A stretch of DNA of 64,000 nt from Bacteroidaceae bacterium. GTDB taxonomy: Bacteria; Bacteroidota; Bacteroidia; Bacteroidales; Bacteroidaceae. A model generated the notes under the pieces. That model ran no database searches. It worked only from the letters and a program-made list of their open reading frames with translations, and was not told the DNA's origin. Made by a program: the position numbers and the translations under genes. Positions 1-64,000 of this stretch are shown piece by piece; position 1 is the first letter of the stretch, and each line of letters starts with the position of its first letter. The stretch is taken from the NCBI GenBank assembly GCA_017560125.1, contig JAFYOS010000029.1:97178-161177 (forward strand). Direction: 5' to 3'.

Positions 1-1177
1 CCATCAGGTTGGGTCCGTTGCCTATATATGTCATGCTGCCGAAGAACACCGCGCCGGTGGATATCGCGGCAAGGATGGTGGCGTCTATGCCTCCGACGCT
101 GTTTGCGCCGCCCGCATCTGTTTCCGTGGCAAGCGTGTAGAAGGCTACTGTGGTGGGCGTGTTGTCGAGGAACGAGCTTAGTATTCCGGTTGCATAATAG
201 AACCCCGCGGGGGAGTGCAAGGCTATGTGGGTCGCGTTTTCTCTTAGGAATATAAGCGCCGGCGTCATTGTGGCAAATACCCCCATGAACAGGATTGCTA
301 TTTCGTTCAGTGGCTCCCACGAGTAGTCGTTGGCCGTGCGTATGCTCTTTCGCGTCGAGAACCACGAAATGAATGCTATTATCACGAGCAGCGTCTCGCG
401 AAGAAATTTCATGTGCAGCGGGGCCTCTTTGTGGGCCATGGCAGGTATGTACTCGCTATTTATGAAGGCCACACAGAGCACCACCGCGGTCAGAAGCACT
501 ATATTTCCTACCCCCGACAGCGCTATTATGTGGCTACTGTTCCCTGACGGTTGCATGGCGCCTTTATCCTCCTTTTTATAGTAGTGGTGGTCTATTACGA
601 AATAGATAGCGAGCATCACAATGCCCATGAACAGCCACGATGGAAGCAGATTGAAAAACCAGCCGAACGGCACTCCTCGCAGGAACAGCATAAAAAGCGG
701 TGGGTCGCCAAGCGGTGTCAGCAGGCCGCCGCAGTTGGCCACAAGAGCAACGAAAAAGAGTATCAGGTGTGCCTTGTAGCGTCGCTGTTCGTTCATGGCG
801 AGCAGTGGCCTTATGAGCAGCAACGACACACCGGTGGTTCCCATTATCGACGAGAGCACGAAGCCGGTAAGCAGCACGGCGGCGTTGTTGCGTGGCGATG
901 GTGCTAGGTTCAATGCGATGTTTATTCCCCCTGTTACCACATAGAGCGTGCCCACAAGTACTAGGAACGGCATATAGTCGTAGAGCATCTGGTTGGTCAC
1001 ATCGTCGCCATACCCCATGATGGCCAGGTAGGCAACCACGGGTAGCGTCATGGCTAATGAATAAGCGGCCTTCACACGCTCCTTCTCCCACAACCGTGGA
1101 AATATTACAGGTGCAAGGGCTATGCCTGCCAGCATCAGTGCGAATGGCAGCAACGACCATATACTAAGGGGTGTCAT
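1..1177 (-). CDS. Na+/H+ antiporter-like permease (NhaD/ArsB/CitM superfamily), 3' part missing
   Basis: The frame is open on the minus strand from ATG at 1177 to the window edge, about 392 residues, so the C-terminus lies outside. The product is an integral membrane protein with many hydrophobic helices. It contains the motif ANCGGLLTPLGDPP near residue 170 and, near the cut end, LSSFLDNTPTTVAFYTLA and YIGNGPNLM. These are typical of ion-transporter superfamily carriers usually annotated as Na+/H+ antiporters. It starts 49 bases after the AddB-like stop and in the same direction, so it may be the last gene of that operon. The ion specificity (Na+/H+, arsenite or citrate) is not shown by the sequence. 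Confidence 0.8.
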   Translation of the reverse strand, partial: MTPLSIWSLLPFALMLAGIALAPVIFPRLWEKERVKAAYSLAMTLPVVAYLAIMGYGDDVTNQMLYDYMPFLVLVGTLYVVTGGINIALNLAPSPRNNAAVLLTGFVLSSIMGTTGVSLLLIRPLLAMNEQRRYKAHLILFFVALVANCGGLLTPLGDPPLFMLFLRGVPFGWFFNLLPSWLFMGIVMLAIYFVIDHHYYKKEDKGAMQPSGNSSHIIALSGVGNIVLLTAVVLCVAFINSEYIPAMAHKEAPLHMKFLRETLLVIIAFISWFSTRKSIRTANDYSWEPLNEIAILFMGVFATMTPALIFLRENATHIALHSPAGFYYATGILSSFLDNTPTTVAFYTLATETDAGGANSVGGIDATILAAISTGAVFFGSMTYIGNGPNLM

Positions 1178-1226
1178 GACGGCTATATTCTGTTACCCCT
1201 TAAACGCACTGCCTGCGAGCAATGTT

Positions 1227-4079
1227 CTAACGACCGCAAAGAGCTTTGTAGTCGCAATATTTGCACCTGTCTTTGTCGTCGGTGGGGTTGAACGGTGTGT
1301 TTATATCGAATATTTCGTCGAGCTCCTTTTGCAACAGTTCCAGAAATCTCTTTTGGTGTTCCGAAAAATCGGTGACAGGTTTTTTGCCGATGTTCACGAC
1401 GAATTTTTCGCGTTCCCCCTCTGCCAGCTTGTGTATATAGAGCAGCGATGGAGAAATTTTGAGCTCGCTCTGTTCCGCGGCCTTCGCGGCAGAGTAGAGC
1501 AGGGCCTGGAATATGTAGCTGTTGCGCTTGCCCGTGCGTACGAAAAGCTCTGCTACATCCTTCAGCGTGTCGGGATTTCCGCCGGTCTTGTAGTCGATAA
1601 TCTCCAACGTGTCGCCCTTTTGGTCGATGCGATCGACGCGTCCGCCTATCTTCAGCTTCACAGGACTGCCATCGGCCGTCTGTGTCGTCATCAGGAAGCT
1701 TGCCTGCTGCTCGCTGCCCACATATTTGAATGGTGCGTGGTTGGCGTCCATCTTCACGAGGCGCAACATGAAGCGGTGGAGCACCTCGCGGTTTATGTAT
1801 TGCATGCCGTCATATTCGGGCTTCTCGCTCTTTTCGCTCAAGAAGAAACACTCCTTGAAGGCCTTGTCGATGAATGGATAGAGCAGTGCGTCCTTATCTA
1901 TGTATGGTTCCAATTGCGATTTTGTGATATACTCGCTGCCGCCATCTGCTACAATGTGCTTATAGAGAAGCTCGGCGGCCTTGTGGAATATATTACCGAA
2001 ATCCGACGCCTCTACCGTGCTCTCAATCTCCTTCTCCACCTTCAGGTCGGCTATGTAGTAATAGAAAAATTCCAATCGGCAGTTTATGTAACGGTTTATG
2101 CCGCTGGGCGATAGCACCAACGGTTTTTTGCTGCAGCCGACATCGAAAATAGAGCGCATGCGCGATATTATTTCGGGTGTTTTTGTTACCGCCACAGCGT
2201 TGGCGCGTGTGCTGCTTTGTCCGTTGCTCAAAGAGAACTGTTCGATGGCGCTTCCGCGCTCGGCAAGCAGTTGCAGCATGTAGCGCGAGCGCTCGCCTTG
2301 TCCTGCTCCGTCGGCCGAGCTGTTGTAGAGCATGGTGACGTTTTCGGCACGCTGTATCAGACGATAGAAATTGTATGCATACACGGCGTTGCGCTGTTCG
2401 GTGAGCATCAATCCGAAGGCTCGACGCAGATTGTGCGGGATGAACGAATTGTCGCTGCCGCTGCGTGGCAAATTGCCTTCGTTGGCCGATAGCAGTATAA
2501 GGTTTTTGAAATCGAGGTTACGCGTTTCGAGCAATCCCATCACCTGCAAACCTACCACGGGCTCGCCATGGAAGGGTAGTGCAATTGAACCTATCACGCG
2601 CATGAAGAGCGAGGCCAATGTGCGCAGTTGCAATTGCACTTCGCCTGTTTCGAGCAATCCCATCATGCGCTGTGCCTGAATATATACCGAGAAAATAGAT
2701 TCGTGAAACAGCTCGCCATACACATCGTCGCTTCCATCGGCTACGGCTTTTGTAAGTGTATATAGTATTTCGCTCATCCCCATCATCCATTCGTTGTTAT
2801 CGGTGTGTCTTGTGAATACCTTTTTCAGGAAATCGTCGGCATGCAGCACCTCGGACGATGGAAACAGGTCGCGGTTGTGTGTGATGTCGCGCTCTATTTT
2901 TATCGCTTTTTCGCTGCATTGCATGGTGTATGGGTGCTTCAGTATGGCACGTACGGCGTCGTAACGGAAAGCGCCTCGCATCTCGTCGTATCCCTTTGTC
3001 TGCAGGTCGGCGAGGCTCTGCATGAAGCTGTATATGGGTGTGTGCGATACAGGGTAACCCATGGTTACATTTATGTTCTTTACAACGGGTGGAATGGTAT
3101 GCAATACCTGTTCCAAAATGCCTTCGTTGCATAGCACCACAGCGGTTTCAATCTCCTTTTCGCCTACGCTCTTGTCGAGCCAGTCGGCAAGGAAACGTGT
3201 CTGTATGTTCTCGGTCGATGCCGCGACAAATGTGATCTTCTTCTCCTCGGACAGGTGGTCGTAGCTCTCGCTTGTCAGTGCGTTGGGATATTGCTTCAGG
3301 TTGGCACGCATGAAGAGGCCTGCTTCGTGGGCTCTGTTTGCCACGTAGCTGTTGTCGTAGTCCCAATAGAAGAGTGCTTTCCCCTGCTCCTGCAAAATGC
3401 GGAACATGGAATCTTCTACGCGGTTGAGCGCGTTGAAGCCTACAAAGACATATTTCTCGTGGGGGAACTGCAGGTTCTCCCTGTTCTCTATCACATTGCG
3501 ACAAAGCATGCCGCTGTAGGCCACTGCCTCGTGTCGCAGGGCTTCGCGGAAGTCGTTGTATATGGGCAGCAACACCTCCCATACGGCAAGGAAGCGTTGC
3601 TTGATCTCGCTCTTATCCTCCTGCTTGAAATTTATGAAGAACTGCTCTATTGCCTCTCTTTGCTCCTCGTCGAGGGTGTCGGTGGCGTTGCCCATTTCGC
3701 GCAGCTCCTTCAGGTTGCCGAACAGCTTTTCCACATCGGCCATGTTCTTGTCTATGTCGTCGAAATCCTTGATGAGCAACTCGCCCCAATAGTAGAAACG
3801 GTCGAGGCTCTCCTCGCTATGCGTGTGTTTGCAATATATATTATAGAGCTTGCTCACCAGCAATATGGGGTCGCCCTCGACGCTGTCGCTGTTCTCCTCG
3901 AACAGCTCGTTGATGGTCATATACACAGGGCTCCACAGCGGCGCTTCACTCATCTCCTTCAGATATTGGTTGAAGAAGAGCCCTGCTCGCTTGTTGGGGA
4001 ATACCACTGCAATGTCGGCAAGGCGGTTGCCATATTTTTTATATAAATCCTCGGCTACGTGTTTCAGAAACGGCTTCAT
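1227..4079 (-). CDS. AddB-like PD-(D/E)XK nuclease/inactive helicase subunit
   Basis: This is the probable partner of the UvrD-type helicase encoded 4 bases upstream, together forming a RecBCD/AddAB-type double-strand-break resection enzyme in the cytoplasm. The 950-residue protein has a degenerate helicase-like N-terminal half and a C-terminal RecB-family nuclease with GGRVDRID followed by LEIIDYKTG. Four cysteines are placed as in AddB iron-sulfur nucleases: C667 (YINCRLEF) before the nuclease core and C939, C942, C948 (CKYCDYKALC) at the extreme C-terminus. No intact Walker A motif is visible, which fits AddB of Bacteroidetes, often annotated only as PD-(D/E)XK nuclease family protein. Large open frames on the other strand are codon-bias shadows. 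Confidence 0.88.
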   Translation of the reverse strand: MKPFLKHVAEDLYKKYGNRLADIAVVFPNKRAGLFFNQYLKEMSEAPLWSPVYMTINELFEENSDSVEGDPILLVSKLYNIYCKHTHSEESLDRFYYWGELLIKDFDDIDKNMADVEKLFGNLKELREMGNATDTLDEEQREAIEQFFINFKQEDKSEIKQRFLAVWEVLLPIYNDFREALRHEAVAYSGMLCRNVIENRENLQFPHEKYVFVGFNALNRVEDSMFRILQEQGKALFYWDYDNSYVANRAHEAGLFMRANLKQYPNALTSESYDHLSEEKKITFVAASTENIQTRFLADWLDKSVGEKEIETAVVLCNEGILEQVLHTIPPVVKNINVTMGYPVSHTPIYSFMQSLADLQTKGYDEMRGAFRYDAVRAILKHPYTMQCSEKAIKIERDITHNRDLFPSSEVLHADDFLKKVFTRHTDNNEWMMGMSEILYTLTKAVADGSDDVYGELFHESIFSVYIQAQRMMGLLETGEVQLQLRTLASLFMRVIGSIALPFHGEPVVGLQVMGLLETRNLDFKNLILLSANEGNLPRSGSDNSFIPHNLRRAFGLMLTEQRNAVYAYNFYRLIQRAENVTMLYNSSADGAGQGERSRYMLQLLAERGSAIEQFSLSNGQSSTRANAVAVTKTPEIISRMRSIFDVGCSKKPLVLSPSGINRYINCRLEFFYYYIADLKVEKEIESTVEASDFGNIFHKAAELLYKHIVADGGSEYITKSQLEPYIDKDALLYPFIDKAFKECFFLSEKSEKPEYDGMQYINREVLHRFMLRLVKMDANHAPFKYVGSEQQASFLMTTQTADGSPVKLKIGGRVDRIDQKGDTLEIIDYKTGGNPDTLKDVAELFVRTGKRNSYIFQALLYSAAKAAEQSELKISPSLLYIHKLAEGEREKFVVNIGKKPVTDFSEHQKRFLELLQKELDEIFDINTPFNPTDDKDRCKYCDYKALCGR

Positions 4080-4083
4080 ATTG

Positions 4084-7000
4084 TTACACCTCCTCTATGT
4101 TATTGTTATATACATACCACAGATATCCCTTGACGTCGGTATATCCCATTTTTTTCAGCAGTAGCATGTAGTTTTTTACCTGTTCGTTATATTCGCTTTT
4201 GGCCTTTCCGAATTTGAAATCGACCACTATGGCGCTGTTGCCATCTACCATCACACGGTCGGGGCGGCGTATCTCCTCGTTGCTGCCCGAGCTGTCTATG
4301 ATGGTACACTCGTTGTACAGCCTGTATTTGCCGCTGAACCAGTCGCTTGCCGTCGGGTGGGACAATGCGCGCTGTATGAGCTTCTCTATATTGGTGCAGT
4401 CGTTGTCGGTTGCAATGAGTCCTTCGAGAAGCATTTTCTTCAGTTGGCGCGACAAATCGTTTGCGGTGCGCAGACGCGATAGCAGTTCGTGCAACAGCTC
4501 GCCTCGTGCAATGTAGTCGAGTATCTTTTGTTCGCTCTTTTCCTGCGCCAGGAACCGTTTCAAACTGCGCGATTGCTTGAAGCTGAGCTTGTTGTCGTAC
4601 GACACGAAGCGTTGTCCGCAGCCTGTGGTCTTTGCCGTGTAGGGGTTGTCGTCGCTCCTTTCCGCTTTTGTGCGCGACGGCACCACTTCGCCGTATGTGA
4701 AGAGCCCCTCTTCGGCGTTGTATTCGCTGTCGGGTAAATCCAGTTTGCCGAGCCACCCTGGCAGGCGTTTCGACAGGGTGTCGCCCCTGCCACCACCGGC
4801 GTCGGAGAAGATAATGAGGTTTTTGCCGGCACGTGTACATGCCACATATAGCAGGTTCAGGTTATCGACAAGCTGGTACAGATATTCGTGGTTGTACTCG
4901 GCTCTGTATATGGAGTCGCGCATGCTTTTCTGGAAATCAATGGGCAGCAGGTTAAGCATGTTGAACGGCTCCACGCTTGGTGTGCACCATACAGTGTTCA
5001 CATGTCCGCCACCGGTGAGCTCCCATGTGCAGAACGGAATGATGACCGTGTGGAACTCCAATCCTTTGGATTTATGGATGCTCAGTATTCGCACTCCGCC
5101 GCTTTCTCCCGCTGGAATGGATTTTTCGCTCATTTCTTCGTCCCAATGCTCCAAGAACTCCTCGATGCTTGCCGGTCGCTCTTTCAGGAATGCGGCGGCG
5201 TGGTCGAGGAATGAATATATGTAGTCATTCTCCTCCTTCAGGGTGTGTAGCTGCAATATGTTTATCAGTTTCTCCAGCAGTTCGTAAATGGGCTTTTTGC
5301 GTAGTTCCTCTCTTTCGTCGGCCAGCCCTTCGGGTGGGGGTGGGCAGGTGCCGGTCAGTTCGGACAGATTGTATTCCTGCCCTTTTATGGCTGTGCTGTA
5401 GCATGCTGTAAGGTATGCAAGGTTCACCTTGTCGTCGGGGTTGGAAATGTAGCGCAACGCTGCTACAAGTATGTTAATAACCCTTGAACTAGAGAGCAGA
5501 TAGGCCTCGTCGGAGGTGATTGCGTATTCGGGAAATTCCTTACCAAACCTTTCGGCAATGGGGGCTATCTCCTTGTTCTTGCGCACCAATATGGTGATGT
5601 CCGACGGTGCGACACCCTTCTCTTTCATTAGTGTGCGAAGGCTCTTCATCAGTTCGTCGTATATGCTCTCTTCGAAACTGCTTTCGCCCTTGTTTACCAT
5701 TTTTACCTCCACGTAGCCCCTCTGTGGCTTCTCGGGCAATATGTCCTGAGCCACATCACTGTAGGCGCGGGTGAGCTCCTCGCCGCTCTCGCCAAGCTCG
5801 TCTGTGTAGTCTTTGCTTATGGCAGCGGCGGCGCTTTTGAACAGGCTGTTATTGAATTCGATTATGCCTCTTTCGCTGCGGCGGTTCACCTTCAGCGTGT
5901 CGGGCTTGATGCCGTAGCCGGGGAACTCCTTTTCGAGGTTGTTGAGTATGCTCCAATCGCTGTTGCGCCATCGATATATCGATTGCTTTACGTCGCCCAC
6001 GATAAGGCTTCTGTTGTTGCGCGATATTACATCGTGAAGCAACACCTTGAAATTCTTCCACTGCAATGCCGAGGTGTCCTGGAATTCGTCGATGAATATG
6101 TGGTGTATCTCGGTGCCTATTTTTTCGAATATGAACGATGTGTTTCCTGCAATCATCTTGCTCAGCAGGAAGGTGGTCTGTGCCAACATGAAACGGTTTT
6201 CGCGGTTGTTCTCTTCCTTCAGCATGCGTGCGATGCTGTTGAGCAGGCGCAGCTGATGAAAGCGTTTCACCGACAGCTTGCAGCTGTTCAGTATGGCAAG
6301 GTTCTTTTCGCGTATCTCTTTGGCCTTATCCAATAGCCCCACAATCTCGTTGCGCGCGCTTTGCGACAGTGCCGATGATTTCGATAGCTTATCGGGTGCA
6401 GCTTGGCATGTGGTTACGTAGCTATTAGGCTCAATCAGTTCGCCGTTTTTCAGCCTGGTGAAGAAGCCCCACACGCCTTTTGTCGTTTGGAAAAAATCGC
6501 GTTCACCGAGCCCGGCGTTCGCTGCTATTTCGAAGAACCTGTTGGCACACGAACTGGCTTCCGCTACTATCTCGTTCTCTATGCCGGATATGGTTTTGCG
6601 GTATTCGGTAAGCAGTGTGCCGTTGTTCTCGTCAATCTGTCGGCGCAAATCTTCGCCGCGCTCTTGGTACTCCTCGCTCAAGATGTTCTTGGCGAAGTTC
6701 TTTATGGCTTCGCCTATGCGCCAGCTCTTGTTATTGGATAGGTGCTCCTCGATATATTCGACAAGCCATGCCATCTCCTTGGATGTAGGGGTGAGGCGGG
6801 TAATGAGCAAATCGACCGCCTCCTCGAGCAGTTTTTCGCTGTCGAGGGTGATGACAACATCGCCGCTCAGCTCCAGTTCGCGAGCAAGGCCGCGCAGTAT
6901 GGTCTGAAAAAATGCGTCGATGGTCTGTATGCGGAAATGGCTGTAGTCGTTCAGCATCATTTCGAGCGCCGTGCGTGCACGTTGTCTTATCTGCTCGTCG

Positions 7001-7251
7001 TCAAGGTCGGGATATGCGGCGCGTATCGCGGCAAAATATCCTGCTGACGACTCCAATGAGCGCGATATTCCATATAGCTGGCTCAGTATTCGCTCCTTCA
7101 TCTCGGCGGTTGCCTTGTTGGTGAATGTTACAGCCAATATATGTCTGTATGCTTTGGGGTTGTTTATGAGCAATTTTATATATTCCACGGCAAGGGTGAA
7201 TGTCTTACCCGAACCGGCCGATGCCTTATATACTTTAAGCGGTGAACTCAT
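4084..7251 (-). CDS. AddA-like UvrD/RecB-type helicase-nuclease
   Basis: This is the ATP-dependent motor and second nuclease of the AddAB-type recombination complex. Of 1055 residues, Walker A is at 11-17 (SAGSGKT). The UvrD helicase motifs follow: HIFIDEFQDTSALQW (motif II), VGDVKQSIYRWR (motif III), LSIHKSKGLEFH (motif V) and LLYVACTRA (motif VI). A RecB-type nuclease lies at the C-terminus (RRPDRVMVDG and VVDFKFGK). The gene ends 4 bases before the AddB-like start, so the two are translationally linked. A weak -7-like box (TAACTTTA on the minus strand, at 7281-7288) precedes the ATG. Complete length and all motifs suggest it is functional. Confidence 0.92.
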   Translation of the reverse strand: MSSPLKVYKASAGSGKTFTLAVEYIKLLINNPKAYRHILAVTFTNKATAEMKERILSQLYGISRSLESSAGYFAAIRAAYPDLDDEQIRQRARTALEMMLNDYSHFRIQTIDAFFQTILRGLARELELSGDVVITLDSEKLLEEAVDLLITRLTPTSKEMAWLVEYIEEHLSNNKSWRIGEAIKNFAKNILSEEYQERGEDLRRQIDENNGTLLTEYRKTISGIENEIVAEASSCANRFFEIAANAGLGERDFFQTTKGVWGFFTRLKNGELIEPNSYVTTCQAAPDKLSKSSALSQSARNEIVGLLDKAKEIREKNLAILNSCKLSVKRFHQLRLLNSIARMLKEENNRENRFMLAQTTFLLSKMIAGNTSFIFEKIGTEIHHIFIDEFQDTSALQWKNFKVLLHDVISRNNRSLIVGDVKQSIYRWRNSDWSILNNLEKEFPGYGIKPDTLKVNRRSERGIIEFNNSLFKSAAAAISKDYTDELGESGEELTRAYSDVAQDILPEKPQRGYVEVKMVNKGESSFEESIYDELMKSLRTLMKEKGVAPSDITILVRKNKEIAPIAERFGKEFPEYAITSDEAYLLSSSRVINILVAALRYISNPDDKVNLAYLTACYSTAIKGQEYNLSELTGTCPPPPEGLADEREELRKKPIYELLEKLINILQLHTLKEENDYIYSFLDHAAAFLKERPASIEEFLEHWDEEMSEKSIPAGESGGVRILSIHKSKGLEFHTVIIPFCTWELTGGGHVNTVWCTPSVEPFNMLNLLPIDFQKSMRDSIYRAEYNHEYLYQLVDNLNLLYVACTRAGKNLIIFSDAGGGRGDTLSKRLPGWLGKLDLPDSEYNAEEGLFTYGEVVPSRTKAERSDDNPYTAKTTGCGQRFVSYDNKLSFKQSRSLKRFLAQEKSEQKILDYIARGELLHELLSRLRTANDLSRQLKKMLLEGLIATDNDCTNIEKLIQRALSHPTASDWFSGKYRLYNECTIIDSSGSNEEIRRPDRVMVDGNSAIVVDFKFGKAKSEYNEQVKNYMLLLKKMGYTDVKGYLWYVYNNNIEEV

Positions 7252-7372
7252 TTGCTTTTCGATGTCTATGGTTTTGAATGTAAAGTTACTCTTAAAAAAT
7301 GAAAATTGTATCGTTTCTTCGCAAAATATAATGAAAGCAAATTGCTATGGGCAGATTATTCCAAAATTGGCG

Positions 7373-7380
7373 TATCTTTG
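7373..7380 (+). promoter_or_regulatory. Bacteroides-type -7 box for the M6 protease gene
   Basis: TATCTTTG matches the TAnnTTTG consensus perfectly and lies 23 bases before the ATG at 7404. A -33 TTTG at the usual 19-20 base spacing is not obvious. Confidence 0.55.
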
Positions 7381-7403
7381 CATGTATTACATGAAGACAC
7401 ACT

Positions 7404-9944
7404 ATGCATAGATATATAAGGAATATAATCACTCTCTTTCTCATCATGGTTTCGGTTGCGGCTATGGCCAAGCCGGCCCTGCGTACATTGCGAAGCGTCA
7501 CCCAATCGGATGGCACTACGCTTACCATCTATTTGACCGGCGACGAACTGTTCCATTACTATTGCACGGCCGACGGCAAGCCTCTCATTCGTGAAGCGAA
7601 CGGCGATTTTTCATACGCGGTGCTCGATAGCGACGGTCGCCTTGCAAGCAGCAGTGTTCTTGCTCACGACAAGGGCAAACGCACAATGAAAGAGCTGCAG
7701 GTGCTGGCTACGAATATGTACAGCAATATGGATGCTTCGCTCAGACGCAAGGCGCTGTCGCGTCGCGAAATGACCACCAAGGGCGCAAGCAGCCAGCCTC
7801 TCGATGGCGATATATTCCAGGATGTGAAGCCGGTGGGTACCATAAACGTGCCACTGCTGTTGGTGCAATACAAGGATGTGAAATTTACATTTGGCAAGGA
7901 GCTGTTTCAAGAAAACTACAACGGCTCGAATTTTGTGGGGCTGTGTGGCAAGGGCATTGGCAGTGCAAGGGATTATTTCATAGCGCAGTCCGATTCGCTT
8001 TTTCAGCCCAACTTCGTGGTTATGGGCATTGTGACGCTCGAGAATAACATGGCCTACTATGGCGCCAACGACAAAAACGGCGATGATGTTCGTGCCGAGG
8101 ATATGATTATAGAGGGATGCCTTGCGCTTGACGACGCTGTCGATTTCTCCATCTTCGATAATAATGGCGACGGCACGGTGGAATTCATCTATTGCGTGTA
8201 TGCAGGCTACAGCGAATCGAGTGGTGCGTCCGATAATACCATATGGCCCCATAAATGGGAACTGTCGTCGGCCGGCAAATCGTTGACCGTCGATGGTGTG
8301 AAGATAGATGTGTATGCCACAAGCAGCGAACTGGCGTTCAACGAAGCTACGCAGGGCGATGCCGGCCCCCAGCCCGATGGCATCGGTACATTGTGCCACG
8401 AATTTTCGCACTGCATAGGCCTTCCCGACCTCTACGATACATCGGGACGCAACTATCCTCTCTTCGGAATGGACTATTGGGATATAATGGACTATGGTTG
8501 CTACAATGCCGATGGCTATGTGCCCATAGGTTACAGTGCATATGAGCGCGATTTTATGGGATGGCGCAAATTGCAGGTGCTCACCGATCGTGGCGATTAC
8601 AGCATGGAGTCTATTACCGACGGCGGCGTGGGATATAAAATAGTAAACGGCGCCAACAGCGACGAATATTACATCCTCGAAAACCGCCAACAGCAGGGCT
8701 ACGATGCCTATATACCCAACGGTGGTATGCTGGTGCATCATGTCGATTACGATAAGGATTTGTGGCGTGTGAACGAGGTTAATTACAATATGGCCCATCC
8801 GCGATATACCATTATCCCCGCCGATAACAAGCTGCTGCCCATTTACCGCGCGAACAGCATCGAAGAATATCATGCCAATTTGCGTGGCGACGTGTGGCCG
8901 GGCACTTCGCGCAACAACGAGCTCACCGACAACAGCGAGCCTGCCGCAAAGGTATATACGGGTGGTTATATGGGTAAATCCATCAGGAACATCGAGGAGC
9001 ACGATGGCGTTATAACCTTCTCGTTCATGAAGGATAAATTGGCGACACCCGTGCTGTTGCCTGCAAGCGCAGTTTCGGCCACAGGGTTCACTGCTAATTG
9101 GAACGCGGTGCAGTATGCTTCGACCTACGAGGTGGAATTGAAGCGCGTCGAGAAGGTGGCGATGGGGCAGGGGGTCATCTATACTTTGCTGCAAGAGGAT
9201 TTTCTCGGTTGCACGCTTGCCAACAGCGACATCACCGACAATGTCGATGACTATACAATAGACAAGGGCTGGGTAGGCATGAACCTGTGGAGCGAAACGG
9301 GTGTGTTGCGCATTGGTAGCGCTGCGGAGTATGGCGAGATAGAGAGCCCTACGCTGAAATGTGTCGCCGATGGCGATATCACGCTTACGTTCATGGCCAA
9401 GAAGTATCGCGCATCCGATGGTGTAGTGGAGCTTACCGTGCAAGCCGGCTCGCTCGATGGCGAGGCGGTCGATTACGATGTTTTCACCATCGGCAACGAT
9501 TGGCAGGAGTATAGCTTTACGTTCACTAACGAGGGCGACGAATTTGTTCTTCTGTTCACCACCGAGGAATCTCCCGCATCGTTCCGTGTATGCATCGATG
9601 ATATTGTAGCGACGCAGGAGAGCACCGAAAAGGAGTGCTTGCTCGGCAGCTACACAACCTCGGCAACCGGTTATACGTTCGAGGCGCTAACGACAGGCCG
9701 CTACCGCTATCGCGTAAGGGCGATAGAGAAGGGCATCGACTCGGATTACTCGCTTGTAGGCGAAGTGCAGCTTGGCGATGACACATCGATAGAATCGCCC
9801 TGTGCCGATGACGAATATGTGGAAGTGTATTCCCTTTCGGGTGTTTCGGTGTACAAGGGTGCAATGGGTTGCATGCCCGAGCTTACCAAGGGGGTATATG
9901 TGCTGCGTTCAAAAAATGTAACCGAAAAGATATATTGTAGGTAA
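7404..9944 (+). CDS. Secreted M6-family metalloprotease with T9SS C-terminal signal
   Basis: This is a zinc endopeptidase of the M6 (immune inhibitor A-like) family, 846 residues. A signal peptide occupies about residues 1-22 (hydrophobic, ending AAMA). The zinc site HEFSH is at 332-336, followed by CIGLPDLYD as in M6 enzymes. A fibronectin-type/jelly-roll region covers the C-terminal third. The last 45 residues (VYSLSGVSVYKG and KGVYVLRS) look like a type A sorting domain for the type IX secretion system, so the protein is probably carried across the outer membrane and anchored or released. A long antisense open frame covers it but has no support as a gene. It is a single-gene unit closed by a perfect terminator. 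Confidence 0.9.
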   Translation: MHRYIRNIITLFLIMVSVAAMAKPALRTLRSVTQSDGTTLTIYLTGDELFHYYCTADGKPLIREANGDFSYAVLDSDGRLASSSVLAHDKGKRTMKELQVLATNMYSNMDASLRRKALSRREMTTKGASSQPLDGDIFQDVKPVGTINVPLLLVQYKDVKFTFGKELFQENYNGSNFVGLCGKGIGSARDYFIAQSDSLFQPNFVVMGIVTLENNMAYYGANDKNGDDVRAEDMIIEGCLALDDAVDFSIFDNNGDGTVEFIYCVYAGYSESSGASDNTIWPHKWELSSAGKSLTVDGVKIDVYATSSELAFNEATQGDAGPQPDGIGTLCHEFSHCIGLPDLYDTSGRNYPLFGMDYWDIMDYGCYNADGYVPIGYSAYERDFMGWRKLQVLTDRGDYSMESITDGGVGYKIVNGANSDEYYILENRQQQGYDAYIPNGGMLVHHVDYDKDLWRVNEVNYNMAHPRYTIIPADNKLLPIYRANSIEEYHANLRGDVWPGTSRNNELTDNSEPAAKVYTGGYMGKSIRNIEEHDGVITFSFMKDKLATPVLLPASAVSATGFTANWNAVQYASTYEVELKRVEKVAMGQGVIYTLLQEDFLGCTLANSDITDNVDDYTIDKGWVGMNLWSETGVLRIGSAAEYGEIESPTLKCVADGDITLTFMAKKYRASDGVVELTVQAGSLDGEAVDYDVFTIGNDWQEYSFTFTNEGDEFVLLFTTEESPASFRVCIDDIVATQESTEKECLLGSYTTSATGYTFEALTTGRYRYRVRAIEKGIDSDYSLVGEVQLGDDTSIESPCADDEYVEVYSLSGVSVYKGAMGCMPELTKGVYVLRSKNVTEKIYCR

Positions 9945-9993
9945 TGACCTTAGATGTGTCATTGGCGCACTATCATACAGATGATGAAAATAC

Positions 9994-10024
9994 AAAAGGC
10001 CGATTCATTGCGAATCGGCCTTTT
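9994..10024. terminator. Bidirectional intrinsic terminator
   Basis: The arms are perfect 13-base complements: AAAAGGCCGATTC (9994-10006) and GAATCGGCCTTTT (10012-10024), with a 5-base loop. A-tracts and T-tracts on either side let it stop both the M6 protease transcript and the converging pseudouridine synthase transcript. Confidence 0.9.
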
Positions 10025-10043
10025 ATTATATAGGTGGTAGTTG

Positions 10044-10931
10044 TTATTCCTTTAGCGCCTTTTCGAATGACTCGGGTATGGGCGTTTCGAAGCGCAGATA
10101 TTTGCCGTTGACAGGGTGGCGGAATGCCAATATGTAGGCATGCAGTCCCATGCGGCGCAGGCTTTCGTCGCTGCTGCCATATTTGAAGTCGCCTACAATG
10201 GGGTGTCCCATATCGGACATGTGTACGCGTATCTGGTTTTTGCGTCCTGTTTCCAGGTCGAGCTCTACCAATGAATAGCCGTTGCCGCTGCGCAGCACGT
10301 TGTAGTGTGTGACAGCATATTTACCGCCGTTGTCTGTGGGGCTCGAGTGGGTGATGAAACGCTTGTCCTCGGTGAGCCATGAGCGTATGGCGCCCTGCTT
10401 CTTATCGAATTCGCCGGTAACCAATGCCACGTAGCGACGGTCGGTCACAAGCTGCTGCCATCCTTCGATGAGCGAACGCTGTGTCATTACATCCTTGGCG
10501 TAAATCATTAGTCCCGAGGTGTCGCGGTCGAGGCGGTGTACAAGGTGCGAGGTGCATCGCGAGCCGCCCTTTTCAAGGTAACGGTTCAGCACCATCTGCA
10601 CTGTCTGCTGGCGGGTGTTGTTGCTCATCGACAACAGGCCGGCGCGCTTGTCTATTACCAACAGGTAGGGGTCTTCGTAAACCACTCCGAGGTCGTTGCT
10701 GTGGAATGACATTTTCTGCTTCGAACGGTCGAGCTGTACGGTCTGGCCGGGCTGTACCATTGCAAGCGGGTGGGTGGTTATGGTGTTATCGACCAGCACC
10801 AAACGGTTTACGAGATATGCCTTTGCGCGGTTGCGGCTTATTCCGTGCATCGCCTTCATCAGGAACTGTATCAGCTCCATTTTCTCGGTTACTCTGAAGG
10901 TGAGCATATTGTTTTTCTGTCCTCTTTTCAT
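10044..10931 (-). CDS. RluA-family pseudouridine synthase
   Basis: This enzyme isomerises specific uridines in rRNA or tRNA to pseudouridine. It is 295 residues long. An N-terminal S4-like RNA-binding domain (about 13-75) precedes the catalytic domain, which has the signature HRLDRDTSG with catalytic Asp at residue 135. The C-terminal GRKNQIRVHMSDMGHPIVGD motif is also typical of RluA/RluC/RluD. Which uridine it modifies cannot be told from sequence. It follows the methyltransferase gene by 15 bases, so the two RNA-modification genes form an operon. Confidence 0.92.
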   Translation of the reverse strand: MKRGQKNNMLTFRVTEKMELIQFLMKAMHGISRNRAKAYLVNRLVLVDNTITTHPLAMVQPGQTVQLDRSKQKMSFHSNDLGVVYEDPYLLVIDKRAGLLSMSNNTRQQTVQMVLNRYLEKGGSRCTSHLVHRLDRDTSGLMIYAKDVMTQRSLIEGWQQLVTDRRYVALVTGEFDKKQGAIRSWLTEDKRFITHSSPTDNGGKYAVTHYNVLRSGNGYSLVELDLETGRKNQIRVHMSDMGHPIVGDFKYGSSDESLRRMGLHAYILAFRHPVNGKYLRFETPIPESFEKALKE

Positions 10932-10946
10932 TATCGTAATTATTTA

Positions 10947-12377
10947 TCATTCAATGGTATCCCTGCGTGTCAACAGCACTACGTTCTCTACGTGGTGGGT
11001 GTGGGGGAACATATCCACGGGCTGAACTGCTGCCACTTTGTACTCCTTGTCGAGCAGTGCAAGGTCGCGTGCCTGTGTGGCGGGGTTGCAGCTTACATAT
11101 ACAATCCTTTTGGGTGCGGCAAATAGTATGGTGTCTATTACGTCGGTGTGCATTCCGGCGCGGGGAGGGTCTGTGATTATTACATCGGGGTGTCCGTGGG
11201 CGTCGATGAATTCGCGTGTGAGCACATCCTTCATGTCGCCGGCATAGAACAGCATGTTCTCGTGGCCGTTTATCGATGCGTTTACCTTTGCATCCTCTAT
11301 GGCCTCGGGTACATACTCGATGCCTACTACGCTCTTGCAGCGGCGTGCTACGAAATTGGCTATTGTACCGGTGCCGGTGTATAGGTCATATACAACCTCG
11401 TTGCCGGTGAGGGCTGCGAAGTCGCGTGCAACCTTATATAAATTATATGCCTGTGCGCTGTTGGTCTGGTAGAATGATTTGGGGCCCACCTTGAACTTGA
11501 GCTCCTCCATCTCCTCATATATGAAATCTGTTCCTTTGAATGTATGCACTTCAAGGTCGCCAAAGGTGTCGTTGCATTTGTTGTTGATGACGTAGAGCAA
11601 CGATGTTACTTCGGGGAATGCTTCGGCGCAGAAGTTCATCACCTTCATCAGCTGCTCGTGGTCGGTGTCGTTCTCCACGCGTGCCTGCACGAGCAGCATT
11701 ACCTCGCCGGTGGTCGATGTGCGAATCATTATATTGCGTAGTACTCCTGTGTGCGAACGAAGATTGTAGAAGGGTATCTCTTCCTTGATGGCAAAATCGC
11801 GCAACCCGTTGCGTATTTTGTTGTTAAGAGGCTCCATCAGGTGGCACTCCTCAATGTCGAGCACCTTGTCGAAGGCGTCGGGTATGTGGAAACCCAGTGC
11901 GCTCATGTTGTCGTACTGTACATCCTTCTCGACCTCCTCGCGGGTGAGCCATCTCTTGTAGCTGAATGTGAATTCGAGCTTGTTGCGGTAGCATTGTGTC
12001 TGCTCCGAACCCAGGATGGGGGTTATTTCGGGTAGCTCCACTTTTCCAATGCGGGTGAGGGCATCGAATACCTGCTGCTGCTTGTATTTCAGCTGGTGCT
12101 CGTATGCAAGACATTGCCATTTGCAACCGCCACATACGCCGTAGTGCTTGCAGAAGGGTACGGCTCTCTCCTGTGAGTATTCGTGGAATTTTATAGCCTC
12201 GGCCTCGGCATAGCTATGCTTCTTGCGGCGTATTTTCAAATCCACAACGTCGCCGGGAACAACGTAGGGTACAAATACAACAAGGTCGTTTACTCGCGCC
12301 AGCGCTTTACCCTCGGCTGCAACGCCTGTTATCTTAATCTGTTCCAATATGGGGAACTCCTTTTTCTTTCTTGCCAT
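10947..12377 (-). CDS. rlmD: 23S rRNA (uracil-5-)-methyltransferase, RumA/RlmD family
   Basis: This is a SAM-dependent methyltransferase making m5U in 23S rRNA. I place the start at 12377 (MARKKKE), since the upstream extension lacks family resemblance, giving 476 residues. An N-terminal TRAM domain is followed by an iron-sulfur cysteine cluster at C76, C82 and C85 (CKHYGVCGGC), spaced as in RlmD. The SAM-binding motif DLYTGTGTIANFVA follows, then DPPRAG and the catalytic cysteine in VYVSCNPATQARDL. Family assignment is firm. The symbol is less so, because Bacteroidetes members may modify m5U1939, m5U747 or both. Confidence 0.88.
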   Translation of the reverse strand: MARKKKEFPILEQIKITGVAAEGKALARVNDLVVFVPYVVPGDVVDLKIRRKKHSYAEAEAIKFHEYSQERAVPFCKHYGVCGGCKWQCLAYEHQLKYKQQQVFDALTRIGKVELPEITPILGSEQTQCYRNKLEFTFSYKRWLTREEVEKDVQYDNMSALGFHIPDAFDKVLDIEECHLMEPLNNKIRNGLRDFAIKEEIPFYNLRSHTGVLRNIMIRTSTTGEVMLLVQARVENDTDHEQLMKVMNFCAEAFPEVTSLLYVINNKCNDTFGDLEVHTFKGTDFIYEEMEELKFKVGPKSFYQTNSAQAYNLYKVARDFAALTGNEVVYDLYTGTGTIANFVARRCKSVVGIEYVPEAIEDAKVNASINGHENMLFYAGDMKDVLTREFIDAHGHPDVIITDPPRAGMHTDVIDTILFAAPKRIVYVSCNPATQARDLALLDKEYKVAAVQPVDMFPHTHHVENVVLLTRRDTIE

Positions 12378-12522
12378 CGATGTAAAATTTATATAATGGA
12401 TTGCGCTCCTGTTCGTTTTTCTGCGCACCACTGTTTGAACCAACAAAGTTACTCATATTTCGCGAAAAACATACTATGTTCTTTATTGAACTTTATATTA
12501 TGTTATTTTTTCTTCTTCTTGC

Positions 12523-12554
12523 TTTCGTTATTCCCGAATTTTTTGTAAATTTGC
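12523..12554 (+). promoter_or_regulatory. Promoter of the pyruvate phosphate dikinase gene
   Basis: TAAATTTG at 12547-12554 is a perfect TAnnTTTG -7 box. TTTC at 12523-12526, about 20 bases upstream, approximates the -33 TTTG. The start codon is 102 bases after the box, leaving a 5' leader of about 95 bases in which I see no obvious riboswitch. Confidence 0.6.
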
Positions 12555-12656
12555 ACATTATCGACGCCTTGTGTACAAGCGGGGTGTAGGTGATTTATGG
12601 TGTTTATACTGTAAAATTTTTATTATCAATAACATAACTATCAAACTTTAAGATTT

Positions 12657-15377
12657 ATGACTGACAAAAGAGTCTATCTTTTCGGCAACGGTAAAGCCGA
12701 AGGTAAGGCAGATATGAAGAATCTGCTCGGTGGTAAAGGTGCCAATCTGGCTGAAATGAACCTGATTGGTGTGCCCGTTCCTCCCGGTTTCACCATTACT
12801 ACAGACACTTGTAACGATTACTATCGTTTGGGTAAGGCTGAAGTTGTAGAGTTGTTGAAGGACGACGTTCACGCAGCAGTAGCACATGTTGAAACTTTGA
12901 TGAACTCAAAGTTCGGTGACATTGAGAATCCCTTGTTGGTTTCTGTACGTTCAGGTGCTCGCGCTTCAATGCCCGGTATGATGGATACAATCCTCAACCT
13001 CGGTTTGAACGACGAAGTAGTTGAGGGTATGGTACGCAAGACAGGTAACGCACGTTTTGCTTGGGACTCATACCGTCGTTTCGTACAGATGTACGGTGAC
13101 GTAGTATTGGGCATGAAGCCTGTTAACAAAGAGGACATCGATCCGTTCGAGGCTATCATCGAGGAGGTGAAGGAGTCTAAGGGCGTTAAGCTCGACAACG
13201 AGCTCGAAGTTGAGGACTTGAAGGAGCTCGTTAAGAAGTTCAAGGCTGCCGTTAAGGAGCAGACCGGTAAGGACTTCCCCACCGACGCTTACGAGCAGCT
13301 TTGGGGCGCTATCTGTGCTGTGTTCGACAGCTGGATGAACGAGCGTGCTATCCTCTATCGTAAGATGGAAGGTATCCCTGCTGAGTGGGGTACAGCTGTA
13401 AACGTACAGGCAATGGTATTCGGTAACATGGGCGAGACATCGGCTACCGGTGTATGCTTCTCTCGTGACGCAGGTAACGGTGAAAACCTTTTCAACGGTG
13501 AGTACCTTATCAACGCTCAGGGTGAGGACGTAGTAGCAGGTATCCGTACACCCCAGCAGATTACCAAAATCGGTTCACAGCGTTGGGCTGAGCGTGCTAA
13601 CATCAGCGAGGAGGAGCGTATTGCTAAGTATCCTTCAATGGAAGAGGCTATGCCCGAGATATACAAAGAGCTCGACGCTCTCCAGAACAAGCTCGAGAAC
13701 CACTACCGCGATATGCAGGATATGGAGTTCACCGTACAGGAAGGTAAGCTCTGGTTCCTCCAGACACGTAACGGTAAGCGTACTGGTTCGGCTATGGTTA
13801 AGATCGCTATCGACCTCCTCCACGAGGGCCTTATCGACGAGAAGACAGCTATCCAGCGTTGCGAGCCCAATAAGCTCGACGAGCTTCTCCACCCCGTATT
13901 CGACAAGGCTGCTCTCAAGAGCGCTAAGGTGTTGACACGTGGTCTTCCCGCATCTCCCGGTGCTGCTACAGGTCAGATTGTGTTCTTCGCTGACGATGCA
14001 GCTAAATGGGCTGAGGATGGCAAGAACGTAATCATGGTTCGTATCGAGACATCTCCCGAGGACCTCGCAGGTATGGCTGTTGCTCAGGGTATCTTGACAG
14101 CACGTGGTGGTATGACTTCACACGCTGCCGTTGTTGCTCGTGGTATGGGTAAATGCTGCGTATCAGGTGCAGGTGCATTGAATATCGACTATAAGAACCG
14201 CACTGTTGAGGTTGACGGTATCGTATTGAAAGAGGGTGACTTCATCTCTTTGAACGGTACAACCGGTGAGATCTACAACGGTCAGGTTGAGACAAAGGCT
14301 GCTGAGCTTTCAGGCGACTTCGCCGAGTTGATGGCTCTCTGCGAGAAATATACTAAGCTCGTTGTACGTACCAACGCTGATACTCCCCACGATGCACAGG
14401 TTGCTCGCGACTTCGGTGCAGTAGGTATCGGTCTTTGCCGTACAGAGCACATGTTCTTCGAGGCTGAGAAGATTGTTGCTATGCGTGAGATGATCCTTTC
14501 TAAGGACGCTGAAGGTCGCAAGGCTGCTCTCGCTAAGCTGTTGCCCTACCAGAAGGCTGACTTCTATGGTATCTTCAAGGCAATGGACGGCTGTCCCGTT
14601 AACGTACGTCTTCTCGATCCCCCCTTGCACGAGTTCGTTCCCCACGATCAGAAGGGTCAGGAGGAGATGGCTGAGGCTATGGGCGTAACTGTTGAGTACA
14701 TCAAGCAGCGCGTTGAGAGCCTTTGCGAGGCTAACCCCATGCTTGGTCACCGTGGTTGCCGCTTGGGTAACACATATCCCGAGATCACTGAGATGCAGAC
14801 ACGCGCTATCATCGGTGCTGCTGTTCAGTTGAAGAAGGAGGGTTACAACCCCATCCCCGAGATCATGGTTCCCCTCACCGGTATCCTCTACGAGTTCGAG
14901 GCACAGGAGAAGGTTATCCGCGAAACAGCTGCTGCTATCTTCGCTGAGGAAGGCGTAAGCGTTGATTTCCAGGTAGGTACAATGATTGAGATTCCTCGTG
15001 CTGCTCTTACAGCTAACCGCATCGCAAGCCGCGCCGAGTACTTCTCATTCGGTACAAACGACTTGACACAGATGACATTCGGTTACTCACGTGACGACAT
15101 CGCTAGCTTCCTCCCCGTTTACTTGGAGAAGAAGATCTTGAAGGTTGACCCCTTCCAGGTACTCGACCAGAACGGTGTAGGTCAGCTCGTTGAGATGGCT
15201 GTTGAGCGTGGTCGTGCAGTACGTCCTGCACTCAAGTGCGGTATCTGTGGTGAGCACGGTGGTGAGCCTTCATCAGTTAAGTTCTGCCACAAGGTTGGTC
15301 TTAACTATGTTTCTTGTTCTCCCTTCCGCGTGCCTATCGCACGTTTGGCTGCGGCTCAGGCTGCTGTGGAGGAATAA
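12657..15377 (+). CDS. ppdK: Pyruvate, phosphate dikinase
   Basis: The enzyme interconverts pyruvate + ATP + Pi and PEP + AMP + PPi, at the PEP-pyruvate node of central metabolism in the cytoplasm. It is full length at 906 residues. The N-terminal ATP-grasp domain opens with LLGGKGANLAEM. The swivelling phosphohistidine domain has TARGGMTSHAAVVARG with catalytic His489. The C-terminal TIM barrel contains GTNDLTQMTFG and ends with CGICGEHGGEPSS. Codon use is strongly biased to a few codons, unlike neighbouring genes, as expected for a very highly expressed gene. It has its own promoter and a strong terminator at 15408-15450. Confidence 0.98.
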   Translation: MTDKRVYLFGNGKAEGKADMKNLLGGKGANLAEMNLIGVPVPPGFTITTDTCNDYYRLGKAEVVELLKDDVHAAVAHVETLMNSKFGDIENPLLVSVRSGARASMPGMMDTILNLGLNDEVVEGMVRKTGNARFAWDSYRRFVQMYGDVVLGMKPVNKEDIDPFEAIIEEVKESKGVKLDNELEVEDLKELVKKFKAAVKEQTGKDFPTDAYEQLWGAICAVFDSWMNERAILYRKMEGIPAEWGTAVNVQAMVFGNMGETSATGVCFSRDAGNGENLFNGEYLINAQGEDVVAGIRTPQQITKIGSQRWAERANISEEERIAKYPSMEEAMPEIYKELDALQNKLENHYRDMQDMEFTVQEGKLWFLQTRNGKRTGSAMVKIAIDLLHEGLIDEKTAIQRCEPNKLDELLHPVFDKAALKSAKVLTRGLPASPGAATGQIVFFADDAAKWAEDGKNVIMVRIETSPEDLAGMAVAQGILTARGGMTSHAAVVARGMGKCCVSGAGALNIDYKNRTVEVDGIVLKEGDFISLNGTTGEIYNGQVETKAAELSGDFAELMALCEKYTKLVVRTNADTPHDAQVARDFGAVGIGLCRTEHMFFEAEKIVAMREMILSKDAEGRKAALAKLLPYQKADFYGIFKAMDGCPVNVRLLDPPLHEFVPHDQKGQEEMAEAMGVTVEYIKQRVESLCEANPMLGHRGCRLGNTYPEITEMQTRAIIGAAVQLKKEGYNPIPEIMVPLTGILYEFEAQEKVIRETAAAIFAEEGVSVDFQVGTMIEIPRAALTANRIASRAEYFSFGTNDLTQMTFGYSRDDIASFLPVYLEKKILKVDPFQVLDQNGVGQLVEMAVERGRAVRPALKCGICGEHGGEPSSVKFCHKVGLNYVSCSPFRVPIARLAAAQAAVEE

Positions 15378-15407
15378 ACCTCTGAATGCTGATAATTAGT
15401 GAAATAC

Positions 15408-15450
15408 GAGGCAAGGACTTGGAAAGCAGGTCCTTGCCTCGGTTCTTTTT
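15408..15450 (+). terminator. Intrinsic terminator of ppdK
   Basis: Perfect 11-base arms GAGGCAAGGAC (15408-15418) and GTCCTTGCCTC (15430-15440) close an 11-base loop and are followed by GGTTCTTTTT. This marks the last clearly chromosomal feature before the mobile element. Confidence 0.92.
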
Positions 15451-15458
15451 ACTCATAC

Positions 15459-15479
15459 TCTGCATGTTATATATGCAGA
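15459..15479. other. Possible recombinase core site at the left end of the element
   Basis: TCTGCAT (15459-15465) and ATGCAGA (15473-15479) are perfect inverted 7-mers around a 7-base spacer, GTTATAT. That is the geometry of a tyrosine-recombinase crossover core. It sits between the ppdK terminator and the GTTGAC repeats upstream of the integrase. I could not find a second copy at a right end, so this is only a candidate. The 331-base gene-free stretch 15378-15708 holds the terminator, this site and the repeats below. Confidence 0.35.
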
Positions 15480-15502
15480 ATACGTAGTTAAAATGCCCTA
15501 AT

Positions 15503-15641
15503 TTGTTGACTAAAATTTCAGGCCATGTTGACCAAACAAAATAAGCTGGTATCTGTAAAAACGAATATAATACCTATTTGTTGACCAGATTCTCAGTTGT
15601 TGTTGACCAGATTTTTAGACAAAGTTGACTAGAAAATTTTT
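15503..15641 (+). repeat. Five phased GTTGAC direct repeats upstream of the integrase
   Basis: GTTGAC followed by YARA occurs at 15505, 15527, 15580, 15602 and 15624, always in the same orientation. Three of the four spacings are exactly 22 bases and the fourth is 53. The flanks are also alike (TTGTTGACCAGATTTT type). Two-turn phasing suggests protein binding on one DNA face. Integrase arm-type sites, excisionase sites or an autoregulatory operator are the likely roles (inference from position). Confidence 0.75.
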
Positions 15642-15708
15642 GCTTACACATGTTTCTAATTGCTGATAAACAAATTTAAAAAAGTATTTAATCACTAATT
15701 AATTTATT

Positions 15709-17163
15709 ATGGCAACGCTTAAACCTACAGTGAAATCAAAATTAAAGACAGGAATGTACATTGTTTACATTCGAGTAGTGCACAATAGACAAAGTTCTTT
15801 TATAAGAACTGCATGGATGGTAAATGATAAAGGATTAAAAGGTAAAGACATAATAGATCCTTTTGTTATTCAACAAACGTCAAATCTGATATCATGTTAT
15901 TATAATAAATTGAACCAACTTGATAGTTCAAACTGGACGGTTTCAGAAGTTGTAACTTATCTTACTACATCTAAAGAAAATTTATCATTTTCAGATTATG
16001 CAAGGGAACATATTGTAAAATTAATTAAAAGAGGACAAGAACGCACATCACGTAATTACAAATGGGCGCTGAATCACATGGAAAGATTTGCACATACAGA
16101 CAACATATTGTTTTCTAATTTAACATCAGCATTTCTTAACCGTTGGATAAATTCACTTTCAGGAACTAATCGTTGTAAGGAACAATACCCTGTTTGCATA
16201 AGAGAGGTATATAAGGCAGCAATAAAAGATTTTAATGACGAGGAAAAAGGTATTTCCATACTAAAGAATCCGTGGTGTAACGTTACTATTCCAAGAAGTG
16301 ATATTCCTGAGAAACGTGCTATCCCTGCAAGTATGATACGTAAATTTTTCAATGTTCTTCCAGATAGAAGTAGGTTTACAAATCCATTGATGGAGGTTGG
16401 GCAAGATGTTGCTTTAATATCGTTTTGTTTGTGTGGTTTGAATGCAGTAGATATTTTTAATGCAAAGAAAAATCAGTATGTAGATGGAATCTTCAGTTAC
16501 GAGCGCCAGAAGACAAGAAAGACTCGTGCTGATAAGGGTTATTTTGAGATACGTGTTCCAGAGTTCTTAAAACCAACATTCGAGAAATATCTTTCAAATA
16601 ATATTGATTCACCATGGCTTTTTAATTTCCATGATCGATTGTCAACTTCTGACTCTTTCTGTGCAAATGTAAATATTGGTATTAAAAAGATTTGGGAAAA
16701 AGTTGATCCGAATTATAAAGCATCGTTATATGCGTTTCGCCATAGTTGGGCCACAATTGCCCAAAATGAATGTGGTGCAACAATGAATGAGGTTGACTTT
16801 GGTCTCAACCATTCTACTAATAAGATGGCTAAAATATATGTAAAAGTTGATTATAGTCCTGCTTGGATTCTGAATGAAAAAGTCATTAATTTTGTTTTCT
16901 TTACTGATAACGAATCCAAGTACATAGAGAAAGAATATATGGCATTTGAGAAAATATCTAAATATAATAATGTACGAGCTGAAGCATTTGTTATGGGTAA
17001 AAAAGTTTGCAGTATTGAAGACAGCGGTTTTTCAAACGTAGATCAGATAATTGACAAGCTCATTGCCATGTTACCTAAGAATATAAGAAATATTAGAGTG
17101 CAATTTAAAATAACTAATATTGACAAAAACCTCGTTCAGATGTATCAACGTTTGGTTCATTAG
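15709..17163 (+). CDS. Tyrosine recombinase (element integrase)
   Basis: This would catalyse integration and excision of the element. It is 484 residues long, with an N-terminal arm-binding region, a SAM-like core-binding domain (about 90-200) and a C-terminal catalytic domain. Catalytic residues differ from the canonical set. The Arg I position in CGLNAVDIF is Asn245, and the usual His of HxxR is Tyr341 (YAFRHSWAT, Arg344 kept). The beta-strand Lys is probably Lys268, the third-motif His is His368 (LNHS), and the nucleophile is Tyr377 (KIYVKVD). IntDOT of CTnDOT is also known to lack Arg I. About 107 residues follow the Tyr, unusually many. Codon use is much more AT-rich than in ppdK. Confidence 0.88.
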   Translation: MATLKPTVKSKLKTGMYIVYIRVVHNRQSSFIRTAWMVNDKGLKGKDIIDPFVIQQTSNLISCYYNKLNQLDSSNWTVSEVVTYLTTSKENLSFSDYAREHIVKLIKRGQERTSRNYKWALNHMERFAHTDNILFSNLTSAFLNRWINSLSGTNRCKEQYPVCIREVYKAAIKDFNDEEKGISILKNPWCNVTIPRSDIPEKRAIPASMIRKFFNVLPDRSRFTNPLMEVGQDVALISFCLCGLNAVDIFNAKKNQYVDGIFSYERQKTRKTRADKGYFEIRVPEFLKPTFEKYLSNNIDSPWLFNFHDRLSTSDSFCANVNIGIKKIWEKVDPNYKASLYAFRHSWATIAQNECGATMNEVDFGLNHSTNKMAKIYVKVDYSPAWILNEKVINFVFFTDNESKYIEKEYMAFEKISKYNNVRAEAFVMGKKVCSIEDSGFSNVDQIIDKLIAMLPKNIRNIRVQFKITNIDKNLVQMYQRLVH

Positions 17164-17187
17164 TATTAATTTCAACAGAGAAAGTAA

Positions 17188-17314
17188 AATAATGCTGACT
17201 AAAAAGTAACCTTTACTTAGCAAGAATTGAGGCATTTGGATTCGCGCTCCCCAAAAAGAGTTCGAGCAAATCAACCTCAATTTAGTAAATTTTAACTTTT
17301 TAGTCAGTATTATT
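17188..17314. repeat. 127-bp imperfect palindrome between convergent genes
   Basis: The left arm (17188-17209, AATAATGCTGACTAAAAAGT...) and right arm (17292-17314) are inverted copies with one substitution and one indel. A second inverted pair (ATTGAGG at 17226 and its complement at 17275) lies inside. The arms contain CTGACTAAAA, nearly the same as the TTGACTAAAA of the repeats upstream of the integrase. It could terminate both converging genes (integrase and the small DNA-binding gene), be a recombinase-binding site, or be a small inverted-repeat element. Confidence 0.65.
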
Positions 17315-17331
17315 AAGGTGTAGATTTTTTA

Positions 17332-17613
17332 TTACAAAAGATAGTTTTGCTGAATCCTTGCTAATTTCTGCAGATCAACAAGGCTATACCGTTTCTTGCC
17401 AGGTGACACTCTTACAGGATGTAGTTTGCCGTTTTTAATCCACCTTTCAACGTCAGCTCTTCCAAATAGTCGATAAGCCTGTGACTGGCTTATCTCAAGC
17501 TTTCCTTTCTCAATTTGATGGATTCTTAATGCAACTTTTGTTGCAAGGAAGTCTACGAATTGTTCAAATGTAACAGTTTGGTCTGTGAATTGAAGTACAG
17601 ATTTATCGTCCAT
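17332..17613 (-). CDS. Small winged-helix/excisionase-like DNA-binding protein (DUF3853-like)
   Basis: It has 93 residues. The C-terminal half, SQSQAYRLFGRADVERWIKN followed by KLHPVRVSPGKKRYSL, reads like the helix-turn-helix plus wing of MerR/excisionase-type proteins common next to integrases in Bacteroidales elements. I infer a role in excision or in regulating the element. It converges on the integrase gene, with the palindrome at 17188-17314 between them. A perfect -7 box lies 63 bases upstream of the ATG. Confidence 0.65.
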   Translation of the reverse strand: MDDKSVLQFTDQTVTFEQFVDFLATKVALRIHQIEKGKLEISQSQAYRLFGRADVERWIKNGKLHPVRVSPGKKRYSLVDLQKLARIQQNYLL

Positions 17614-17675
17614 ATTTATTGTTGTTAATTGTGTTATTTAATAGGGAAAGTTACCTCTATGCATGAATACATCCA

Positions 17676-17683
17676 CAAAGGTA
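17676..17683 (-). promoter_or_regulatory. -7 box upstream of the small DNA-binding gene
   Basis: TACCTTTG on the minus strand matches TAnnTTTG exactly, giving a leader of about 55 bases before the ATG at 17613. No good -33 box is seen. Confidence 0.5.
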
Positions 17684-17776
17684 ATTTCTTGTATTTATTA
17701 GCATGTAAATAACGTATATATAGAAACTTATATATCGTCATTATATAGTTCTCAAATTTATATTAAGTTGTAAATT

Positions 17777-18553
17777 TTACATGCATTCTTTAAGTCTTTT
17801 AACAAAACTTTTGCATGTGTATTCAAAACCAACTTCGTAATCCTTTTGATCAGAACTCTTCTTCTTGCAAAGTTTTGATTTTTTTGCTTGTGAAAGGCTG
17901 CAGCGCATTTGACTTGCGCGTAGAGCCTCGTTGTTTGTGGACGATGCTATAAGTTTGTTTCTCTCTATAATCATTTGCCACCGAAAAGGTAAAAGACCAT
18001 AATCACGAAGAGCTCCAAAGAACAAGGCGACATTTCTGTTGTTATTTGCTTGAAGTGGTTTTTCAAGCCTGCATTCAAACATATTTTTGATGATTTCCTC
18101 AGTAGTTTCTGCTCTAAATAAACTAGTTGCTGTTACAAATTCATATATATGCATGATTTGCTTATCAGAGAAATGTGCTAGATAATCCTTTAGTGGTTCT
18201 ATATTTTGACCAGAGTTGAACAGACTGAACATCTGTTGATAATCTGTCTCTTCAAATATATCGTTTGAGAAGAATTCTTCAACTAGATCACGGCGTTCTT
18301 CTAATAGTTCTCTGATTGTACAGACATGCAGAACGTGCGTTCTCATATTTACTTCATTCATACCATATGCTGGAAGATGGTAGTAAACAAAATCATTCAC
18401 ATAGCGATGATATGATTTCTCGCCATTTTTGATTTCTGATTTGTACTGCTCGAAAGCTGTACGACACAGTTGCCATAGTTCATTTTCAGGCAACTCTTTC
18501 TCTGTTTTCTTGGTGCAGCTTATACAGCATGGACACAAAAAGAGAGAGAACAT
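17777..18553 (-). CDS. Hypothetical protein of the element
   Basis: I do not recognise this 258-residue protein. The first residues contain a dense cysteine cluster (CPCCISC) in a hydrophobic stretch, which could be a metal site or an artefact if the true start is downstream. The rest is helical, charged and without membrane segments. The C-terminus is lysine-rich (KKSKLCKKKSSDQKD). It lies upstream of the small DNA-binding gene on the same strand and is AT-rich like the rest of the left end. A role in element biology is likely from position only. Confidence 0.6.
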   Translation of the reverse strand: MFSLFLCPCCISCTKKTEKELPENELWQLCRTAFEQYKSEIKNGEKSYHRYVNDFVYYHLPAYGMNEVNMRTHVLHVCTIRELLEERRDLVEEFFSNDIFEETDYQQMFSLFNSGQNIEPLKDYLAHFSDKQIMHIYEFVTATSLFRAETTEEIIKNMFECRLEKPLQANNNRNVALFFGALRDYGLLPFRWQMIIERNKLIASSTNNEALRASQMRCSLSQAKKSKLCKKKSSDQKDYEVGFEYTCKSFVKRLKECM

Positions 18554-18901
18554 TGTTGTTCTTTGATTGCATAATTTTCTTTTTCGTTAATAAAACATTA
18601 TTAAATAATTGAATATATTATATACATGAGTTTCTCATATTCATAATTATTTTATCATTTACTGAACTCATATTTTAATTTTTTGATTAAAAAATACACC
18701 TAAATAATAGTATTTATTTTGTGGAATCTATAATATGTTTTTAAATTTTAGTAAAAAACAAATATTAAAGATATGTTTTGAGATGCTGTAAAAAAATAAA
18801 AACACAAACAATGCGAAGCATATGAAATAAATTTAACTATATAATTACTAAACATTTGTTCGTATCTATCAGCAATTAGACATATGATAACACTCATCCT
18901 C

Positions 18902-18909
18902 TACCTTTG
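18902..18909 (+). promoter_or_regulatory. -7 box in the 507-base gap before the ATPase gene
   Basis: The gene-free stretch 18554-19060 is very AT-rich and carries no credible reading frame. TACCTTTG at 18902-18909 is a perfect -7 match, so the ATPase transcript would have a leader of about 145 bases. No -33 box or clear structured RNA was seen. Confidence 0.4.
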
Positions 18910-19060
18910 CAATAGAATAGATTTAGGCATTGATAGATCATACCTTACAGATTCATGTCTTATTGGCCTCCTAGACATATGCATTATTTCTATAAAAAAT
19001 ATCAAAAGTAAAATAAGTAAAAATGGTTGAAATAATAGATAAGCAAGAAAAATAAGTGAC

Positions 19061-20158
19061 ATGGAAAAGATTAAAGAAAAAGAACAACGAGTGAAGAATC
19101 ATGAGCATGAACTTTCAAAGATTCTCAACGATGCACTCATAAAGGCCACAGATACTTATTCGCTTCCTCCACAAATAATCTGGATAGATAAATCCACTAT
19201 TGCCACATTCGGAAACTTCAGTGCATCGACAGGTAAGGCCAAAAGCAAGAAAACGTTCAACCTGACCGCTCTTGTAGCAGCATCGTTGGCAAATAAACAG
19301 GTGCTCCAATACCGCGCAAAACTTCCAGAGGGCAAAAGAAGAATCCTTTATGTAGACACGGAACAAAGTCGTTACCATTGCCGCAATGTGCTTGATCGTA
19401 TTCTCAGACTAGCAGGACTTCCGTCAACGGTTGACAACGAGAACCTGGATTTCATCGGATTGAGGGAGTACAGTCCAAGTCTGCGCATTAAAATCATCGA
19501 CTATGCGCTCAGCCACAACAAAGGCTACGGGCTTGTCATCATCGACGGTATCAGAGATTTGATGCTTGACATCAACAATGCAGGCGAATCCGTAGAGGTG
19601 ATAAACAAACTGATGCAATGGTCAAGCATTTATGACCTCCACATCCATTGTGTATTGCACTTGAACAAGGGGGATGACAACGTGCGTGGACATATTGGAA
19701 CGGAACTGAACAACAAAGCGGAAACTGTACTTGTCATCAGCAAGAGCAGTCAGGACAACAACATCAGCGAAGTCCGCTCCATGCACATCCGTGACAAGGA
19801 GTTTTCCCCCTTTGCTTTCCGCATTGATGAGAATGGTCTGCCTATTGAGGTCAGTGATTATTCTTTTGACCAACATACGCCCAAGAAAATCAAAAACAGC
19901 TATACCGACCTGACAGAGGCACAACATCGTACAGCATTGGAACATGCCTTTGCCGGTAAGCCAATCAAGGGGTTCGACAATGTGATAGAAGCACTTATCA
20001 ATGGTTATGCTGCCATTGGGTTTGAGAGGAAACGTAGCATCACCATCCAATTGCTACAGTATCTACAGGAAGAACTTAAACTGATAGTAAAGCAAGGTAA
20101 ATGCTATCATTTCACTACAGTCCCTTTGGAAAAAGGACTTTTTGAGAACGAAGATTAG
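19061..20158 (+). CDS. RepA/RecA-like AAA family ATPase
   Basis: The 365-residue cytoplasmic ATPase is of the type found in Bacteroidales plasmids and mobilizable elements. The P-loop is degenerate (STGKAKSKKTF, around 52-62), as is usual for this group. Walker B is GLVIIDGIRDLM near residue 170. HIHCVLHLNKGDDNVRGHIG matches the RepA/RadA-like core. It probably acts as a hexameric helicase in element replication after excision. The Toprim primase gene follows by 77 bases, giving a helicase-primase pair. GC content is clearly higher than in the integrase segment, which suggests a modular origin. Confidence 0.75.
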   Translation: MEKIKEKEQRVKNHEHELSKILNDALIKATDTYSLPPQIIWIDKSTIATFGNFSASTGKAKSKKTFNLTALVAASLANKQVLQYRAKLPEGKRRILYVDTEQSRYHCRNVLDRILRLAGLPSTVDNENLDFIGLREYSPSLRIKIIDYALSHNKGYGLVIIDGIRDLMLDINNAGESVEVINKLMQWSSIYDLHIHCVLHLNKGDDNVRGHIGTELNNKAETVLVISKSSQDNNISEVRSMHIRDKEFSPFAFRIDENGLPIEVSDYSFDQHTPKKIKNSYTDLTEAQHRTALEHAFAGKPIKGFDNVIEALINGYAAIGFERKRSITIQLLQYLQEELKLIVKQGKCYHFTTVPLEKGLFENED

Positions 20159-20235
20159 GTATTTGTTTTTAGTTCAAAAAAAGGTTTAGTTTAGTCCAGC
20201 CTATATATAATATAAACGAATAAACTGTTTTTCAC

Positions 20236-21123
20236 ATGAATATAGACCAAGCAAAAGAAATCAACCTGAAGGACTTTCTTGAACAACTAGGATACAAACC
20301 TATGCGCATCAAACACAACAGTGCCTGGTATCTCTCGCCTTTCAGGGATGAGAACATCGCATCGTTCAAACTCAACATCAAGAGGAACGAATGGTTCGAT
20401 TATGGAAGTAACGAAGGAGGCGGCATCATCAAATTGGGCAAGCTGCTATACAACACCAACAATATCTCGGAAGTCCTTCGCCGTATAGCAGTCAAGGCTC
20501 CGGCATGTACAAGAGTCACGCTTACCGACAGGTCATCACAAAGGGAGACCGTTCCATACAACAGAGTCGAAATAATCCCGTTGTCAAGCAATGCCTTGTT
20601 GTCCTACCTCATTTCAAGAAGTATTGATTTTCATACCGCCAGAAACGAGTGCGTGGAAATCCATTATGTTCTCTACAACAAGCCTTATTATTCCATCGGC
20701 TTTGCTAATATCTCCGGTGGCTATGAAATACGCAATCCCTACTTCAAAGGATGTATGGGTGAAAAGAACATATCCCGAATAGCCGGGAGCACAGACGGAT
20801 GGCAGAAAGCCTGTTGCATCTTCGAGGGATTTATGGACTATCTTTCCTATCTGACTCTGTTGAAGAGAAACTGCTTTCACATCTGCATTCGTTACCCTAC
20901 AGACTATATCATCCTCAACTCAGTGAACAACATCAAGAAGGTGCAGTCCATTCTAGACGAATATGACCATATTCACTGTTATCTCGACAACGACCGTGCA
21001 GGAAAAGTGGCAACAGAATACATCATTGGCATCCAACAAACAAAAGCCGTAGATGAGTCATACCGGTATAACGATTGTAAGGATTTGAATGATTATTTGC
21101 GGGGAAAACGGTTGCTGAAATAG
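20236..21123 (+). CDS. Toprim-domain DNA primase (DnaG/CHC2-like)
   Basis: The 295-residue protein starts with a CHC2-like fold (LSPFRDENIASFKLNIKRN, then WFDYGSNEGGG) that lacks the zinc-binding cysteines. It continues into a Toprim domain with the acidic residues in CIFEGFMDYL and CYLDNDRAGK. It should synthesise primers for element replication together with the ATPase upstream. Small primases of this kind are standard in NBU-like mobilizable elements and Bacteroidales ICEs. In NBU elements a relaxase gene usually follows, but here the next gene is Abi on the opposite strand. Confidence 0.82.
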   Translation: MNIDQAKEINLKDFLEQLGYKPMRIKHNSAWYLSPFRDENIASFKLNIKRNEWFDYGSNEGGGIIKLGKLLYNTNNISEVLRRIAVKAPACTRVTLTDRSSQRETVPYNRVEIIPLSSNALLSYLISRSIDFHTARNECVEIHYVLYNKPYYSIGFANISGGYEIRNPYFKGCMGEKNISRIAGSTDGWQKACCIFEGFMDYLSYLTLLKRNCFHICIRYPTDYIILNSVNNIKKVQSILDEYDHIHCYLDNDRAGKVATEYIIGIQQTKAVDESYRYNDCKDLNDYLRGKRLLK

Positions 21124-21160
21124 CACTTTCATTGATTTAAAGTAAAAAATGACCCAGAGA

Positions 21161-21222
21161 TTCAAATAAAAACAGCGCGAAAATACTACAGTTAGCAACA
21201 TTTGTAGTACTTCCGCGCTGTT
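21161..21222 (-). terminator. Second strand-specific hairpin with U-run
   Basis: A 20-base stem (21203-21222 with 21171-21190) encloses a 12-base loop. Read on the minus strand it has two G-U pairs and no mismatch, and it ends in TTTTTATTTG. On the plus strand it would have two A-C mismatches. It is a terminator or the 3' domain of the small RNA. Confidence 0.7.
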
Positions 21223-21230
21223 ATAGAAGA

Positions 21231-21269
21231 TATAAAAAGACGGGTTTCATCTCAAAGAGACAAAACCCG
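21231..21269 (-). terminator. First strand-specific hairpin with U-run
   Basis: Minus-strand arms CGGGTTTTGTCTC and GAGATGAAACCCG form a 13-pair stem with two G-U pairs around a 3-base loop, followed by TCTTTTTATATC. It is a good intrinsic terminator for Abi or for the predicted small RNA. Confidence 0.75.
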
Positions 21270-21342
21270 ATTTAAATTCTTTTTTAAAGTGCAAATCGGA
21301 GCGACGGGGGCTACCGTGTACACTGCTTGTATTTCTATGCTA

Positions 21343-21373
21343 CAAAGTTAGGTATTTTTATTGGCGTTAGCAA
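21343..21373 (-). promoter_or_regulatory. Promoter of the predicted small RNA, overlapping the Abi stop codon
   Basis: On the minus strand, TTG (21371-21373) is followed after 20 bases by TAACTTTG (21343-21350), a perfect -7 box at normal spacing. The -7 box includes the Abi stop codon. Confidence 0.5.
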
Positions 21374-22349
21374 GCATACGAATAAGTTTTTTATGAATTT
21401 TTCTAATTTCACTCTGTATCTTATCTGGAAGTTTAGTTTTTTTAACAATTTCAGGTACTTTAATACCCGTTTTTGATTCTATTAGCGGTTCTAATGACGG
21501 ACACTTTTTGTAAAGTGTCCGTGCAGCCTTAATTAGGTCACGTTCTAATTCATCACATCTATTAGATGATACTGTTTTTAATAAAAACTTAATGACTTCA
21601 AGAGCTACTCCTAAATTGTGACGTGTTTTTCCTGTGAATCTGCCAGCAGGACCGTTATTAACAGAAGTATATAGGTTAAAGTCGAAAAGTACATTTCCGT
21701 GAGCACAAGCATTTCGCACTAGTCTTACGGCTTCGATATAATCAAAAAAAACATTTGTTTGTGTTACACCGTAACGTTGACTCACCAATCGTCTATCATC
21801 ATTTAGTAAAAGGCTATTATACAATGTGGTGAGATTGCCAAATACCATAAATTCCATTGTTTTCCATGCAGGTGCATAGACATCGGTTGGATAACGGCGA
21901 TGATGGCGCTTTATTACCTCCTTGTCCTTGATGGTCTTATAAACCTTGTTTGGAAAATCTGTAATGAAAGAGGTTGAAACCACTGCCTGGTCAACAAACC
22001 ATTCAGAATTATTTTTGTATTTGTTGGACAGTTCATATATCATTGTAGTCCGAATGGAAACTTCAATGCGCGACAAGTAGCGATTCAAAATGTTTCGCAA
22101 ATCAAAGTCAAAATAATAAAGGGCGACAGCATCCTCTATCCGTGTAGTTGCATTCACTCTGTGACGTCGCTTTTTACCGAGTTCCGGGTAGGTTACCTCG
22201 AAAGGGTGCAAATAAAAGCCCAATCGGTAATACCCTATATCAAGAAGATACTCCTCGGCCTTTTTTGTATCAGCAATAACTACGCCCCTGTTAATCATCT
22301 TACTTATTTGTTCTGCCACTGTTGTGGCTTTCTTCGTTTTCTTTGCCAT
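21348..22349 (-). CDS. Abi_2 (AbiD/AbiF) family HEPN abortive-infection protein
   Basis: This is a 333-residue defence protein. The start at 22349 (MAKKTKK) is preferred because a perfect -7 box lies just upstream of it, at 22377-22384. The N-terminus has the family pattern KAEEYLLDIGYYRLGFY, then YYFDFDLRNILNRYLSRIEV. The HEPN RNase motif R-x4-H is R212-NACA-H217, followed by GN. HEPN proteins of this family are thought to cut RNA on phage infection and cause dormancy or death. Clusters of Abi_2/AbiF have been proposed as ancestors of Cas13 and to be paired with an RNA antitoxin. The gene is cargo between the primase and the tra operon, transcribed against both. Confidence 0.85.
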   Translation of the reverse strand: MAKKTKKATTVAEQISKMINRGVVIADTKKAEEYLLDIGYYRLGFYLHPFEVTYPELGKKRRHRVNATTRIEDAVALYYFDFDLRNILNRYLSRIEVSIRTTMIYELSNKYKNNSEWFVDQAVVSTSFITDFPNKVYKTIKDKEVIKRHHRRYPTDVYAPAWKTMEFMVFGNLTTLYNSLLLNDDRRLVSQRYGVTQTNVFFDYIEAVRLVRNACAHGNVLFDFNLYTSVNNGPAGRFTGKTRHNLGVALEVIKFLLKTVSSNRCDELERDLIKAARTLYKKCPSLEPLIESKTGIKVPEIVKKTKLPDKIQSEIRKIHKKLIRMLANANKNT

Positions 22350-22376
22350 TGATTTTAAACTTAATCTTAACGGATG

Positions 22377-22384
22377 CAAAATTA
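22377..22384 (-). promoter_or_regulatory. -7 box of the Abi gene
   Basis: TAATTTTG on the minus strand matches TAnnTTTG exactly, 27 bases upstream of the ATG at 22349. A leader of about 20 bases follows, which rules against the longer reading frame start at 22379. Confidence 0.6.
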
Positions 22385-22517
22385 CAACTTTTTATCGGGA
22401 ATCCGCTATCTCTTAGCAAAAGAGTTGATAGACTTTACATTAATAGTCTGTTTGTCCTATAGCATGAACGATATATAACAATTATCTCGACTTAAAAAAC
22501 AACATATTATTACCTTC

Positions 22518-22551
22518 TTTTTGAATAGAATCATTTTGGGGTTATCTTTTG
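22518..22551 (+). promoter_or_regulatory. Candidate promoter of the tra operon
   Basis: TTTTTG (22518-22523) and TATCTTTT followed by G (22543-22551) are spaced by 19 bases, close to the Bacteroides TTTG-N19-TAnnTTTG pattern. The gene-free stretch 22350-22737 (388 bases) otherwise holds the Abi promoter and a short hairpin at 22410-22424. The leader to the first tra gene is about 180 bases. Confidence 0.45.
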
Positions 22552-22737
22552 TATAATACATCAACTGAAACACAGAAAACTTCTTTTTTGAGTATGAAAT
22601 AAGAGTATGATTTATCGCCTATTTATAAATGCGGTTAAATTCATACTGTTTTATTGCGGATTATTTTCTCATACACGATTTTCATTATTCCTTTGCTGCG
22701 AAATCAAAATCAAGCAACACCAAAAACAGATTTAATT

Positions 22738-23202
22738 ATGAGTCCATTCGCAATTTTCGCCATCGTGCTTACAATAGGCTATGTCTTCTATTTTGGCATT
22801 GTCATAGCCCATGACCTTTATGGAAAGAAAGGTCAGGAAAACACCAATGAGGAACACTTTGATGTCTCCTCGATGCAGGACACTGAGGAATCCACTCAGG
22901 TAGATGAAGACGGTGACAGTTTTCGCATAGGCAATGAAAGCACGTCTGAAAATAGTCCGAATAAAGAGATAAATAATACTGACAACAATCAGACTGCAAC
23001 TGATAACCCGCCTGAGGAAGAACCGCAAGAGTCCATAGCGGCAAAGAAGATTGCCCATCTGGAAGAAAACATGGAAGAGACAATGCCCGGCAGTTCATAC
23101 GCCATGGGTAGTTCCGAACTCCACAAGGCTCTCCTCAGCGGTGAGGTGTCCAAAGCTAACGGTATAGAAATCAAGAAAGTGATTGTAAAAGACAAGATGT
23201 AG
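22738..23202 (+). CDS. First gene of the tra operon: one-span membrane protein with acidic tail
   Basis: It has 154 residues starting at MSPFAIFAIVL; an upstream in-frame ATG at 22654 lies in unlikely sequence. One transmembrane segment (about 3-22) is followed by a long hydrophilic, Asp/Glu/Asn-rich cytoplasmic or periplasmic stretch and a short conserved-looking end (LHKALLSGEVSKANGIEIKKV). I know no function. Proteins of this design often open tra operons in Bacteroidales elements (TraC/TraD position). It is followed by the two pilin-like genes with a 12-base gap. Confidence 0.65.
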   Translation: MSPFAIFAIVLTIGYVFYFGIVIAHDLYGKKGQENTNEEHFDVSSMQDTEESTQVDEDGDSFRIGNESTSENSPNKEINNTDNNQTATDNPPEEEPQESIAAKKIAHLEENMEETMPGSSYAMGSSELHKALLSGEVSKANGIEIKKVIVKDKM

Positions 23203-23214
23203 GGTAATTCATAT

Positions 23215-23538
23215 ATGGTAAAAAGATTGTGTCTATTCGGATTGTATTCTCTTGCCTGTATGTCCGCATCGGCCAAATGTGGCGGTGTGGACTACAGCTG
23301 GGGTGCCGATGCCCTTGCCCTCATGCACGACTATGTGGTGACCCTCATGCTCTATGTGCTCTACCTCATTTACTCCATAGCCGCCATCGTGGTCATCTAC
23401 GCCAGTCTGCAAATCTACATCAAGATGAACCTCCGTGAGGAAGGTATCATCAAGGAACTCATGATGCTGGTCGGTGCCATCCTTTTCATCATCGGTGCCT
23501 CCATCGTCTTCCCGGCCTTCTTCGGCTATCAGACATAG
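23215..23538 (+). CDS. TraE-like (DUF4134) small membrane protein, paralogue 1
   Basis: It has 107 residues: a signal-like segment (to about 21, ending SASA), then two transmembrane helices around 40-65 and 80-100. The core IYASLQIYIKMNLREEG and ending PAFFGYQT correspond to the paralogue downstream (VYIKMNNEEQ, PLFFGVGGN). DUF4134/TraE proteins resemble VirB2-type pilin subunits in size and topology. I infer a structural part of the mating channel or pilus. Having two in tandem may give a major and a minor subunit. Confidence 0.7.
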   Translation: MVKRLCLFGLYSLACMSASAKCGGVDYSWGADALALMHDYVVTLMLYVLYLIYSIAAIVVIYASLQIYIKMNLREEGIIKELMMLVGAILFIIGASIVFPAFFGYQT

Positions 23539-23596
23539 CAACATAAAGACTCAACTGCAGAAGAGTATCATTTGACTAACTAAAAAATTCATTAAA

Positions 23597-23965
23597 ATGC
23601 TGAAAAAAGTAAAGAACTATTTGAGACGCCTTGCGTCCAGCGAGCGTATGAAGATGCTCGCTTTCATGCTGTTGGTTGGAACCACAGCAACTTTTGCACA
23701 GAGTGCTGCCGGTGACTATACACAAGGTACAGCTGCCCTCACCACTGTAACGGAAGAAATAGCCAAGTACGTTCCGTATGTTGTGAAACTTTGTTATGCC
23801 ATTGCCGGTGTAGTTGCCGTAGTCGGTGCAATCAGTGTGTATATCAAGATGAACAACGAGGAACAGGATGTCAAGAAGTCTATCATGATGATTGTCGGAG
23901 CCTGTATCTTCCTTGTGGCAGCAGCCCAGGCATTGCCGTTGTTCTTCGGTGTCGGAGGTAACTGA
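23597..23965 (+). CDS. traE: TraE-like (DUF4134) conjugative transfer protein, paralogue 2
   Basis: It has 122 residues. A long charged start (MLKKVKNYLRRLASSERMKM) precedes a signal/transmembrane segment ending at TFAQ, followed by two hydrophobic helices, with VYIKMNNEEQDVKKSI between them. This is the common DUF4134 protein of Bacteroidales tra operons, a likely VirB2-like pilin. It lies 58 bases after its paralogue and 6 bases before the DUF4133 gene. Confidence 0.82.
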   Translation: MLKKVKNYLRRLASSERMKMLAFMLLVGTTATFAQSAAGDYTQGTAALTTVTEEIAKYVPYVVKLCYAIAGVVAVVGAISVYIKMNNEEQDVKKSIMMIVGACIFLVAAAQALPLFFGVGGN

Positions 23966-23971
23966 TAACCG

Positions 23972-24277
23972 ATGGCAACGGAGAAACGACAAGAAGACCG
24001 CTATGCTGAATACCCACTGTTCAAAGGGCTTCAGAAGCCACTTGAGTTCATGGGTATTCAGGGGCGGTACATCTATTGGGCGGCAGGTGCTGTTGGTGGA
24101 GCCATTGTCGGTTTCATCCTTGCTTACTGTCTGATAGGTTTTCTTGCTGGCCTGATTACGCTTGTTGTCACCCTCGGCGGCGGTGCAGCCTTAGTTTTCC
24201 TCAAGCAAAGGAAAGGGCTTCACACCAAGAAGGAAGACAAGGGCGTGTTCATCTATGCGTATTCAAAGAAAATGTAA
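23972..24277 (+). CDS. traF: TraF-like (DUF4133) membrane protein, VirB3-like
   Basis: It has 101 residues with two adjacent transmembrane helices (about 35-75), a short charged N-terminus (YPLFKGLQKPLEFMGIQGRY) and a lysine-rich C-terminus. Size, topology and position between the TraE-like and VirB4-like genes match DUF4133/TraF, thought to play the VirB3 role with the VirB4 ATPase in the inner membrane. The 139 bases after it (24278-24416) hold no credible gene. Confidence 0.8.
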   Translation: MATEKRQEDRYAEYPLFKGLQKPLEFMGIQGRYIYWAAGAVGGAIVGFILAYCLIGFLAGLITLVVTLGGGAALVFLKQRKGLHTKKEDKGVFIYAYSKKM

Positions 24278-24416
24278 AACCATGTCTATCTGAAAGAAGA
24301 TCACATGAACATCGTCAGAAAACAAAACAAGTGAACCGGCAGGCTCAGTTCTCAGGCATCAACGGCATACAACCGCTGATTCCGTGAGGGCCGGGCCTGT
24401 CATATAAAGAACCGTT

Positions 24417-25943
24417 ATGCAAAATATCTATCTACTACTTGTCATCCTCCTGATGGGCATTTCCTGTAAGGAGCAGAAAACTAAAGAACAACCGCTGGCA
24501 GCCCAGGAGACAGCCGTCAAGGTACGCGACCATTGGAAAGAGGCGGAAAAGCCTATTCACATAGAAGTGGAAGGACTTCCCTCAAACAGTTCGTTCCAAT
24601 CCGAAACATTCTCAGTATGTACGGACATGACTGGCAACAGTGTTCCATGCCGTATAAAGGGAAACAGATTGCAGGCTGATGGAAAAGGAGTTTCCAGTGA
24701 AGACACCACCGTCTCTGTCCGTCTTTGTTTTCCCTACCGTAAAGACCTTTCATCCGAAGACACGTTGCATCTGAAGCAACCTTTCGGTGAACGACTTTAC
24801 GGCATTGAGCAGTCTCGCACCATCGGGGAATACATTCGCGTAGGTATGAAACTGCATAGTTCACTTTCCATGCTCCGAATCAACATCGAAAGTGACCACC
24901 TTTCCGACATGTTGGATGAACTCTGGATTTATGGCGAAAGTCTTATCTCCGAAGCAGACTACCTGCCCTATCATGGCAAATGGTTGAACAGAAAAGAAAA
25001 CGGCATCCAGACAACGGAATCAGACGATTGTCTGCTGAACAACGGACGCAGCCATGATTTCCATCTTGTGCCAACGGGAAAGCAGACTCCCATCACACTC
25101 TTTGCCAAGGTAAACAAACGTGACCATGCCTTGAAGACCACCTTACCGCCACTACAGGCAGGAAGTCTGATACAGCTGAACCTCAAAGTCGGCAAAGGCG
25201 GTCAGCTACACGTAGAAAGCAGTTGGGTGGAATCCGAACGAACCTTATCCGTTCCGTTCACGGCAAAAGCTGATAGCGTAAGAATAGGCTGTTATTTACA
25301 ATATGACGGAACTATCAGTATGAAGAAAGACAGCCTTTCCATTGGTGTAGTCATAGAAACTAACGGCAGACATGGCAAGGCAGTGGCTTTAGATGATGTA
25401 GAAGGGATATATACATTCGGAAAAAGAACCTTGTCAAGCGGCAAAGTTTTCCCGACAATTGACGGCAAACTTACAGAAGGTATTGTAAATTCTACACACG
25501 AAAATGCGGCAGATACAGATGAGAGAATCATTTTCAAACCCGAAATGCCATATCCTGACAATTGCGCATTGGGACATACCAATGGAGAGATATTGACGGA
25601 GAGACTTGTCGGACATTCCGATAACAATAGTCTGGCAGATGCTGTCAGACAGGCACACACGGGACTGTTCAAACCATCCAAACAGATGCTTTCTGTCCTG
25701 TCACGCCATAAGGGAAGCTACATCCCCTCACTTGGTGAAATGGTTCATTTGTTTTATCTGTTACAGCCTTACAGCGAAATAAAGATGACCGACAGTCTGA
25801 TTCCATTGCAGGGAGAATACCTTACCTCCAGTGAATCTTCCGGAAACTCCTTCTATATGATGGATATGCAGGAAGGCATCATCAACGGAAGTGCTTCCAA
25901 ATCCTATTCCAGAGGTCGTATCAGGCTGTTTTATCTGTTCTGA
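24417..25943 (+). CDS. Tra-operon surface lipoprotein with C-terminal lectin-like domain
   Basis: It has 508 residues. A lipoprotein signal (LLMGISCKE, Cys17) is followed by a beta-rich region resembling fimbrillin-type folds. The last 200 residues resemble the other tra-operon lipoprotein at 37592: SIGVVIETN against AIGVIFYTN, SYIPSLGEM against AYIPSVAQM, and a final SYSRGRIRLF against HKSRPIITI. That pattern is like DUF1566/Lcl C-type-lectin-like domains. It interrupts the usual TraF-TraG gene order. I infer an outer-surface protein, perhaps an adhesin for mating contact. Function is unproven. Confidence 0.6.
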   Translation: MQNIYLLLVILLMGISCKEQKTKEQPLAAQETAVKVRDHWKEAEKPIHIEVEGLPSNSSFQSETFSVCTDMTGNSVPCRIKGNRLQADGKGVSSEDTTVSVRLCFPYRKDLSSEDTLHLKQPFGERLYGIEQSRTIGEYIRVGMKLHSSLSMLRINIESDHLSDMLDELWIYGESLISEADYLPYHGKWLNRKENGIQTTESDDCLLNNGRSHDFHLVPTGKQTPITLFAKVNKRDHALKTTLPPLQAGSLIQLNLKVGKGGQLHVESSWVESERTLSVPFTAKADSVRIGCYLQYDGTISMKKDSLSIGVVIETNGRHGKAVALDDVEGIYTFGKRTLSSGKVFPTIDGKLTEGIVNSTHENAADTDERIIFKPEMPYPDNCALGHTNGEILTERLVGHSDNNSLADAVRQAHTGLFKPSKQMLSVLSRHKGSYIPSLGEMVHLFYLLQPYSEIKMTDSLIPLQGEYLTSSESSGNSFYMMDMQEGIINGSASKSYSRGRIRLFYLF

Positions 25944-25980
25944 TGACAAAACTAATCTTATAACCCCATAAAATTGCAAG

Positions 25981-28686
25981 ATGACGTTATATGTAATACT
26001 CTTTTTCATCGCCTTACTGATTGGAATGGCCATATCGGTTGCAGCATTCGGCACAGGAGGAAAGCGGAAGAAAATCTTTCAGGACATCTATTTCTCCGTG
26101 GAAGATACCGACGGTGTGGGTGTCCTCTATACCAAGACTGGCGAATACTCAGCCATTCTGAAGATGGACAACCCTGTACAGAAGTATTCTGCCAATGCCG
26201 ACAGCTATTATGAGTTCTCCCATCTGTTCAATGCCATAGCGCAGACATTGGGCGAAGGATATGCCCTGCACAAGCAGGACATCTTTACCCGTAAGCGTTT
26301 TGACGTGGAGGATTCAGCTAATCGTGAGTTCCTGTCATCAGCCTATTTCGGATATTTCAAAGGTCGCCACTATACGGACAGCGTTACTTATCTGACTGTA
26401 ACACAGGAATCCAAAGGAAGCCGTCTGTTCTCCTTTGACAACAAGAAATGGAGAGATTTCCTTGTCAAGATACGCAAGGTACAGGACCAGTTGAAGGATG
26501 CAGGTATCAGTGTCCGTTTCCTCACCAAAGAGGAAGCCACTGATTATGTTGACCACTATTTTGCGGTGAACTTCCGTGACAAGACCATATCCATGAGCAA
26601 CTTCAAGGTCGATGAAGAATGTATCGGCATGGGAAACAAGAAGTGCAAGGTCTATTCGCTTGTGGATGTGGATTGTGCCAATTTGCCAGGACTTGTCCGT
26701 CCTTTCACGAACATTGAGGTGAACAATACCAGTATGCCTGTTGACCTGCTCTCACTGATAGACAGCATACCGGCTGCTGAGACTGTCATCTACAATCAGA
26801 TGATATTCATGCCGAACCAGAAACGGGAAATGTCCCTATTGGAGAAAAAGAAGAACCGTCATTCTTCCATACCTAACCCATCCAACCAAATGGCTGTGGA
26901 GGACATCAAGCGTGTGCAGGAAGTCATTGCCCGTGAAAGCAAGCAGTTGGTCTATACGCACTACAACCTGATTGTGTGCTGTGATAAGGATACCGACCTT
27001 CAGAAACCAACCAACTATCTGGAGAACAGCTTCGGCAGAATGGGTATCCACATATCCAAACGTGCCTACAACCAGCTTGAACTGTTTGTCAACTCATTCC
27101 CAGGAAACTGCTACGGCATGAATCCCGAATATGACCGTTTCCTCACGTTGAGCGATGCCGCCACTTGTTTGATGTACAAGGAGCGCATCCAGCACAGTGA
27201 AGAGACACCACTGAAAATCTACTATACAGATCGTCAGGGCGTGCCTGTAGCCATAGACATCAGCGGTAAGGAAGGCAAGAACAAGATTACGGACAACAGC
27301 AATTTCTTCTGCCTTGGTCCATCTGGTAGCGGAAAGAGTTTTCACATGAACTCTGTTGTCAGACAACTGCATGAACAGCATACGGATGTGGTCATGGTAG
27401 ATACAGGTAACTCCTATGAAGGACTTTGTGAATACCTCGGCGGCAAGTACATCAGTTATACGGAAGAACGCCCCATCACCATGAATCCGTTCCGTATCAA
27501 TAAGGAAGAGTTGAACGTGGAAAAGGTCGGGTTCCTGAAGAACCTGATACTGCTCATTTGGAAAGGCTCACAGGGAACTGTCACCAAGACGGAGGAAAGA
27601 CTGATTGAACAGGTCATCACCGAATATTATGATGTCTTCTTCAACGGCTTCAACGGCTTCACTCCTCCACAGCGTGAGGACTTGCGTAAGAGTCTGACCA
27701 TCGATGACCGTAACAACAAGGATAAAGCGAATGAGTCACAGAGTGAGAAAGCTATGCGCATTGAAAAGGAAATAGATGAGATTGAACGAAGACGCAAAGA
27801 ACTGAAAGTAGAAACGCTCTCGTTCAACAGTTTCTATGAATATGCCATGCAACGTGTTCCTGACATCTGTCACGAGAACCATATAACCAATATTGACTAT
27901 TCGACCTTCCGATATATGATGAAGGACTTCTACAGAGGCGGCAACCATGACAAGACACTCAATGAGGACTTGGACAGCAGCCTCTTTGACGAGACCTTCA
28001 TTGTATTTGAAATTGACTCCATCAAGGATGATCCCTTGCTGTTCCCGTTGGTCACCCTCATCATCATGGACGTGTTCCTGCAAAAGATGCGCATCAAGAA
28101 GAACCGTAAAGTGCTGGTCATTGAAGAGGCGTGGAAAGCCATCGCTTCACCGTTGATGGCAGAATATATCAAGTACCTCTACAAGACAGCCCGTAAATTT
28201 TGGGCATCTGTCGGTGTCGTGACACAGGAGATACAGGACATCATCGGCAGTGAAATCGTCAAGGAGGCCATCATCAACAATTCTGATGTGGTAATGCTGC
28301 TTGACCAGAGCAAGTTCCGTGAACGCTTTGACGGAATCAAAAGCATTCTTGGCTTGACGGATGTGGACTGCAAGAAGATATTTACCGTGAACCGTCTGGA
28401 GAATAAGGAAGGACGCAGTTTCTTCCGTGAAGTATTCATCCGCCGTGGTCAGGTCAGCGGAGTCTATGGTGTGGAAGAGCCGAGGGAATGCTATATGACC
28501 TATACAACGGAACGTGCTGAAAAGGAAGCCCTCAAACTATATAAGTCAGAATTGGGATGTAACCATCAACAGGCTATCGAAGCCTATTGTCGTGACTGGA
28601 AACTGTCGGGTATCGACAAGTCATTGCCGTTTGCCCAAAAGGTCAATCAGACCGGACATGTACTCAATTTAAAATCCAAAAATTAA
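25981..28686 (+). CDS. traG: TraG, VirB4-type conjugation ATPase
   Basis: This is the motor for assembling the type IV secretion channel at the inner membrane. It has 901 residues. An N-terminal transmembrane segment (2-22) precedes the conserved N-terminal domain. Walker A is GPSGSGKS at 446-453, and Walker B is VLVIEEAWKA with Glu715/Glu716. SVGVVTQEIQDIIGS matches the conserved TQ motif of VirB4 ATPases. The charged insert around 585-610 (KDKANESQSEKAMRIEKEI) is typical of the Bacteroidales form. It is full length with no sign of damage. Confidence 0.93.
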   Translation: MTLYVILFFIALLIGMAISVAAFGTGGKRKKIFQDIYFSVEDTDGVGVLYTKTGEYSAILKMDNPVQKYSANADSYYEFSHLFNAIAQTLGEGYALHKQDIFTRKRFDVEDSANREFLSSAYFGYFKGRHYTDSVTYLTVTQESKGSRLFSFDNKKWRDFLVKIRKVQDQLKDAGISVRFLTKEEATDYVDHYFAVNFRDKTISMSNFKVDEECIGMGNKKCKVYSLVDVDCANLPGLVRPFTNIEVNNTSMPVDLLSLIDSIPAAETVIYNQMIFMPNQKREMSLLEKKKNRHSSIPNPSNQMAVEDIKRVQEVIARESKQLVYTHYNLIVCCDKDTDLQKPTNYLENSFGRMGIHISKRAYNQLELFVNSFPGNCYGMNPEYDRFLTLSDAATCLMYKERIQHSEETPLKIYYTDRQGVPVAIDISGKEGKNKITDNSNFFCLGPSGSGKSFHMNSVVRQLHEQHTDVVMVDTGNSYEGLCEYLGGKYISYTEERPITMNPFRINKEELNVEKVGFLKNLILLIWKGSQGTVTKTEERLIEQVITEYYDVFFNGFNGFTPPQREDLRKSLTIDDRNNKDKANESQSEKAMRIEKEIDEIERRRKELKVETLSFNSFYEYAMQRVPDICHENHITNIDYSTFRYMMKDFYRGGNHDKTLNEDLDSSLFDETFIVFEIDSIKDDPLLFPLVTLIIMDVFLQKMRIKKNRKVLVIEEAWKAIASPLMAEYIKYLYKTARKFWASVGVVTQEIQDIIGSEIVKEAIINNSDVVMLLDQSKFRERFDGIKSILGLTDVDCKKIFTVNRLENKEGRSFFREVFIRRGQVSGVYGVEEPRECYMTYTTERAEKEALKLYKSELGCNHQQAIEAYCRDWKLSGIDKSLPFAQKVNQTGHVLNLKSKN

Positions 28687-28707
28687 AGCCATATTCAAAA
28701 TATTCAG

Positions 28708-31257
28708 ATGAAAAGAATCCTACTCATATTTTCGGTTATCTGTTCTGTCCTGGTTACAGCCAAGGCACAGGTCAGTGTGAACTACGACCAGAAGACGGTC
28801 GCAGCCATGGCCGGTGCATACGCCACTGAGACAGCCGCTGAAGCCTATTACGATGAGCAGGTGAAAGCCATATTGAAACATTACAATGCGGCAGAAGTGG
28901 CAGCGGCAGGAATTTTTACGTCAAAGTTCCTTGACCGTAAGGCTCTGACGGAATTGGGGATATGGAGCAGCAGTACCGAAAACTACTACTATCGCCGCAT
29001 CTACAACCTTGTCAGTGCCAAGATAATGCCAAAAATTTGGACGGTAGCGGGCCTTATGCTTGAAAGTCCGCATACCGCACTCTATTGGGGCAGTTACCTG
29101 ATGAAGATCTGCACAGAAGTGAAAAGCCTCTGTATGCAGTTCGAGTCCGTTGTTACCAATGGAAGGCTGTCGTTTGCGGACATCGCTTTCCTTGAAATGA
29201 ATCCGTCCATCGCTCCGCTTTTCAGATTGTCGGAATCAGGAGGCATTGACTGGGAAACACTGATTGATGACCTTACGGACATACCGAACAACTTCACCAA
29301 GGAGAATCTGATGGCAGACATCGACAACCTGTATAATATGGGGGTCGGACTGGCTACGGCAGGAACGGAGAATTTCATGAACACACTGATGGGCGGCAGC
29401 AGTTTCAACGAACTGTTCCAAGGAAATACAACAGCCATCATCAATACCGTTGAAGGTACCTATCATCTGTATGAGCAACTTGACCGTTCTGTCGGCAACA
29501 CACTCCTGCATATGATTGGCGGTAAGGAAAACGTGGCCGGACTGTTTGACGTGTCAAACTATAATCTCACCCCATGGGTGACAGACTATCTCAATGAGAC
29601 GATGGGAAGGTATTATACCCAACGATGGTACATCGCCAGACGTGACCAAGGTTCGGAAGTACTCTGCGACTATTATCCTCCGACAGATGACAACAGCGTC
29701 ATCAATGGCGGTGAATGGACACGTTTCAATACTTCCGATCCGAGTTTTTATCCCAACTCGTCACAAACAGAGCAGATTCTCTGTAATTCGGAGAACTATG
29801 CCGGATGGTCACGGGAAAAGGTCAACCAACTGAACAGGCAGAATGATGGCTATACCTATAATATCAGCTACTCACGCTATGCCTATGTCATCAGCAAGAA
29901 GAACAAGCAGGTCAAGAAATCATATGCCTATTCCATCCGTGTAACCAAGAGCTGGAACCATGTGGAAGAGGTCTATGAAGATGTCTTCGATTCCTATTCC
30001 ATGGACTTGAACACCTTCAAGAGTGTATTGCAAGCACGACTGACGGAGTTCAACGACAACGAAGACGGCTATGTCTATTATATCGGCAGTGATTCCAAAC
30101 AGTACTACCAGTCAACGGATGAAACCAAACTGAAGGGATGTGAAAGTGTCATTGTCAGTGTGACATGCAGCGACGGTGTAACACTTATTAGCGGTTCTAC
30201 ACAATACAAATGCCGTACATGTGGAGGCATTCTGAATGCCCACTCAAAGGAATGTGTCATGCGTACAACCCTGACTGAAAACGAGCTTGACCTCTCGGAA
30301 CTGGATGAGTTGGAACTGGAATACAAACAGCAGATAGCCCTTCTGCAAAGTCAGATACAGCAGTTGGAAGAGACAAATGCCTCTCTGATCAAACAGATAG
30401 CAGGTGCGACAGTAGAGGATGCAGCGGTTCTCAGACAACAATACAATGCCAACAAGAACCGTATCACCCAGCTGGAAAAGGAACTGTCCGACTGGCAGAA
30501 AAAACTGGAAGACCTGACCGAAGCAAGGGCTGAAGCAGAAAGTGAGAATACCACACAGACGGATGACTACTATCGTATTCCTGCCATCATGCAGGACTGC
30601 AAGACCGCCTATAATCTCACCTGGAACGGTGAAGGATGGTGGTCGGGATATACCTATTACCGGGAGGCGACAGCACCAAACATTAATGGAGTCATCACCT
30701 TCAAGGCAACCATTTCGATAGCACGTAAGCCGAAGTATTTTCTCGGTATCAAGATACACCGTGCCATCATGCAGATAAGTTGGGAATTGACGGCAGACTA
30801 TACAGATACCGAAGTAGTTGACATTATATCTCTCGATACCGATATGAGCGAACAGGAAAAGACCCGTTTCGTCAACGACCGGCTTTCAGAGATTGCCCGA
30901 CAATATCCTACTTGCCAGCTCAGTACGGAATATGTACGTAATGAACCGCCGGAAACAGACAACAGTGAAGACACCTATCATCTGTTGTGGTCATCTGATC
31001 GACTGGCTATCGCACGAGGTATTGATGTAAGGCTGACAAAGATATATGCCGACCTGATTTCATTGGAGAAAATGATGCATTACAAACTGTCCATCATCGA
31101 TGTATTGAAGGATATTGGACCACATATCAATGAAGACCAAGGACGACGGTTGACATTGGTGGAACAATGCAGGAGAAGATGGCTGCGTGGAGCGGCAAAC
31201 AGCCTGCACGCTATCGGATATAACGGAAAATATGAGGAGGACATTGATGATGAATAG
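28708..31257 (+). CDS. Large exported tra-operon protein with coiled coil, unknown
   Basis: This 849-residue protein has a signal peptide (about 1-20, ending AKA). Its N-terminal half is helical, with no strong membrane segment after the signal. A Cys pair pattern (CRTCGGILNAHSKEC) near residues 499-513 could bind zinc. A long coiled coil runs at about 535-620 (LEYKQQIALLQSQIQQLEE and on). A beta-rich C-terminal part follows. It overlaps the next gene by 11 bases, so the two are translationally coupled. I do not recognise the family. By position it is a periplasmic part of the transfer apparatus specific to this tra subtype. Confidence 0.7.
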   Translation: MKRILLIFSVICSVLVTAKAQVSVNYDQKTVAAMAGAYATETAAEAYYDEQVKAILKHYNAAEVAAAGIFTSKFLDRKALTELGIWSSSTENYYYRRIYNLVSAKIMPKIWTVAGLMLESPHTALYWGSYLMKICTEVKSLCMQFESVVTNGRLSFADIAFLEMNPSIAPLFRLSESGGIDWETLIDDLTDIPNNFTKENLMADIDNLYNMGVGLATAGTENFMNTLMGGSSFNELFQGNTTAIINTVEGTYHLYEQLDRSVGNTLLHMIGGKENVAGLFDVSNYNLTPWVTDYLNETMGRYYTQRWYIARRDQGSEVLCDYYPPTDDNSVINGGEWTRFNTSDPSFYPNSSQTEQILCNSENYAGWSREKVNQLNRQNDGYTYNISYSRYAYVISKKNKQVKKSYAYSIRVTKSWNHVEEVYEDVFDSYSMDLNTFKSVLQARLTEFNDNEDGYVYYIGSDSKQYYQSTDETKLKGCESVIVSVTCSDGVTLISGSTQYKCRTCGGILNAHSKECVMRTTLTENELDLSELDELELEYKQQIALLQSQIQQLEETNASLIKQIAGATVEDAAVLRQQYNANKNRITQLEKELSDWQKKLEDLTEARAEAESENTTQTDDYYRIPAIMQDCKTAYNLTWNGEGWWSGYTYYREATAPNINGVITFKATISIARKPKYFLGIKIHRAIMQISWELTADYTDTEVVDIISLDTDMSEQEKTRFVNDRLSEIARQYPTCQLSTEYVRNEPPETDNSEDTYHLLWSSDRLAIARGIDVRLTKIYADLISLEKMMHYKLSIIDVLKDIGPHINEDQGRRLTLVEQCRRRWLRGAANSLHAIGYNGKYEEDIDDE

Positions 31258-31987
31258 ACCATTTTCCATATTGATACTGCTTTTGTTTATGATGATGCCT
31301 CAGATAACGAAAGCGCAATGGGCTTTTGACTTCGTTTCTGTAGAAGCATACATCAATGACCACAAGAAACAGCGGAGTCTGTTGCTAGCCCGTTCCACTT
31401 TGGAACTGAGCAACCAACTGTTGCACGAATACAGCAGTGATGCCACCGTAGAATACAAGACCTTGAACGTAGATTTGGACAAATACACAAGGGCGTTCGA
31501 TGTGGTAGATGTGCTCTACCAGTCCTTGCGTACCAGTCTGAATGTCTATTCCACCTACAATACGGTGAGTGACAGGATAACTGACTACAAGAATTTGCTG
31601 GAGGACTATAGAGAAAAAGTACTTGAAAGGAACAAGATAGCCGTTTCCGACACGATAATCATCAGTGTCAATTTGCGATGCATACAGAAGATAGCCGATG
31701 AAGGACAGCATCTTTACCGTTCGGTCAGTGACCTTGTACTGTATGCGACAGGTGCAGCTGCCTGTTCGACTTCCGACTTGCTTCTGGTATTGGAAAGCAT
31801 CAACACGTCATTGGACAACATCGAGAGACATCTGAACCGCTCTTACTTCGAGACATGGAGGTATATCCAACTCCGAATGGGATATTGGAAAGAGGCTGTC
31901 TATCGGACAAAGACGAAGCAGCAACTGATTGATGATGCTTTCGGCAGATGGAGGGAAGCAGGGCTGAATCCCGGCAATAGAGAATGA
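31247..31987 (+). CDS. Periplasmic helical tra protein (VirB5/TraI position)
   Basis: The start is the ATGATG at 31247/31250, overlapping the previous stop; the longer frame from 31187 is unlikely. About 246 residues. A signal peptide ends at ITKAQ, followed by a mostly alpha-helical secreted domain. The C-terminus, DAFGRWREAGLNPG, is nearly repeated in the next gene (SAMNRWREAGWKTAG), so the two are likely paralogous or share an assembly signal. VirB5-like minor pilin function is inference from size, secretion and place. Confidence 0.65.
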   Translation: MMNRPFSILILLLFMMMPQITKAQWAFDFVSVEAYINDHKKQRSLLLARSTLELSNQLLHEYSSDATVEYKTLNVDLDKYTRAFDVVDVLYQSLRTSLNVYSTYNTVSDRITDYKNLLEDYREKVLERNKIAVSDTIIISVNLRCIQKIADEGQHLYRSVSDLVLYATGAAACSTSDLLLVLESINTSLDNIERHLNRSYFETWRYIQLRMGYWKEAVYRTKTKQQLIDDAFGRWREAGLNPGNRE

Positions 31988-32004
31988 TTTTAAAATAACG
32001 GAAT

Positions 32005-32763
32005 ATGAAAGAAAACTTGAAGTTGAAAACAGCATTTGGACATCTCAGAGGAATGGCGGCAGCATTTGTCCTGTTATGTTCATCGGACATGATGGCGCAA
32101 AGCGTGAGCTATAACCATGATGCAGCCAAAATGAATCAGATTACCATCATGGAAATCGGGTCGGGCGGTCTGACACCATCCATCTACTATGATGCACTTC
32201 ACCGAAATTATTCCAAAAGTGCAGCAAGGAAAAACAAACTGTCATTCCGTACATTGGCAGGCATCAACCTATATAACCAGGTCGATGAAGCGGAGGCATT
32301 GGATTCCGCTCTTGCCAAACGTGCAGAGATAGAAGCATTGAATGTGGCTGACCGAAGCGGTGGTGCGCTTGACCTTGCATGGGTGGCAGAAGGCGGCAAA
32401 CTTACTGCCAAAATGGAGGATTTCGAACGGAACATCAACCGCATATTACAGGCAGGCGGTATAGCCAACGAGCAAAGCCATTGGAAAGAGCACTACAACA
32501 TGTACCAATGTGCAATCAAGGCGACACAGGAAGCCTACATGCCGAATGCACAACGGAAAAAGGAATACCTGCGCATCTATGCGGATGTGGCAAAGAAAAA
32601 CGAAGACCTTATACATTATATCGTCAGGTTATCCAATGCCGAAAAGACATCCGAACTGCTGAACGCCACGTATGAGCGTCCAGACAGTAAGATGCATATC
32701 ATCCGTTCGGCAATGAACCGATGGAGGGAAGCAGGTTGGAAAACGGCAGGTGCAAATGAATAG
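32005..32763 (+). CDS. Exported helical tra protein (DUF5045-like)
   Basis: It has 252 residues. A signal peptide with an extended basic start ends near MMAQ. The rest is charged and alpha-helical without membrane segments, ending in NRWREAGWKTAG, like its upstream neighbour. Proteins of this kind, called DUF5045, occur between the VirB4 and TraJ genes in several Bacteroidales tra operons. A periplasmic helper role in pilus or channel assembly is likely but unproven. It is followed after 29 bases by traJ. Confidence 0.65.
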   Translation: MKENLKLKTAFGHLRGMAAAFVLLCSSDMMAQSVSYNHDAAKMNQITIMEIGSGGLTPSIYYDALHRNYSKSAARKNKLSFRTLAGINLYNQVDEAEALDSALAKRAEIEALNVADRSGGALDLAWVAEGGKLTAKMEDFERNINRILQAGGIANEQSHWKEHYNMYQCAIKATQEAYMPNAQRKKEYLRIYADVAKKNEDLIHYIVRLSNAEKTSELLNATYERPDSKMHIIRSAMNRWREAGWKTAGANE

Positions 32764-32792
32764 ACTATAAACGAAACAACATATATCCGACT

Positions 32793-33923
32793 ATGGCAGA
32801 CAATATCCTTTCCGATTTCGGAATAAATATACTCGAAGAAGAGATTGACGACGTGATATTCCAGACGAACGAGTTCCTGTGTGACGCGACATTCACGGGT
32901 ACACAAGGGCCTTTCTGGTGGATCCTACAGATGTGTATGGCATTGGCAGCTCTCTTCTCGCTCATCGTGGCGGCAAACATGGCCTATAAGATGATGGTGA
33001 AGCATGAACCGCTTGACGTGATGAAACTGTTCAAGCCACTGGTCATATCCCTGATTATGACATGGTGGTATCCACCTGCAGATACAGGCATGAACAACAG
33101 CGGAAACAGCTGGTGCGTATTGGACTTCCTTTCCTATATCCCTAACGCCATCGGCTCCTATACGCATGACCTCTATCAGGCGGAAGCGACGCAGATTGGT
33201 GACAAGTTTCAGGAAGTGCAGGAACTTATCTATGTACGTGACACCCTATATACAAGCCTTCAGGCAAAAGCTGATGTGGCACATTCGGGTACGAGTGACC
33301 CCAATCTGATTGAGTCCACCATGGAACAGACGGGAGTCGATGAGGTGACACAGATGGAAACGGATGCTTCAAGACTTTGGTTCACCTCGCTTGTCAGCGG
33401 TGTCACCGTCTGTATTGACAAGATTGTCATGGTGATTGCACTCATTGTATTCCGCATAGGCTGGTGGGCAACCATCTACTGCCAGCAGATACTCTTGGGT
33501 ATGCTGACCATTTTCGGGCCGATACAATGGGCATTCTCCCTGCTTCCGAAATGGGAAGGTGCATGGGCAAAGTGGATGATACGCTATCTGACCGTCCATT
33601 TTTATGGAGCGATGTTGTACTTCGTCGGTTTCTATGTCCTCCTGCTCTTCGATATCGTATTATGCATACAGGTGGAGAATCTGACTGCCATCACACAAAG
33701 TGAAACGACCATGGCGGCATATCTTCAGAACTCCTTCTTCTCTGCCGGTTATCTGATGGCGGCAAGCATTGTGGCCCTCAAATGCCTGAACCTTGTTCCT
33801 GACTTGGCGGCATGGATGATTCCTGAAGGTGACACGGCTTTCTCTACCCGTAACTTCGGTGAGGGTGTGGCACAGCAAGCCAAGGCATCCACTACTGGAG
33901 CCATTTCAAGCATGATGAGATAG
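32793..33923 (+). CDS. traJ: TraJ, VirB6-like polytopic channel protein
   Basis: This 376-residue inner-membrane protein has about six transmembrane helices: near 50-70, 85-100, 205-230, 235-255, 268-290 and 315-335. There is a long hydrophilic loop at 120-200. Its motif FGPIQWAFSLLPKWEGAWAK and following YLTVHFYGAMLYFVGFY are characteristic of TraJ of CTnDOT-type elements. VirB6-type proteins line the inner-membrane translocation channel. Gene order traJ-traK-TraL-like-traM-traN is the standard one, supporting the assignment. Confidence 0.87.
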   Translation: MADNILSDFGINILEEEIDDVIFQTNEFLCDATFTGTQGPFWWILQMCMALAALFSLIVAANMAYKMMVKHEPLDVMKLFKPLVISLIMTWWYPPADTGMNNSGNSWCVLDFLSYIPNAIGSYTHDLYQAEATQIGDKFQEVQELIYVRDTLYTSLQAKADVAHSGTSDPNLIESTMEQTGVDEVTQMETDASRLWFTSLVSGVTVCIDKIVMVIALIVFRIGWWATIYCQQILLGMLTIFGPIQWAFSLLPKWEGAWAKWMIRYLTVHFYGAMLYFVGFYVLLLFDIVLCIQVENLTAITQSETTMAAYLQNSFFSAGYLMAASIVALKCLNLVPDLAAWMIPEGDTAFSTRNFGEGVAQQAKASTTGAISSMMR

Positions 33924-33954
33924 ACAATAATATAGGTAATAAGAACAGTAAATT

Positions 33955-34569
33955 ATGGTAATCAAGAATCTTGAAAACAAAATCAAGCTGGTAACAATCA
34001 TCTGCAGCTGCTTCCTGGTCGGCTGCATCCTTATCAGCATCTCCAGCATCTGGACGGCCCGGGGCATGGTGTCGGATGCACAACAGAAGGTGTATGTACT
34101 GGACGGGAACGTACCCATACTGGTACAGCGTACCACCATGGAAGAGACCTTGGATGTGGAAGCAAAGAGTCACATCGAAATGTTCCACCATTTCTTCTTC
34201 ACGCTTGCTCCTGATGACAAGTACATCAAATATACGATGGAGAAAGCCATGTATCTGGTGGATGAAACGGGACTGGCACAGTACAATACCTTGAAGGAAA
34301 AAGGCTTCTATTCCAACATCATGGGTACAAGTGCGGTCTTCTCCATCTTCTGTGACAGTATCAACTTCAATGAGGAAAAGATGGAGTTCACCTACTATGG
34401 CCGTCAGCGTATCGAGAGACGCACAAGCATCCTGACCCGTGAACTGGTGACAGGCGGAAAACTCAAGCGTGTACCGAGGACGGAGAACAATCCCCATGGA
34501 CTCCTAATCGTGAACTGGAGAACATTGCTCAACAAGGATATTGAGCAGAAGACAAAATCCACCTACTAA
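33955..34569 (+). CDS. traK: TraK, VirB8-like core protein
   Basis: It has 204 residues: a short cytoplasmic start, one transmembrane helix (about 13-33), then a periplasmic NTF2-like domain as in VirB8. FTLAPDDKYIKYTMEKAMYL and SVFSIFCDSI agree with TraK of Bacteroidales conjugative elements. It nucleates the inner-membrane part of the type IV machine and contacts VirB9/VirB10-like proteins, here TraN and TraM. The next gene follows after 11 bases. Confidence 0.9.
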   Translation: MVIKNLENKIKLVTIICSCFLVGCILISISSIWTARGMVSDAQQKVYVLDGNVPILVQRTTMEETLDVEAKSHIEMFHHFFFTLAPDDKYIKYTMEKAMYLVDETGLAQYNTLKEKGFYSNIMGTSAVFSIFCDSINFNEEKMEFTYYGRQRIERRTSILTRELVTGGKLKRVPRTENNPHGLLIVNWRTLLNKDIEQKTKSTY

Positions 34570-34580
34570 TCTTCGACGCT

Positions 34581-34958
34581 ATGGGATGGAAGAAACTCAT
34601 TTTCGGCGAAAAGATGCCGGACAAGGATGATCCGAAGTACAGGAAACAGTATGAGAAGGAAGTGGATGCAGGTAGAAGGACGGCAAGACTGTTGGGAATT
34701 GACAAGGCGGCAGCCTCTGTTCAGCGGTTCGCCATCAGGTTTCCGAGGTTCTTCCTGGTATTGGTGTTCGGTGTCGTTATTTTCTGCCTGGGCTATAACA
34801 TTTACCGTATAGCAACGGTAGCCAATATGCCCAGAGAAAGGATTACCGCAACAGAGAGACAGGAAGGGCTGCTGAAGAAACGGCATGTGGAAAGAATGGA
34901 TACGATAACAGTGAAACATATTAATTCCGATAATGATGATGATAACAGACAAGATTAA
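34581..34958 (+). CDS. TraL-like (DUF3989) single-span membrane protein
   Basis: It has 125 residues. A charged cytoplasmic N-terminus (to about 55) is followed by one transmembrane helix (FPRFFLVLVFGVVIFCLGYN) and a short hydrophilic tail. Position between traK and traM and the single helix fit DUF3989/TraL. Its last 26 bases overlap the traM start, indicating coupled translation. Function in the machine is unknown, though linking or stabilising TraM is plausible. Confidence 0.7.
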   Translation: MGWKKLIFGEKMPDKDDPKYRKQYEKEVDAGRRTARLLGIDKAAASVQRFAIRFPRFFLVLVFGVVIFCLGYNIYRIATVANMPRERITATERQEGLLKKRHVERMDTITVKHINSDNDDDNRQD

Positions 34959-36186
34959 CTTCAGACAGCCGAAGTACATGCTTCCGCTGATAATCTATTT
35001 ACCGCTGTTGGGTGCAGGATACTTCATCTTCGACCTGTTCGACACGGAACTGGCAGAGGTTCCCACCCAAATGCAGACGACCGAGTACCTGAATCCCGAA
35101 CTGCCCGAAGCCCAAATCAAGAATGACGGCATCGGAGGAAGGTATGAGAGTATGGTAAAATCCTACGGACGGATCCAGGATTACAGTGCGGTAGAAAATA
35201 TTGAACGTGATGACAACAATGAGAACAAGGAAAACTACGACTCCAAGTATTCCGAAGATGACCTTGCCCTGCTTGATGCAGAAGCGGCACAAAGGACGGA
35301 AGAGCTGGAAAGGCTACGTGAGATGCAGGAACGCCTGCGCCAAAGTGCGGACAAGGGCGAAAGTATGAAAGACTCTGCTATAGTTACTCCATTGACGGAG
35401 GAAGAACGGATAGCATTAGGCAAGGCACGGGAAAAGGAAGCCCTTGCTGCACTTGACAAGGCTCTGGCCGAAGCCCGTCTGCAAGGCAGGAAAGGGCTGG
35501 AGAATGTCAATGAGTCAGCCAAAGACCTTGCCCTGAAGGATTCGGCGACAACAGGTTCCGTCATCAAGGGGAAAGTGGAAATCAATGAAAGGAGTGTCAC
35601 TTCGTTGGATGAGAACGATGAATCACAGACTGTAACCAAGATGAAACGGCCGTCATCATCCTACTTCAATACTTTGGCGGAGAATGAGCCTGAGCCGAAG
35701 CTGATAAAGGCAATCATCGACGAGGACATCAAGGCGGTGGACGGTTCGAGGGTCAGGTTGCGTCTGCTAGACGATGTGGAAATCAATGATATCATAGTAC
35801 CGCAAGGAGCATATCTGTATGCCACTATGAGCGGTTTCGGAAGCCAGCGTGTCAAGGGAAGCATCAAGAGCGTCCTTGTAGGGGACGAACTGGTAAAGGT
35901 GAATCTCTCCTTGTATGACACGGACGGTCTGGAAGGATTGTACGTACCCAGCAGCCAGTTCCGTGAAACTACCAAGGATGTAGCCAGCGGTGCGATGAGC
36001 GGTAGCGTGAACATGAACACGGGAACCGGAGGCAACAGCTTTACCCAATGGGGAATGCAGGCCATACAAAATGCTTACCAGAAAACGAGCAATGCCCTTT
36101 CAAAAGCTGTCAGAAAGAACCGGGTGAAACTTAAATACGGTACTTTCGTCTATCTGGTCAACGGCAGGGAAAAGAAAGACAAATAA
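34933..36186 (+). CDS. traM: TraM, VirB10-like core-spanning protein
   Basis: It has 417 residues: one transmembrane helix (about 15-33), then a long charged, Glu/Lys/Arg-rich region (about 95-200) likely to be coiled coil spanning the periplasm. The C-terminal beta-barrel domain (from about 250) includes AIIDEDIKAVDGSRVRLRLL and IIVPQGAYLYATMSGFGSQR. This design is VirB10/TraM, which senses ATP use and opens the outer-membrane pore. ATGs at 34933, 34936 and 34939 compete for the start. Confidence 0.9.
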   Translation: MMMITDKINFRQPKYMLPLIIYLPLLGAGYFIFDLFDTELAEVPTQMQTTEYLNPELPEAQIKNDGIGGRYESMVKSYGRIQDYSAVENIERDDNNENKENYDSKYSEDDLALLDAEAAQRTEELERLREMQERLRQSADKGESMKDSAIVTPLTEEERIALGKAREKEALAALDKALAEARLQGRKGLENVNESAKDLALKDSATTGSVIKGKVEINERSVTSLDENDESQTVTKMKRPSSSYFNTLAENEPEPKLIKAIIDEDIKAVDGSRVRLRLLDDVEINDIIVPQGAYLYATMSGFGSQRVKGSIKSVLVGDELVKVNLSLYDTDGLEGLYVPSSQFRETTKDVASGAMSGSVNMNTGTGGNSFTQWGMQAIQNAYQKTSNALSKAVRKNRVKLKYGTFVYLVNGREKKDK

Positions 36187-36209
36187 AATGACTCAATAAT
36201 TGGAAGATT

Positions 36210-37055
36210 ATGAACGTAACAAAGAAAATCTGCACCTTTCTTATAGGAGTGCTTACCGTCTGTGGTGCCAATGCACAGACAACGTATGAGGAAATGGAAC
36301 TGCTTACAGTCAATGAGCAGGTCACAACTGTCATCACGGCAACCGAACCAATCCGCTTCGTGGATATATCAACGGACAAGGTAGCGGGTGACCAACCCAT
36401 CAGCAATACCATCCGACTGAAACCGAAGGAAGCCGGACATGCGGACGGTGATGTGCTTGCCATCGTGACCATCGTAACGGAACGGTACCGTGTACAATAT
36501 GCGCTGATATATACGACACGGCTTCAGGAAGCGGTGACGGACAAGGAGGTGCAAATGGTAGAGCAACAGCCGTTCCATAATCCTGCCGTCAGCCTTTCAA
36601 CGGAAGACATGTACCGTTTCGCCCGTCAGATATGGACGTCTCCTGCCCGTTATAGGGATGTAAGCAACCGCAAGCATCGGATGACCATGCGGTTGAACAA
36701 CATCTATGCAGTGGGCGAATATTTCTTCATAGACTTTTCTGTGGAGAACCGCACGGATATCCGTTTCGACATCGACGAGATACGTGTCAAGCTGGCAGAT
36801 AAGAAGGTATCCAAAGCGACCAACTCACAGATTATCGAACTGAAGCCGGAAATGATGCTGGAGAAAACCAAGTCATTCTTGCATGGCTACCGCAATGTAA
36901 TGGTGGTTCGGAAGATGACCTTCCCCAATGACAAGGTGCTGACCATCGAGATGAGCGAGAAGCAGATATCAGGAAGAACCATCAGCGTGAACATCGACTA
37001 CGAGGATGTGCTGAATGCGGACAGTTTCAACCGTTCATTGCTGACGGAAGATTAA
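36210..37055 (+). CDS. traN: TraN, VirB9-like outer-membrane core protein
   Basis: It has 281 residues. A signal peptide ends near GANAQ, followed by an all-beta periplasmic protein. The conserved region NNIYAVGEYFFIDFSVENRT, then DIDEIRVKL, is typical of TraN of CTnDOT-family systems. It forms the outer-membrane core complex with TraM. It begins 23 bases after traM and is followed by the TraO-like gene. Confidence 0.9.
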   Translation: MNVTKKICTFLIGVLTVCGANAQTTYEEMELLTVNEQVTTVITATEPIRFVDISTDKVAGDQPISNTIRLKPKEAGHADGDVLAIVTIVTERYRVQYALIYTTRLQEAVTDKEVQMVEQQPFHNPAVSLSTEDMYRFARQIWTSPARYRDVSNRKHRMTMRLNNIYAVGEYFFIDFSVENRTDIRFDIDEIRVKLADKKVSKATNSQIIELKPEMMLEKTKSFLHGYRNVMVVRKMTFPNDKVLTIEMSEKQISGRTISVNIDYEDVLNADSFNRSLLTED

Positions 37056-37077
37056 GTGTAACTCAAAATAACGGTTT

Positions 37078-37584
37078 ATGAGAAAGACAATATTATTGCT
37101 GGTCATTATCGTCTCTTCTGTCCTTTCCGTAAAGGCACAGGAGAATACGGGAAGAATCCAGTTAGGTGTCGGTCTGTTGTATGAAAAAGGAATGGATATG
37201 ACTCTAGCTTACGAGCATGAGACTCGTTATCATAACGCATGGGAATACTTCGGGAATGTCTATCTGAAATGGGATGAATGCGCTTCATGCGGACATATCT
37301 GCCCCGAATCTTTTTGGAAGAACTACAATACATGGGGATTGGGAGTCGCCTACAAGCCGTGTGTCATCAGAGGAAGAAACAGTCATGGTAATCTCCGCAT
37401 AGGCGGTTCACTCGGTTCAGATCGTCACGATGTTCTGGGTGGAATCCATGTCGGCTATGAACATAACTACTCCCTGCGTGGCGGTTGGAAACTGTTCTGG
37501 CAGGTCAAGACAGATTTGATAATTGAAGGAAAAGACCTCTTCCGTACAGGCGTGGTCATTGGTATCAAATTACCTACAAGTTAA
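37078..37584 (+). CDS. TraO-like outer-membrane beta-barrel protein
   Basis: It has 168 residues: a signal peptide (about 1-20, ending VKAQ), then alternating amphipathic beta strands (RIQLGVGLLYEKGMDMTLAY, LRIGGSLG, VLGGIHVGYEHNY), as in small outer-membrane barrels. A Cys-rich loop (CASCGHIC) near residue 70 is notable and may form disulfides or bind metal. TraO occupies this place in CTnDOT-type operons. The next lipoprotein gene starts 7 bases later. Confidence 0.75.
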   Translation: MRKTILLLVIIVSSVLSVKAQENTGRIQLGVGLLYEKGMDMTLAYEHETRYHNAWEYFGNVYLKWDECASCGHICPESFWKNYNTWGLGVAYKPCVIRGRNSHGNLRIGGSLGSDRHDVLGGIHVGYEHNYSLRGGWKLFWQVKTDLIIEGKDLFRTGVVIGIKLPTS

Positions 37585-37591
37585 GAAGCAT

Positions 37592-38257
37592 ATGAAATAT
37601 AATATCAAAACAATCATGTATGGCTGTCTTATGATGGCTACAACTATGTTCACGGCTTGTGATGAACACCGTGATTTCCTCGATACAGGAATGAAAGTCG
37701 GCCATGTCCTTTGTACGGATGGAGTCGTAATGAGTTATCCACAATATGAAGTATCAGACAAGGAAGCCATAGGTGTTATTTTCTATACGAATGAAAATAC
37801 AGAGATAGAAGGTGAAGGATATGCTGTCTATCTGAATGACCTTTATCCGGAAATGTTTGCGGACAGTATAGGTGTTGCACAAAAGACTTCTGCTAATCTG
37901 TCCGCATTTGACGGAAATGAGAATACGTTCAGCATGTTCAGTTCAAGCGGTATGGGTTCGCCATTGGCAAACAGCGTATTTGCCTTATGGAGATACGGAC
38001 AGAGTGCTTATATCCCTTCGGTCGCTCAAATGAGACTGTTACATGCTTCCAAAGAGTTTGTCAATCCAATCATTGAGAAATGTGGCGGTGAGCCGTTGCC
38101 TGATAAAGCCGGTGAATGTTGGTATTGGACATCTACTGAAGTGGATGGTCAGGAAACGGCAAAGGCATGGCTATATTCCATGGGAAGCGGTTCGCTACAG
38201 GAAACGCCTAAAGACCAGGCACACAAGTCACGTCCCATCATAACCATCAACAGATAG
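37592..38257 (+). CDS. Tra-operon lipoprotein with lectin-like (DUF1566-like) domain
   Basis: It has 221 residues starting at MKYNIKT; a longer frame overlaps the previous gene and is unlikely. A lipoprotein signal has the lipobox FTAC (Cys21). The domain has the DUF1566/Lcl pattern YIPSVAQMRLL, then CWYWTSTEVDG, then HKSRPIITI. The protein at 24417 ends with a related domain, so the operon encodes two such lipoproteins. They may sit on the outer surface and recognise recipient-cell glycans or proteins; this is inference from the fold and context. Confidence 0.6.
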   Translation: MKYNIKTIMYGCLMMATTMFTACDEHRDFLDTGMKVGHVLCTDGVVMSYPQYEVSDKEAIGVIFYTNENTEIEGEGYAVYLNDLYPEMFADSIGVAQKTSANLSAFDGNENTFSMFSSSGMGSPLANSVFALWRYGQSAYIPSVAQMRLLHASKEFVNPIIEKCGGEPLPDKAGECWYWTSTEVDGQETAKAWLYSMGSGSLQETPKDQAHKSRPIITINR

Positions 38258-38280
38258 CAGTAACTTAAAACAAAATAATT

Positions 38281-40464
38281 GTGGAAGAGAGTAAGGAACT
38301 TCAAGGCGCGTACAAGATATTCAGGGCGGTAATCTATATCTCCCTGCTGATGGAATTCTTTGAATATGCCATTGACCCAGAAATGCTTGACCATTGGAAC
38401 GGTATCGTCTGTGACTTGCACGACCGTATCAAACGGTGGTTCATCTATCAGGACGGGAACTTGGTGTATAGCAAGATTGCTACGGTCATACTCATCTGCA
38501 TCACTTGTATCGGAACCCGAAACAAGAAACATCTGGAGTTTGATGCAATGAAACAGGTATTATACCCACTTGTCAGCGGTATCGGTTTGCTTGTCTTGGC
38601 TGTATGGCTGTTCGGTTATTCTATGGATTTCCGTCTCTATACTTTGCGTCTGAATGTTATCCTTTATATGGTTGCTTCCATCTTGGGAACGGTTCTTGTA
38701 CATATTGCGCTAGATAATATCTCAAAGTTCCTGAAGGAAGGGCTGTTGAAAGACCGTTTCAACTTGGAGAACGAATCGTTTGAGCAATGCCAGACCTTGC
38801 AGGAGAACAAGTATTCAGTGAACATCCCGATGCGTTACTATTACAAGGGCAAGTTCCGTAAAGGATGGGTGAACGTGGTGAATCCTTTCCGTGGTACATG
38901 GGTGGTCGGTACTCCCGGTTCAGGTAAGACATTCTCCATCATTGAGCCGTTTATCCGTCAACATAGTGCCAAGGGATTTGCCATGGTGGTATATGACTAT
39001 AAGTTCCCCACATTGGCAACCAAGCTTTACTACCACTATCTGAAGAACAAGAAGAACGGTAATCTGCCGAAGGGATGCAAGTTCAACATCATCAATTTCG
39101 TGGATGTAGAATACAGCCGACGGGTGAATCCGATTCAGCAGAAGTACATCAACAATTTGGCGGCAGCCAGTGAAACTGCAGAAACCCTCCTTGAATCCTT
39201 GCAGAAAGGAAAGAAAGAAGGTGGCGGTGGCAGTGACCAGTTCTTCCAGACATCTGCGGTGAACTTCCTGGCAGCCTGTATCTACTTCTTCGTGAACTAT
39301 GAGCGTGAACCGTATGATAAGAACGGAAAGAAACTGATAGCGGAGAAGATTGAAGAACCATTGACCAAACGGTTGAAACCGTCCGGCAAGGTGTTTGATG
39401 AGCATGGCAACGAAGTGGAGCCTGCATATTGGCTGGGCAAATACTCGGACATGCCGCATATCCTTTCGTTCCTCAATGAGAGTTACCAGACTATCTTTGA
39501 GGTATTGGAAACAGACAATGAGGTTGCGCCCCTACTTGGCCCGTTCCAGACGGCATTGAAGAACAAGGCGATGGAACAGTTGGAAGGTATGATTGGTACG
39601 CTACGAGTCTATACCTCTCGATTGGCTACAAAGGAATCATACTGGATATTCCATAAGGATGGGGATGATTTTGACCTAAAGGTGTCAGACCCGAAAAATC
39701 CTTCCTATCTGCTGATAGCAAATGATCCAGAGATGGAAAGTATCATCGGTGCATTGAATGCGCTTATCTTGAACCGTCTTGTTACCCGTGTGAACACAGG
39801 ACAAGGAAAGAACATACCTGTCAGTATCATTGTGGATGAGTTGCCGACACTCTACTTTCACAAGATTGACCGTCTGATTGGTACTGCACGTAGTAACAAG
39901 GTAAGTGTGGCACTCGGTTTTCAAGAGTTACCTCAGTTGGAAGCGGACTATGGAAAGGTTGGGATGCAGAAAATCATTACGACTGTCGGTAATGTGGTGT
40001 CCGGTTCGGCAAGAAGCAAGGAAACCTTGGAATGGCTCTCCAATGACATTTTCGGCAAGGTAGTACAGCTGAAGAAAGGTGTGACTATTGACCGTGACAA
40101 GACCTCCATCAATCTAAACGAGAACATGGACAATCTTGTTCCGGCAAGCAAAATCTCAGATTTGCCGACAGGTTGGGTATGCGGTCAGGTGGCACGTGAC
40201 TTTGTGAAAACCAAAGTGGGTATGCGTGACCAAATGAACATACAGGAATCAGAAGAGTTCAAGACCTCCAAATTCTACTGCAAGACTGACTTTGACATGA
40301 AGGAAATAAAGAAAGAGGAAGCGGAGTATGTACCACTTCCCAAGTTCTATACGTTCAAGTCACGTGATGCGAGGGAACGTATTCTATATGCTAATTTCTT
40401 GCAAGTTAATAAGGATGTCAAGGAGATGATTGATGAGATTTTTGCGAAGAAGAGGGCAAAATAA
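38281..40464 (+). CDS. VirD4/TraG-type coupling protein (T4CP)
   Basis: This links the relaxase-DNA complex to the channel and pumps DNA. It has 727 residues and starts with GTG, 23 bases after the previous stop. Two to three N-terminal transmembrane segments (around 15-35, 62-80, 100-150) precede Walker A GTPGSGKT at 210-217 and Walker B SIIVDELP with Asp519/Glu520. The motif GFQELPQLEADYG also fits. In CTnDOT-type elements this is MobC, usually encoded beside relaxase genes mobA/mobB; here none is adjacent. A weak hairpin (40476-40508) follows the stop and may end the operon. Confidence 0.92.
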   Translation: MEESKELQGAYKIFRAVIYISLLMEFFEYAIDPEMLDHWNGIVCDLHDRIKRWFIYQDGNLVYSKIATVILICITCIGTRNKKHLEFDAMKQVLYPLVSGIGLLVLAVWLFGYSMDFRLYTLRLNVILYMVASILGTVLVHIALDNISKFLKEGLLKDRFNLENESFEQCQTLQENKYSVNIPMRYYYKGKFRKGWVNVVNPFRGTWVVGTPGSGKTFSIIEPFIRQHSAKGFAMVVYDYKFPTLATKLYYHYLKNKKNGNLPKGCKFNIINFVDVEYSRRVNPIQQKYINNLAAASETAETLLESLQKGKKEGGGGSDQFFQTSAVNFLAACIYFFVNYEREPYDKNGKKLIAEKIEEPLTKRLKPSGKVFDEHGNEVEPAYWLGKYSDMPHILSFLNESYQTIFEVLETDNEVAPLLGPFQTALKNKAMEQLEGMIGTLRVYTSRLATKESYWIFHKDGDDFDLKVSDPKNPSYLLIANDPEMESIIGALNALILNRLVTRVNTGQGKNIPVSIIVDELPTLYFHKIDRLIGTARSNKVSVALGFQELPQLEADYGKVGMQKIITTVGNVVSGSARSKETLEWLSNDIFGKVVQLKKGVTIDRDKTSINLNENMDNLVPASKISDLPTGWVCGQVARDFVKTKVGMRDQMNIQESEEFKTSKFYCKTDFDMKEIKKEEAEYVPLPKFYTFKSRDARERILYANFLQVNKDVKEMIDEIFAKKRAK

Positions 40465-40578
40465 TAAAGCTGAATGCATTTTTTGTATGACTATCATTGA
40501 CAAAATGCTATACTTTATCATATCTTTTATGGATTTATAAAAATAAAGTACGGAGGGCTATCAATGAAGCGCAGATAA

Positions 40579-40610
40579 TTTGCGCCATATTTTAATGGGA
40601 AATAACTTTG
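40579..40610 (+). promoter_or_regulatory. Near-consensus promoter of the truncated propeller gene
   Basis: TTTG (40579-40582) and TAACTTTG (40603-40610) are separated by 20 bases, the best -33/-7 pair in the window. A GCGCA/TGCGC inverted repeat (40570-40585) overlaps the -33 box and may be an operator. Confidence 0.7.
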
Positions 40611-40633
40611 CATAAGTTATTAATCCTATATAT

Positions 40634-41380
40634 ATGCATATGAAAAACAATTGTCATACATTACTTTTATTTATTACTCTTCTGCTTATTTCTTGCAAAA
40701 GTGATAATACCGTATCAGGCTATATAAAGTACGATAAATTTCCTAAAGAGATTTCATTGAAAGCTGAAGGTTATATTTCAGATGATGCAATAATGCGTTT
40801 CCCATTTCGTATAAGGGAGTGTGGCGACTTATTATATGTATTGGATCTGCATGGAGAGGAAAATTTTTTTCATGTATTTAAAAAGAAGTCTTTTGAATAT
40901 GTAACATCTTTCGGTCGAAGAGGAGAAGGTCCTGAAGAAACATTACAAGCTAAAAATATATATTGTTTTTCCTCAGACAATATCTTGACATGTGACGAAA
41001 TGAAAAGAGAAATAACCAAATGGGACTTTTCCAAAGGACGTATAAAACCAACAATTATTAATAGAATAAAAATTGATGACGAACGCCTATCGTTGTTTGA
41101 TTTCGCTATATCTTCAGATACGTCTCTTATATTTCCGGATGCGTCAGGAGAAAACAGATTGTTTGAAATGAATTTAAACAACCGTACATCTATAAACAGG
41201 ATAGGCAATATCCCTATTTTATCAGACATTGACAAAAATAAACCTGCTATTATTTCTCAAGCATGGAGTCCATATATGTACACATCTCCAAATGATAGCA
41301 TTATTGTTGTGGCAACACAATTGGGTGAAGTGTTGGAGGTATATAATAAAGCAGAAGGAATAATCCTAAGGGTAAGGTAG
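40634..41380 (+). pseudogene. 6-bladed beta-propeller (TolB-like) lipoprotein, C-terminally truncated
   Basis: It has 248 residues. A signal sequence with lipobox LLISC is followed by propeller repeats very similar to the paralogue at 41655-42743: FPFRIR, LDLHGEENF, RRGEGPEETLQA, VATQLGEVLEVY. Similarity stops at about residue 238, where the paralogue continues for about 120 residues. The tail KAEGIILRVR is unrelated. The gene still has a strong promoter, so a shortened protein may be made. A deletion, recombination or element boundary at about 41,370 is the likely cause. Function of the family is unknown. Confidence 0.7.
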
Positions 41381-41654
41381 CAAATCTTATCAAGGCCATA
41401 TCTTCAATCTACGATTTGTGGTATGTTGTGTGCGTTCTGAAATGTTACTAACCCCGATTGGCAACTGGCTACATTTCAAACTGACTACGACCCTTACTGC
41501 AACCCGTGGATGGGATAGTTATGATGTTATGCTATATTTTTTGAAAAAAAAATTAAACAGATAGAATTAATGTGAAAAGTAATTCTTATAATTTGTTTTT
41601 CAAGCGTAAATGATTTGATTTTCTTAATGATATTTCAACGCATTAATTGATATT
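41381..41654. other. Intergenic DNA with a short coding remnant
   Basis: No gene is seen in these 274 bases. At about 41,433-41,507 a short open stretch on the plus strand reads TNPDWQLATFQTDYDPYCNP and ends in a stop. It looks like the C-terminus of a protein I cannot name, and its base composition is more balanced than its AT-rich surroundings. It may mark debris at the junction of the mobile element and the locus to the right. Confidence 0.35.
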
Positions 41655-42743
41655 TTAAATTTCTGGTAATTGAAATTTTAATATTTGTTCTTCTGAATTC
41701 ACGTCTGTAGCCCAAATAATTTTATTTTCTTCATCTACGTCTATACCATATATCGCATGGTCCAACACTAAACGACAAATAGGTTCTCCATTGAGATTGT
41801 ATATATGTATATACTCTCCTCCATCAAGAGTATTATTGGGGTCTTTAATGATTTCTTTAAATGTACGTCCGTGAAATACAGTATATATGTAATTGTCAGT
41901 AATTTGTATATCACTAAATCCCATAATTCCTTTTGGTACAGCCCAGCCATCTTTTGCTATAGCATATTGTGGCTCACCATGTGGCCCTACAATAATTTGC
42001 CTTGAGTTTGTCTTCAAGTCGTAAACTTCAATGACTTCTCCCAATTGTGTAGCTGTGGCTAATAATTGATTACGGGGATTATAATGTATGTAACTATTCC
42101 ACGCTTGTGCCATTATTCCAAGATTACTTGCTTCTTTATTGTTTTCAGATGGAATTTCGCCTATATACTCTTTAATATCCCCACCTTTATTACACATCAA
42201 AATCCGATTATATCCTGATTTGTCAGTAAAAAAGAAAACCGAATCAGATTCCCAAGCACAATTAGAAGAACTTTGTATTTTATCTTCGAATTTAATACAG
42301 TCTTTATATGATACTGTTTGTTTTTTGGGGGAGTATTCCCATAATGTTACTTCTCTTTTATTAGTATCATATAACCATATGGAATCTTCTGAAACAACAT
42401 GTAAATTCATAGCTTGAAGCACCTCTTCTGGCCCATTTCCTCTTTGTGCAAATGAAGATATAATTGCCATATTCTCCTTCTTTAATATATGACAAAAGTT
42501 CTTTTCGCCATGCATATCTAGAATATAAACATATTCTCCTTTTTGACGAATACGAAATGGGAATCGTACATATTCCCCTTTAATCATGAATTCTTCTCCT
42601 GTTAATTGAATTTCTTTGGGGAACTGTGAGTAATGTACTAAAATTTCATCTGTACTATTTTCCGTTCGAACAGAAACACACATAATGAATAACAGTGCTC
42701 CCAATAACACGACGCAACACAACAATAAACCATTCTTTTTCAT
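41655..42743 (-). CDS. 6-bladed beta-propeller (TolB-like) envelope protein
   Basis: It has 362 residues from the ATG at 42743. An N-terminal hydrophobic segment (to about 25) precedes a beta-propeller with repeated FPFRIRQKGEYVYILD- and SFAQRGNGPEEVL-type motifs. The lipobox is poor, so anchoring by the signal segment is possible. Such proteins (Pfam TolB_like, BF4221-type) are frequently found with NVEALA peptide genes in Bacteroides. Three paralogues lie in this window. It reads away from the ToxR-like regulator gene and has a candidate operator at its promoter. Binding of peptide or ligand is inference. Confidence 0.75.
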   Translation of the reverse strand: MKKNGLLLCCVVLLGALLFIMCVSVRTENSTDEILVHYSQFPKEIQLTGEEFMIKGEYVRFPFRIRQKGEYVYILDMHGEKNFCHILKKENMAIISSFAQRGNGPEEVLQAMNLHVVSEDSIWLYDTNKREVTLWEYSPKKQTVSYKDCIKFEDKIQSSSNCAWESDSVFFFTDKSGYNRILMCNKGGDIKEYIGEIPSENNKEASNLGIMAQAWNSYIHYNPRNQLLATATQLGEVIEVYDLKTNSRQIIVGPHGEPQYAIAKDGWAVPKGIMGFSDIQITDNYIYTVFHGRTFKEIIKDPNNTLDGGEYIHIYNLNGEPICRLVLDHAIYGIDVDEENKIIWATDVNSEEQILKFQLPEI

Positions 42744-42785
42744 TTGCATTTTTTATGCAAAAGAAGTGTAAAAGGCTTATGTTGG

Positions 42786-42793
42786 CAAATGTA
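42786..42793 (-). promoter_or_regulatory. -7 box of the intact propeller gene
   Basis: TACATTTG on the minus strand is a perfect -7 match, 43 bases upstream of the ATG. The -33 region is poor, and the inverted repeat at 42818-42840 begins 24 bases upstream of the box, as expected for an activator-dependent promoter. Confidence 0.55.
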
Positions 42794-42817
42794 AAATCTA
42801 AAAGTCGGGCTTTAAGA

Positions 42818-42840
42818 CTCTAAAAAAATGCATTTTAGAA
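42818..42840. promoter_or_regulatory. Candidate operator B: CTCTAAA-N9-TTTAGAA
   Basis: This is a 7-9-7 inverted repeat just upstream of the propeller promoter. It has the same half-sites and the same spacing as the repeat at 44228-44250 on the other side of the regulator gene. One half-site position differs (TTTAGAA instead of TTTAGAG). Confidence 0.55.
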
Positions 42841-42884
42841 TTTAAACTATTGAAAACAACGTAGATGACAATTCTCTGATTCAG

Positions 42885-43982
42885 TTATTTTCTAATGTTG
42901 TGTTTCAAATATATTAACAAAAAATGCATTTTACGTCTCTTATTAATCATCGTACCATTGACCAATAATTGCATACCCTCTCTTGGTAGAGACTTTAATT
43001 CCAATGATGGATCATCTGTTATAAACAATCCACGCATTTCTGTCATTACTACATTATATAGAGCTTGTCCATCTTTAGAGTTACGATTCCAAATTTTTCG
43101 ACATACATCATCTTTGGATAATTTATATGTAGGAGCTGCATCAATTAACATCTGCATAAGTTGCATTTTTGTTCCAGTAATATGTTTACATTCCCCGCTC
43201 CATAAAAACAATTCTTGAGATGATATGTCAATACAAGTATTGCCAATAAGTACCACATTTCTTTTGAACAAAGAATATATAGGGTGATACTTAAGAAGAT
43301 AATGTTTCAGAATAAGCAAGATAACAAAAAGAATAATAACACATATTTGCGAATACCCAAACCAATTAATATTAGATATAATAATAGAAGGCTTTATTTT
43401 AACATATCCATAAAGTAGTGCATGATCACATATACCTACTCCAATTGGTGACGAAATATGTCCGTCGATAGATTCTGTTGATAAAGATTTTACAAAAGGA
43501 ACATTTTTACATATAGAATCAGGGCAAGGAAACATGTCTTTCAAGTTCCTTATTTTAAGTTCAACAGATGACTCAGCAATAACCCCGGCATTTCTTAATA
43601 TATTTTTAAATAATGAATCTATTATTTCAATATCATAAGCATCACTCATAATTAAAAATGTTTCTCTGCTTTTCATTTGATATTCATAATATGATTCAGG
43701 ATGAAAAAAAGTTTTAGAAATATCTATGGTGTCATCAACAGAAATTATTGTAGTTTTTTTCTTGTTTGCATACTCTTGTGAATTATATACTCCGCTGTAT
43801 GGTATACCTTTTGACTCCATAATACAATCTCCCCACTCGCGAGCATGCTTTTGAAACAAGCTATCAACTTGAAGATATAATTCATCTTTACTTTTTGTAT
43901 AATTAAAGACGTACGATAGGCCTAGTGAAATAAAAGTGATAAATAGTAATACTGACCATATAAATACTGTCGTTCCTTTCAT
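42885..43982 (-). CDS. ToxR-like membrane regulator with C-terminal winged helix
   Basis: It has 365 residues from ATG at 43982; a TTG-started longer form is unlikely because it would overlap the -7 box. Transmembrane segment 1 lies at about 5-26, an extracytoplasmic sensor domain at about 27-200, and transmembrane segment 2 at about 205-225. A cytoplasmic OmpR-type winged helix follows at about 255-345 (ITGTKMQLMQMLIDAAP, SKDDVCRKIWNRNSKDGQAL, LPREGMQLLV). This reverses ToxR's domain order. It probably senses an envelope signal, perhaps the peptides or their folding state, and activates the flanking genes. No kinase or receiver domain is present. Confidence 0.75.
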   Translation of the reverse strand: MKGTTVFIWSVLLFITFISLGLSYVFNYTKSKDELYLQVDSLFQKHAREWGDCIMESKGIPYSGVYNSQEYANKKKTTIISVDDTIDISKTFFHPESYYEYQMKSRETFLIMSDAYDIEIIDSLFKNILRNAGVIAESSVELKIRNLKDMFPCPDSICKNVPFVKSLSTESIDGHISSPIGVGICDHALLYGYVKIKPSIIISNINWFGYSQICVIILFVILLILKHYLLKYHPIYSLFKRNVVLIGNTCIDISSQELFLWSGECKHITGTKMQLMQMLIDAAPTYKLSKDDVCRKIWNRNSKDGQALYNVVMTEMRGLFITDDPSLELKSLPREGMQLLVNGTMINKRRKMHFLLIYLKHNIRK

Positions 43983-44000
43983 AATAATTCTTCTTTTTGA

Positions 44001-44033
44001 CAAAGATAAGTATAAAATTTTAATAATAAAAAA
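44001..44033 (-). promoter_or_regulatory. Promoter of the ToxR-like regulator gene
   Basis: TATCTTTG (44001-44008, minus strand) is a perfect -7 box 18 bases before the ATG. The -33 position, 19 bases further up (44028-44033), is TTTTTT. The 10-base C/G tract begins 2 bases upstream of that. Confidence 0.6.
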
Positions 44034-44035
44034 GT

Positions 44036-44045
44036 CCCCCCCCCC
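44036..44045. repeat. Poly-C tract of ten
   Basis: Ten consecutive C (plus strand) stand in very AT-rich DNA, immediately upstream of the -33 region of the regulator gene. Homopolymer G/C tracts of this length are prone to slipped-strand length change. The 354-base gene-free stretch 43983-44336 holds this tract, the regulator promoter, operator A and the peptide-gene promoter. Confidence 0.85.
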
Positions 44046-44227
44046 TATTTTTACATATTTTAACTTCGCAGATTTGTTTTTTAAAAAAATAGTATATGTA
44101 TTTTTCTAATTTTAATGCTAAATATCTGTATATAGAGAAAATAAATGCGTATTATGATGAAACTCCTTTAGGTTTGCTATATGCTTGAATACCATTTAGT
44201 TATATGCGTAGTCTAAGCAAAACAAAA

Positions 44228-44250
44228 CTCTAAATATTAAATTTTTAGAG
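44228..44250. promoter_or_regulatory. Candidate operator A: CTCTAAA-N9-TTTAGAG
   Basis: This is a perfect 7-base inverted repeat with a 9-base spacer, 53 bases upstream of the -7 box of the first peptide gene. It matches the architecture of the repeat at 42818-42840. It is probably a binding site for the regulator encoded between the two sites. Confidence 0.55.
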
Positions 44251-44303
44251 ACTAAAGCGACTGTTTTTAGTTTTATAATTATGTAGTAGGACTTCCCTCT
44301 ATA

Positions 44304-44311
44304 TAATTTTG
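44304..44311 (+). promoter_or_regulatory. -7 box of the first peptide gene/operon
   Basis: TAATTTTG matches TAnnTTTG exactly, 25 bases upstream of the ATG at 44337. There is no good -33 box at 19-20 bases, consistent with a need for an activator. Confidence 0.6.
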
Positions 44312-44336
44312 CCGAAAAATAAAAAAAACAAAAGTT

Positions 44337-44579
44337 ATGCGAAAAATTAAATTATTAGTGATCTTAAGCGTCATGTTAGGAGTGATTGTAGCGTATAAAT
44401 CTCAAACAGGGTTTGTTGCGCATAATGAAATTATGTTAGAAAATATAGAGGCATTATCAGCCAATGAAAATCCCCACAAAACTGGTGATTGTTTCAATGT
44501 TGGAACTCTTTTATGTCCTGATGGCAATTATGTAGAATATATTTTTTATAATCTAGAGAATGAACACTTATTATATTAA
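44337..44579 (+). CDS. NVEALA-type secreted peptide precursor 1
   Basis: It has 80 residues: a basic start, hydrophobic stretch (about 6-20), a hydrophilic linker, then NIEALSA at residues 36-42, the NVEALA motif at which export cleavage is believed to occur. The mature peptide would be about 38 residues (ANENPHKTGDCFNVGTLLCP and on) with two cysteines, likely one disulfide. The next gene starts one base after the stop. Residue numbering of the motif is identical to that in the second precursor at 46460. What the family does is not known to me; signalling or antagonism are possible. Confidence 0.75.
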   Translation: MRKIKLLVILSVMLGVIVAYKSQTGFVAHNEIMLENIEALSANENPHKTGDCFNVGTLLCPDGNYVEYIFYNLENEHLLY

Positions 44580-44580
44580 G

Positions 44581-45126
44581 ATGAAAAGTTACATTACCAG
44601 AAGTCTTATCATAATCATTTGTACTTGTATTCATCTATCATGCCAAGATAAAGATAGATCTAATATAACACGCATGGTTACCGAATGGCAGGGGAAAGAA
44701 ATTCAGTTCCCTACAAATAGTACTTTTACAATACAAGGAAAGGACACTGTTAATGTAAACATGAATGCGGAACATAAGATTTTGGTATATGTTGATTCTG
44801 CCGGTTGTACTAGTTGTCGTTTGCAGTTAAACAAGTGGAAAGAGTTTATAGTTAAGGTGGATTCAGTAGCTAAAGAGCCTGTACAATTCTTGTTTTATCT
44901 AGCTCCAAAAAGTGTAAAAGAGGCACGTTACATTACAAGACGTGATGATTTTACGTACCCAATGTGTATAGACCTTAAGAATGAGATAAACAGTAAAAAC
45001 AATTTCCCCAAAGAGGATACATTTCATACGTTCCTTTTGGATGCGAAAAACAAAGTGCAAATAATAGGTAATCCCATTCACAATAATGCTGTACGGGAAC
45101 TTTATTTGAATGCCATCAGTAAATAA
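44581..45126 (+). CDS. Thioredoxin-like lipoprotein
   Basis: It has 181 residues starting at MKSYITR; an upstream ATG at 44560 overlaps the peptide gene. The signal has lipobox HLSC. The domain begins ILVYVDSAGCTSCRLQLNKW with a C76-T-S-C79 active-site pair in thioredoxin-like position and ends TFHTFLLDAKNKVQIIGNP, as in TlpA/redoxin folds. It probably reduces or oxidises cysteines in the periplasm. With the MauE-like protein at 57525 it fits disulfide handling of the Cys-containing peptides. Confidence 0.75.
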   Translation: MKSYITRSLIIIICTCIHLSCQDKDRSNITRMVTEWQGKEIQFPTNSTFTIQGKDTVNVNMNAEHKILVYVDSAGCTSCRLQLNKWKEFIVKVDSVAKEPVQFLFYLAPKSVKEARYITRRDDFTYPMCIDLKNEINSKNNFPKEDTFHTFLLDAKNKVQIIGNPIHNNAVRELYLNAISK

Positions 45127-45139
45127 TACCACCTGCAAT

Positions 45140-46228
45140 ATGAAAAACTGCGTATTACACATTCTGGCTATTTTATTATTGCTTACATCTTGTGCAAGCA
45201 ATAATTCAGAAAAAGAAACCGTAAGTGAGGTTAAAAAAGATAGCGTACTCACTGTAAAACGTCGTACCAGCGAACCGATAGAAACAATGATACTTTGTGA
45301 AAGTACATTTAATCGCGAACTTTCGGGAAACGGCAAGGTCGTTGCAAAGCGTTCTGCAGAGATGAGATTCTCATCATCAGAACAGATTGCACATATATGG
45401 GTACGAAATGGAGACAAAGTACGCAAAGGAGAGAAATTGGCACAACTCGACCTTTTTGCGCTTGAGCGTTCACTTGCACAAGCAAAAGACAATTTTGAAC
45501 AAAGCAAACTGGACTTGCAGGATGTGCTTATAGGCCGTGGCTATTCATTGGACGCGCAAGCCTCAGCTCCAGCCGATGAAGTTGAACTCGCAAAAGTAAA
45601 GAGTGGCTATAATAAAGCTCTAATAGCCTACGAACTTGCAGAGAATAATTTACGTAAAGCAACACTTGTAGCTCCTTTTGATGGAGTGATAGCCAACTTA
45701 AAATCAAAAGAGAATAATCAATCCTCCAATGATGTCTTTTGTATGGTAATAGATGACAAGAATCCTGAAGTGGAATTCTCTGTACTTGAAAGCGAATTGT
45801 CATTAGTAAAGCGCGGATACCCTGTATACATACAACCTTTTGTGAATAGTACCTCAGAAGCATTGATAGGAAGTGTTTCCGAAATAAACCCAATAGTTGA
45901 GAATAACGGAATGGTAAAGGTCAAAGCACAAGTAAAGAATAATGGTACTCTATTGCAAGGCATGAATGTAAACATACTGTTACGTCAGCCAATGGAGCAA
46001 GCACTTGTAATACCTAAAAGTGCGGTAGTAATGCGTTCGGGAAAAACTGTCGTATTTACTCGCGTAAATGGTAAAGCGCAGTGGAACTATGTGCTGATTA
46101 CAGCAGAGAATAGCGATTCGTGTGTTGTCGCACCTCGCAGCAAGGAATACGAGGGCCTTTCTGTCGGAGATTCCGTTATTGTTTCGGGTAATCTTAATCT
46201 TGCACACGAAACTGTATTGAATGATTAA
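45140..46228 (+). CDS. RND efflux periplasmic adaptor (HlyD/AcrA family lipoprotein)
   Basis: It has 362 residues from MKNCVLH. The lipobox is LLTSC. The usual adaptor order follows: barrel-sandwich half (AHIWVRNGDKVRKGEKLAQL), a hairpin of helices (about 95-155), the second half (LVAPFDGVIANLKSKENN), a beta-barrel and a membrane-proximal domain (ALVIPKSAVVMRSGKTVVFT). It bridges the RND permeases and the TolC-like protein encoded downstream. It is the only adaptor for two permeases in the locus. Confidence 0.9.
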   Translation: MKNCVLHILAILLLLTSCASNNSEKETVSEVKKDSVLTVKRRTSEPIETMILCESTFNRELSGNGKVVAKRSAEMRFSSSEQIAHIWVRNGDKVRKGEKLAQLDLFALERSLAQAKDNFEQSKLDLQDVLIGRGYSLDAQASAPADEVELAKVKSGYNKALIAYELAENNLRKATLVAPFDGVIANLKSKENNQSSNDVFCMVIDDKNPEVEFSVLESELSLVKRGYPVYIQPFVNSTSEALIGSVSEINPIVENNGMVKVKAQVKNNGTLLQGMNVNILLRQPMEQALVIPKSAVVMRSGKTVVFTRVNGKAQWNYVLITAENSDSCVVAPRSKEYEGLSVGDSVIVSGNLNLAHETVLND

Positions 46229-46229
46229 T

Positions 46230-46292
46230 GAGAGAATAAGGGAACGGGAAGCAACCAGTTTGTAAAAGTGCTTTCCCGTCCCCGACACTCTC
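46230..46292 (+). repeat. Structured intergenic element, copy 1
   Basis: This 63-base element lies directly after the adaptor stop codon. It is closed by GAGAG (46230-46234) and CTCTC (46288-46292). The inner stem is ACGGGAA with TTCCCGT, and the loop contains AACCAGTT and AGTG. A copy with the same boundaries and nearly the same sequence occurs at 52503-52564. It could be an RNA element, processing site or mobile palindrome. Confidence 0.7.
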
Positions 46293-46340
46293 ACCCAACA
46301 AGAAAGGAGGTGAATCGGCTGCGAAGATAAAAAGAATTAT

Positions 46341-46376
46341 TGATTTTGCAACGCATAGGATACTATGATTTTGCAA
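46341..46376 (+). repeat. Direct repeat TGATTTTGCAA x2
   Basis: Two identical 11-mers start at 46341 and 46366 (25 bases apart) in the leader of the second peptide gene. They may be a binding site for a regulator. I found no perfect -7 box for this gene. Confidence 0.4.
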
Positions 46377-46459
46377 GCGAGTTTAAGTGTCGGTTGCTCG
46401 CATTAAGAAAATTGGCGCAAGTAAAAATAAAATGAAATACAAATTTAAATTGAGATACA

Positions 46460-46681
46460 ATGAAGAAAATATTTTATACAATGGCTGTTGCAGCCGCTTT
46501 GTTTGCTGGGTATACAGCCTATGAGTTCGAAAATAAAAGTAATCTCGAATGGTTCAAACTCGTAAATATTGAAGCTTTGGCTGCAGAGGGAGAAAAAGTA
46601 ACATGCGAATACGACCCAGGAGACACATGTAAGGTGGGCGTAACAGATGTGCCAGATTGGGATGAAGACACCTGGTTCTAA
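46460..46681 (+). CDS. NVEALA-type secreted peptide precursor 2
   Basis: It has 73 residues: a short signal-like hydrophobic stretch (5-19), a linker, then NIEALAA at residues 36-42, aligned exactly with precursor 1. The mature peptide of about 31 residues is acidic (EGEKVTCEYDPGDTCKVGVT and on) with two cysteines. Tryptophan and acidic residues dominate the tail (DWDEDTWF). It is separated by 231 bases from the adaptor gene and followed by a long-loop hairpin, so it may be produced in excess over downstream genes. Confidence 0.78.
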   Translation: MKKIFYTMAVAAALFAGYTAYEFENKSNLEWFKLVNIEALAAEGEKVTCEYDPGDTCKVGVTDVPDWDEDTWF

Positions 46682-46704
46682 TTCATAATTATAACAATTT
46701 CATG

Positions 46705-46785
46705 AGACTGACTGATATAGTCAATATATTGTAAATATTTAAATACATATTGTGATGTAATTTGATTATACAGTCAGTCTTATTT
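46705..46785 (+). terminator. Possible attenuator after peptide gene 2
   Basis: AGACTGACTG (46705-46714) and CAGTCAGTCT (46771-46780) are perfect complements around a 56-base AT-rich loop, followed by TATTT. The long loop makes it a weak terminator. It could let the peptide transcript be more abundant than the operon. Confidence 0.4.
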
Positions 46786-46807
46786 AACATAAATAAGACA
46801 ACTCATC

Positions 46808-47863
46808 ATGTTTAATAAATATTTATATATATCTATTATTGCCATATTGTGCATGATATATACTTCTTGTCAAAAAGAAAAAAATATAGTTATTAATAAA
46901 TCTACAATTGAATTTGATAAATTTCATTTAGAAGACTCTCTTTTTTTTACTACAATAGAAGCTAAAGATGTTGATTCTGTTTTATATAACCCGAAGAAAA
47001 TCTTATATCATAAGAATCACTTATTTGTTCAAGATTTTAAATCTGGAGAAGGAAAACACATTAAACTATTTTCTTTAAATGATTGTAAAACTATAGCATC
47101 TTTTGCAAATTACGGGAATGGTCCAGAAGAATTATTGGCATGTGATATGTGTATTTTGAATAATAATTTATGGCTTTATGATTTATCTCAAAACACGATA
47201 CATTATGTTAATATAGATTCTATATTAAATAATAAATTTAAATTATGTAAATACAATTTGAATAATGGCAATTATTATTCATTTGCGATGTTAAATGACT
47301 CAATATTGTTGGGCACCAACAATATTAATTCGGATAACAAAATATCATATGAAAATATCTTAACTTCAAGCGTTGTTAGAAAAGGAATTTATGATTATTA
47401 TAATGAAAATATTAGTCTCCCTGCATTAAATGATGCAGCTAGATGTTATATAAAGTGTAATCCCAAAACAAATGAGATTGCTTTGTTATATCGATATACA
47501 GATTTACTAGAAATATACATGCCTAATGGGGATTTTAAATGCTCATCATATGGTCCTGAACGTTCCGATATAATGATACATCCTACCGCAGAAAGAGCAA
47601 ATAAAACTAAAGAAACAAAAAAAGCCTTTGTAAACACCTATGTAACAAGCCAGTACATTTATGCATTATATTCAGGTGCTAAAAAGGGTGAAGAAAACTG
47701 GGCTAATGGAACCCAACTATTTGTATATTCATGGAACGGAGAACCTATAAAAAAATATCATTTAAGCCAGCCAATATATACATTTAGTGTTGATGAGGAC
47801 AAGAAAATCCTTTACAGTTATTCTTTGAATGAGGATACTTTTATTACAGCGAAATTAGATTAA
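46808..47863 (+). CDS. 6-bladed beta-propeller (TolB-like) lipoprotein
   Basis: It has 351 residues. The lipobox is IYTSC (Cys21). The propeller has the family motifs IASFANYGNGPEELLACD, LWLYDLSQNTIHYVN and LFVYSWNGEPIKKYHL. It is paralogous to the products of 41655-42743 and of the truncated gene at 40634. It is coupled to the RND permease gene by a 4-base gap. I infer an outer-envelope binding protein for the exported peptide or a partner of the exporter. Extremely AT-rich codons mark it off from the permease gene that follows. Confidence 0.78.
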   Translation: MFNKYLYISIIAILCMIYTSCQKEKNIVINKSTIEFDKFHLEDSLFFTTIEAKDVDSVLYNPKKILYHKNHLFVQDFKSGEGKHIKLFSLNDCKTIASFANYGNGPEELLACDMCILNNNLWLYDLSQNTIHYVNIDSILNNKFKLCKYNLNNGNYYSFAMLNDSILLGTNNINSDNKISYENILTSSVVRKGIYDYYNENISLPALNDAARCYIKCNPKTNEIALLYRYTDLLEIYMPNGDFKCSSYGPERSDIMIHPTAERANKTKETKKAFVNTYVTSQYIYALYSGAKKGEENWANGTQLFVYSWNGEPIKKYHLSQPIYTFSVDEDKKILYSYSLNEDTFITAKLD

Positions 47864-47867
47864 TAAC

Positions 47868-50800
47868 ATGATATACTTCCTCCTTCGCCGCCCCATTGCC
47901 GTATTCATGGCATTCACAGCCTGCTTCATCATAGGCGTGGTAACGTACAAAACGTTACCAGTATCGCTATTGCCGGACATCGCCATTCCTGAGATTACAG
48001 TACAGGTAACAGGCGAGAACACTTCGGCACGTGAATTAGAAAACACCGTGATGCGCACCCTGCGTTCCCAGCTTATGCAGGTGGGGCGGCTTGAGGATTT
48101 GCGTAGCGAAACACGAGACGGTTCAGGCATTGTACGTATGCGTTTTGAGCATGGCACAAATACCGACCTTGCATTTATAGAGGTAAACGAGAAGATAGAC
48201 GTCGCAATGAGCTATTTGCCTAAAAGCACCACACGTCCTCGCGTGATAAAGGCAAGTGCAACAGATATTCCCGTTCTATACCTCAACCTTACATTAAAAG
48301 AGGAGAAAGCTGATGCTCCCGATGCCGAAGAGCGTTTCCTTGAGCTATGCGACTACGCAGAGAATGTTGTTCGCCGCCGTCTCGAACAATTGCAGGAGGT
48401 AGCAATGGTAGATATGTCAGGACTTGCGCACAAGCAAGTACAGATAGTACCCAAACACTCCAAGATGGAAGCTTTGGGAATAACCGTTCAAGATATTGAA
48501 AATGCACTCGCAAGCAACAATGTCGAGCCGGGAAGCATGACAGTGCGAGAAGGATATTATGAGTACAACATACGTTTCTCTACGATAGTACGTACAGTAG
48601 AAGATATAGAGAACATCCCATTAAGGCACGACGGACGCATAATGCAGATGAAAGAGCTTGCCGACATACGCATTGTGCCGACAACAGAAACAGGACTCAC
48701 ACAGTACAACGGCAAGCGCAGTGTGAGTCTTGCAATAATTAAACAGGCCGATGAGAATATGGAGCGCATGAAGGCTGCGCTTAACGGCACTGTGCGCTCG
48801 CTTAAATATGCCAACCCCGATATAAATTTCGATGTAAGCCGTAACCAGACGGAACTGCTCGATTACACCCTTACCAATCTGCAACAGAACCTGACACTCG
48901 GTTTCTTGTTCATACTTATCGTTGCTGTTCTGTTCATGGGTGGAGTACGTTCACCTGTGGTGATAGGTATCTGTATGGTGGTGGCAATAGTCATCAGCTT
49001 CATATTCTTCTACCTTTTCGGAATGTCGCTCAATATTATTTCCCTTTCAGGACTTATCCTTGCAGAGGGTATGATGATAGACAACGCCATAATAGTAACT
49101 GAGAATATCACCCAATACCGAGACATGAGTTATAGCGTCGATGAAGCTTGCGCCCGAGGTACAAGTGAGGTGATAACACCAATGCTCTCATCCTCACTGA
49201 CAACCATAGCCGTATTCTTCCCATTGGTATTCATCAGTGGAATAGCCGGTGCAATATTCTATGACGAGGCATTCTCGGTAACCGTAGGACTTATTGCATC
49301 ATACATCACCGGAATAATCCTGCTTCCCGTACTTTATAAAATTATGTTCAGTGCAAAGTTACCTGCATGGATAAAGAAACGCATAAAAACAGACAAACTA
49401 ACCGTAAAATTTAATAAGGTAAACAGCATAAACCTGAATACCCCTTTGCAACATTTCTACGACAAAGGCATTGAATGGGTATTTTCACATAAAGCACTCA
49501 CTGTGCTATTCACACTGCTCTCAATTCCTTTGTGTGTACTTATGTTCAACATCCTACCCAAAGAACGTATGCCACAAACAAGCCAAACAGAGCTGTCGGT
49601 ATATATCGATTGGAACGAGAATATACACCTCGATGACAATCGCCAGCGTATGGAAGAACTGGAAGCATTCTGCACCGCATACGCCGAGGAGAGCAGCACC
49701 CACATAGGCATACAGCAGTACCTGTTGGAGAAGAGCCTTGTTTCCACAACCGAGACCGAACTCTATTTGCGTACAGCAACAACCGAATATTTAGAGCAGT
49801 TGCAACAAGCATTGAAAAAAGAACTTTCGGAGAAATACCCTCTTGCAACAATAAGTTTCCACGAACCGGAAAATGTATTCGAGCGTATCTTCGACACCAA
49901 TGAGCCTGAACTCGTTGTAGAACTATACAACAAAGACAAAGAGAAACAGAACAACATTGCCCTCCTTCGTCAAATGGAGAGCAAGATAAACGATATTGCA
50001 GGAGAAAAAGCAACAGCCCCTGCCACAGGACAGCAGATAAACCTTACCATTGACCGCGAACGCCTTCTTATGTACGGCGTAACGTACAACGAAATAACCA
50101 CTCTATTGAAGAACGCACTGCGCGATAACAAGATTGCAACACTTCGTTCATTCCAGGACTATCTGCCCATAACCATTGCCGGTGGCGAGCAGACATTGAA
50201 CGGTATCCTCAACCGCACGTTCGTAACCATTAGAGCAACCGATGGAACACAAAACAGGCATCAAGTGCCACTGAGAGCATTTGTGAAGCAATCACTTGGT
50301 GAAGACTTAAAGACTATTACCGCAGGAACTGCAGGCGAATACATTCCATACACCTTTGCCGAGACCGAGAATGCACAGAAAATAACCAACAACATAAAGG
50401 ATGCCATGCGTGGCAACAGCGATGATTGGGAGGCTGGTTTTTCGGGGGCATTCTTCTCAAGCAATAAGATAATAAACGAACTTGTGGTAGTGCTCTTTAT
50501 CTCTCTGCTGCTGATGTACTTCATCCTTACATCACAGTTCGGCAGTTTCGTGCAACCGCTTATCGTGCTTGCCGAAATACCAATCGATGTTGGCTTTGCA
50601 TTGGTAATTATGAGTATGCTCGGCATAAGCCTGAACCTGATGAGTGCCATCGGCATTGTCGTAAGCTGCGGTATCATCATCAACGACTCTATTCTTAAAT
50701 TGGATATGATTAATGTACTTCGTAATGAAGGAACACCATTGATGGAAGCAATACACACTGCCGGAAGCCGACGTTTGCGCTCCATTGTGATGACATCGCT

Positions 50801-50978
50801 CACCACAATACTTGCAATGGTACCATTGCTCTTCACACACGACTTCGGATCGGAACTACAAAAGCCACTTGCCATAGCAATGATAGCCACAATGACAGTG
50901 GGAACGCTTGTAAGCCTCTTCGTCATTCCGCTCATATATTGGTTCATATACCGTAACAGACAGATTAAAGTACAATAA
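47868..50978 (+). CDS. RND-family efflux permease 1
   Basis: This is an inner-membrane proton-driven exporter of 1036 residues with the usual 12-helix, two-repeat design. N-terminal helix RRPIAVFMAFTACFIIGVVT and two large periplasmic loops are visible. Helix 4 has GMMIDNAIIVTEN, with one Asp where AcrB has two. The second half ends LSAIG-type motifs (LNLMSAIGIVVSCGIIINDS). The outer-membrane channel gene follows by 13 bases. It may work with permease 2 as a heteromer (as MdtB/MdtC do) or each may be separate. The substrate is unknown; peptide export is inferred from context. Confidence 0.9.
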   Translation: MIYFLLRRPIAVFMAFTACFIIGVVTYKTLPVSLLPDIAIPEITVQVTGENTSARELENTVMRTLRSQLMQVGRLEDLRSETRDGSGIVRMRFEHGTNTDLAFIEVNEKIDVAMSYLPKSTTRPRVIKASATDIPVLYLNLTLKEEKADAPDAEERFLELCDYAENVVRRRLEQLQEVAMVDMSGLAHKQVQIVPKHSKMEALGITVQDIENALASNNVEPGSMTVREGYYEYNIRFSTIVRTVEDIENIPLRHDGRIMQMKELADIRIVPTTETGLTQYNGKRSVSLAIIKQADENMERMKAALNGTVRSLKYANPDINFDVSRNQTELLDYTLTNLQQNLTLGFLFILIVAVLFMGGVRSPVVIGICMVVAIVISFIFFYLFGMSLNIISLSGLILAEGMMIDNAIIVTENITQYRDMSYSVDEACARGTSEVITPMLSSSLTTIAVFFPLVFISGIAGAIFYDEAFSVTVGLIASYITGIILLPVLYKIMFSAKLPAWIKKRIKTDKLTVKFNKVNSINLNTPLQHFYDKGIEWVFSHKALTVLFTLLSIPLCVLMFNILPKERMPQTSQTELSVYIDWNENIHLDDNRQRMEELEAFCTAYAEESSTHIGIQQYLLEKSLVSTTETELYLRTATTEYLEQLQQALKKELSEKYPLATISFHEPENVFERIFDTNEPELVVELYNKDKEKQNNIALLRQMESKINDIAGEKATAPATGQQINLTIDRERLLMYGVTYNEITTLLKNALRDNKIATLRSFQDYLPITIAGGEQTLNGILNRTFVTIRATDGTQNRHQVPLRAFVKQSLGEDLKTITAGTAGEYIPYTFAETENAQKITNNIKDAMRGNSDDWEAGFSGAFFSSNKIINELVVVLFISLLLMYFILTSQFGSFVQPLIVLAEIPIDVGFALVIMSMLGISLNLMSAIGIVVSCGIIINDSILKLDMINVLRNEGTPLMEAIHTAGSRRLRSIVMTSLTTILAMVPLLFTHDFGSELQKPLAIAMIATMTVGTLVSLFVIPLIYWFIYRNRQIKVQ

Positions 50979-50991
50979 ATAAACATATAGT

Positions 50992-52473
50992 ATGAACGCG
51001 ATTGTTAAATATACGACACTTGCACTATTGCTCTTTGCAACAGTTGCTAATGCTCAAGAGATACGTCTCACACTCGATGATGCAATAACATTGGCTACCG
51101 ATAGCTCTTTGTCGGCAGTAAAGGCAAAGAGTTCCTACCAATCGGGATATTGGGAGTATCGTTCATATAAAGCTGCACGTTTGCCCAGTCTTACACTTAA
51201 CCTTACTCCTGCACAATACAACCGTAATATCGTGCAGCGATACGACTCGCAGAACGACCGCGACGTGTTCCGTACACAGCAATCCTACTACGCTTCAGGC
51301 GGGTTCTCCATCGTGCAGAATGTCGATTGGACGGGAGGTACACTATATCTTAACTCCAGTCTAGATTTCTTGCGTAGTTTCGGCGATGAATCCTACTCGC
51401 AGTTCAATTCTGTTCCTTTCAGAATAGGTTACTCACAGAGCCTTTTGGGATACAACAAATTCAAATGGGACAAGCTTATCGAGCCACTGAAATACGAGAA
51501 GAGAAAAAAAGAACTTACATATAATATTGAGCAAATATCCGAAGAGGCAATAACATACTTCTTCTCACTCGCACAAGCACAGGCTGAATATGACCTTGCT
51601 GTGAAGAATCTTGCATCGTGTGACACACTTTACAGAATTGGATGCGACCGCCATAAGATTGCAGCAATCTCCAAAGCCGACCTGCAAACACTGAAACTCG
51701 ATGTGATAAATGCAAACAACACCCTCAAGAATTGCGAAATATCCTTGCGCCGTGCAATGTTTCAGTTGGCATCATTCCTGAATATGGACAAAGAGCAGAC
51801 ACTGAAGATAGAGCTGCCGAAACGTCCCGAATTGTTTACAATATCTGCTGCAAAAGCATTGGAATATGCCCGCGAAAATAACCCGCAGTTCCTGACATTG
51901 AAACAGAATATTCTTGAAAGCCGTCAGACTGTCGATCGTACAAAAAAAGAGAGTGGAATAAATGCCTCATTCAATGCCAGCATAGGTTTCAACCAGGTGG
52001 GTAGCGAATTTAATGAAGTATGGCACAATCTGCTGCAACAGGATATGGTCTCAGTCGGGCTTTCTATCCCTTTGGTCGATTGGGGAGTGCGTAAGGGAAA
52101 ATACAATATGGCAAAGAACAATCTTAATGTAGTGGAAATTTCTTCGCGTCAGACCAAACAGCAGATTGAGGAAGAGGTGATAATGACAGTGAACGACTTT
52201 AATGTACAAGGCGGAATGATTGAGAGTGCCGAGGAGGCTCGTATGTTGGCAGAATCGGCATACGAAGATACCCGTATGCGCTTTATCATTGGAAAATCTG
52301 ACATCAACAGTCTTTCAATGGCACTCACACGCAAGGATACTGCTGAGAAGAATTATATATATGCATTGCGTAACTATTGGCTCAGTTACTACAAGATACG
52401 CAAACTGACGATGTATGACTTTACGAATGATTGTCTGATAGATTCAGGTAAAGAGATAATTAGCAAATGGTAG
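50992..52473 (+). CDS. TolC-like outer-membrane efflux protein
   Basis: It has 493 residues. A signal peptide (ending VANAQ) is followed by two repeats of the OEP fold with long helices: ALEYARENNPQFLTLKQNIL in the second half, and LDDAITLATDSSLSAVKAKS in the first. It forms the trimeric exit duct for the RND pumps encoded on both sides. It has normal TolC-family length. It is followed by the second copy of the structured element. Confidence 0.9.
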   Translation: MNAIVKYTTLALLLFATVANAQEIRLTLDDAITLATDSSLSAVKAKSSYQSGYWEYRSYKAARLPSLTLNLTPAQYNRNIVQRYDSQNDRDVFRTQQSYYASGGFSIVQNVDWTGGTLYLNSSLDFLRSFGDESYSQFNSVPFRIGYSQSLLGYNKFKWDKLIEPLKYEKRKKELTYNIEQISEEAITYFFSLAQAQAEYDLAVKNLASCDTLYRIGCDRHKIAAISKADLQTLKLDVINANNTLKNCEISLRRAMFQLASFLNMDKEQTLKIELPKRPELFTISAAKALEYARENNPQFLTLKQNILESRQTVDRTKKESGINASFNASIGFNQVGSEFNEVWHNLLQQDMVSVGLSIPLVDWGVRKGKYNMAKNNLNVVEISSRQTKQQIEEEVIMTVNDFNVQGGMIESAEEARMLAESAYEDTRMRFIIGKSDINSLSMALTRKDTAEKNYIYALRNYWLSYYKIRKLTMYDFTNDCLIDSGKEIISKW

Positions 52474-52502
52474 ATTTTTTCATCATAAAAATAAGTTAAA
52501 TA

Positions 52503-52564
52503 GAGAGAAAAGGGAACGGGAAGTAACCAGTTACCGATAGTGTTTTTCCCGTTTCGAGACTCTC
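52503..52564 (+). repeat. Structured intergenic element, copy 2
   Basis: This 62-base copy has GAGAG (52503-52507) and CTCTC (52560-52564) ends, the ACGGGAA/TTCCCGT stem, and the same AACCAGTT and AGTG loop blocks as copy 1 at 46230-46292. It ends 31 bases before the ATG of permease 2. The loop middle differs between the copies while the stems are kept, which argues for a conserved structure. Confidence 0.7.
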
Positions 52565-52595
52565 AAAATTGAATTAAAGTTTTGATATAATAAAA

Positions 52596-55500
52596 ATGTC
52601 ACATTCCACAAATAAAACATCTTTCACCATCGTTGTCTCCTTCCTTTGCATAGCATTGGTAGGTGCTGCAATGTTGCCGTTGCTAACTGTACGTCTGAAC
52701 CCCCTCCATTATAACCCAACAATAACGGTAGGCTTCAGTATATACGGCAGCTCGGCACGTGTGGTGGAGATGGAAGTTACCTCCAAACTCGAAGGATTGT
52801 TGGCACGAATGAAGGGTGTTCGTGGAATAAACTCTAATTCATACAACGGTGGTGGTAATATATGGGTATACCTTGACAAACATTCCAATATAGAATCTTT
52901 GCGTTTGGAGGCATCGTCGATAATTCGTCAGGCATGGCCCGATCTTCCCGATGGAACAAGCTATCCGCAGGTGACGGTGAACACTCCAAACGAAGGAAAA
53001 CTCAGCCCGTTTCTCACATATACCATAAATGCCCCAGAAACTCCGGCAAGCATTCAAAAATATGTCGAGGAGTATATACAGCCCCTATTGTCTCGCGTTA
53101 AGGGAGTGTATAAGGTTGGTGTCAGCGGAGCATCACCAATGGAGTGGCGTTTAACATACAATCCGCACCAACTGGAAACACTCGGAATAACATACGGCGA
53201 TATTCAAAGTGCGATAGGTTCATATTATGGCACTGAATTTATCGGCAAGGTACACATAGAAGAAAGTGGATGGCACCAACTGGCAATAGTCCCCGAAAAA
53301 AGCATCGGCGACAAATTGCCACTCGACCGTATGTTCGTAAAGAACAAGGATGGTAAACTACTACGCGTATCGGAACTTGTGAGTGTATTGCACGTGGAGT
53401 CTGCCCCGCAAAGTTTCTATCGCATAAACGGCCTCAATTCAATATATCTATCCGTTACAGCCGAAGAGAATGCCAATCAGATAACCCTCGGCGATGAGAT
53501 AAAAAGTTTGATGAAAGAATTCGAAGCATCGATGCCAAAGGGTTATGAAACACACATTGGCTACGATGCAACCGAATACATAAACAAAGAACTCGACAAA
53601 ATTTATTTCCGTTGCGGACTCACGGTACTTATACTGCTGCTGTTCGTATTGCTTATAACACGACAATGGAAGTACACCTTCCTTGTAGTAACGAGCCTTG
53701 CTGTAAATCTGCTAATTGCAGTTGTCATATACTACTTCGCAGGAATAGACATACAACTATATACCCTTGCAGGAATCACAATATCGCTGAACTTAATCAT
53801 AGACAATACCATTGTGATGACCGACCATATCCTGCAACGCAAGAATATGAAAGCCTACCTTGCTATTCTTGCAGCGACACTAACGACAATATGTGCATTA
53901 GCAGCCGTGCTATTCCTTAACGACGGACTGAGAGCTAAATTGCAGGATTTTGCCATTGTTGTCATCATAAACCTTGCAGTGTCACTTGCCATCGCACTGC
54001 TATTTGTACCTGCTATGATGAACAGGCTCGGGCTGAAGAACCGCAAGTCGCGTGGCAAGCGTGCAAAGCGTATAATTGTCCATTTTACTCGCGGATATGG
54101 CAAAATAATAGGTTTTACATGCCGTCACAAAGTGTGGGCTTGTGCAATACTTATACTGATATTCGGATTGCCGGTATTTCTCATCCCCGAAAAGATGGAG
54201 GACGATAAAGGCTGGCATAAATTCTATAACGAGACAATAGGCAGTGATTATTACAAAGAAAAGATTAAACCTATTGTAAACACTGCGCTTGGCGGTACAT
54301 GGCGACTCTTTGTGGAGAAGGTCTATAATGGCAGCTACTTCGACGAGAAACACGAGACTGTGCTTCATGTAAATGCCACACTGCCCAATGGCAGCACACT
54401 GGAGCAGATGAATAACCTCATAGCGCGTATGGAGGAGGTGCTGAAAGGATATAGTGAGATTAAGCAGTTCCACACACAGGTCAGCAGTGCTTACAGTGCC
54501 TCAATAGACATCTACTTCCCCGAAGAGCACCAATATAGTAGTTTCCCCTATCGTCTGAAATCAGAAATCACCTCGCGTGCCCTTGAACTTGGCGGTGGCA
54601 GTTGGAGCGTATACGGACTGGAAGACCAGGGCTTCAACAATGATGTACGTGAATCGGCAGGATCGTACAAAGTAAAATTGAAAGGATACAATTATGATGA
54701 ACTATATGAATATGCTGAAATACTCAAAGACTCATTGCTTACCCATCGGCGTGTACGCGATGTACAGATAGGTTCACGTTTCAAATGGCACAAAGATGAC
54801 TACCGCGAGTTCCTGTTTGATGTATCCACCAAACAATTAGCCGAAGCGAACCTGACTCCGATGGAACTATACAATTCCATGCGAAGAATATTTGCACGCG
54901 ACATATATTGCAGCAGCCACCGTAACGCCGACGGCACAAACGAATATATACGCCTTTCCTCATCGCAAGCCAATAGGTACGATACATGGCAGTTGTCGTA
55001 TCGTCCCTTGCATAGCGGTGAAAAAGAATTTAAGCTATACACACTTGCCGATATTGGCATAACACCGCAAGCTTCGGAAGTGATAAAATATAACCAGCGT
55101 TATGAATTGTGCCTGCAATATGAGTATGTCGGAGCATATCAGATGGGTACTAAGATGCTTGAACGAGAATTGAAGAAATTCAAAAAGATGTTGCCGACCG
55201 GTTACGAAGCAAACTCTGAAATGGGAGGCGGTTACTGGTCAAGCAAAGACAATAGCCAATATCTGGTGCTGTTGCTCATCGCAGCAGTCATATTCATAGT
55301 AACAAGCATACTGTTCAACTCACTGCGCAAGCCGTTTGCCATACTGTTTGTGATTCCCGTATCGTTCATAGGACTATTCCTTACATTCTGGTTCTTTGAA
55401 CTAAACTTCGACCAGGGAGGCTTTGCTGCAATGATTCTGCTTTGCGGAATAACCGTAAACGCAGCAATATATCTGCTTGACGAATATGGTAATATACGCG

Positions 55501-55742
55501 AGAAGTTCCCGAATATGAACAGCATAAGAGCATACTTGAAAGCATGGAACGTGAAGATTGCTCCTATAATGCTTACCGTAATATCTACAATCCTCGGATT
55601 TATTCCATTTATCGTAGGCGGCTCAAAAGAGGCATTCTGGTTCCCGTTGGCAGCAGGAACAATCGGCGGATTGCTAATGTCTCTTGCGGGACTATTCATA
55701 TTCCTGCCCATATATGCCCTGAAAACTACAAAGACAAAATAA
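52596..55742 (+). CDS. RND-family efflux permease 2
   Basis: It has 1048 residues and is divergent in sequence from permease 1. It keeps the RND layout: N-terminal helix, periplasmic pore domain, helix 4 with LNLIIDNTIVMTDHIL (single Asp), and a second half with AAVIFIVTSILFNSLRKPFA. In helix 10 GITVNAAIYLLDEY replaces the usual ND motif. It has no adaptor of its own. It starts a tight five-gene run (gaps of 6, 6, 31 and 14 bases) with the O-ligase-like, MauE-like, signal peptidase and transglutaminase-like genes. Confidence 0.88.
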   Translation: MSHSTNKTSFTIVVSFLCIALVGAAMLPLLTVRLNPLHYNPTITVGFSIYGSSARVVEMEVTSKLEGLLARMKGVRGINSNSYNGGGNIWVYLDKHSNIESLRLEASSIIRQAWPDLPDGTSYPQVTVNTPNEGKLSPFLTYTINAPETPASIQKYVEEYIQPLLSRVKGVYKVGVSGASPMEWRLTYNPHQLETLGITYGDIQSAIGSYYGTEFIGKVHIEESGWHQLAIVPEKSIGDKLPLDRMFVKNKDGKLLRVSELVSVLHVESAPQSFYRINGLNSIYLSVTAEENANQITLGDEIKSLMKEFEASMPKGYETHIGYDATEYINKELDKIYFRCGLTVLILLLFVLLITRQWKYTFLVVTSLAVNLLIAVVIYYFAGIDIQLYTLAGITISLNLIIDNTIVMTDHILQRKNMKAYLAILAATLTTICALAAVLFLNDGLRAKLQDFAIVVIINLAVSLAIALLFVPAMMNRLGLKNRKSRGKRAKRIIVHFTRGYGKIIGFTCRHKVWACAILILIFGLPVFLIPEKMEDDKGWHKFYNETIGSDYYKEKIKPIVNTALGGTWRLFVEKVYNGSYFDEKHETVLHVNATLPNGSTLEQMNNLIARMEEVLKGYSEIKQFHTQVSSAYSASIDIYFPEEHQYSSFPYRLKSEITSRALELGGGSWSVYGLEDQGFNNDVRESAGSYKVKLKGYNYDELYEYAEILKDSLLTHRRVRDVQIGSRFKWHKDDYREFLFDVSTKQLAEANLTPMELYNSMRRIFARDIYCSSHRNADGTNEYIRLSSSQANRYDTWQLSYRPLHSGEKEFKLYTLADIGITPQASEVIKYNQRYELCLQYEYVGAYQMGTKMLERELKKFKKMLPTGYEANSEMGGGYWSSKDNSQYLVLLLIAAVIFIVTSILFNSLRKPFAILFVIPVSFIGLFLTFWFFELNFDQGGFAAMILLCGITVNAAIYLLDEYGNIREKFPNMNSIRAYLKAWNVKIAPIMLTVISTILGFIPFIVGGSKEAFWFPLAAGTIGGLLMSLAGLFIFLPIYALKTTKTK

Positions 55743-55748
55743 CAGACT

Positions 55749-57518
55749 ATGACACGACAAAATATAACACATATTGCAAGCTACATAATGGTATCTATAG
55801 TATCATTATGCTTGCTGTGGCTTACACTGCTTGATGTAAACACCGGCTGGTGCGAGGAGATGCCACAGTTGCTTTATGTGATGCTCGCAGTAAATGCTAT
55901 TGCATTTCTGTCTGTATTATTCATTGACAAAATAAACAAAATCTGTTGGTTGGATAAAATTGTCCTGTTGTGGTTCGTGTATATCACATTCAACTATTGG
56001 TTCATATCTCCCTATCCTGCCGGCGAACGATACTTTACATTTTTGTCTTCGCTGCTGTTATATATTATTTTACGATACACTATTTCGAAAAACAGCAAAC
56101 ATATATTGTTGCTTGTTTTGTCCATCGGCGGTATTTATGAGGCTGTGCTTGGAATAATGCAATTGCTAGGATTGGAGTATTCAAGACACTCGCTGTTTGA
56201 TATTACAGGTACATTTTTCAACCCCGGGCCGTACTCTGCATATCTTGTAGTTGTTCTAGCAATGGCAACTGCGTACATCTATAAACGCAGGAAAATATAC
56301 AACTATCCCTATTTCAAAAAAGGAATGCCGCTTAAACGCATTCTGCCCACTTGTATATATCTAATTATAGGGATTGCACTTTATGCTACAGTTGTCACAC
56401 TGCCTGCCACATGGAGCCGTGCTGCTTTTGTCGCATATTTTGCCGTATTGATGGTATTATTCTATAAGAGACACAAAAAATGGGTATTGGGGCTTATTAT
56501 TGCATCAGCACTTGCCGGTGTCGGTCTCTATTTTGCAAAGCAAAGCTCTGCCAATGGTCGCGCCCTTATGAACATAGTATCTATGCGTGCAATAAAAGAA
56601 GAGCCATTGATCGGATGTGGCATCGGAGGTTTTGCCAATGCTTTTGCAAACAGTCAGGCTGAATATTTCAAGGAGAATTCCGATTCACCGTTTGTAGATG
56701 TCGCAGGAACACCGGAATACGCGTTCAACGAACTGATGCAGATAGGTGTCGAACAGGGCGTGATTGGAATGTTGTTCTTTGCGATAATAGCAATCGCAAC
56801 ATTTATAATACTGCTGCGCAAAAGAAACGAACTTGCATATGCTTGGCTAGCATTGTTGGTGTTCTCATTCTTCTCCTACCCATTCTCATTGCAACCGTTA
56901 AGAATAATGGCAGTACTGTTTGTTGCTTGTGCAGCCGGTAGCATTAGAAAAGAGAAAGATAACTATAAGATAAGATATAAACTGCCACATCTTGTCATTT
57001 TATCGCTCTGCGTAATAATTATATCCGAAATTATTCCTCGCGTGGAGCATAAGGTAAGCATAAACAGAAACTGGGAGATAATATCGGGTTACCAAAGTGC
57101 CGCTTTTGCCGATGACTATGCCGAACAGTATAACACACTTATTGACAATCCTAAATTTCTTTTCGCTTACGGCAAAATGCTCAATAGTATGAAACGCTAT
57201 AATGACAGCAATGCCGCATTGAGAGATGGACTGAAAGTAAGTACCGACCCTATGTTTCATGTTGTAATGGGCAACAATTACAAAGAGCTTGGGGCATATA
57301 AAGAGGCAGAGGAACATTACAGAAAAGCATTTTATATGAATCCCAATAAAATGTATCCTCTCTATCAACTGTTGCAGATGTACATTGATGTTAATGATAC
57401 AATAAATGCAAGGCAAATGGCACAACGTATAGTGGATTTTAATCCAAAGATACGTTCAAAGGCCACTGATGATATGAAGAAGTTTGCAAAAGAGTATTTA
57501 ACCAAGGAACAAGAATAG
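55749..57518 (+). CDS. O-antigen ligase-like (Wzy_C) membrane protein with C-terminal TPRs
   Basis: It has 589 residues with about ten transmembrane helices (1-400). The Wzy_C signature is around 265-350 (IKEEPLIGCGIGGFANAF, FNELMQIGVEQGVIGMLFF). The usual His of HNxxL is Phe here. C-terminal tetratricopeptide repeats (about 475-575) include NNYKELGAYKEAEEHYRKAF. Family members attach glycans to lipid or protein (WaaL, PglL). Here no glycan genes are near, so the substrate may be the secreted proteins of the locus, or the fold may have another use. Position inside the operon makes it a core component. Confidence 0.8.
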   Translation: MTRQNITHIASYIMVSIVSLCLLWLTLLDVNTGWCEEMPQLLYVMLAVNAIAFLSVLFIDKINKICWLDKIVLLWFVYITFNYWFISPYPAGERYFTFLSSLLLYIILRYTISKNSKHILLLVLSIGGIYEAVLGIMQLLGLEYSRHSLFDITGTFFNPGPYSAYLVVVLAMATAYIYKRRKIYNYPYFKKGMPLKRILPTCIYLIIGIALYATVVTLPATWSRAAFVAYFAVLMVLFYKRHKKWVLGLIIASALAGVGLYFAKQSSANGRALMNIVSMRAIKEEPLIGCGIGGFANAFANSQAEYFKENSDSPFVDVAGTPEYAFNELMQIGVEQGVIGMLFFAIIAIATFIILLRKRNELAYAWLALLVFSFFSYPFSLQPLRIMAVLFVACAAGSIRKEKDNYKIRYKLPHLVILSLCVIIISEIIPRVEHKVSINRNWEIISGYQSAAFADDYAEQYNTLIDNPKFLFAYGKMLNSMKRYNDSNAALRDGLKVSTDPMFHVVMGNNYKELGAYKEAEEHYRKAFYMNPNKMYPLYQLLQMYIDVNDTINARQMAQRIVDFNPKIRSKATDDMKKFAKEYLTKEQE

Positions 57519-57524
57519 CAGAAT

Positions 57525-58424
57525 ATGGAAAAGGGGATTAAAATATTGAAAATATCGACACAACTGATGCTCGGATTGACATTCGTTGTTTCGGGTGTAC
57601 TTAAGGCTATGGATATTTATGGTACAGAACTGAAGTTCATTGAATATGCAAACAGCACCGGACTTCAATTCCTCGCTGAGTATAATATGCCTTTGTCGGT
57701 AATGTTGTGTGCATTCGAGATATTCTTGGGACTATGGTTGATGATATTCATTTACCGTACAATATCGCTGAGCCTGCTTGTTGCAACAACGTTTCTTTTC
57801 ACGGGAACAATAATTTACCTGATGATTAATCCCGAAAAGAACATTACCGATTGCGGGTGCTTCGGAGAGATATTGCCAATGGGGATGAGTGCAAGTTTAC
57901 TAAAAAATATAGTAATCCTTATGCTTGCAACTTATCTATTGTGGAGTGCAAGAAATGTACAGATTAAGTTCAATAAAAAATATGTAGCTGGTATTTTCGG
58001 ATGTTTGTTTGCATCGCTGCTGCTACCGATATATACAGCAAATAATTTGAGTCTTTACAACCCTACCGGCTATGGCGAAGGCACTGATTTAAGAGGAAAT
58101 GAGGATTTTGTAGTGCTTGACGACAACTTTGAAAACGTTACTGACAGTCTGCTGAGCACGTCTGATGAGGTATATATTTTTGTATTGAAACAACAGCCTA
58201 CACAATCGGATGAATTCAAGATGAAAGATATTTGGGAGAAATGTAAAGGTAATAGTATCAATTGCTTTTCGCTTGCACACAATGAGTATAAGTTACCTAA
58301 CGGCATTAATCAATACTATGCAGATATCTTGATGCTTAAATCACTTGTCAGGAGTAAAGAGAATGGAGTGATTGTGCTTAAAAATGGGATTGTAAAGAAT
58401 GTGCATATATTAAAAGATTATTGA
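57525..58424 (+). CDS. MauE/DoxX-like redox membrane protein
   Basis: It has 299 residues. Four transmembrane helices (about 12-32, 58-78, 82-102, 125-142) form a MauE/DoxX unit with NPEKNITDCGCFGEIL (C110 and C112) at the membrane edge. A fifth segment at about 150-170 leads to a soluble C-terminal domain (about 180-299). MauE-type proteins pass electrons or help form disulfides in partner proteins. With the thioredoxin-like lipoprotein it fits oxidation of the Cys-containing secreted peptides. Confidence 0.82.
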   Translation: MEKGIKILKISTQLMLGLTFVVSGVLKAMDIYGTELKFIEYANSTGLQFLAEYNMPLSVMLCAFEIFLGLWLMIFIYRTISLSLLVATTFLFTGTIIYLMINPEKNITDCGCFGEILPMGMSASLLKNIVILMLATYLLWSARNVQIKFNKKYVAGIFGCLFASLLLPIYTANNLSLYNPTGYGEGTDLRGNEDFVVLDDNFENVTDSLLSTSDEVYIFVLKQQPTQSDEFKMKDIWEKCKGNSINCFSLAHNEYKLPNGINQYYADILMLKSLVRSKENGVIVLKNGIVKNVHILKDY

Positions 58425-58455
58425 GACAAACTAATAAAGTTATAATATAGGAACG

Positions 58456-59337
58456 ATGAAACTGATACTCAAATATCTGAATAAAGCAATGGATATATTC
58501 CTCTATACTTCGCTTGCAGCAATAATAGTTGTTGCGAGCTACTATCTGTGCAGGATATTCATTGCCGACCAATTTATCATTCCAAGTGATTCAATGTATC
58601 CGACACTGCAAATAGGCGACAGAGTGTGGGTGAATAAATTGGTTGCAGGGGCTCGTATTTATAATGATATTGATTCGGCGAATAGCAGTACATTACAATC
58701 GTGGAGAACAAGGGGTATGAGAAATATTGAAAGAAACGATATTCTTATATTCAACTATCCTATTAATGACAATAGAATATCATTCAAAATAAATTATGTA
58801 TATGCCAAACGATGCATAGCATTGCCAGGTGACAGCATAAGTGCTGTTGAAGGGTTTTATAAAAACAGTAATTATGAAAGTGCGTTAGGCTATGAAAAAG
58901 CTCAAGAGTATTTGAGCAATTATCCCGATTCTATGCTGCACGAAAGTATTAGAAATACAATTACTCCTTCGCGCGATAAATATCCGTGGAGTATAAAGAA
59001 TTTCGGACCTATATATGTACCCCGCAAAGGTGATGTAATAAAATTAAATGCCGAGAATGCATTGTTTTATTCAAATATATTGGAGTTTGAAACGGGGAAG
59101 AAGATAAGAGTGGATAGTGCCGGTAAAGTTTATCTTGGTGACGAACCGGCCAGTTATCATATATTCACTAACAATTACTATTTTATGGCTGGCGATAATG
59201 TTATAAACTCCGGAGATTCGCGCTATTGGGGCTTTGTTCCCGAAGATTACATAGTAGGAGTGGTAGGGTTTATTCCTTATGCAATAGATAAAAACACAAA
59301 TGAGATAAAATACGACAGAATATTGAAATTTTTATAA
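58456..59337 (+). CDS. Signal peptidase I (S26 family), locus-specific
   Basis: It has 293 residues. One N-terminal transmembrane segment (about 16-36) precedes the Ser nucleophile S46 in IPSDSMYPTL. The general-base Lys is K118 in YVYAKRCIALPGDS. The closing box is FMAGDNVINSGDSRYWGFVP. All catalytic elements are present. A housekeeping LepB is expected elsewhere, so this one probably serves the locus. Likely substrates are the NVEALA precursors, whose cleavage motif lies unusually far from the hydrophobic core. Confidence 0.9.
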   Translation: MKLILKYLNKAMDIFLYTSLAAIIVVASYYLCRIFIADQFIIPSDSMYPTLQIGDRVWVNKLVAGARIYNDIDSANSSTLQSWRTRGMRNIERNDILIFNYPINDNRISFKINYVYAKRCIALPGDSISAVEGFYKNSNYESALGYEKAQEYLSNYPDSMLHESIRNTITPSRDKYPWSIKNFGPIYVPRKGDVIKLNAENALFYSNILEFETGKKIRVDSAGKVYLGDEPASYHIFTNNYYFMAGDNVINSGDSRYWGFVPEDYIVGVVGFIPYAIDKNTNEIKYDRILKFL

Positions 59338-59351
59338 ACAACCAATTAAAT

Positions 59352-61424
59352 ATGAGACTTATATACTCTTTACTTTTTGCAAGTACACTCCTTGTATCAT
59401 GCATCAATCATGCAGGTGTTGATAAAACTCTTTCACTAGCAGGCGAAAATCGTGCAGAATTGGAAAAAGTGCTTACTCACTACAAAAACAGTGGCGAGCG
59501 CAAGAAATATCGCGCAGCATGTTACCTCATAGACAATATGAAGTATCATGGTTCGTATGGCAAAATAGAATACCTAGATAACCGTATAGATTCTCTAGCA
59601 CGTGAAGCAGATGTTGCATATTACAACGATGTAAAAGGAATGTCGCACAAAGAGATATTGTCCGATGATATTAAACGTAAAATGGACAATGCCGGCAAAG
59701 AGTATTGCAAAAAACTTGGGGAATTATCATACGATTCTGTAAAGTACAGCAATAGATTCCATCATGATTACAAAGAAATTGATTCAAAGTTCTTGATAGA
59801 GCATATAGACCACGCTTTTGAAATGTGGGAAACATCACCATATGCAGAAAACCTCTCGTTCGATGAATTCTGTGAATATCTGCTTCCTTACCGCTCAATA
59901 CCCGGATACAAACATTTGGACAACAATGTAGAATTCTATTCGTGGTTCGGTAAGTATTTTACAAATGTTGGTTGCGACTCGCTTGCTGACTATCTAAAAC
60001 TTTACCATACAACAATGCTCAATACCCATCGCTATCTCGGAAACTTTAAGTATGGATATACTATGAATCCAGGACTGTGCTGCGCTTTCTACGAAGACAC
60101 CCGCGATTGCTACGACATGGCATATCTGTGTGCCGGAATTTTCCGTTCGATAGGAATCCCTACATATGTTGCACTTAACTTAGCTTATCAAGACCTTAAT
60201 GGAAAGCATGTATTCTGCGCCTCTATGGATAAGAATGGCAGTTGGAAATTCTATGACCCTGAGTGGTTGTTCGAAGGGACCAATGAAGAATATATGAAAG
60301 AAAAACGATATATGAACATTCATCGTCATTCGTTTGCCTTACCTAAAAAAACGGTTTTATCACATTGCTATCAAAGCAATTATATTCCCGGTGCTTTTAA
60401 ACAATTTTGTGAGGATGTGTCAGCAAATGCAACCCCGACTGTGCAATATGATATAAAATATAACGGCAACGAAGATTATCCGGTTGCCTATCTTGCATCG
60501 TTCAGCAGTACAGGAGCATTGATACCTGTTACATGGGGAAGGAAAAGTGGAAAATCTTATATTTTTGATAACGTGATGCTTGATAGACTCTATTTCCCTG
60601 TTATATACAATAACGGTAGCATTACCCCCTTTGCATCACCGTTTCTGCTGAAAAGCGACTATAGCCAGCACAAAAATTACAGTTATATTGAATACACCAA
60701 CGAAGGAAATAAGACCACCACGGGTATATGCACACGCAAATATCCGATAAAGCGGTCAACAAAAGAACGCATAAAAAATATGGTCGGAATACATGTGATT
60801 GCTTCGGATAATTACGATTACAGTGATTGCGACACATTGGCTATGATAGATTTTTTACCCGAACCTCAGCTGCAGGATTTGCCATTGAAACGGGAGCGAC
60901 CATACAAATACTATCGCATACAGACAGGCAGTCATGATTGGTTGAACCTCTCAGAGGTTTATTTCCTTGCACCAAAATCATACGGATACAGCAATTCACT
61001 TCCGACTCCGGAGTTACCGATTCTTTCTGATGTGGTGTACAACGACACTGTTGAATATGTTCGATTCAGAGACGTACCCGAAGAAGAGTTTCTACGGCGT
61101 GCCGAAAATGATGGCAATATGCAGACAATAAGCGCTACTTCGTGCGTGAACCTGCGGTTCAAGGAACAACGATATATGACGAAAGTACGCTTTGCGCCTT
61201 TGAATGCCGAGAATAACATCTTTCCTGAACATAAGTATATTCTTTACAAATGGGCTGGTATAGACTGGGAGCAAGTAGCGCAAAAACAAGCAACAGCACA
61301 TTATCTCAGTTTTGATAGTGTACAACCCGGCTGTCTTTATTGGCTGAAGAATATAACAACCGGCCAAGAAGAATCGCCATTTGTCTTTGATGAAAATGGT
61401 AAACAATGCTTTGTAAATGAGTAA
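59352..61424 (+). CDS. Transglutaminase-like lipoprotein
   Basis: It has 690 residues with lipobox LLVSC (Cys17). The helical N-terminal part runs to about 240. A transglutaminase-like core has a plausible triad: Cys253 in DTRDCYDMAYL, His286 in NGKHVFCA and Asp302 in KFYDPEW. A beta-rich C-terminal part follows. Such enzymes act as proteases, amidases or crosslinkers in the envelope. I infer processing or crosslinking of a secreted product. It ends 37 bases before the Cys-rich secreted protein gene. Confidence 0.78.
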   Translation: MRLIYSLLFASTLLVSCINHAGVDKTLSLAGENRAELEKVLTHYKNSGERKKYRAACYLIDNMKYHGSYGKIEYLDNRIDSLAREADVAYYNDVKGMSHKEILSDDIKRKMDNAGKEYCKKLGELSYDSVKYSNRFHHDYKEIDSKFLIEHIDHAFEMWETSPYAENLSFDEFCEYLLPYRSIPGYKHLDNNVEFYSWFGKYFTNVGCDSLADYLKLYHTTMLNTHRYLGNFKYGYTMNPGLCCAFYEDTRDCYDMAYLCAGIFRSIGIPTYVALNLAYQDLNGKHVFCASMDKNGSWKFYDPEWLFEGTNEEYMKEKRYMNIHRHSFALPKKTVLSHCYQSNYIPGAFKQFCEDVSANATPTVQYDIKYNGNEDYPVAYLASFSSTGALIPVTWGRKSGKSYIFDNVMLDRLYFPVIYNNGSITPFASPFLLKSDYSQHKNYSYIEYTNEGNKTTTGICTRKYPIKRSTKERIKNMVGIHVIASDNYDYSDCDTLAMIDFLPEPQLQDLPLKRERPYKYYRIQTGSHDWLNLSEVYFLAPKSYGYSNSLPTPELPILSDVVYNDTVEYVRFRDVPEEEFLRRAENDGNMQTISATSCVNLRFKEQRYMTKVRFAPLNAENNIFPEHKYILYKWAGIDWEQVAQKQATAHYLSFDSVQPGCLYWLKNITTGQEESPFVFDENGKQCFVNE

Positions 61425-61461
61425 TTAACTTAATATTAATATATATATAATAAGTAGTATT

Positions 61462-61983
61462 ATGAAAATAAAAAAATTAATTACAGTTGGAGTAATTGCA
61501 TTAGTAGTTATCTTAAATGTTAACTATGCAATAGGTGGTTATGGATATACATCGTCGAATTTGTTAAAGGTCGCTCATGCGGGAATACCACCAAGTGATG
61601 ATTCAAGCTCAGACTCTGATTCTGGTTCCGGTTCTGAGTCTGACACTAGTTGGGGTAATAATTTTACATCAAGTAATGAATGTTGTGATACACTTTTTGA
61701 CTTAACAAATTCGAGATTTTGTAATATTTCAGTAAGTAAGTCTCCTGCTTCACAACTATGTGTAACTGGATATGTATGGACTTTCTATAATTGTGATTCG
61801 ATAGAGATATATCGTGATTCTACTAAAACAAATATAAAACCACAAGCACCATTAGATGTATGTTATGTACAAAAAAGTGAGATAACAAATATGGTTACAA
61901 CTGATATTGTTATTTGTATATACGATGGAGGACCATGTAATATTTGTGAGGAAGTTAGAGGAGTATGTCCACCTTTAAATTAA
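61462..61983 (+). CDS. Secreted Ser/Asp-rich, Cys-rich protein with NVEALA-like leader
   Basis: It has 173 residues. The leader resembles the peptide precursors: basic start, hydrophobic core (about 5-24), linker, then LLKVAHA, with probable cleavage after Ala40. Right after it comes an acidic serine-rich linker (DDSSSDSDSGSGSESDTSW), followed by a domain with ten cysteines, among them an adjacent pair and GPCNICEEVRGVC at the end. It is probably disulfide-bonded and exported. It could be a larger cargo or the effector of the system. No known family is recognised. Confidence 0.7.
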   Translation: MKIKKLITVGVIALVVILNVNYAIGGYGYTSSNLLKVAHAGIPPSDDSSSDSDSGSGSESDTSWGNNFTSSNECCDTLFDLTNSRFCNISVSKSPASQLCVTGYVWTFYNCDSIEIYRDSTKTNIKPQAPLDVCYVQKSEITNMVTTDIVICIYDGGPCNICEEVRGVCPPLN

Positions 61984-61986
61984 AAT

Positions 61987-64000
61987 ATGTATTATATTTT
62001 TTTATTCTTATTTTTATTTACCAGTTCCTTAGTAAGGGCAAATAATCATTTGGACACCCTTGTGCTTAAAAGCCTAGCAACCTACAGTGCCCTGCCGCAG
62101 GAACGCGTGTATCTGCATTTTGATAATAGCGGATACTATCTGGGCGAGACAATGTGGTTCAAGGCATACTGCGTGAGTGGCAACGGCGCGACCGTTGCTG
62201 CTCCGCAGAGCAAGGTGCTATATGTGGAACTTTGCGCGCCCGAGGGTTATGTGGTAGAAACGAAAAAGTTCAAACTCGATGAAAAAGGCTGTTGCAACGG
62301 CGAATTTGAGCTTAAGCCATCGTTGCTGTCGGGCTATTATGAGGTGCGCGCGTACACACGCTATATGCTTAATTGGGGCGACGATGCGGTGTTCAGCCGC
62401 GTGTTTCCTGTGTATGATAAGGTGAACGGCGACAATTACGATTTTCGCAACATCCTCGACCGCAAGCGAGGATTCCTGTACCGTGGCGAGTGGGTGACGC
62501 AAGAGAGCAAAGAACCTACGCTCAATTTTTACCCCGAGGGTGGGCATTTAATAAATGGCATTGAAACAAAAGTAGCCTTTGAACTGCGCGACAAAGGCGG
62601 AAAGCCACTTAACGATACAATAGCAATTTTTGCAAATAAGGAGCAAATACTGACCACCGCTTCCACTCACAATGGAAAAGGATACTTTATGTTCACTCCA
62701 CAAGCTGACGTAAAATATCACGCCGAGGTTAAGCAGGGCAAGAAAGAGTATAAATTCGACCTTCCTACTATTGAAAATAGTGGCGCAACCATTGCTGTAA
62801 AACAAGATGGCGACAGCATACGATTCTCTGTTGCAAGCAATCTGCCCGCACAAGCAACGGGCTTTGTAATTCTTAATCGCAACCTTGCGTACGTATATAA
62901 AAAGAACATCAAAGAGCTTGCCATGCACCGCGACAAGCTGCGCGAGGGAGTGAACCGCTGTCTGCTGCTCACAGCCGACGGCACACCCATTAGCGAGCGA
63001 ATGTTTTTCGTTAAGCACTCTGCACCGCAGCAGGGTGACCTTGTTCCGATGAAATTAAAAGCAGAAATCAACGGAATTTCATCCGAGGAAAAGACATTCT
63101 TCAAGCCCTACCGCAAACTGACAGTAAAAATCAGCAGCGAAGATGGCTCTCCCCTGCCAAAGGATGGCAGTTACTCGGTGGCTGTCACAGGCGAAGAGAA
63201 CAGCATCCTCACAAGCTACTCGAACAACATCTACACACAAATGTTGCTCGCCTCGGAGCTTAAAGGATATATTCCCGACGCGGCGCAGTACTTTGCCGAT
63301 GACAGCGAAAGTACCCGTAACAACCTTGACCTGTTGATGCTCACTCATGGCTGGACAGCATACGATTGGAGCATGCTTGCGGGCACAAATAGTACATTCT
63401 CTATAAAGCACCCAATCGAGAAAGGTATTCAAGTGAAAGGTTACTTTATGAAGAAAGTCCCCGTGAAAAAATGGGGCAAATTAGGAACATTTAAGGTAAT
63501 TCCACTAAAGGACGTAAACGTTCGTTTCGACATTTGCTACGAGGACAGCGTAATTTCCAATTACGACTTTGTAACAGGCGACGAAGGAAAATTCACTCTT
63601 GAGATTGAGGATTTTTACGGCAAAAAGTACGCTTCGCTGACTCCCACACTCACCGGCAAGCAGATACAGGACACGCTGTTTAAATTCTCGCTCGACAAAT
63701 ACTTCTCGCCTAAATTCCGCCTGTTCGACTATTGGCAGCGCAACACAGGTAGCAGCGTTGAGCAGAAAAAAGCGACAGCTACAGCCACGTTCCTCGACGA
63801 AACAAACGAACTTGAAGCTGTTGATGTAACCTCAAAGAAATATAAAAAACGCACCAGCCGTCCGCCTAAAAGCGAGATTCGACTCGACTTTATGGACGAG
63901 TGGGAGTATGCGCAGGATGTAAGTTACCTTATTACCCCTAACGACAACTGGATTTCTTATAAGGTAAACGACGTCAGCGACCTTTTGGAAGATGCACTCG
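61987..64000 (+). CDS. MG2/macroglobulin-like secreted protein, 5' part
   Basis: The frame is open from ATG at 61987 (3 bases after the previous stop) to the window end, 671 codons, so the C-terminus is missing. A signal peptide ends near LVRA. The sequence ALPQERVYLHFDNSGYYLGE and following TMWFKAYCVSG is the MG2-like start of large Bacteroidetes envelope proteins, some of which end in a TonB-plug-like domain. Base composition returns to a more balanced GC here. It may be an old chromosomal gene or the last member of the operon. Function is unknown. Confidence 0.8.
   Translation, partial: MYYIFLFLFLFTSSLVRANNHLDTLVLKSLATYSALPQERVYLHFDNSGYYLGETMWFKAYCVSGNGATVAAPQSKVLYVELCAPEGYVVETKKFKLDEKGCCNGEFELKPSLLSGYYEVRAYTRYMLNWGDDAVFSRVFPVYDKVNGDNYDFRNILDRKRGFLYRGEWVTQESKEPTLNFYPEGGHLINGIETKVAFELRDKGGKPLNDTIAIFANKEQILTTASTHNGKGYFMFTPQADVKYHAEVKQGKKEYKFDLPTIENSGATIAVKQDGDSIRFSVASNLPAQATGFVILNRNLAYVYKKNIKELAMHRDKLREGVNRCLLLTADGTPISERMFFVKHSAPQQGDLVPMKLKAEINGISSEEKTFFKPYRKLTVKISSEDGSPLPKDGSYSVAVTGEENSILTSYSNNIYTQMLLASELKGYIPDAAQYFADDSESTRNNLDLLMLTHGWTAYDWSMLAGTNSTFSIKHPIEKGIQVKGYFMKKVPVKKWGKLGTFKVIPLKDVNVRFDICYEDSVISNYDFVTGDEGKFTLEIEDFYGKKYASLTPTLTGKQIQDTLFKFSLDKYFSPKFRLFDYWQRNTGSSVEQKKATATATFLDETNELEAVDVTSKKYKKRTSRPPKSEIRLDFMDEWEYAQDVSYLITPNDNWISYKVNDVSDLLEDAL

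What the first reader, a model, noticed from the sequence alone, without database searches (positions are those of the whole stretch)
44337..64000. Fourteen-gene locus that looks like a dedicated peptide maturation and export system
Two NVEALA peptides and a larger Cys-rich secreted protein are collinear with a thioredoxin-like lipoprotein, MauE-like redox protein, signal peptidase I, transglutaminase-like lipoprotein, O-ligase-like TPR protein, RND adaptor, two RND pumps and TolC. Most gaps are under 40 bases. Each catalytic protein retains its key residues. The set covers cleavage, disulfide chemistry, possible modification, and export to the outside. I know NVEALA families and beta-propellers as neighbours but know of no described pathway of this composition.
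Basis: partly seen in the sequence, partly recalled or inferred. Interest (0 to 1): 0.82.

Follow-up and report, generated by a model that had tools for sequence, protein, structure and literature searches.

The report
Gut-bacterial peptide system with paired sensor
This DNA encodes a recurrent gene set by which Bacteroidota gut bacteria seem to make, trim and secrete small cysteine-rich peptides, one of which sits beside a membrane sensor that may detect it, so it could be a way these bacteria signal or compete.

Summary
In detail: 14 collinear genes, 10 of 13 gaps at most 37 bases. The set is conserved. Of 44 dedicated signal-peptidase (S26) loci in Bacteroidota, 39 carry at least two other classes of the set, against 1 of 36 housekeeping-peptidase loci. 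Most dedicated S26 form one 100/100 clade without the genome's own LepBs. NVEALA peptides share a leader ending N-V/I-E-A-L-A and have hypervariable, mostly even-Cys cores, usually followed by a propeller gene.

Divergent from NVEALA-1 lies a two-span membrane regulator (42885-43985). Peptides beside such sensors form their own class (C-x3-[GA]-x2-3-C in 17 of 18 against 13 of 81 others). A core-only search of 301 genomes gave 37 places; 26 of 29 examined have a membrane sensor within 1.5 kb. NVEALA-1 is in that class.

Best reading: an inducer-plus-effectors peptide locus, working like Gram-positive class II bacteriocin/pheromone loci but built from S26, redox, O-ligase-like, transglutaminase-like and RND parts, probably carried on a conjugative element. 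Processing, export, sensing and role are inferred; RND genes lie near only 11 of 19 complete loci.

The parts
42885..43985 (-). Membrane sensor-regulator: TM, periplasmic domain, TM, C-terminal winged helix; divergent from NVEALA-1
   Evidence: No Pfam hit for the window protein. A model of 18 sensors from other loci, window left out, finds it at 9.3e-12 over model positions 10-301 of 335; its winged-helix part alone 1.3e-6. Two predicted spans. Relatives at the same place hit Trans_reg_C (L063 2.3e-7; L069 5.3e-5, under cut-off) or are histidine kinases (L073, L074). TTG ORF starts at 44003; ATG at 43985.
44036..44045 (.). 10-C tract between sensor and NVEALA-1, possible slipped-strand switch
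   Evidence: Only C/G run of 8 or more in 64 kb; expected 0.06; no C/G run of 7 or more in 18 other sensor-peptide intergenic regions
44337..44579 (+). NVEALA-1, sensor-adjacent (inducer-like) peptide; core after NIEALS
   Evidence: Pfam 26.9 bits; core ranks 3 of 82, E 0.0012, in leave-one-out against the sensor-adjacent class, behind L141_19 and L227_11
44560..45126 (+). Thioredoxin-like lipoprotein, CxxC
   Evidence: Weak AhpC-TSA; own conserved family with C83 invariant
45110..46228 (+). RND periplasmic adaptor
   Evidence: TIGR01730 3.4e-37
46229..46294 (+). Structured repeat copy 1 (RNA hairpin)
   Evidence: z -5.12; 20-base core found twice in the genome
46460..46681 (+). NVEALA-2, effector-type peptide
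   Evidence: Pfam 20.8 bits; held-out leader model 1.2e-8
46808..47863 (+). TolB-like propeller lipoprotein, partner of NVEALA-2
   Evidence: PF15869 6.8e-32; a propeller gene follows at least 62 of 85 NVEALA genes in related loci
47868..50978 (+). RND transporter 1
   Evidence: ACR_tran 2e-157
50992..52473 (+). Outer membrane efflux protein (TolC-like)
   Evidence: OEP 1.5e-33
52502..52566 (+). Structured repeat copy 2
   Evidence: z -3.40
52596..55742 (+). RND transporter 2
   Evidence: ACR_tran 7.3e-96
55749..57518 (+). O-antigen-ligase-like membrane protein with C-terminal TPR
   Evidence: Wzy_C 2.4e-13; best PDB fold WaaL 7tpg E 2.4e-5, TM 0.55 by target
57525..58424 (+). MauE-like redox membrane protein
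   Evidence: MauE 4.7e-17
58456..59337 (+). Dedicated signal peptidase I (S26)
   Evidence: 2e-28; in a 100/100 clade; Ser/Lys retained
59352..61424 (+). Transglutaminase-like lipoprotein
   Evidence: Transglut_core 0.025; Cys253/His286 conserved
61462..61983 (+). 173-aa Cys-rich secreted protein, candidate larger substrate
   Evidence: No family hit; not NVEALA; a 177-aa protein with 34 Cys lies beside MG2 in L098
61987..64000 (+). MG2-domain protein, cut by contig end
   Evidence: MG2 7.6e-7, 29.8 bits under the 32.8 cut-off; contig ends here
41655..42749 (-). TolB-like propeller lipoprotein next to the sensor
   Evidence: PF15869 2.4e-62
15709..17163 (+). Integrase-like gene at the left side of the presumed conjugative element
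   Evidence: Phage_int_SAM_5 4.4e-9; transfer genes between 24417 and 40464

Best explanation
It is a self-controlled secreted-peptide locus. Steps: (1) NVEALA prepeptides cross the inner membrane by Sec and stay anchored by a hydrophobic N-terminus. (2) A dedicated S26 signal peptidase cuts after N-V/I-E-A-L-A/S, about 25 residues beyond the hydrophobic stretch. (3) Trx-like (and in some lineages MauE) proteins set the Cys pairs; the transglutaminase-like and O-ligase-like proteins trim or modify the product. (4) The adaptor, two RND subunits (perhaps one heteromeric pump) and the TolC-like channel pass it out of the periplasm. (5) NVEALA-1 is the inducer: its mature form is read by the divergent membrane winged-helix sensor, which drives the locus. 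(6) NVEALA-2 and relatives are diversified effectors, each with a propeller lipoprotein as partner (immunity, receptor or carrier). Shown by comparison: the gene set and its conservation, leader/core architecture, the S26 clade, peptide-propeller pairing and sensor-peptide pairing. Inferred: every biochemical step, direction of export, ligand-sensor binding, and whether the effectors kill or signal (my split: competition 45%, signalling 35%, other 20%).
For: Dedicated S26 loci carry the set in 39 of 44 (19 of 19 at least 20.7 kb long), controls 1 of 36. S26 clade 100/100: 42 of 49 rows have at least two other classes; own LepBs lie elsewhere. Co-localisation far above random placement. Leader against core identity 72% vs 26% in 32 paralog pairs; Cys 7.4% of core vs 1.1% of leader; even Cys number in 49 of 57. 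Nine peptides in L224: leaders 82%, cores 20% identical. 19 of 27 membrane sensors have an NVEALA gene within 600 bp, NVEALA being 129 of 2128 genes (L223 repeats L166). Sensor-adjacent cores form a class (0 of 5000 random sets as self-similar; leave-one-out, 16 of 18 rank 1 to 3 of 82). Core-only search: 26 of 29 examined have a sensor within 1.5 kb, 23 of 26 without loci used for the model; only 3 of 277 genomes of an order sample match, all carriers. The window sensor is found by a model that excludes it (9.3e-12). Sensor periplasmic and peptide-core similarities correlate (Mantel r 0.58, p 1e-4). The periplasmic domain is shared by wHTH and kinase sensors.
Against: RND genes lie near only 11 of 19 complete loci and none is annotated in the stretches shown of two Phocaeicola plasmids. 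G121 has NVEALA-propeller clusters but no transglutaminase-like, Wzy-TPR or Trx-like match at the thresholds used, and only housekeeping-level S26 (1.1e-21), so the accessory set is not always needed. Eight system-associated S26 fall on the housekeeping side of the tree, and 7 of 49 in the dedicated clade lack two other classes, several at contig ends. In the core-only test 3 of 29 places lacked a sensor, and three counted ones are fragments or have one predicted span. L158's sensor-adjacent peptide does not belong to the class (rank 38) and L074's scores poorly (rank 15). The Mantel result can come from shared descent. Being first in the operon could by itself place NVEALA-1 beside a regulator. 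The recalled O-ligase His is missing in 27 of 28. A word comparison of intergenic regions showed no shared operator. Propellers and the 173-aa protein have no known role.
Confidence: 0.6

Rival explanations
1. Peptide maturation locus without signalling: all NVEALA peptides are antagonistic peptides; the regulator senses envelope or nutrient state, and NVEALA-1 is conserved only because it is the founding member of the operon.
For: Hypervariable Cys-paired cores with shared leaders and a partner gene each, as in bacteriocin-immunity arrays; carriage on Phocaeicola plasmids and beside conjugation genes.
Against: Cores beside sensors are specifically conserved while the rest are not, including where the sensor-peptide pair lies inside an array (L224).
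Confidence: 0.22
2. The peptides are periplasmic or outer-membrane components (for example structural parts on the propeller lipoproteins), and the RND-TolC pump exports something else or protects the cell.
For: RND genes missing near 8 of 19 loci; NVEALA-propeller pairs exist without the other classes in G121 (L079, L080).
Against: Adaptor, RND and OEP in 12, 11 and 10 of 19 against 1, 1 and 0 of 18 control loci; small Cys-rich hypervariable products are typical of secreted peptides (general knowledge).
Confidence: 0.13
3. Chance collinearity of ordinary envelope genes.
For: Several of the families alone are common in Bacteroidota (general knowledge; S26 in 190 of 198 genomes).
Confidence: 0.01

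Closest known systems
Class II bacteriocin / peptide-pheromone three-component loci of Gram-positives (recalled: pneumococcal blp, com)
   Same: Shared leader with variable cores, one conserved inducer-type peptide next to a membrane sensor, a leader protease and an exporter in the locus, partner gene per peptide
   Different: Leader ends in NVEALA, not double glycine; S26 protease in place of C39-ABC; RND-TolC candidate exporter; sensor is usually a membrane winged-helix one-component protein
Bacteroidetocins (PMC6671954, search listing only) and Bacteroidales RiPP clusters (PMC10352776, abstract and passages)
   Same: Small secreted peptides of Bacteroidales
   Different: The RiPP abstract associates GG-motif precursors with peptidase-containing ABC transporters; the terms signal peptidase, RND, thioredoxin, propeller and transglutaminase do not occur in its main text
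MdtABC-type tripartite efflux pumps (PMC8277102, passages)
   Same: One adaptor with two RND subunits; MdtBC heterotrimers are known
   Different: Associated with peptide genes; substrate untested
WaaL O-antigen ligase / O-oligosaccharyltransferases
   Same: Wzy_C fold (7tpg best match)
   Different: C-terminal TPR; Phe/Tyr in place of the recalled catalytic His in 27 of 28

Membership tests
NVEALA (PF14055) | Score over Pfam cut-off (27 bits) | tested here: inconclusive
   26.9 and 20.8 bits as single proteins; 27.2 for NVEALA-1 with its neighbours in the frame; held-out leader model 4e-8 and 1.2e-8
NVEALA (PF14055) | Leader ending N-x-E-A-L-x after a hydrophobic stretch | tested here: met
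   NIEALS and NIEALA
Class II bacteriocin / pheromone locus | Double-glycine leader and C39 peptidase-ABC transporter | tested here: not met
   No such domain among the 17 proteins scanned; so it works like one but is not filed as one
Class II bacteriocin / pheromone locus | Inducer peptide next to its membrane sensor | tested here: inconclusive
   Position and core conservation met; binding and induction not testable
RiPP | Enzymatic modification of the core | not testable with these tools
   Candidate modifiers only
Signal peptidase I (S26) | Ser/Lys dyad and S26 profile | tested here: met
Transglutaminase-like (PF01841) | Score over cut-off; Cys-His-Asp triad | tested here: inconclusive
   15.3 bits vs 23; Cys and His conserved, third residue not; weak fold match
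WaaL/PglL-type glycan ligase | Wzy_C fold and catalytic His (His recalled) | tested here: not met
   Fold met; His absent in 27 of 28
RND tripartite pump | ACR_tran + adaptor + OEP together | tested here: met
Integrative conjugative element | Integrase, transfer genes and both ends | tested here: inconclusive
   Integrase-like and transfer genes present; right end beyond contig

The most novel reading that the evidence does not exclude
Bacteroidota have a peptide quorum-sensing and peptide-weapon pathway of their own: a conserved disulfide-type pheromone (consensus GE...CxGxGSVDCP....KVE.V) is cut by a dedicated signal peptidase, leaves through an RND-TolC route, and is read across the envelope by a membrane winged-helix or kinase sensor that switches on an array of hypervariable effector peptides with propeller partners, spread by plasmids and conjugative elements.
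Probability: 0.35. Interest if true: 0.93.

Novelty: new variant of a known kind. Interest (0 to 1): 0.8.

Why it matters
How dominant Gram-negative gut bacteria use secreted peptides, and whether they sense them, is to my knowledge largely open. This locus gives an exact, testable peptide-sensor pair, a candidate dedicated leader protease and a candidate export route. It occurs in cultured strains such as Phocaeicola vulgatus ATCC 8482 and related parts lie on Phocaeicola plasmids. If RND export of ribosomal peptides were shown, it would add a secretion route. The library searched (CC-licensed PubMed Central) has no paper with the word NVEALA, and the listings of eight further searches showed no description of the pathway; subscription papers and preprints were not covered.

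Tried and rejected
Tried: (a) 173-aa Cys-rich protein as an NVEALA: not supported (E 0.98). (b) Surface-export signal on the lipoproteins: mean 0.57-0.77 acidic residues at +2..+6, no clear signal; the lipobox pattern was crude. (c) Promoters and operators: sigma-70-like sites 30 against 20.7 +/- 4.7 in shuffles, not informative for Bacteroidota; one match to a Bacteroides-type pattern (recalled) against 1.63 expected; no shared operator word, but the hairpin repeat came up. (d) Near-identical copies of the locus on plasmids: none by megablast. (e) Rfam, 40000-64000: no match. (f) tRNA, 12000-64000: none. (g) Transglutaminase fold: no PDB match at E<=0.001. (h) Trx-like alignment as a scan query: not conserved enough, so S26 was used. 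(i) The MauE model rests on two sequences, so its counts are low bounds.

Limits: the random-placement null ignores contig breaks and uses one genome size; its NVEALA list holds weak hits. The split of the 80 S26 loci into 44 and 36 follows rank order and was set after viewing; the tree is the independent check (49-row clade: 42 with at least two other classes; other side 8 of 42). The sensor model used had the window sensor in it; one search repeats the test without it. L223 repeats L166; L272, L278 and L297 are loci already used for the core model. 8 of the 37 places were not fetched again (7 were model loci, one is L235).
Full report
1. What is there. The 14 genes of the finding exist as described. 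Gaps are 37 bases or less in 10 of 13 cases. Families: NVEALA (26.9 and 20.8 bits; cut-off 27), RND adaptor, TolB-like propeller, two RND transporters, OEP, Wzy_C with TPR, MauE, S26 signal peptidase, a weak transglutaminase-like hit and an MG2 hit under its cut-off. The contig ends with the window, so the last gene is truncated.

2. Is the set real? In a sample of 198 genomes of the order, NVEALA occurs in 16 (E<=0.01; 7 over the Pfam cut-off), the transglutaminase-like lipoprotein in 31 (1e-3), Wzy-TPR in 18 (1e-8) and the Trx-like lipoprotein in 14 (1e-4). S26 hits fall into two groups: 11 places (window included) at E below 1e-50, and the others listed at 6.7e-34 or weaker. Within 15 kb, 20 of 40 NVEALA places have a Trx-like neighbour and 12 of 20 Trx-like places an NVEALA; random placement gives means of 0.63 and 0.67, maxima 5 and 4 in 2000 runs. 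The NVEALA list includes weak hits that are probably spurious.

3. Independent view from S26. Of 44 dedicated loci, 39 hold at least two other classes; of the 19 at least 20.7 kb long all do (NVEALA 17, propeller 16, Trx-like 15, Wzy-TPR 15, transglutaminase-like 13, adaptor 12, any RND 11, OEP 10, MauE 2). Of 36 housekeeping loci one does. Hosts include Phocaeicola vulgatus ATCC 8482, P. massiliensis, P. coprophilus, Bacteroides rodentium, B. oleiciplenus, B. timonensis, Prevotella, Paraprevotella, Massilibacteroides and, outside the order, Sphingobacterium haloxyli. A tree of 91 S26 proteins puts 49 in one 100/100 clade (42 with at least two other classes) and two of the window genome's own LepBs (three places) in the housekeeping part; eight system-associated S26 lie on that side. 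In print I saw only gene-name rows for B. thetaiotaomicron BT0662 O-antigen ligase, BT0664 propeller, BT0667 signal peptidase I and BT0669 RND adaptor (PMC10434189, passages), which suggest a locus there; searches for these tags listed no other relevant paper.

4. The peptides. Of 87 NVEALA ORFs, 57 carry the strict motif. The search pattern itself fixes N(-6) and A(-3) and limits the other motif letters; outside it, L at -10 stands in 46 of 57 and E at +3 in 47 of 57. The predicted cut is at residue 43 (median), 25 residues after the hydrophobic stretch, further than in an ordinary signal peptide (general knowledge). Paralogs in one locus share leaders (72%) but not cores (26%; 32 pairs). In L224 nine peptides have 82% leader and 20% core identity. 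Cores are rich in Cys, with an even number in 49 of 57. The next gene is a propeller in at least 62 of 85 cases (53 by my model; of 21 unlabelled ones 10 were tested, 9 DUF5128 propellers and one DUF4221).

5. The control half. Divergent from NVEALA-1 is a protein with two membrane spans, a periplasmic domain and a C-terminal winged helix (42885-43985). A model of 18 sensors from other loci, without the window, finds it at 9.3e-12. The same place in other loci holds relatives or a histidine kinase, and the periplasmic domains of both kinds are related (hhalign score 45 against at most 12.5 in 20 column shuffles; kinases found at 3e-7 and 1e-6 by the sensor model). Of 27 membrane sensors in all loci, 19 have an NVEALA gene within 600 bp, though NVEALA is 129 of 2128 genes. 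The peptide beside the sensor is special: 15 of 18 have exactly two Cys against 16 of 81 others, 17 of 18 match C-x3-[GA]-x2-3-C against 13 of 81, and none of 5000 random sets is as self-similar. Leave-one-out, 16 of the 18 rank 1 to 3 among 82 cores; L074_12 ranks 15th and L158_7 38th. The two strongest matches among the 'others' are L227_11, whose sensor lies 813 bp away, and L141_19, whose upstream 111-aa ORF matches the sensor model at 1e-5, perhaps a remnant. A model of the core alone (35 positions, no leader) found 37 places in 23 of 301 genomes of the family. I fetched flanks for 29 of them; 26 have a membrane sensor within 1.5 kb (three with one predicted span or a fragment), 23 of 26 without the three loci used for the model. 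Three lacked one (L279:6371, L280:11029, L294:2964). In 277 genomes of the order only three match, all carriers. NVEALA-1 belongs to this class (rank 3 of 82, E 0.0012, behind L141_19 and L227_11).

6. Mechanism. The leader/core design, a signal-peptidase clade that sits with these genes, redox partners, an exporter that could be fed from the periplasm and a sensor beside one conserved peptide fit an inducer-plus-effectors locus. The gene pairings are shown by comparison; cutting, oxidation, modification, export and sensing are inferred. The O-ligase-like protein has the WaaL fold but not the His I recall as catalytic, so glycosylation is doubtful. The transglutaminase-like lipoprotein keeps Cys and His and could cut or crosslink; PMC10885120 (passage) notes that lasso-peptide leader proteases have a transglutaminase-like domain.

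7. Setting. Left of the locus lie pyruvate-phosphate dikinase, an integrase-like gene, AAA and Toprim genes and transfer genes up to a coupling protein at 38281-40464, so the locus is probably cargo of a conjugative element; its right end is not in the contig. None of the same-genus genomes listed (6 listed, Trx-like) or (20 listed, inducer core) has a match, which fits acquisition. S26 relatives sit on Phocaeicola plasmids (4 of 72,556 records at E<=1e-25); the two annotated ones have NVEALA, propeller, signal peptidase, O-antigen ligase and transglutaminase genes beside it, and no RND gene in the stretch shown.

8. Against. RND genes are not universal (11 of 19, and not seen in the two plasmid stretches). 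G121 has peptide-propeller clusters without the rest. The genome has 6.4% estimated contamination. The Mantel correlation (r 0.58) may reflect descent. The literature search was limited to one open library.

Noticed in passing
46229-46294 and 52502-52566 (+): Two copies of a long hairpin repeat (z -5.1 and -3.4) flank the NVEALA-2/propeller/RND1/OEP block; its 20-base core occurs twice in the 2.6-Mb genome, both here; a 15-base core is in no fetched locus outside this genome, and the 20-base core in no viral contig; no Rfam match. Could be a regulatory RNA element or the scar of a cassette insertion.
   Followed up: partly
44036-44045: A 10-C tract, the only C/G run of 8 or more in the window, about 50 bases upstream of the sensor ATG: possible phase-variable switch.
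   Followed up: partly
15709-40464: Integrase-like, AAA/Toprim, TraG, TraM, DUF4138 and coupling protein genes: presumed conjugative element carrying the locus.
   Followed up: partly
21351-22379 (-): Abi_2 abortive-infection-like gene inside the presumed element.
   Followed up: no
40634-41380: Propeller gene that covers only positions 2-203 of the 296-position TolB_like profile, probably truncated.
   Followed up: no
L098 ORFs 6-7; window 61462-64000: A Cys-rich secreted protein (177 aa with 34 Cys in L098; 173 aa in the window) sits beside an MG2-domain protein: perhaps an alternative to the peptide-propeller pair; in L170 an MG2 gene lies directly beside NVEALA genes.
   Followed up: partly
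L079, L080 (G121): NVEALA with many propeller genes but no other class of the set found in the genome: propeller arrays may be the older core.
   Followed up: no
L209: In P. dorei plasmid pBdorCL06T03-4 an IS612B-type transposase gene and another transposase gene lie between a shortened ORF at the redoxin place and the S26 gene.
   Followed up: no
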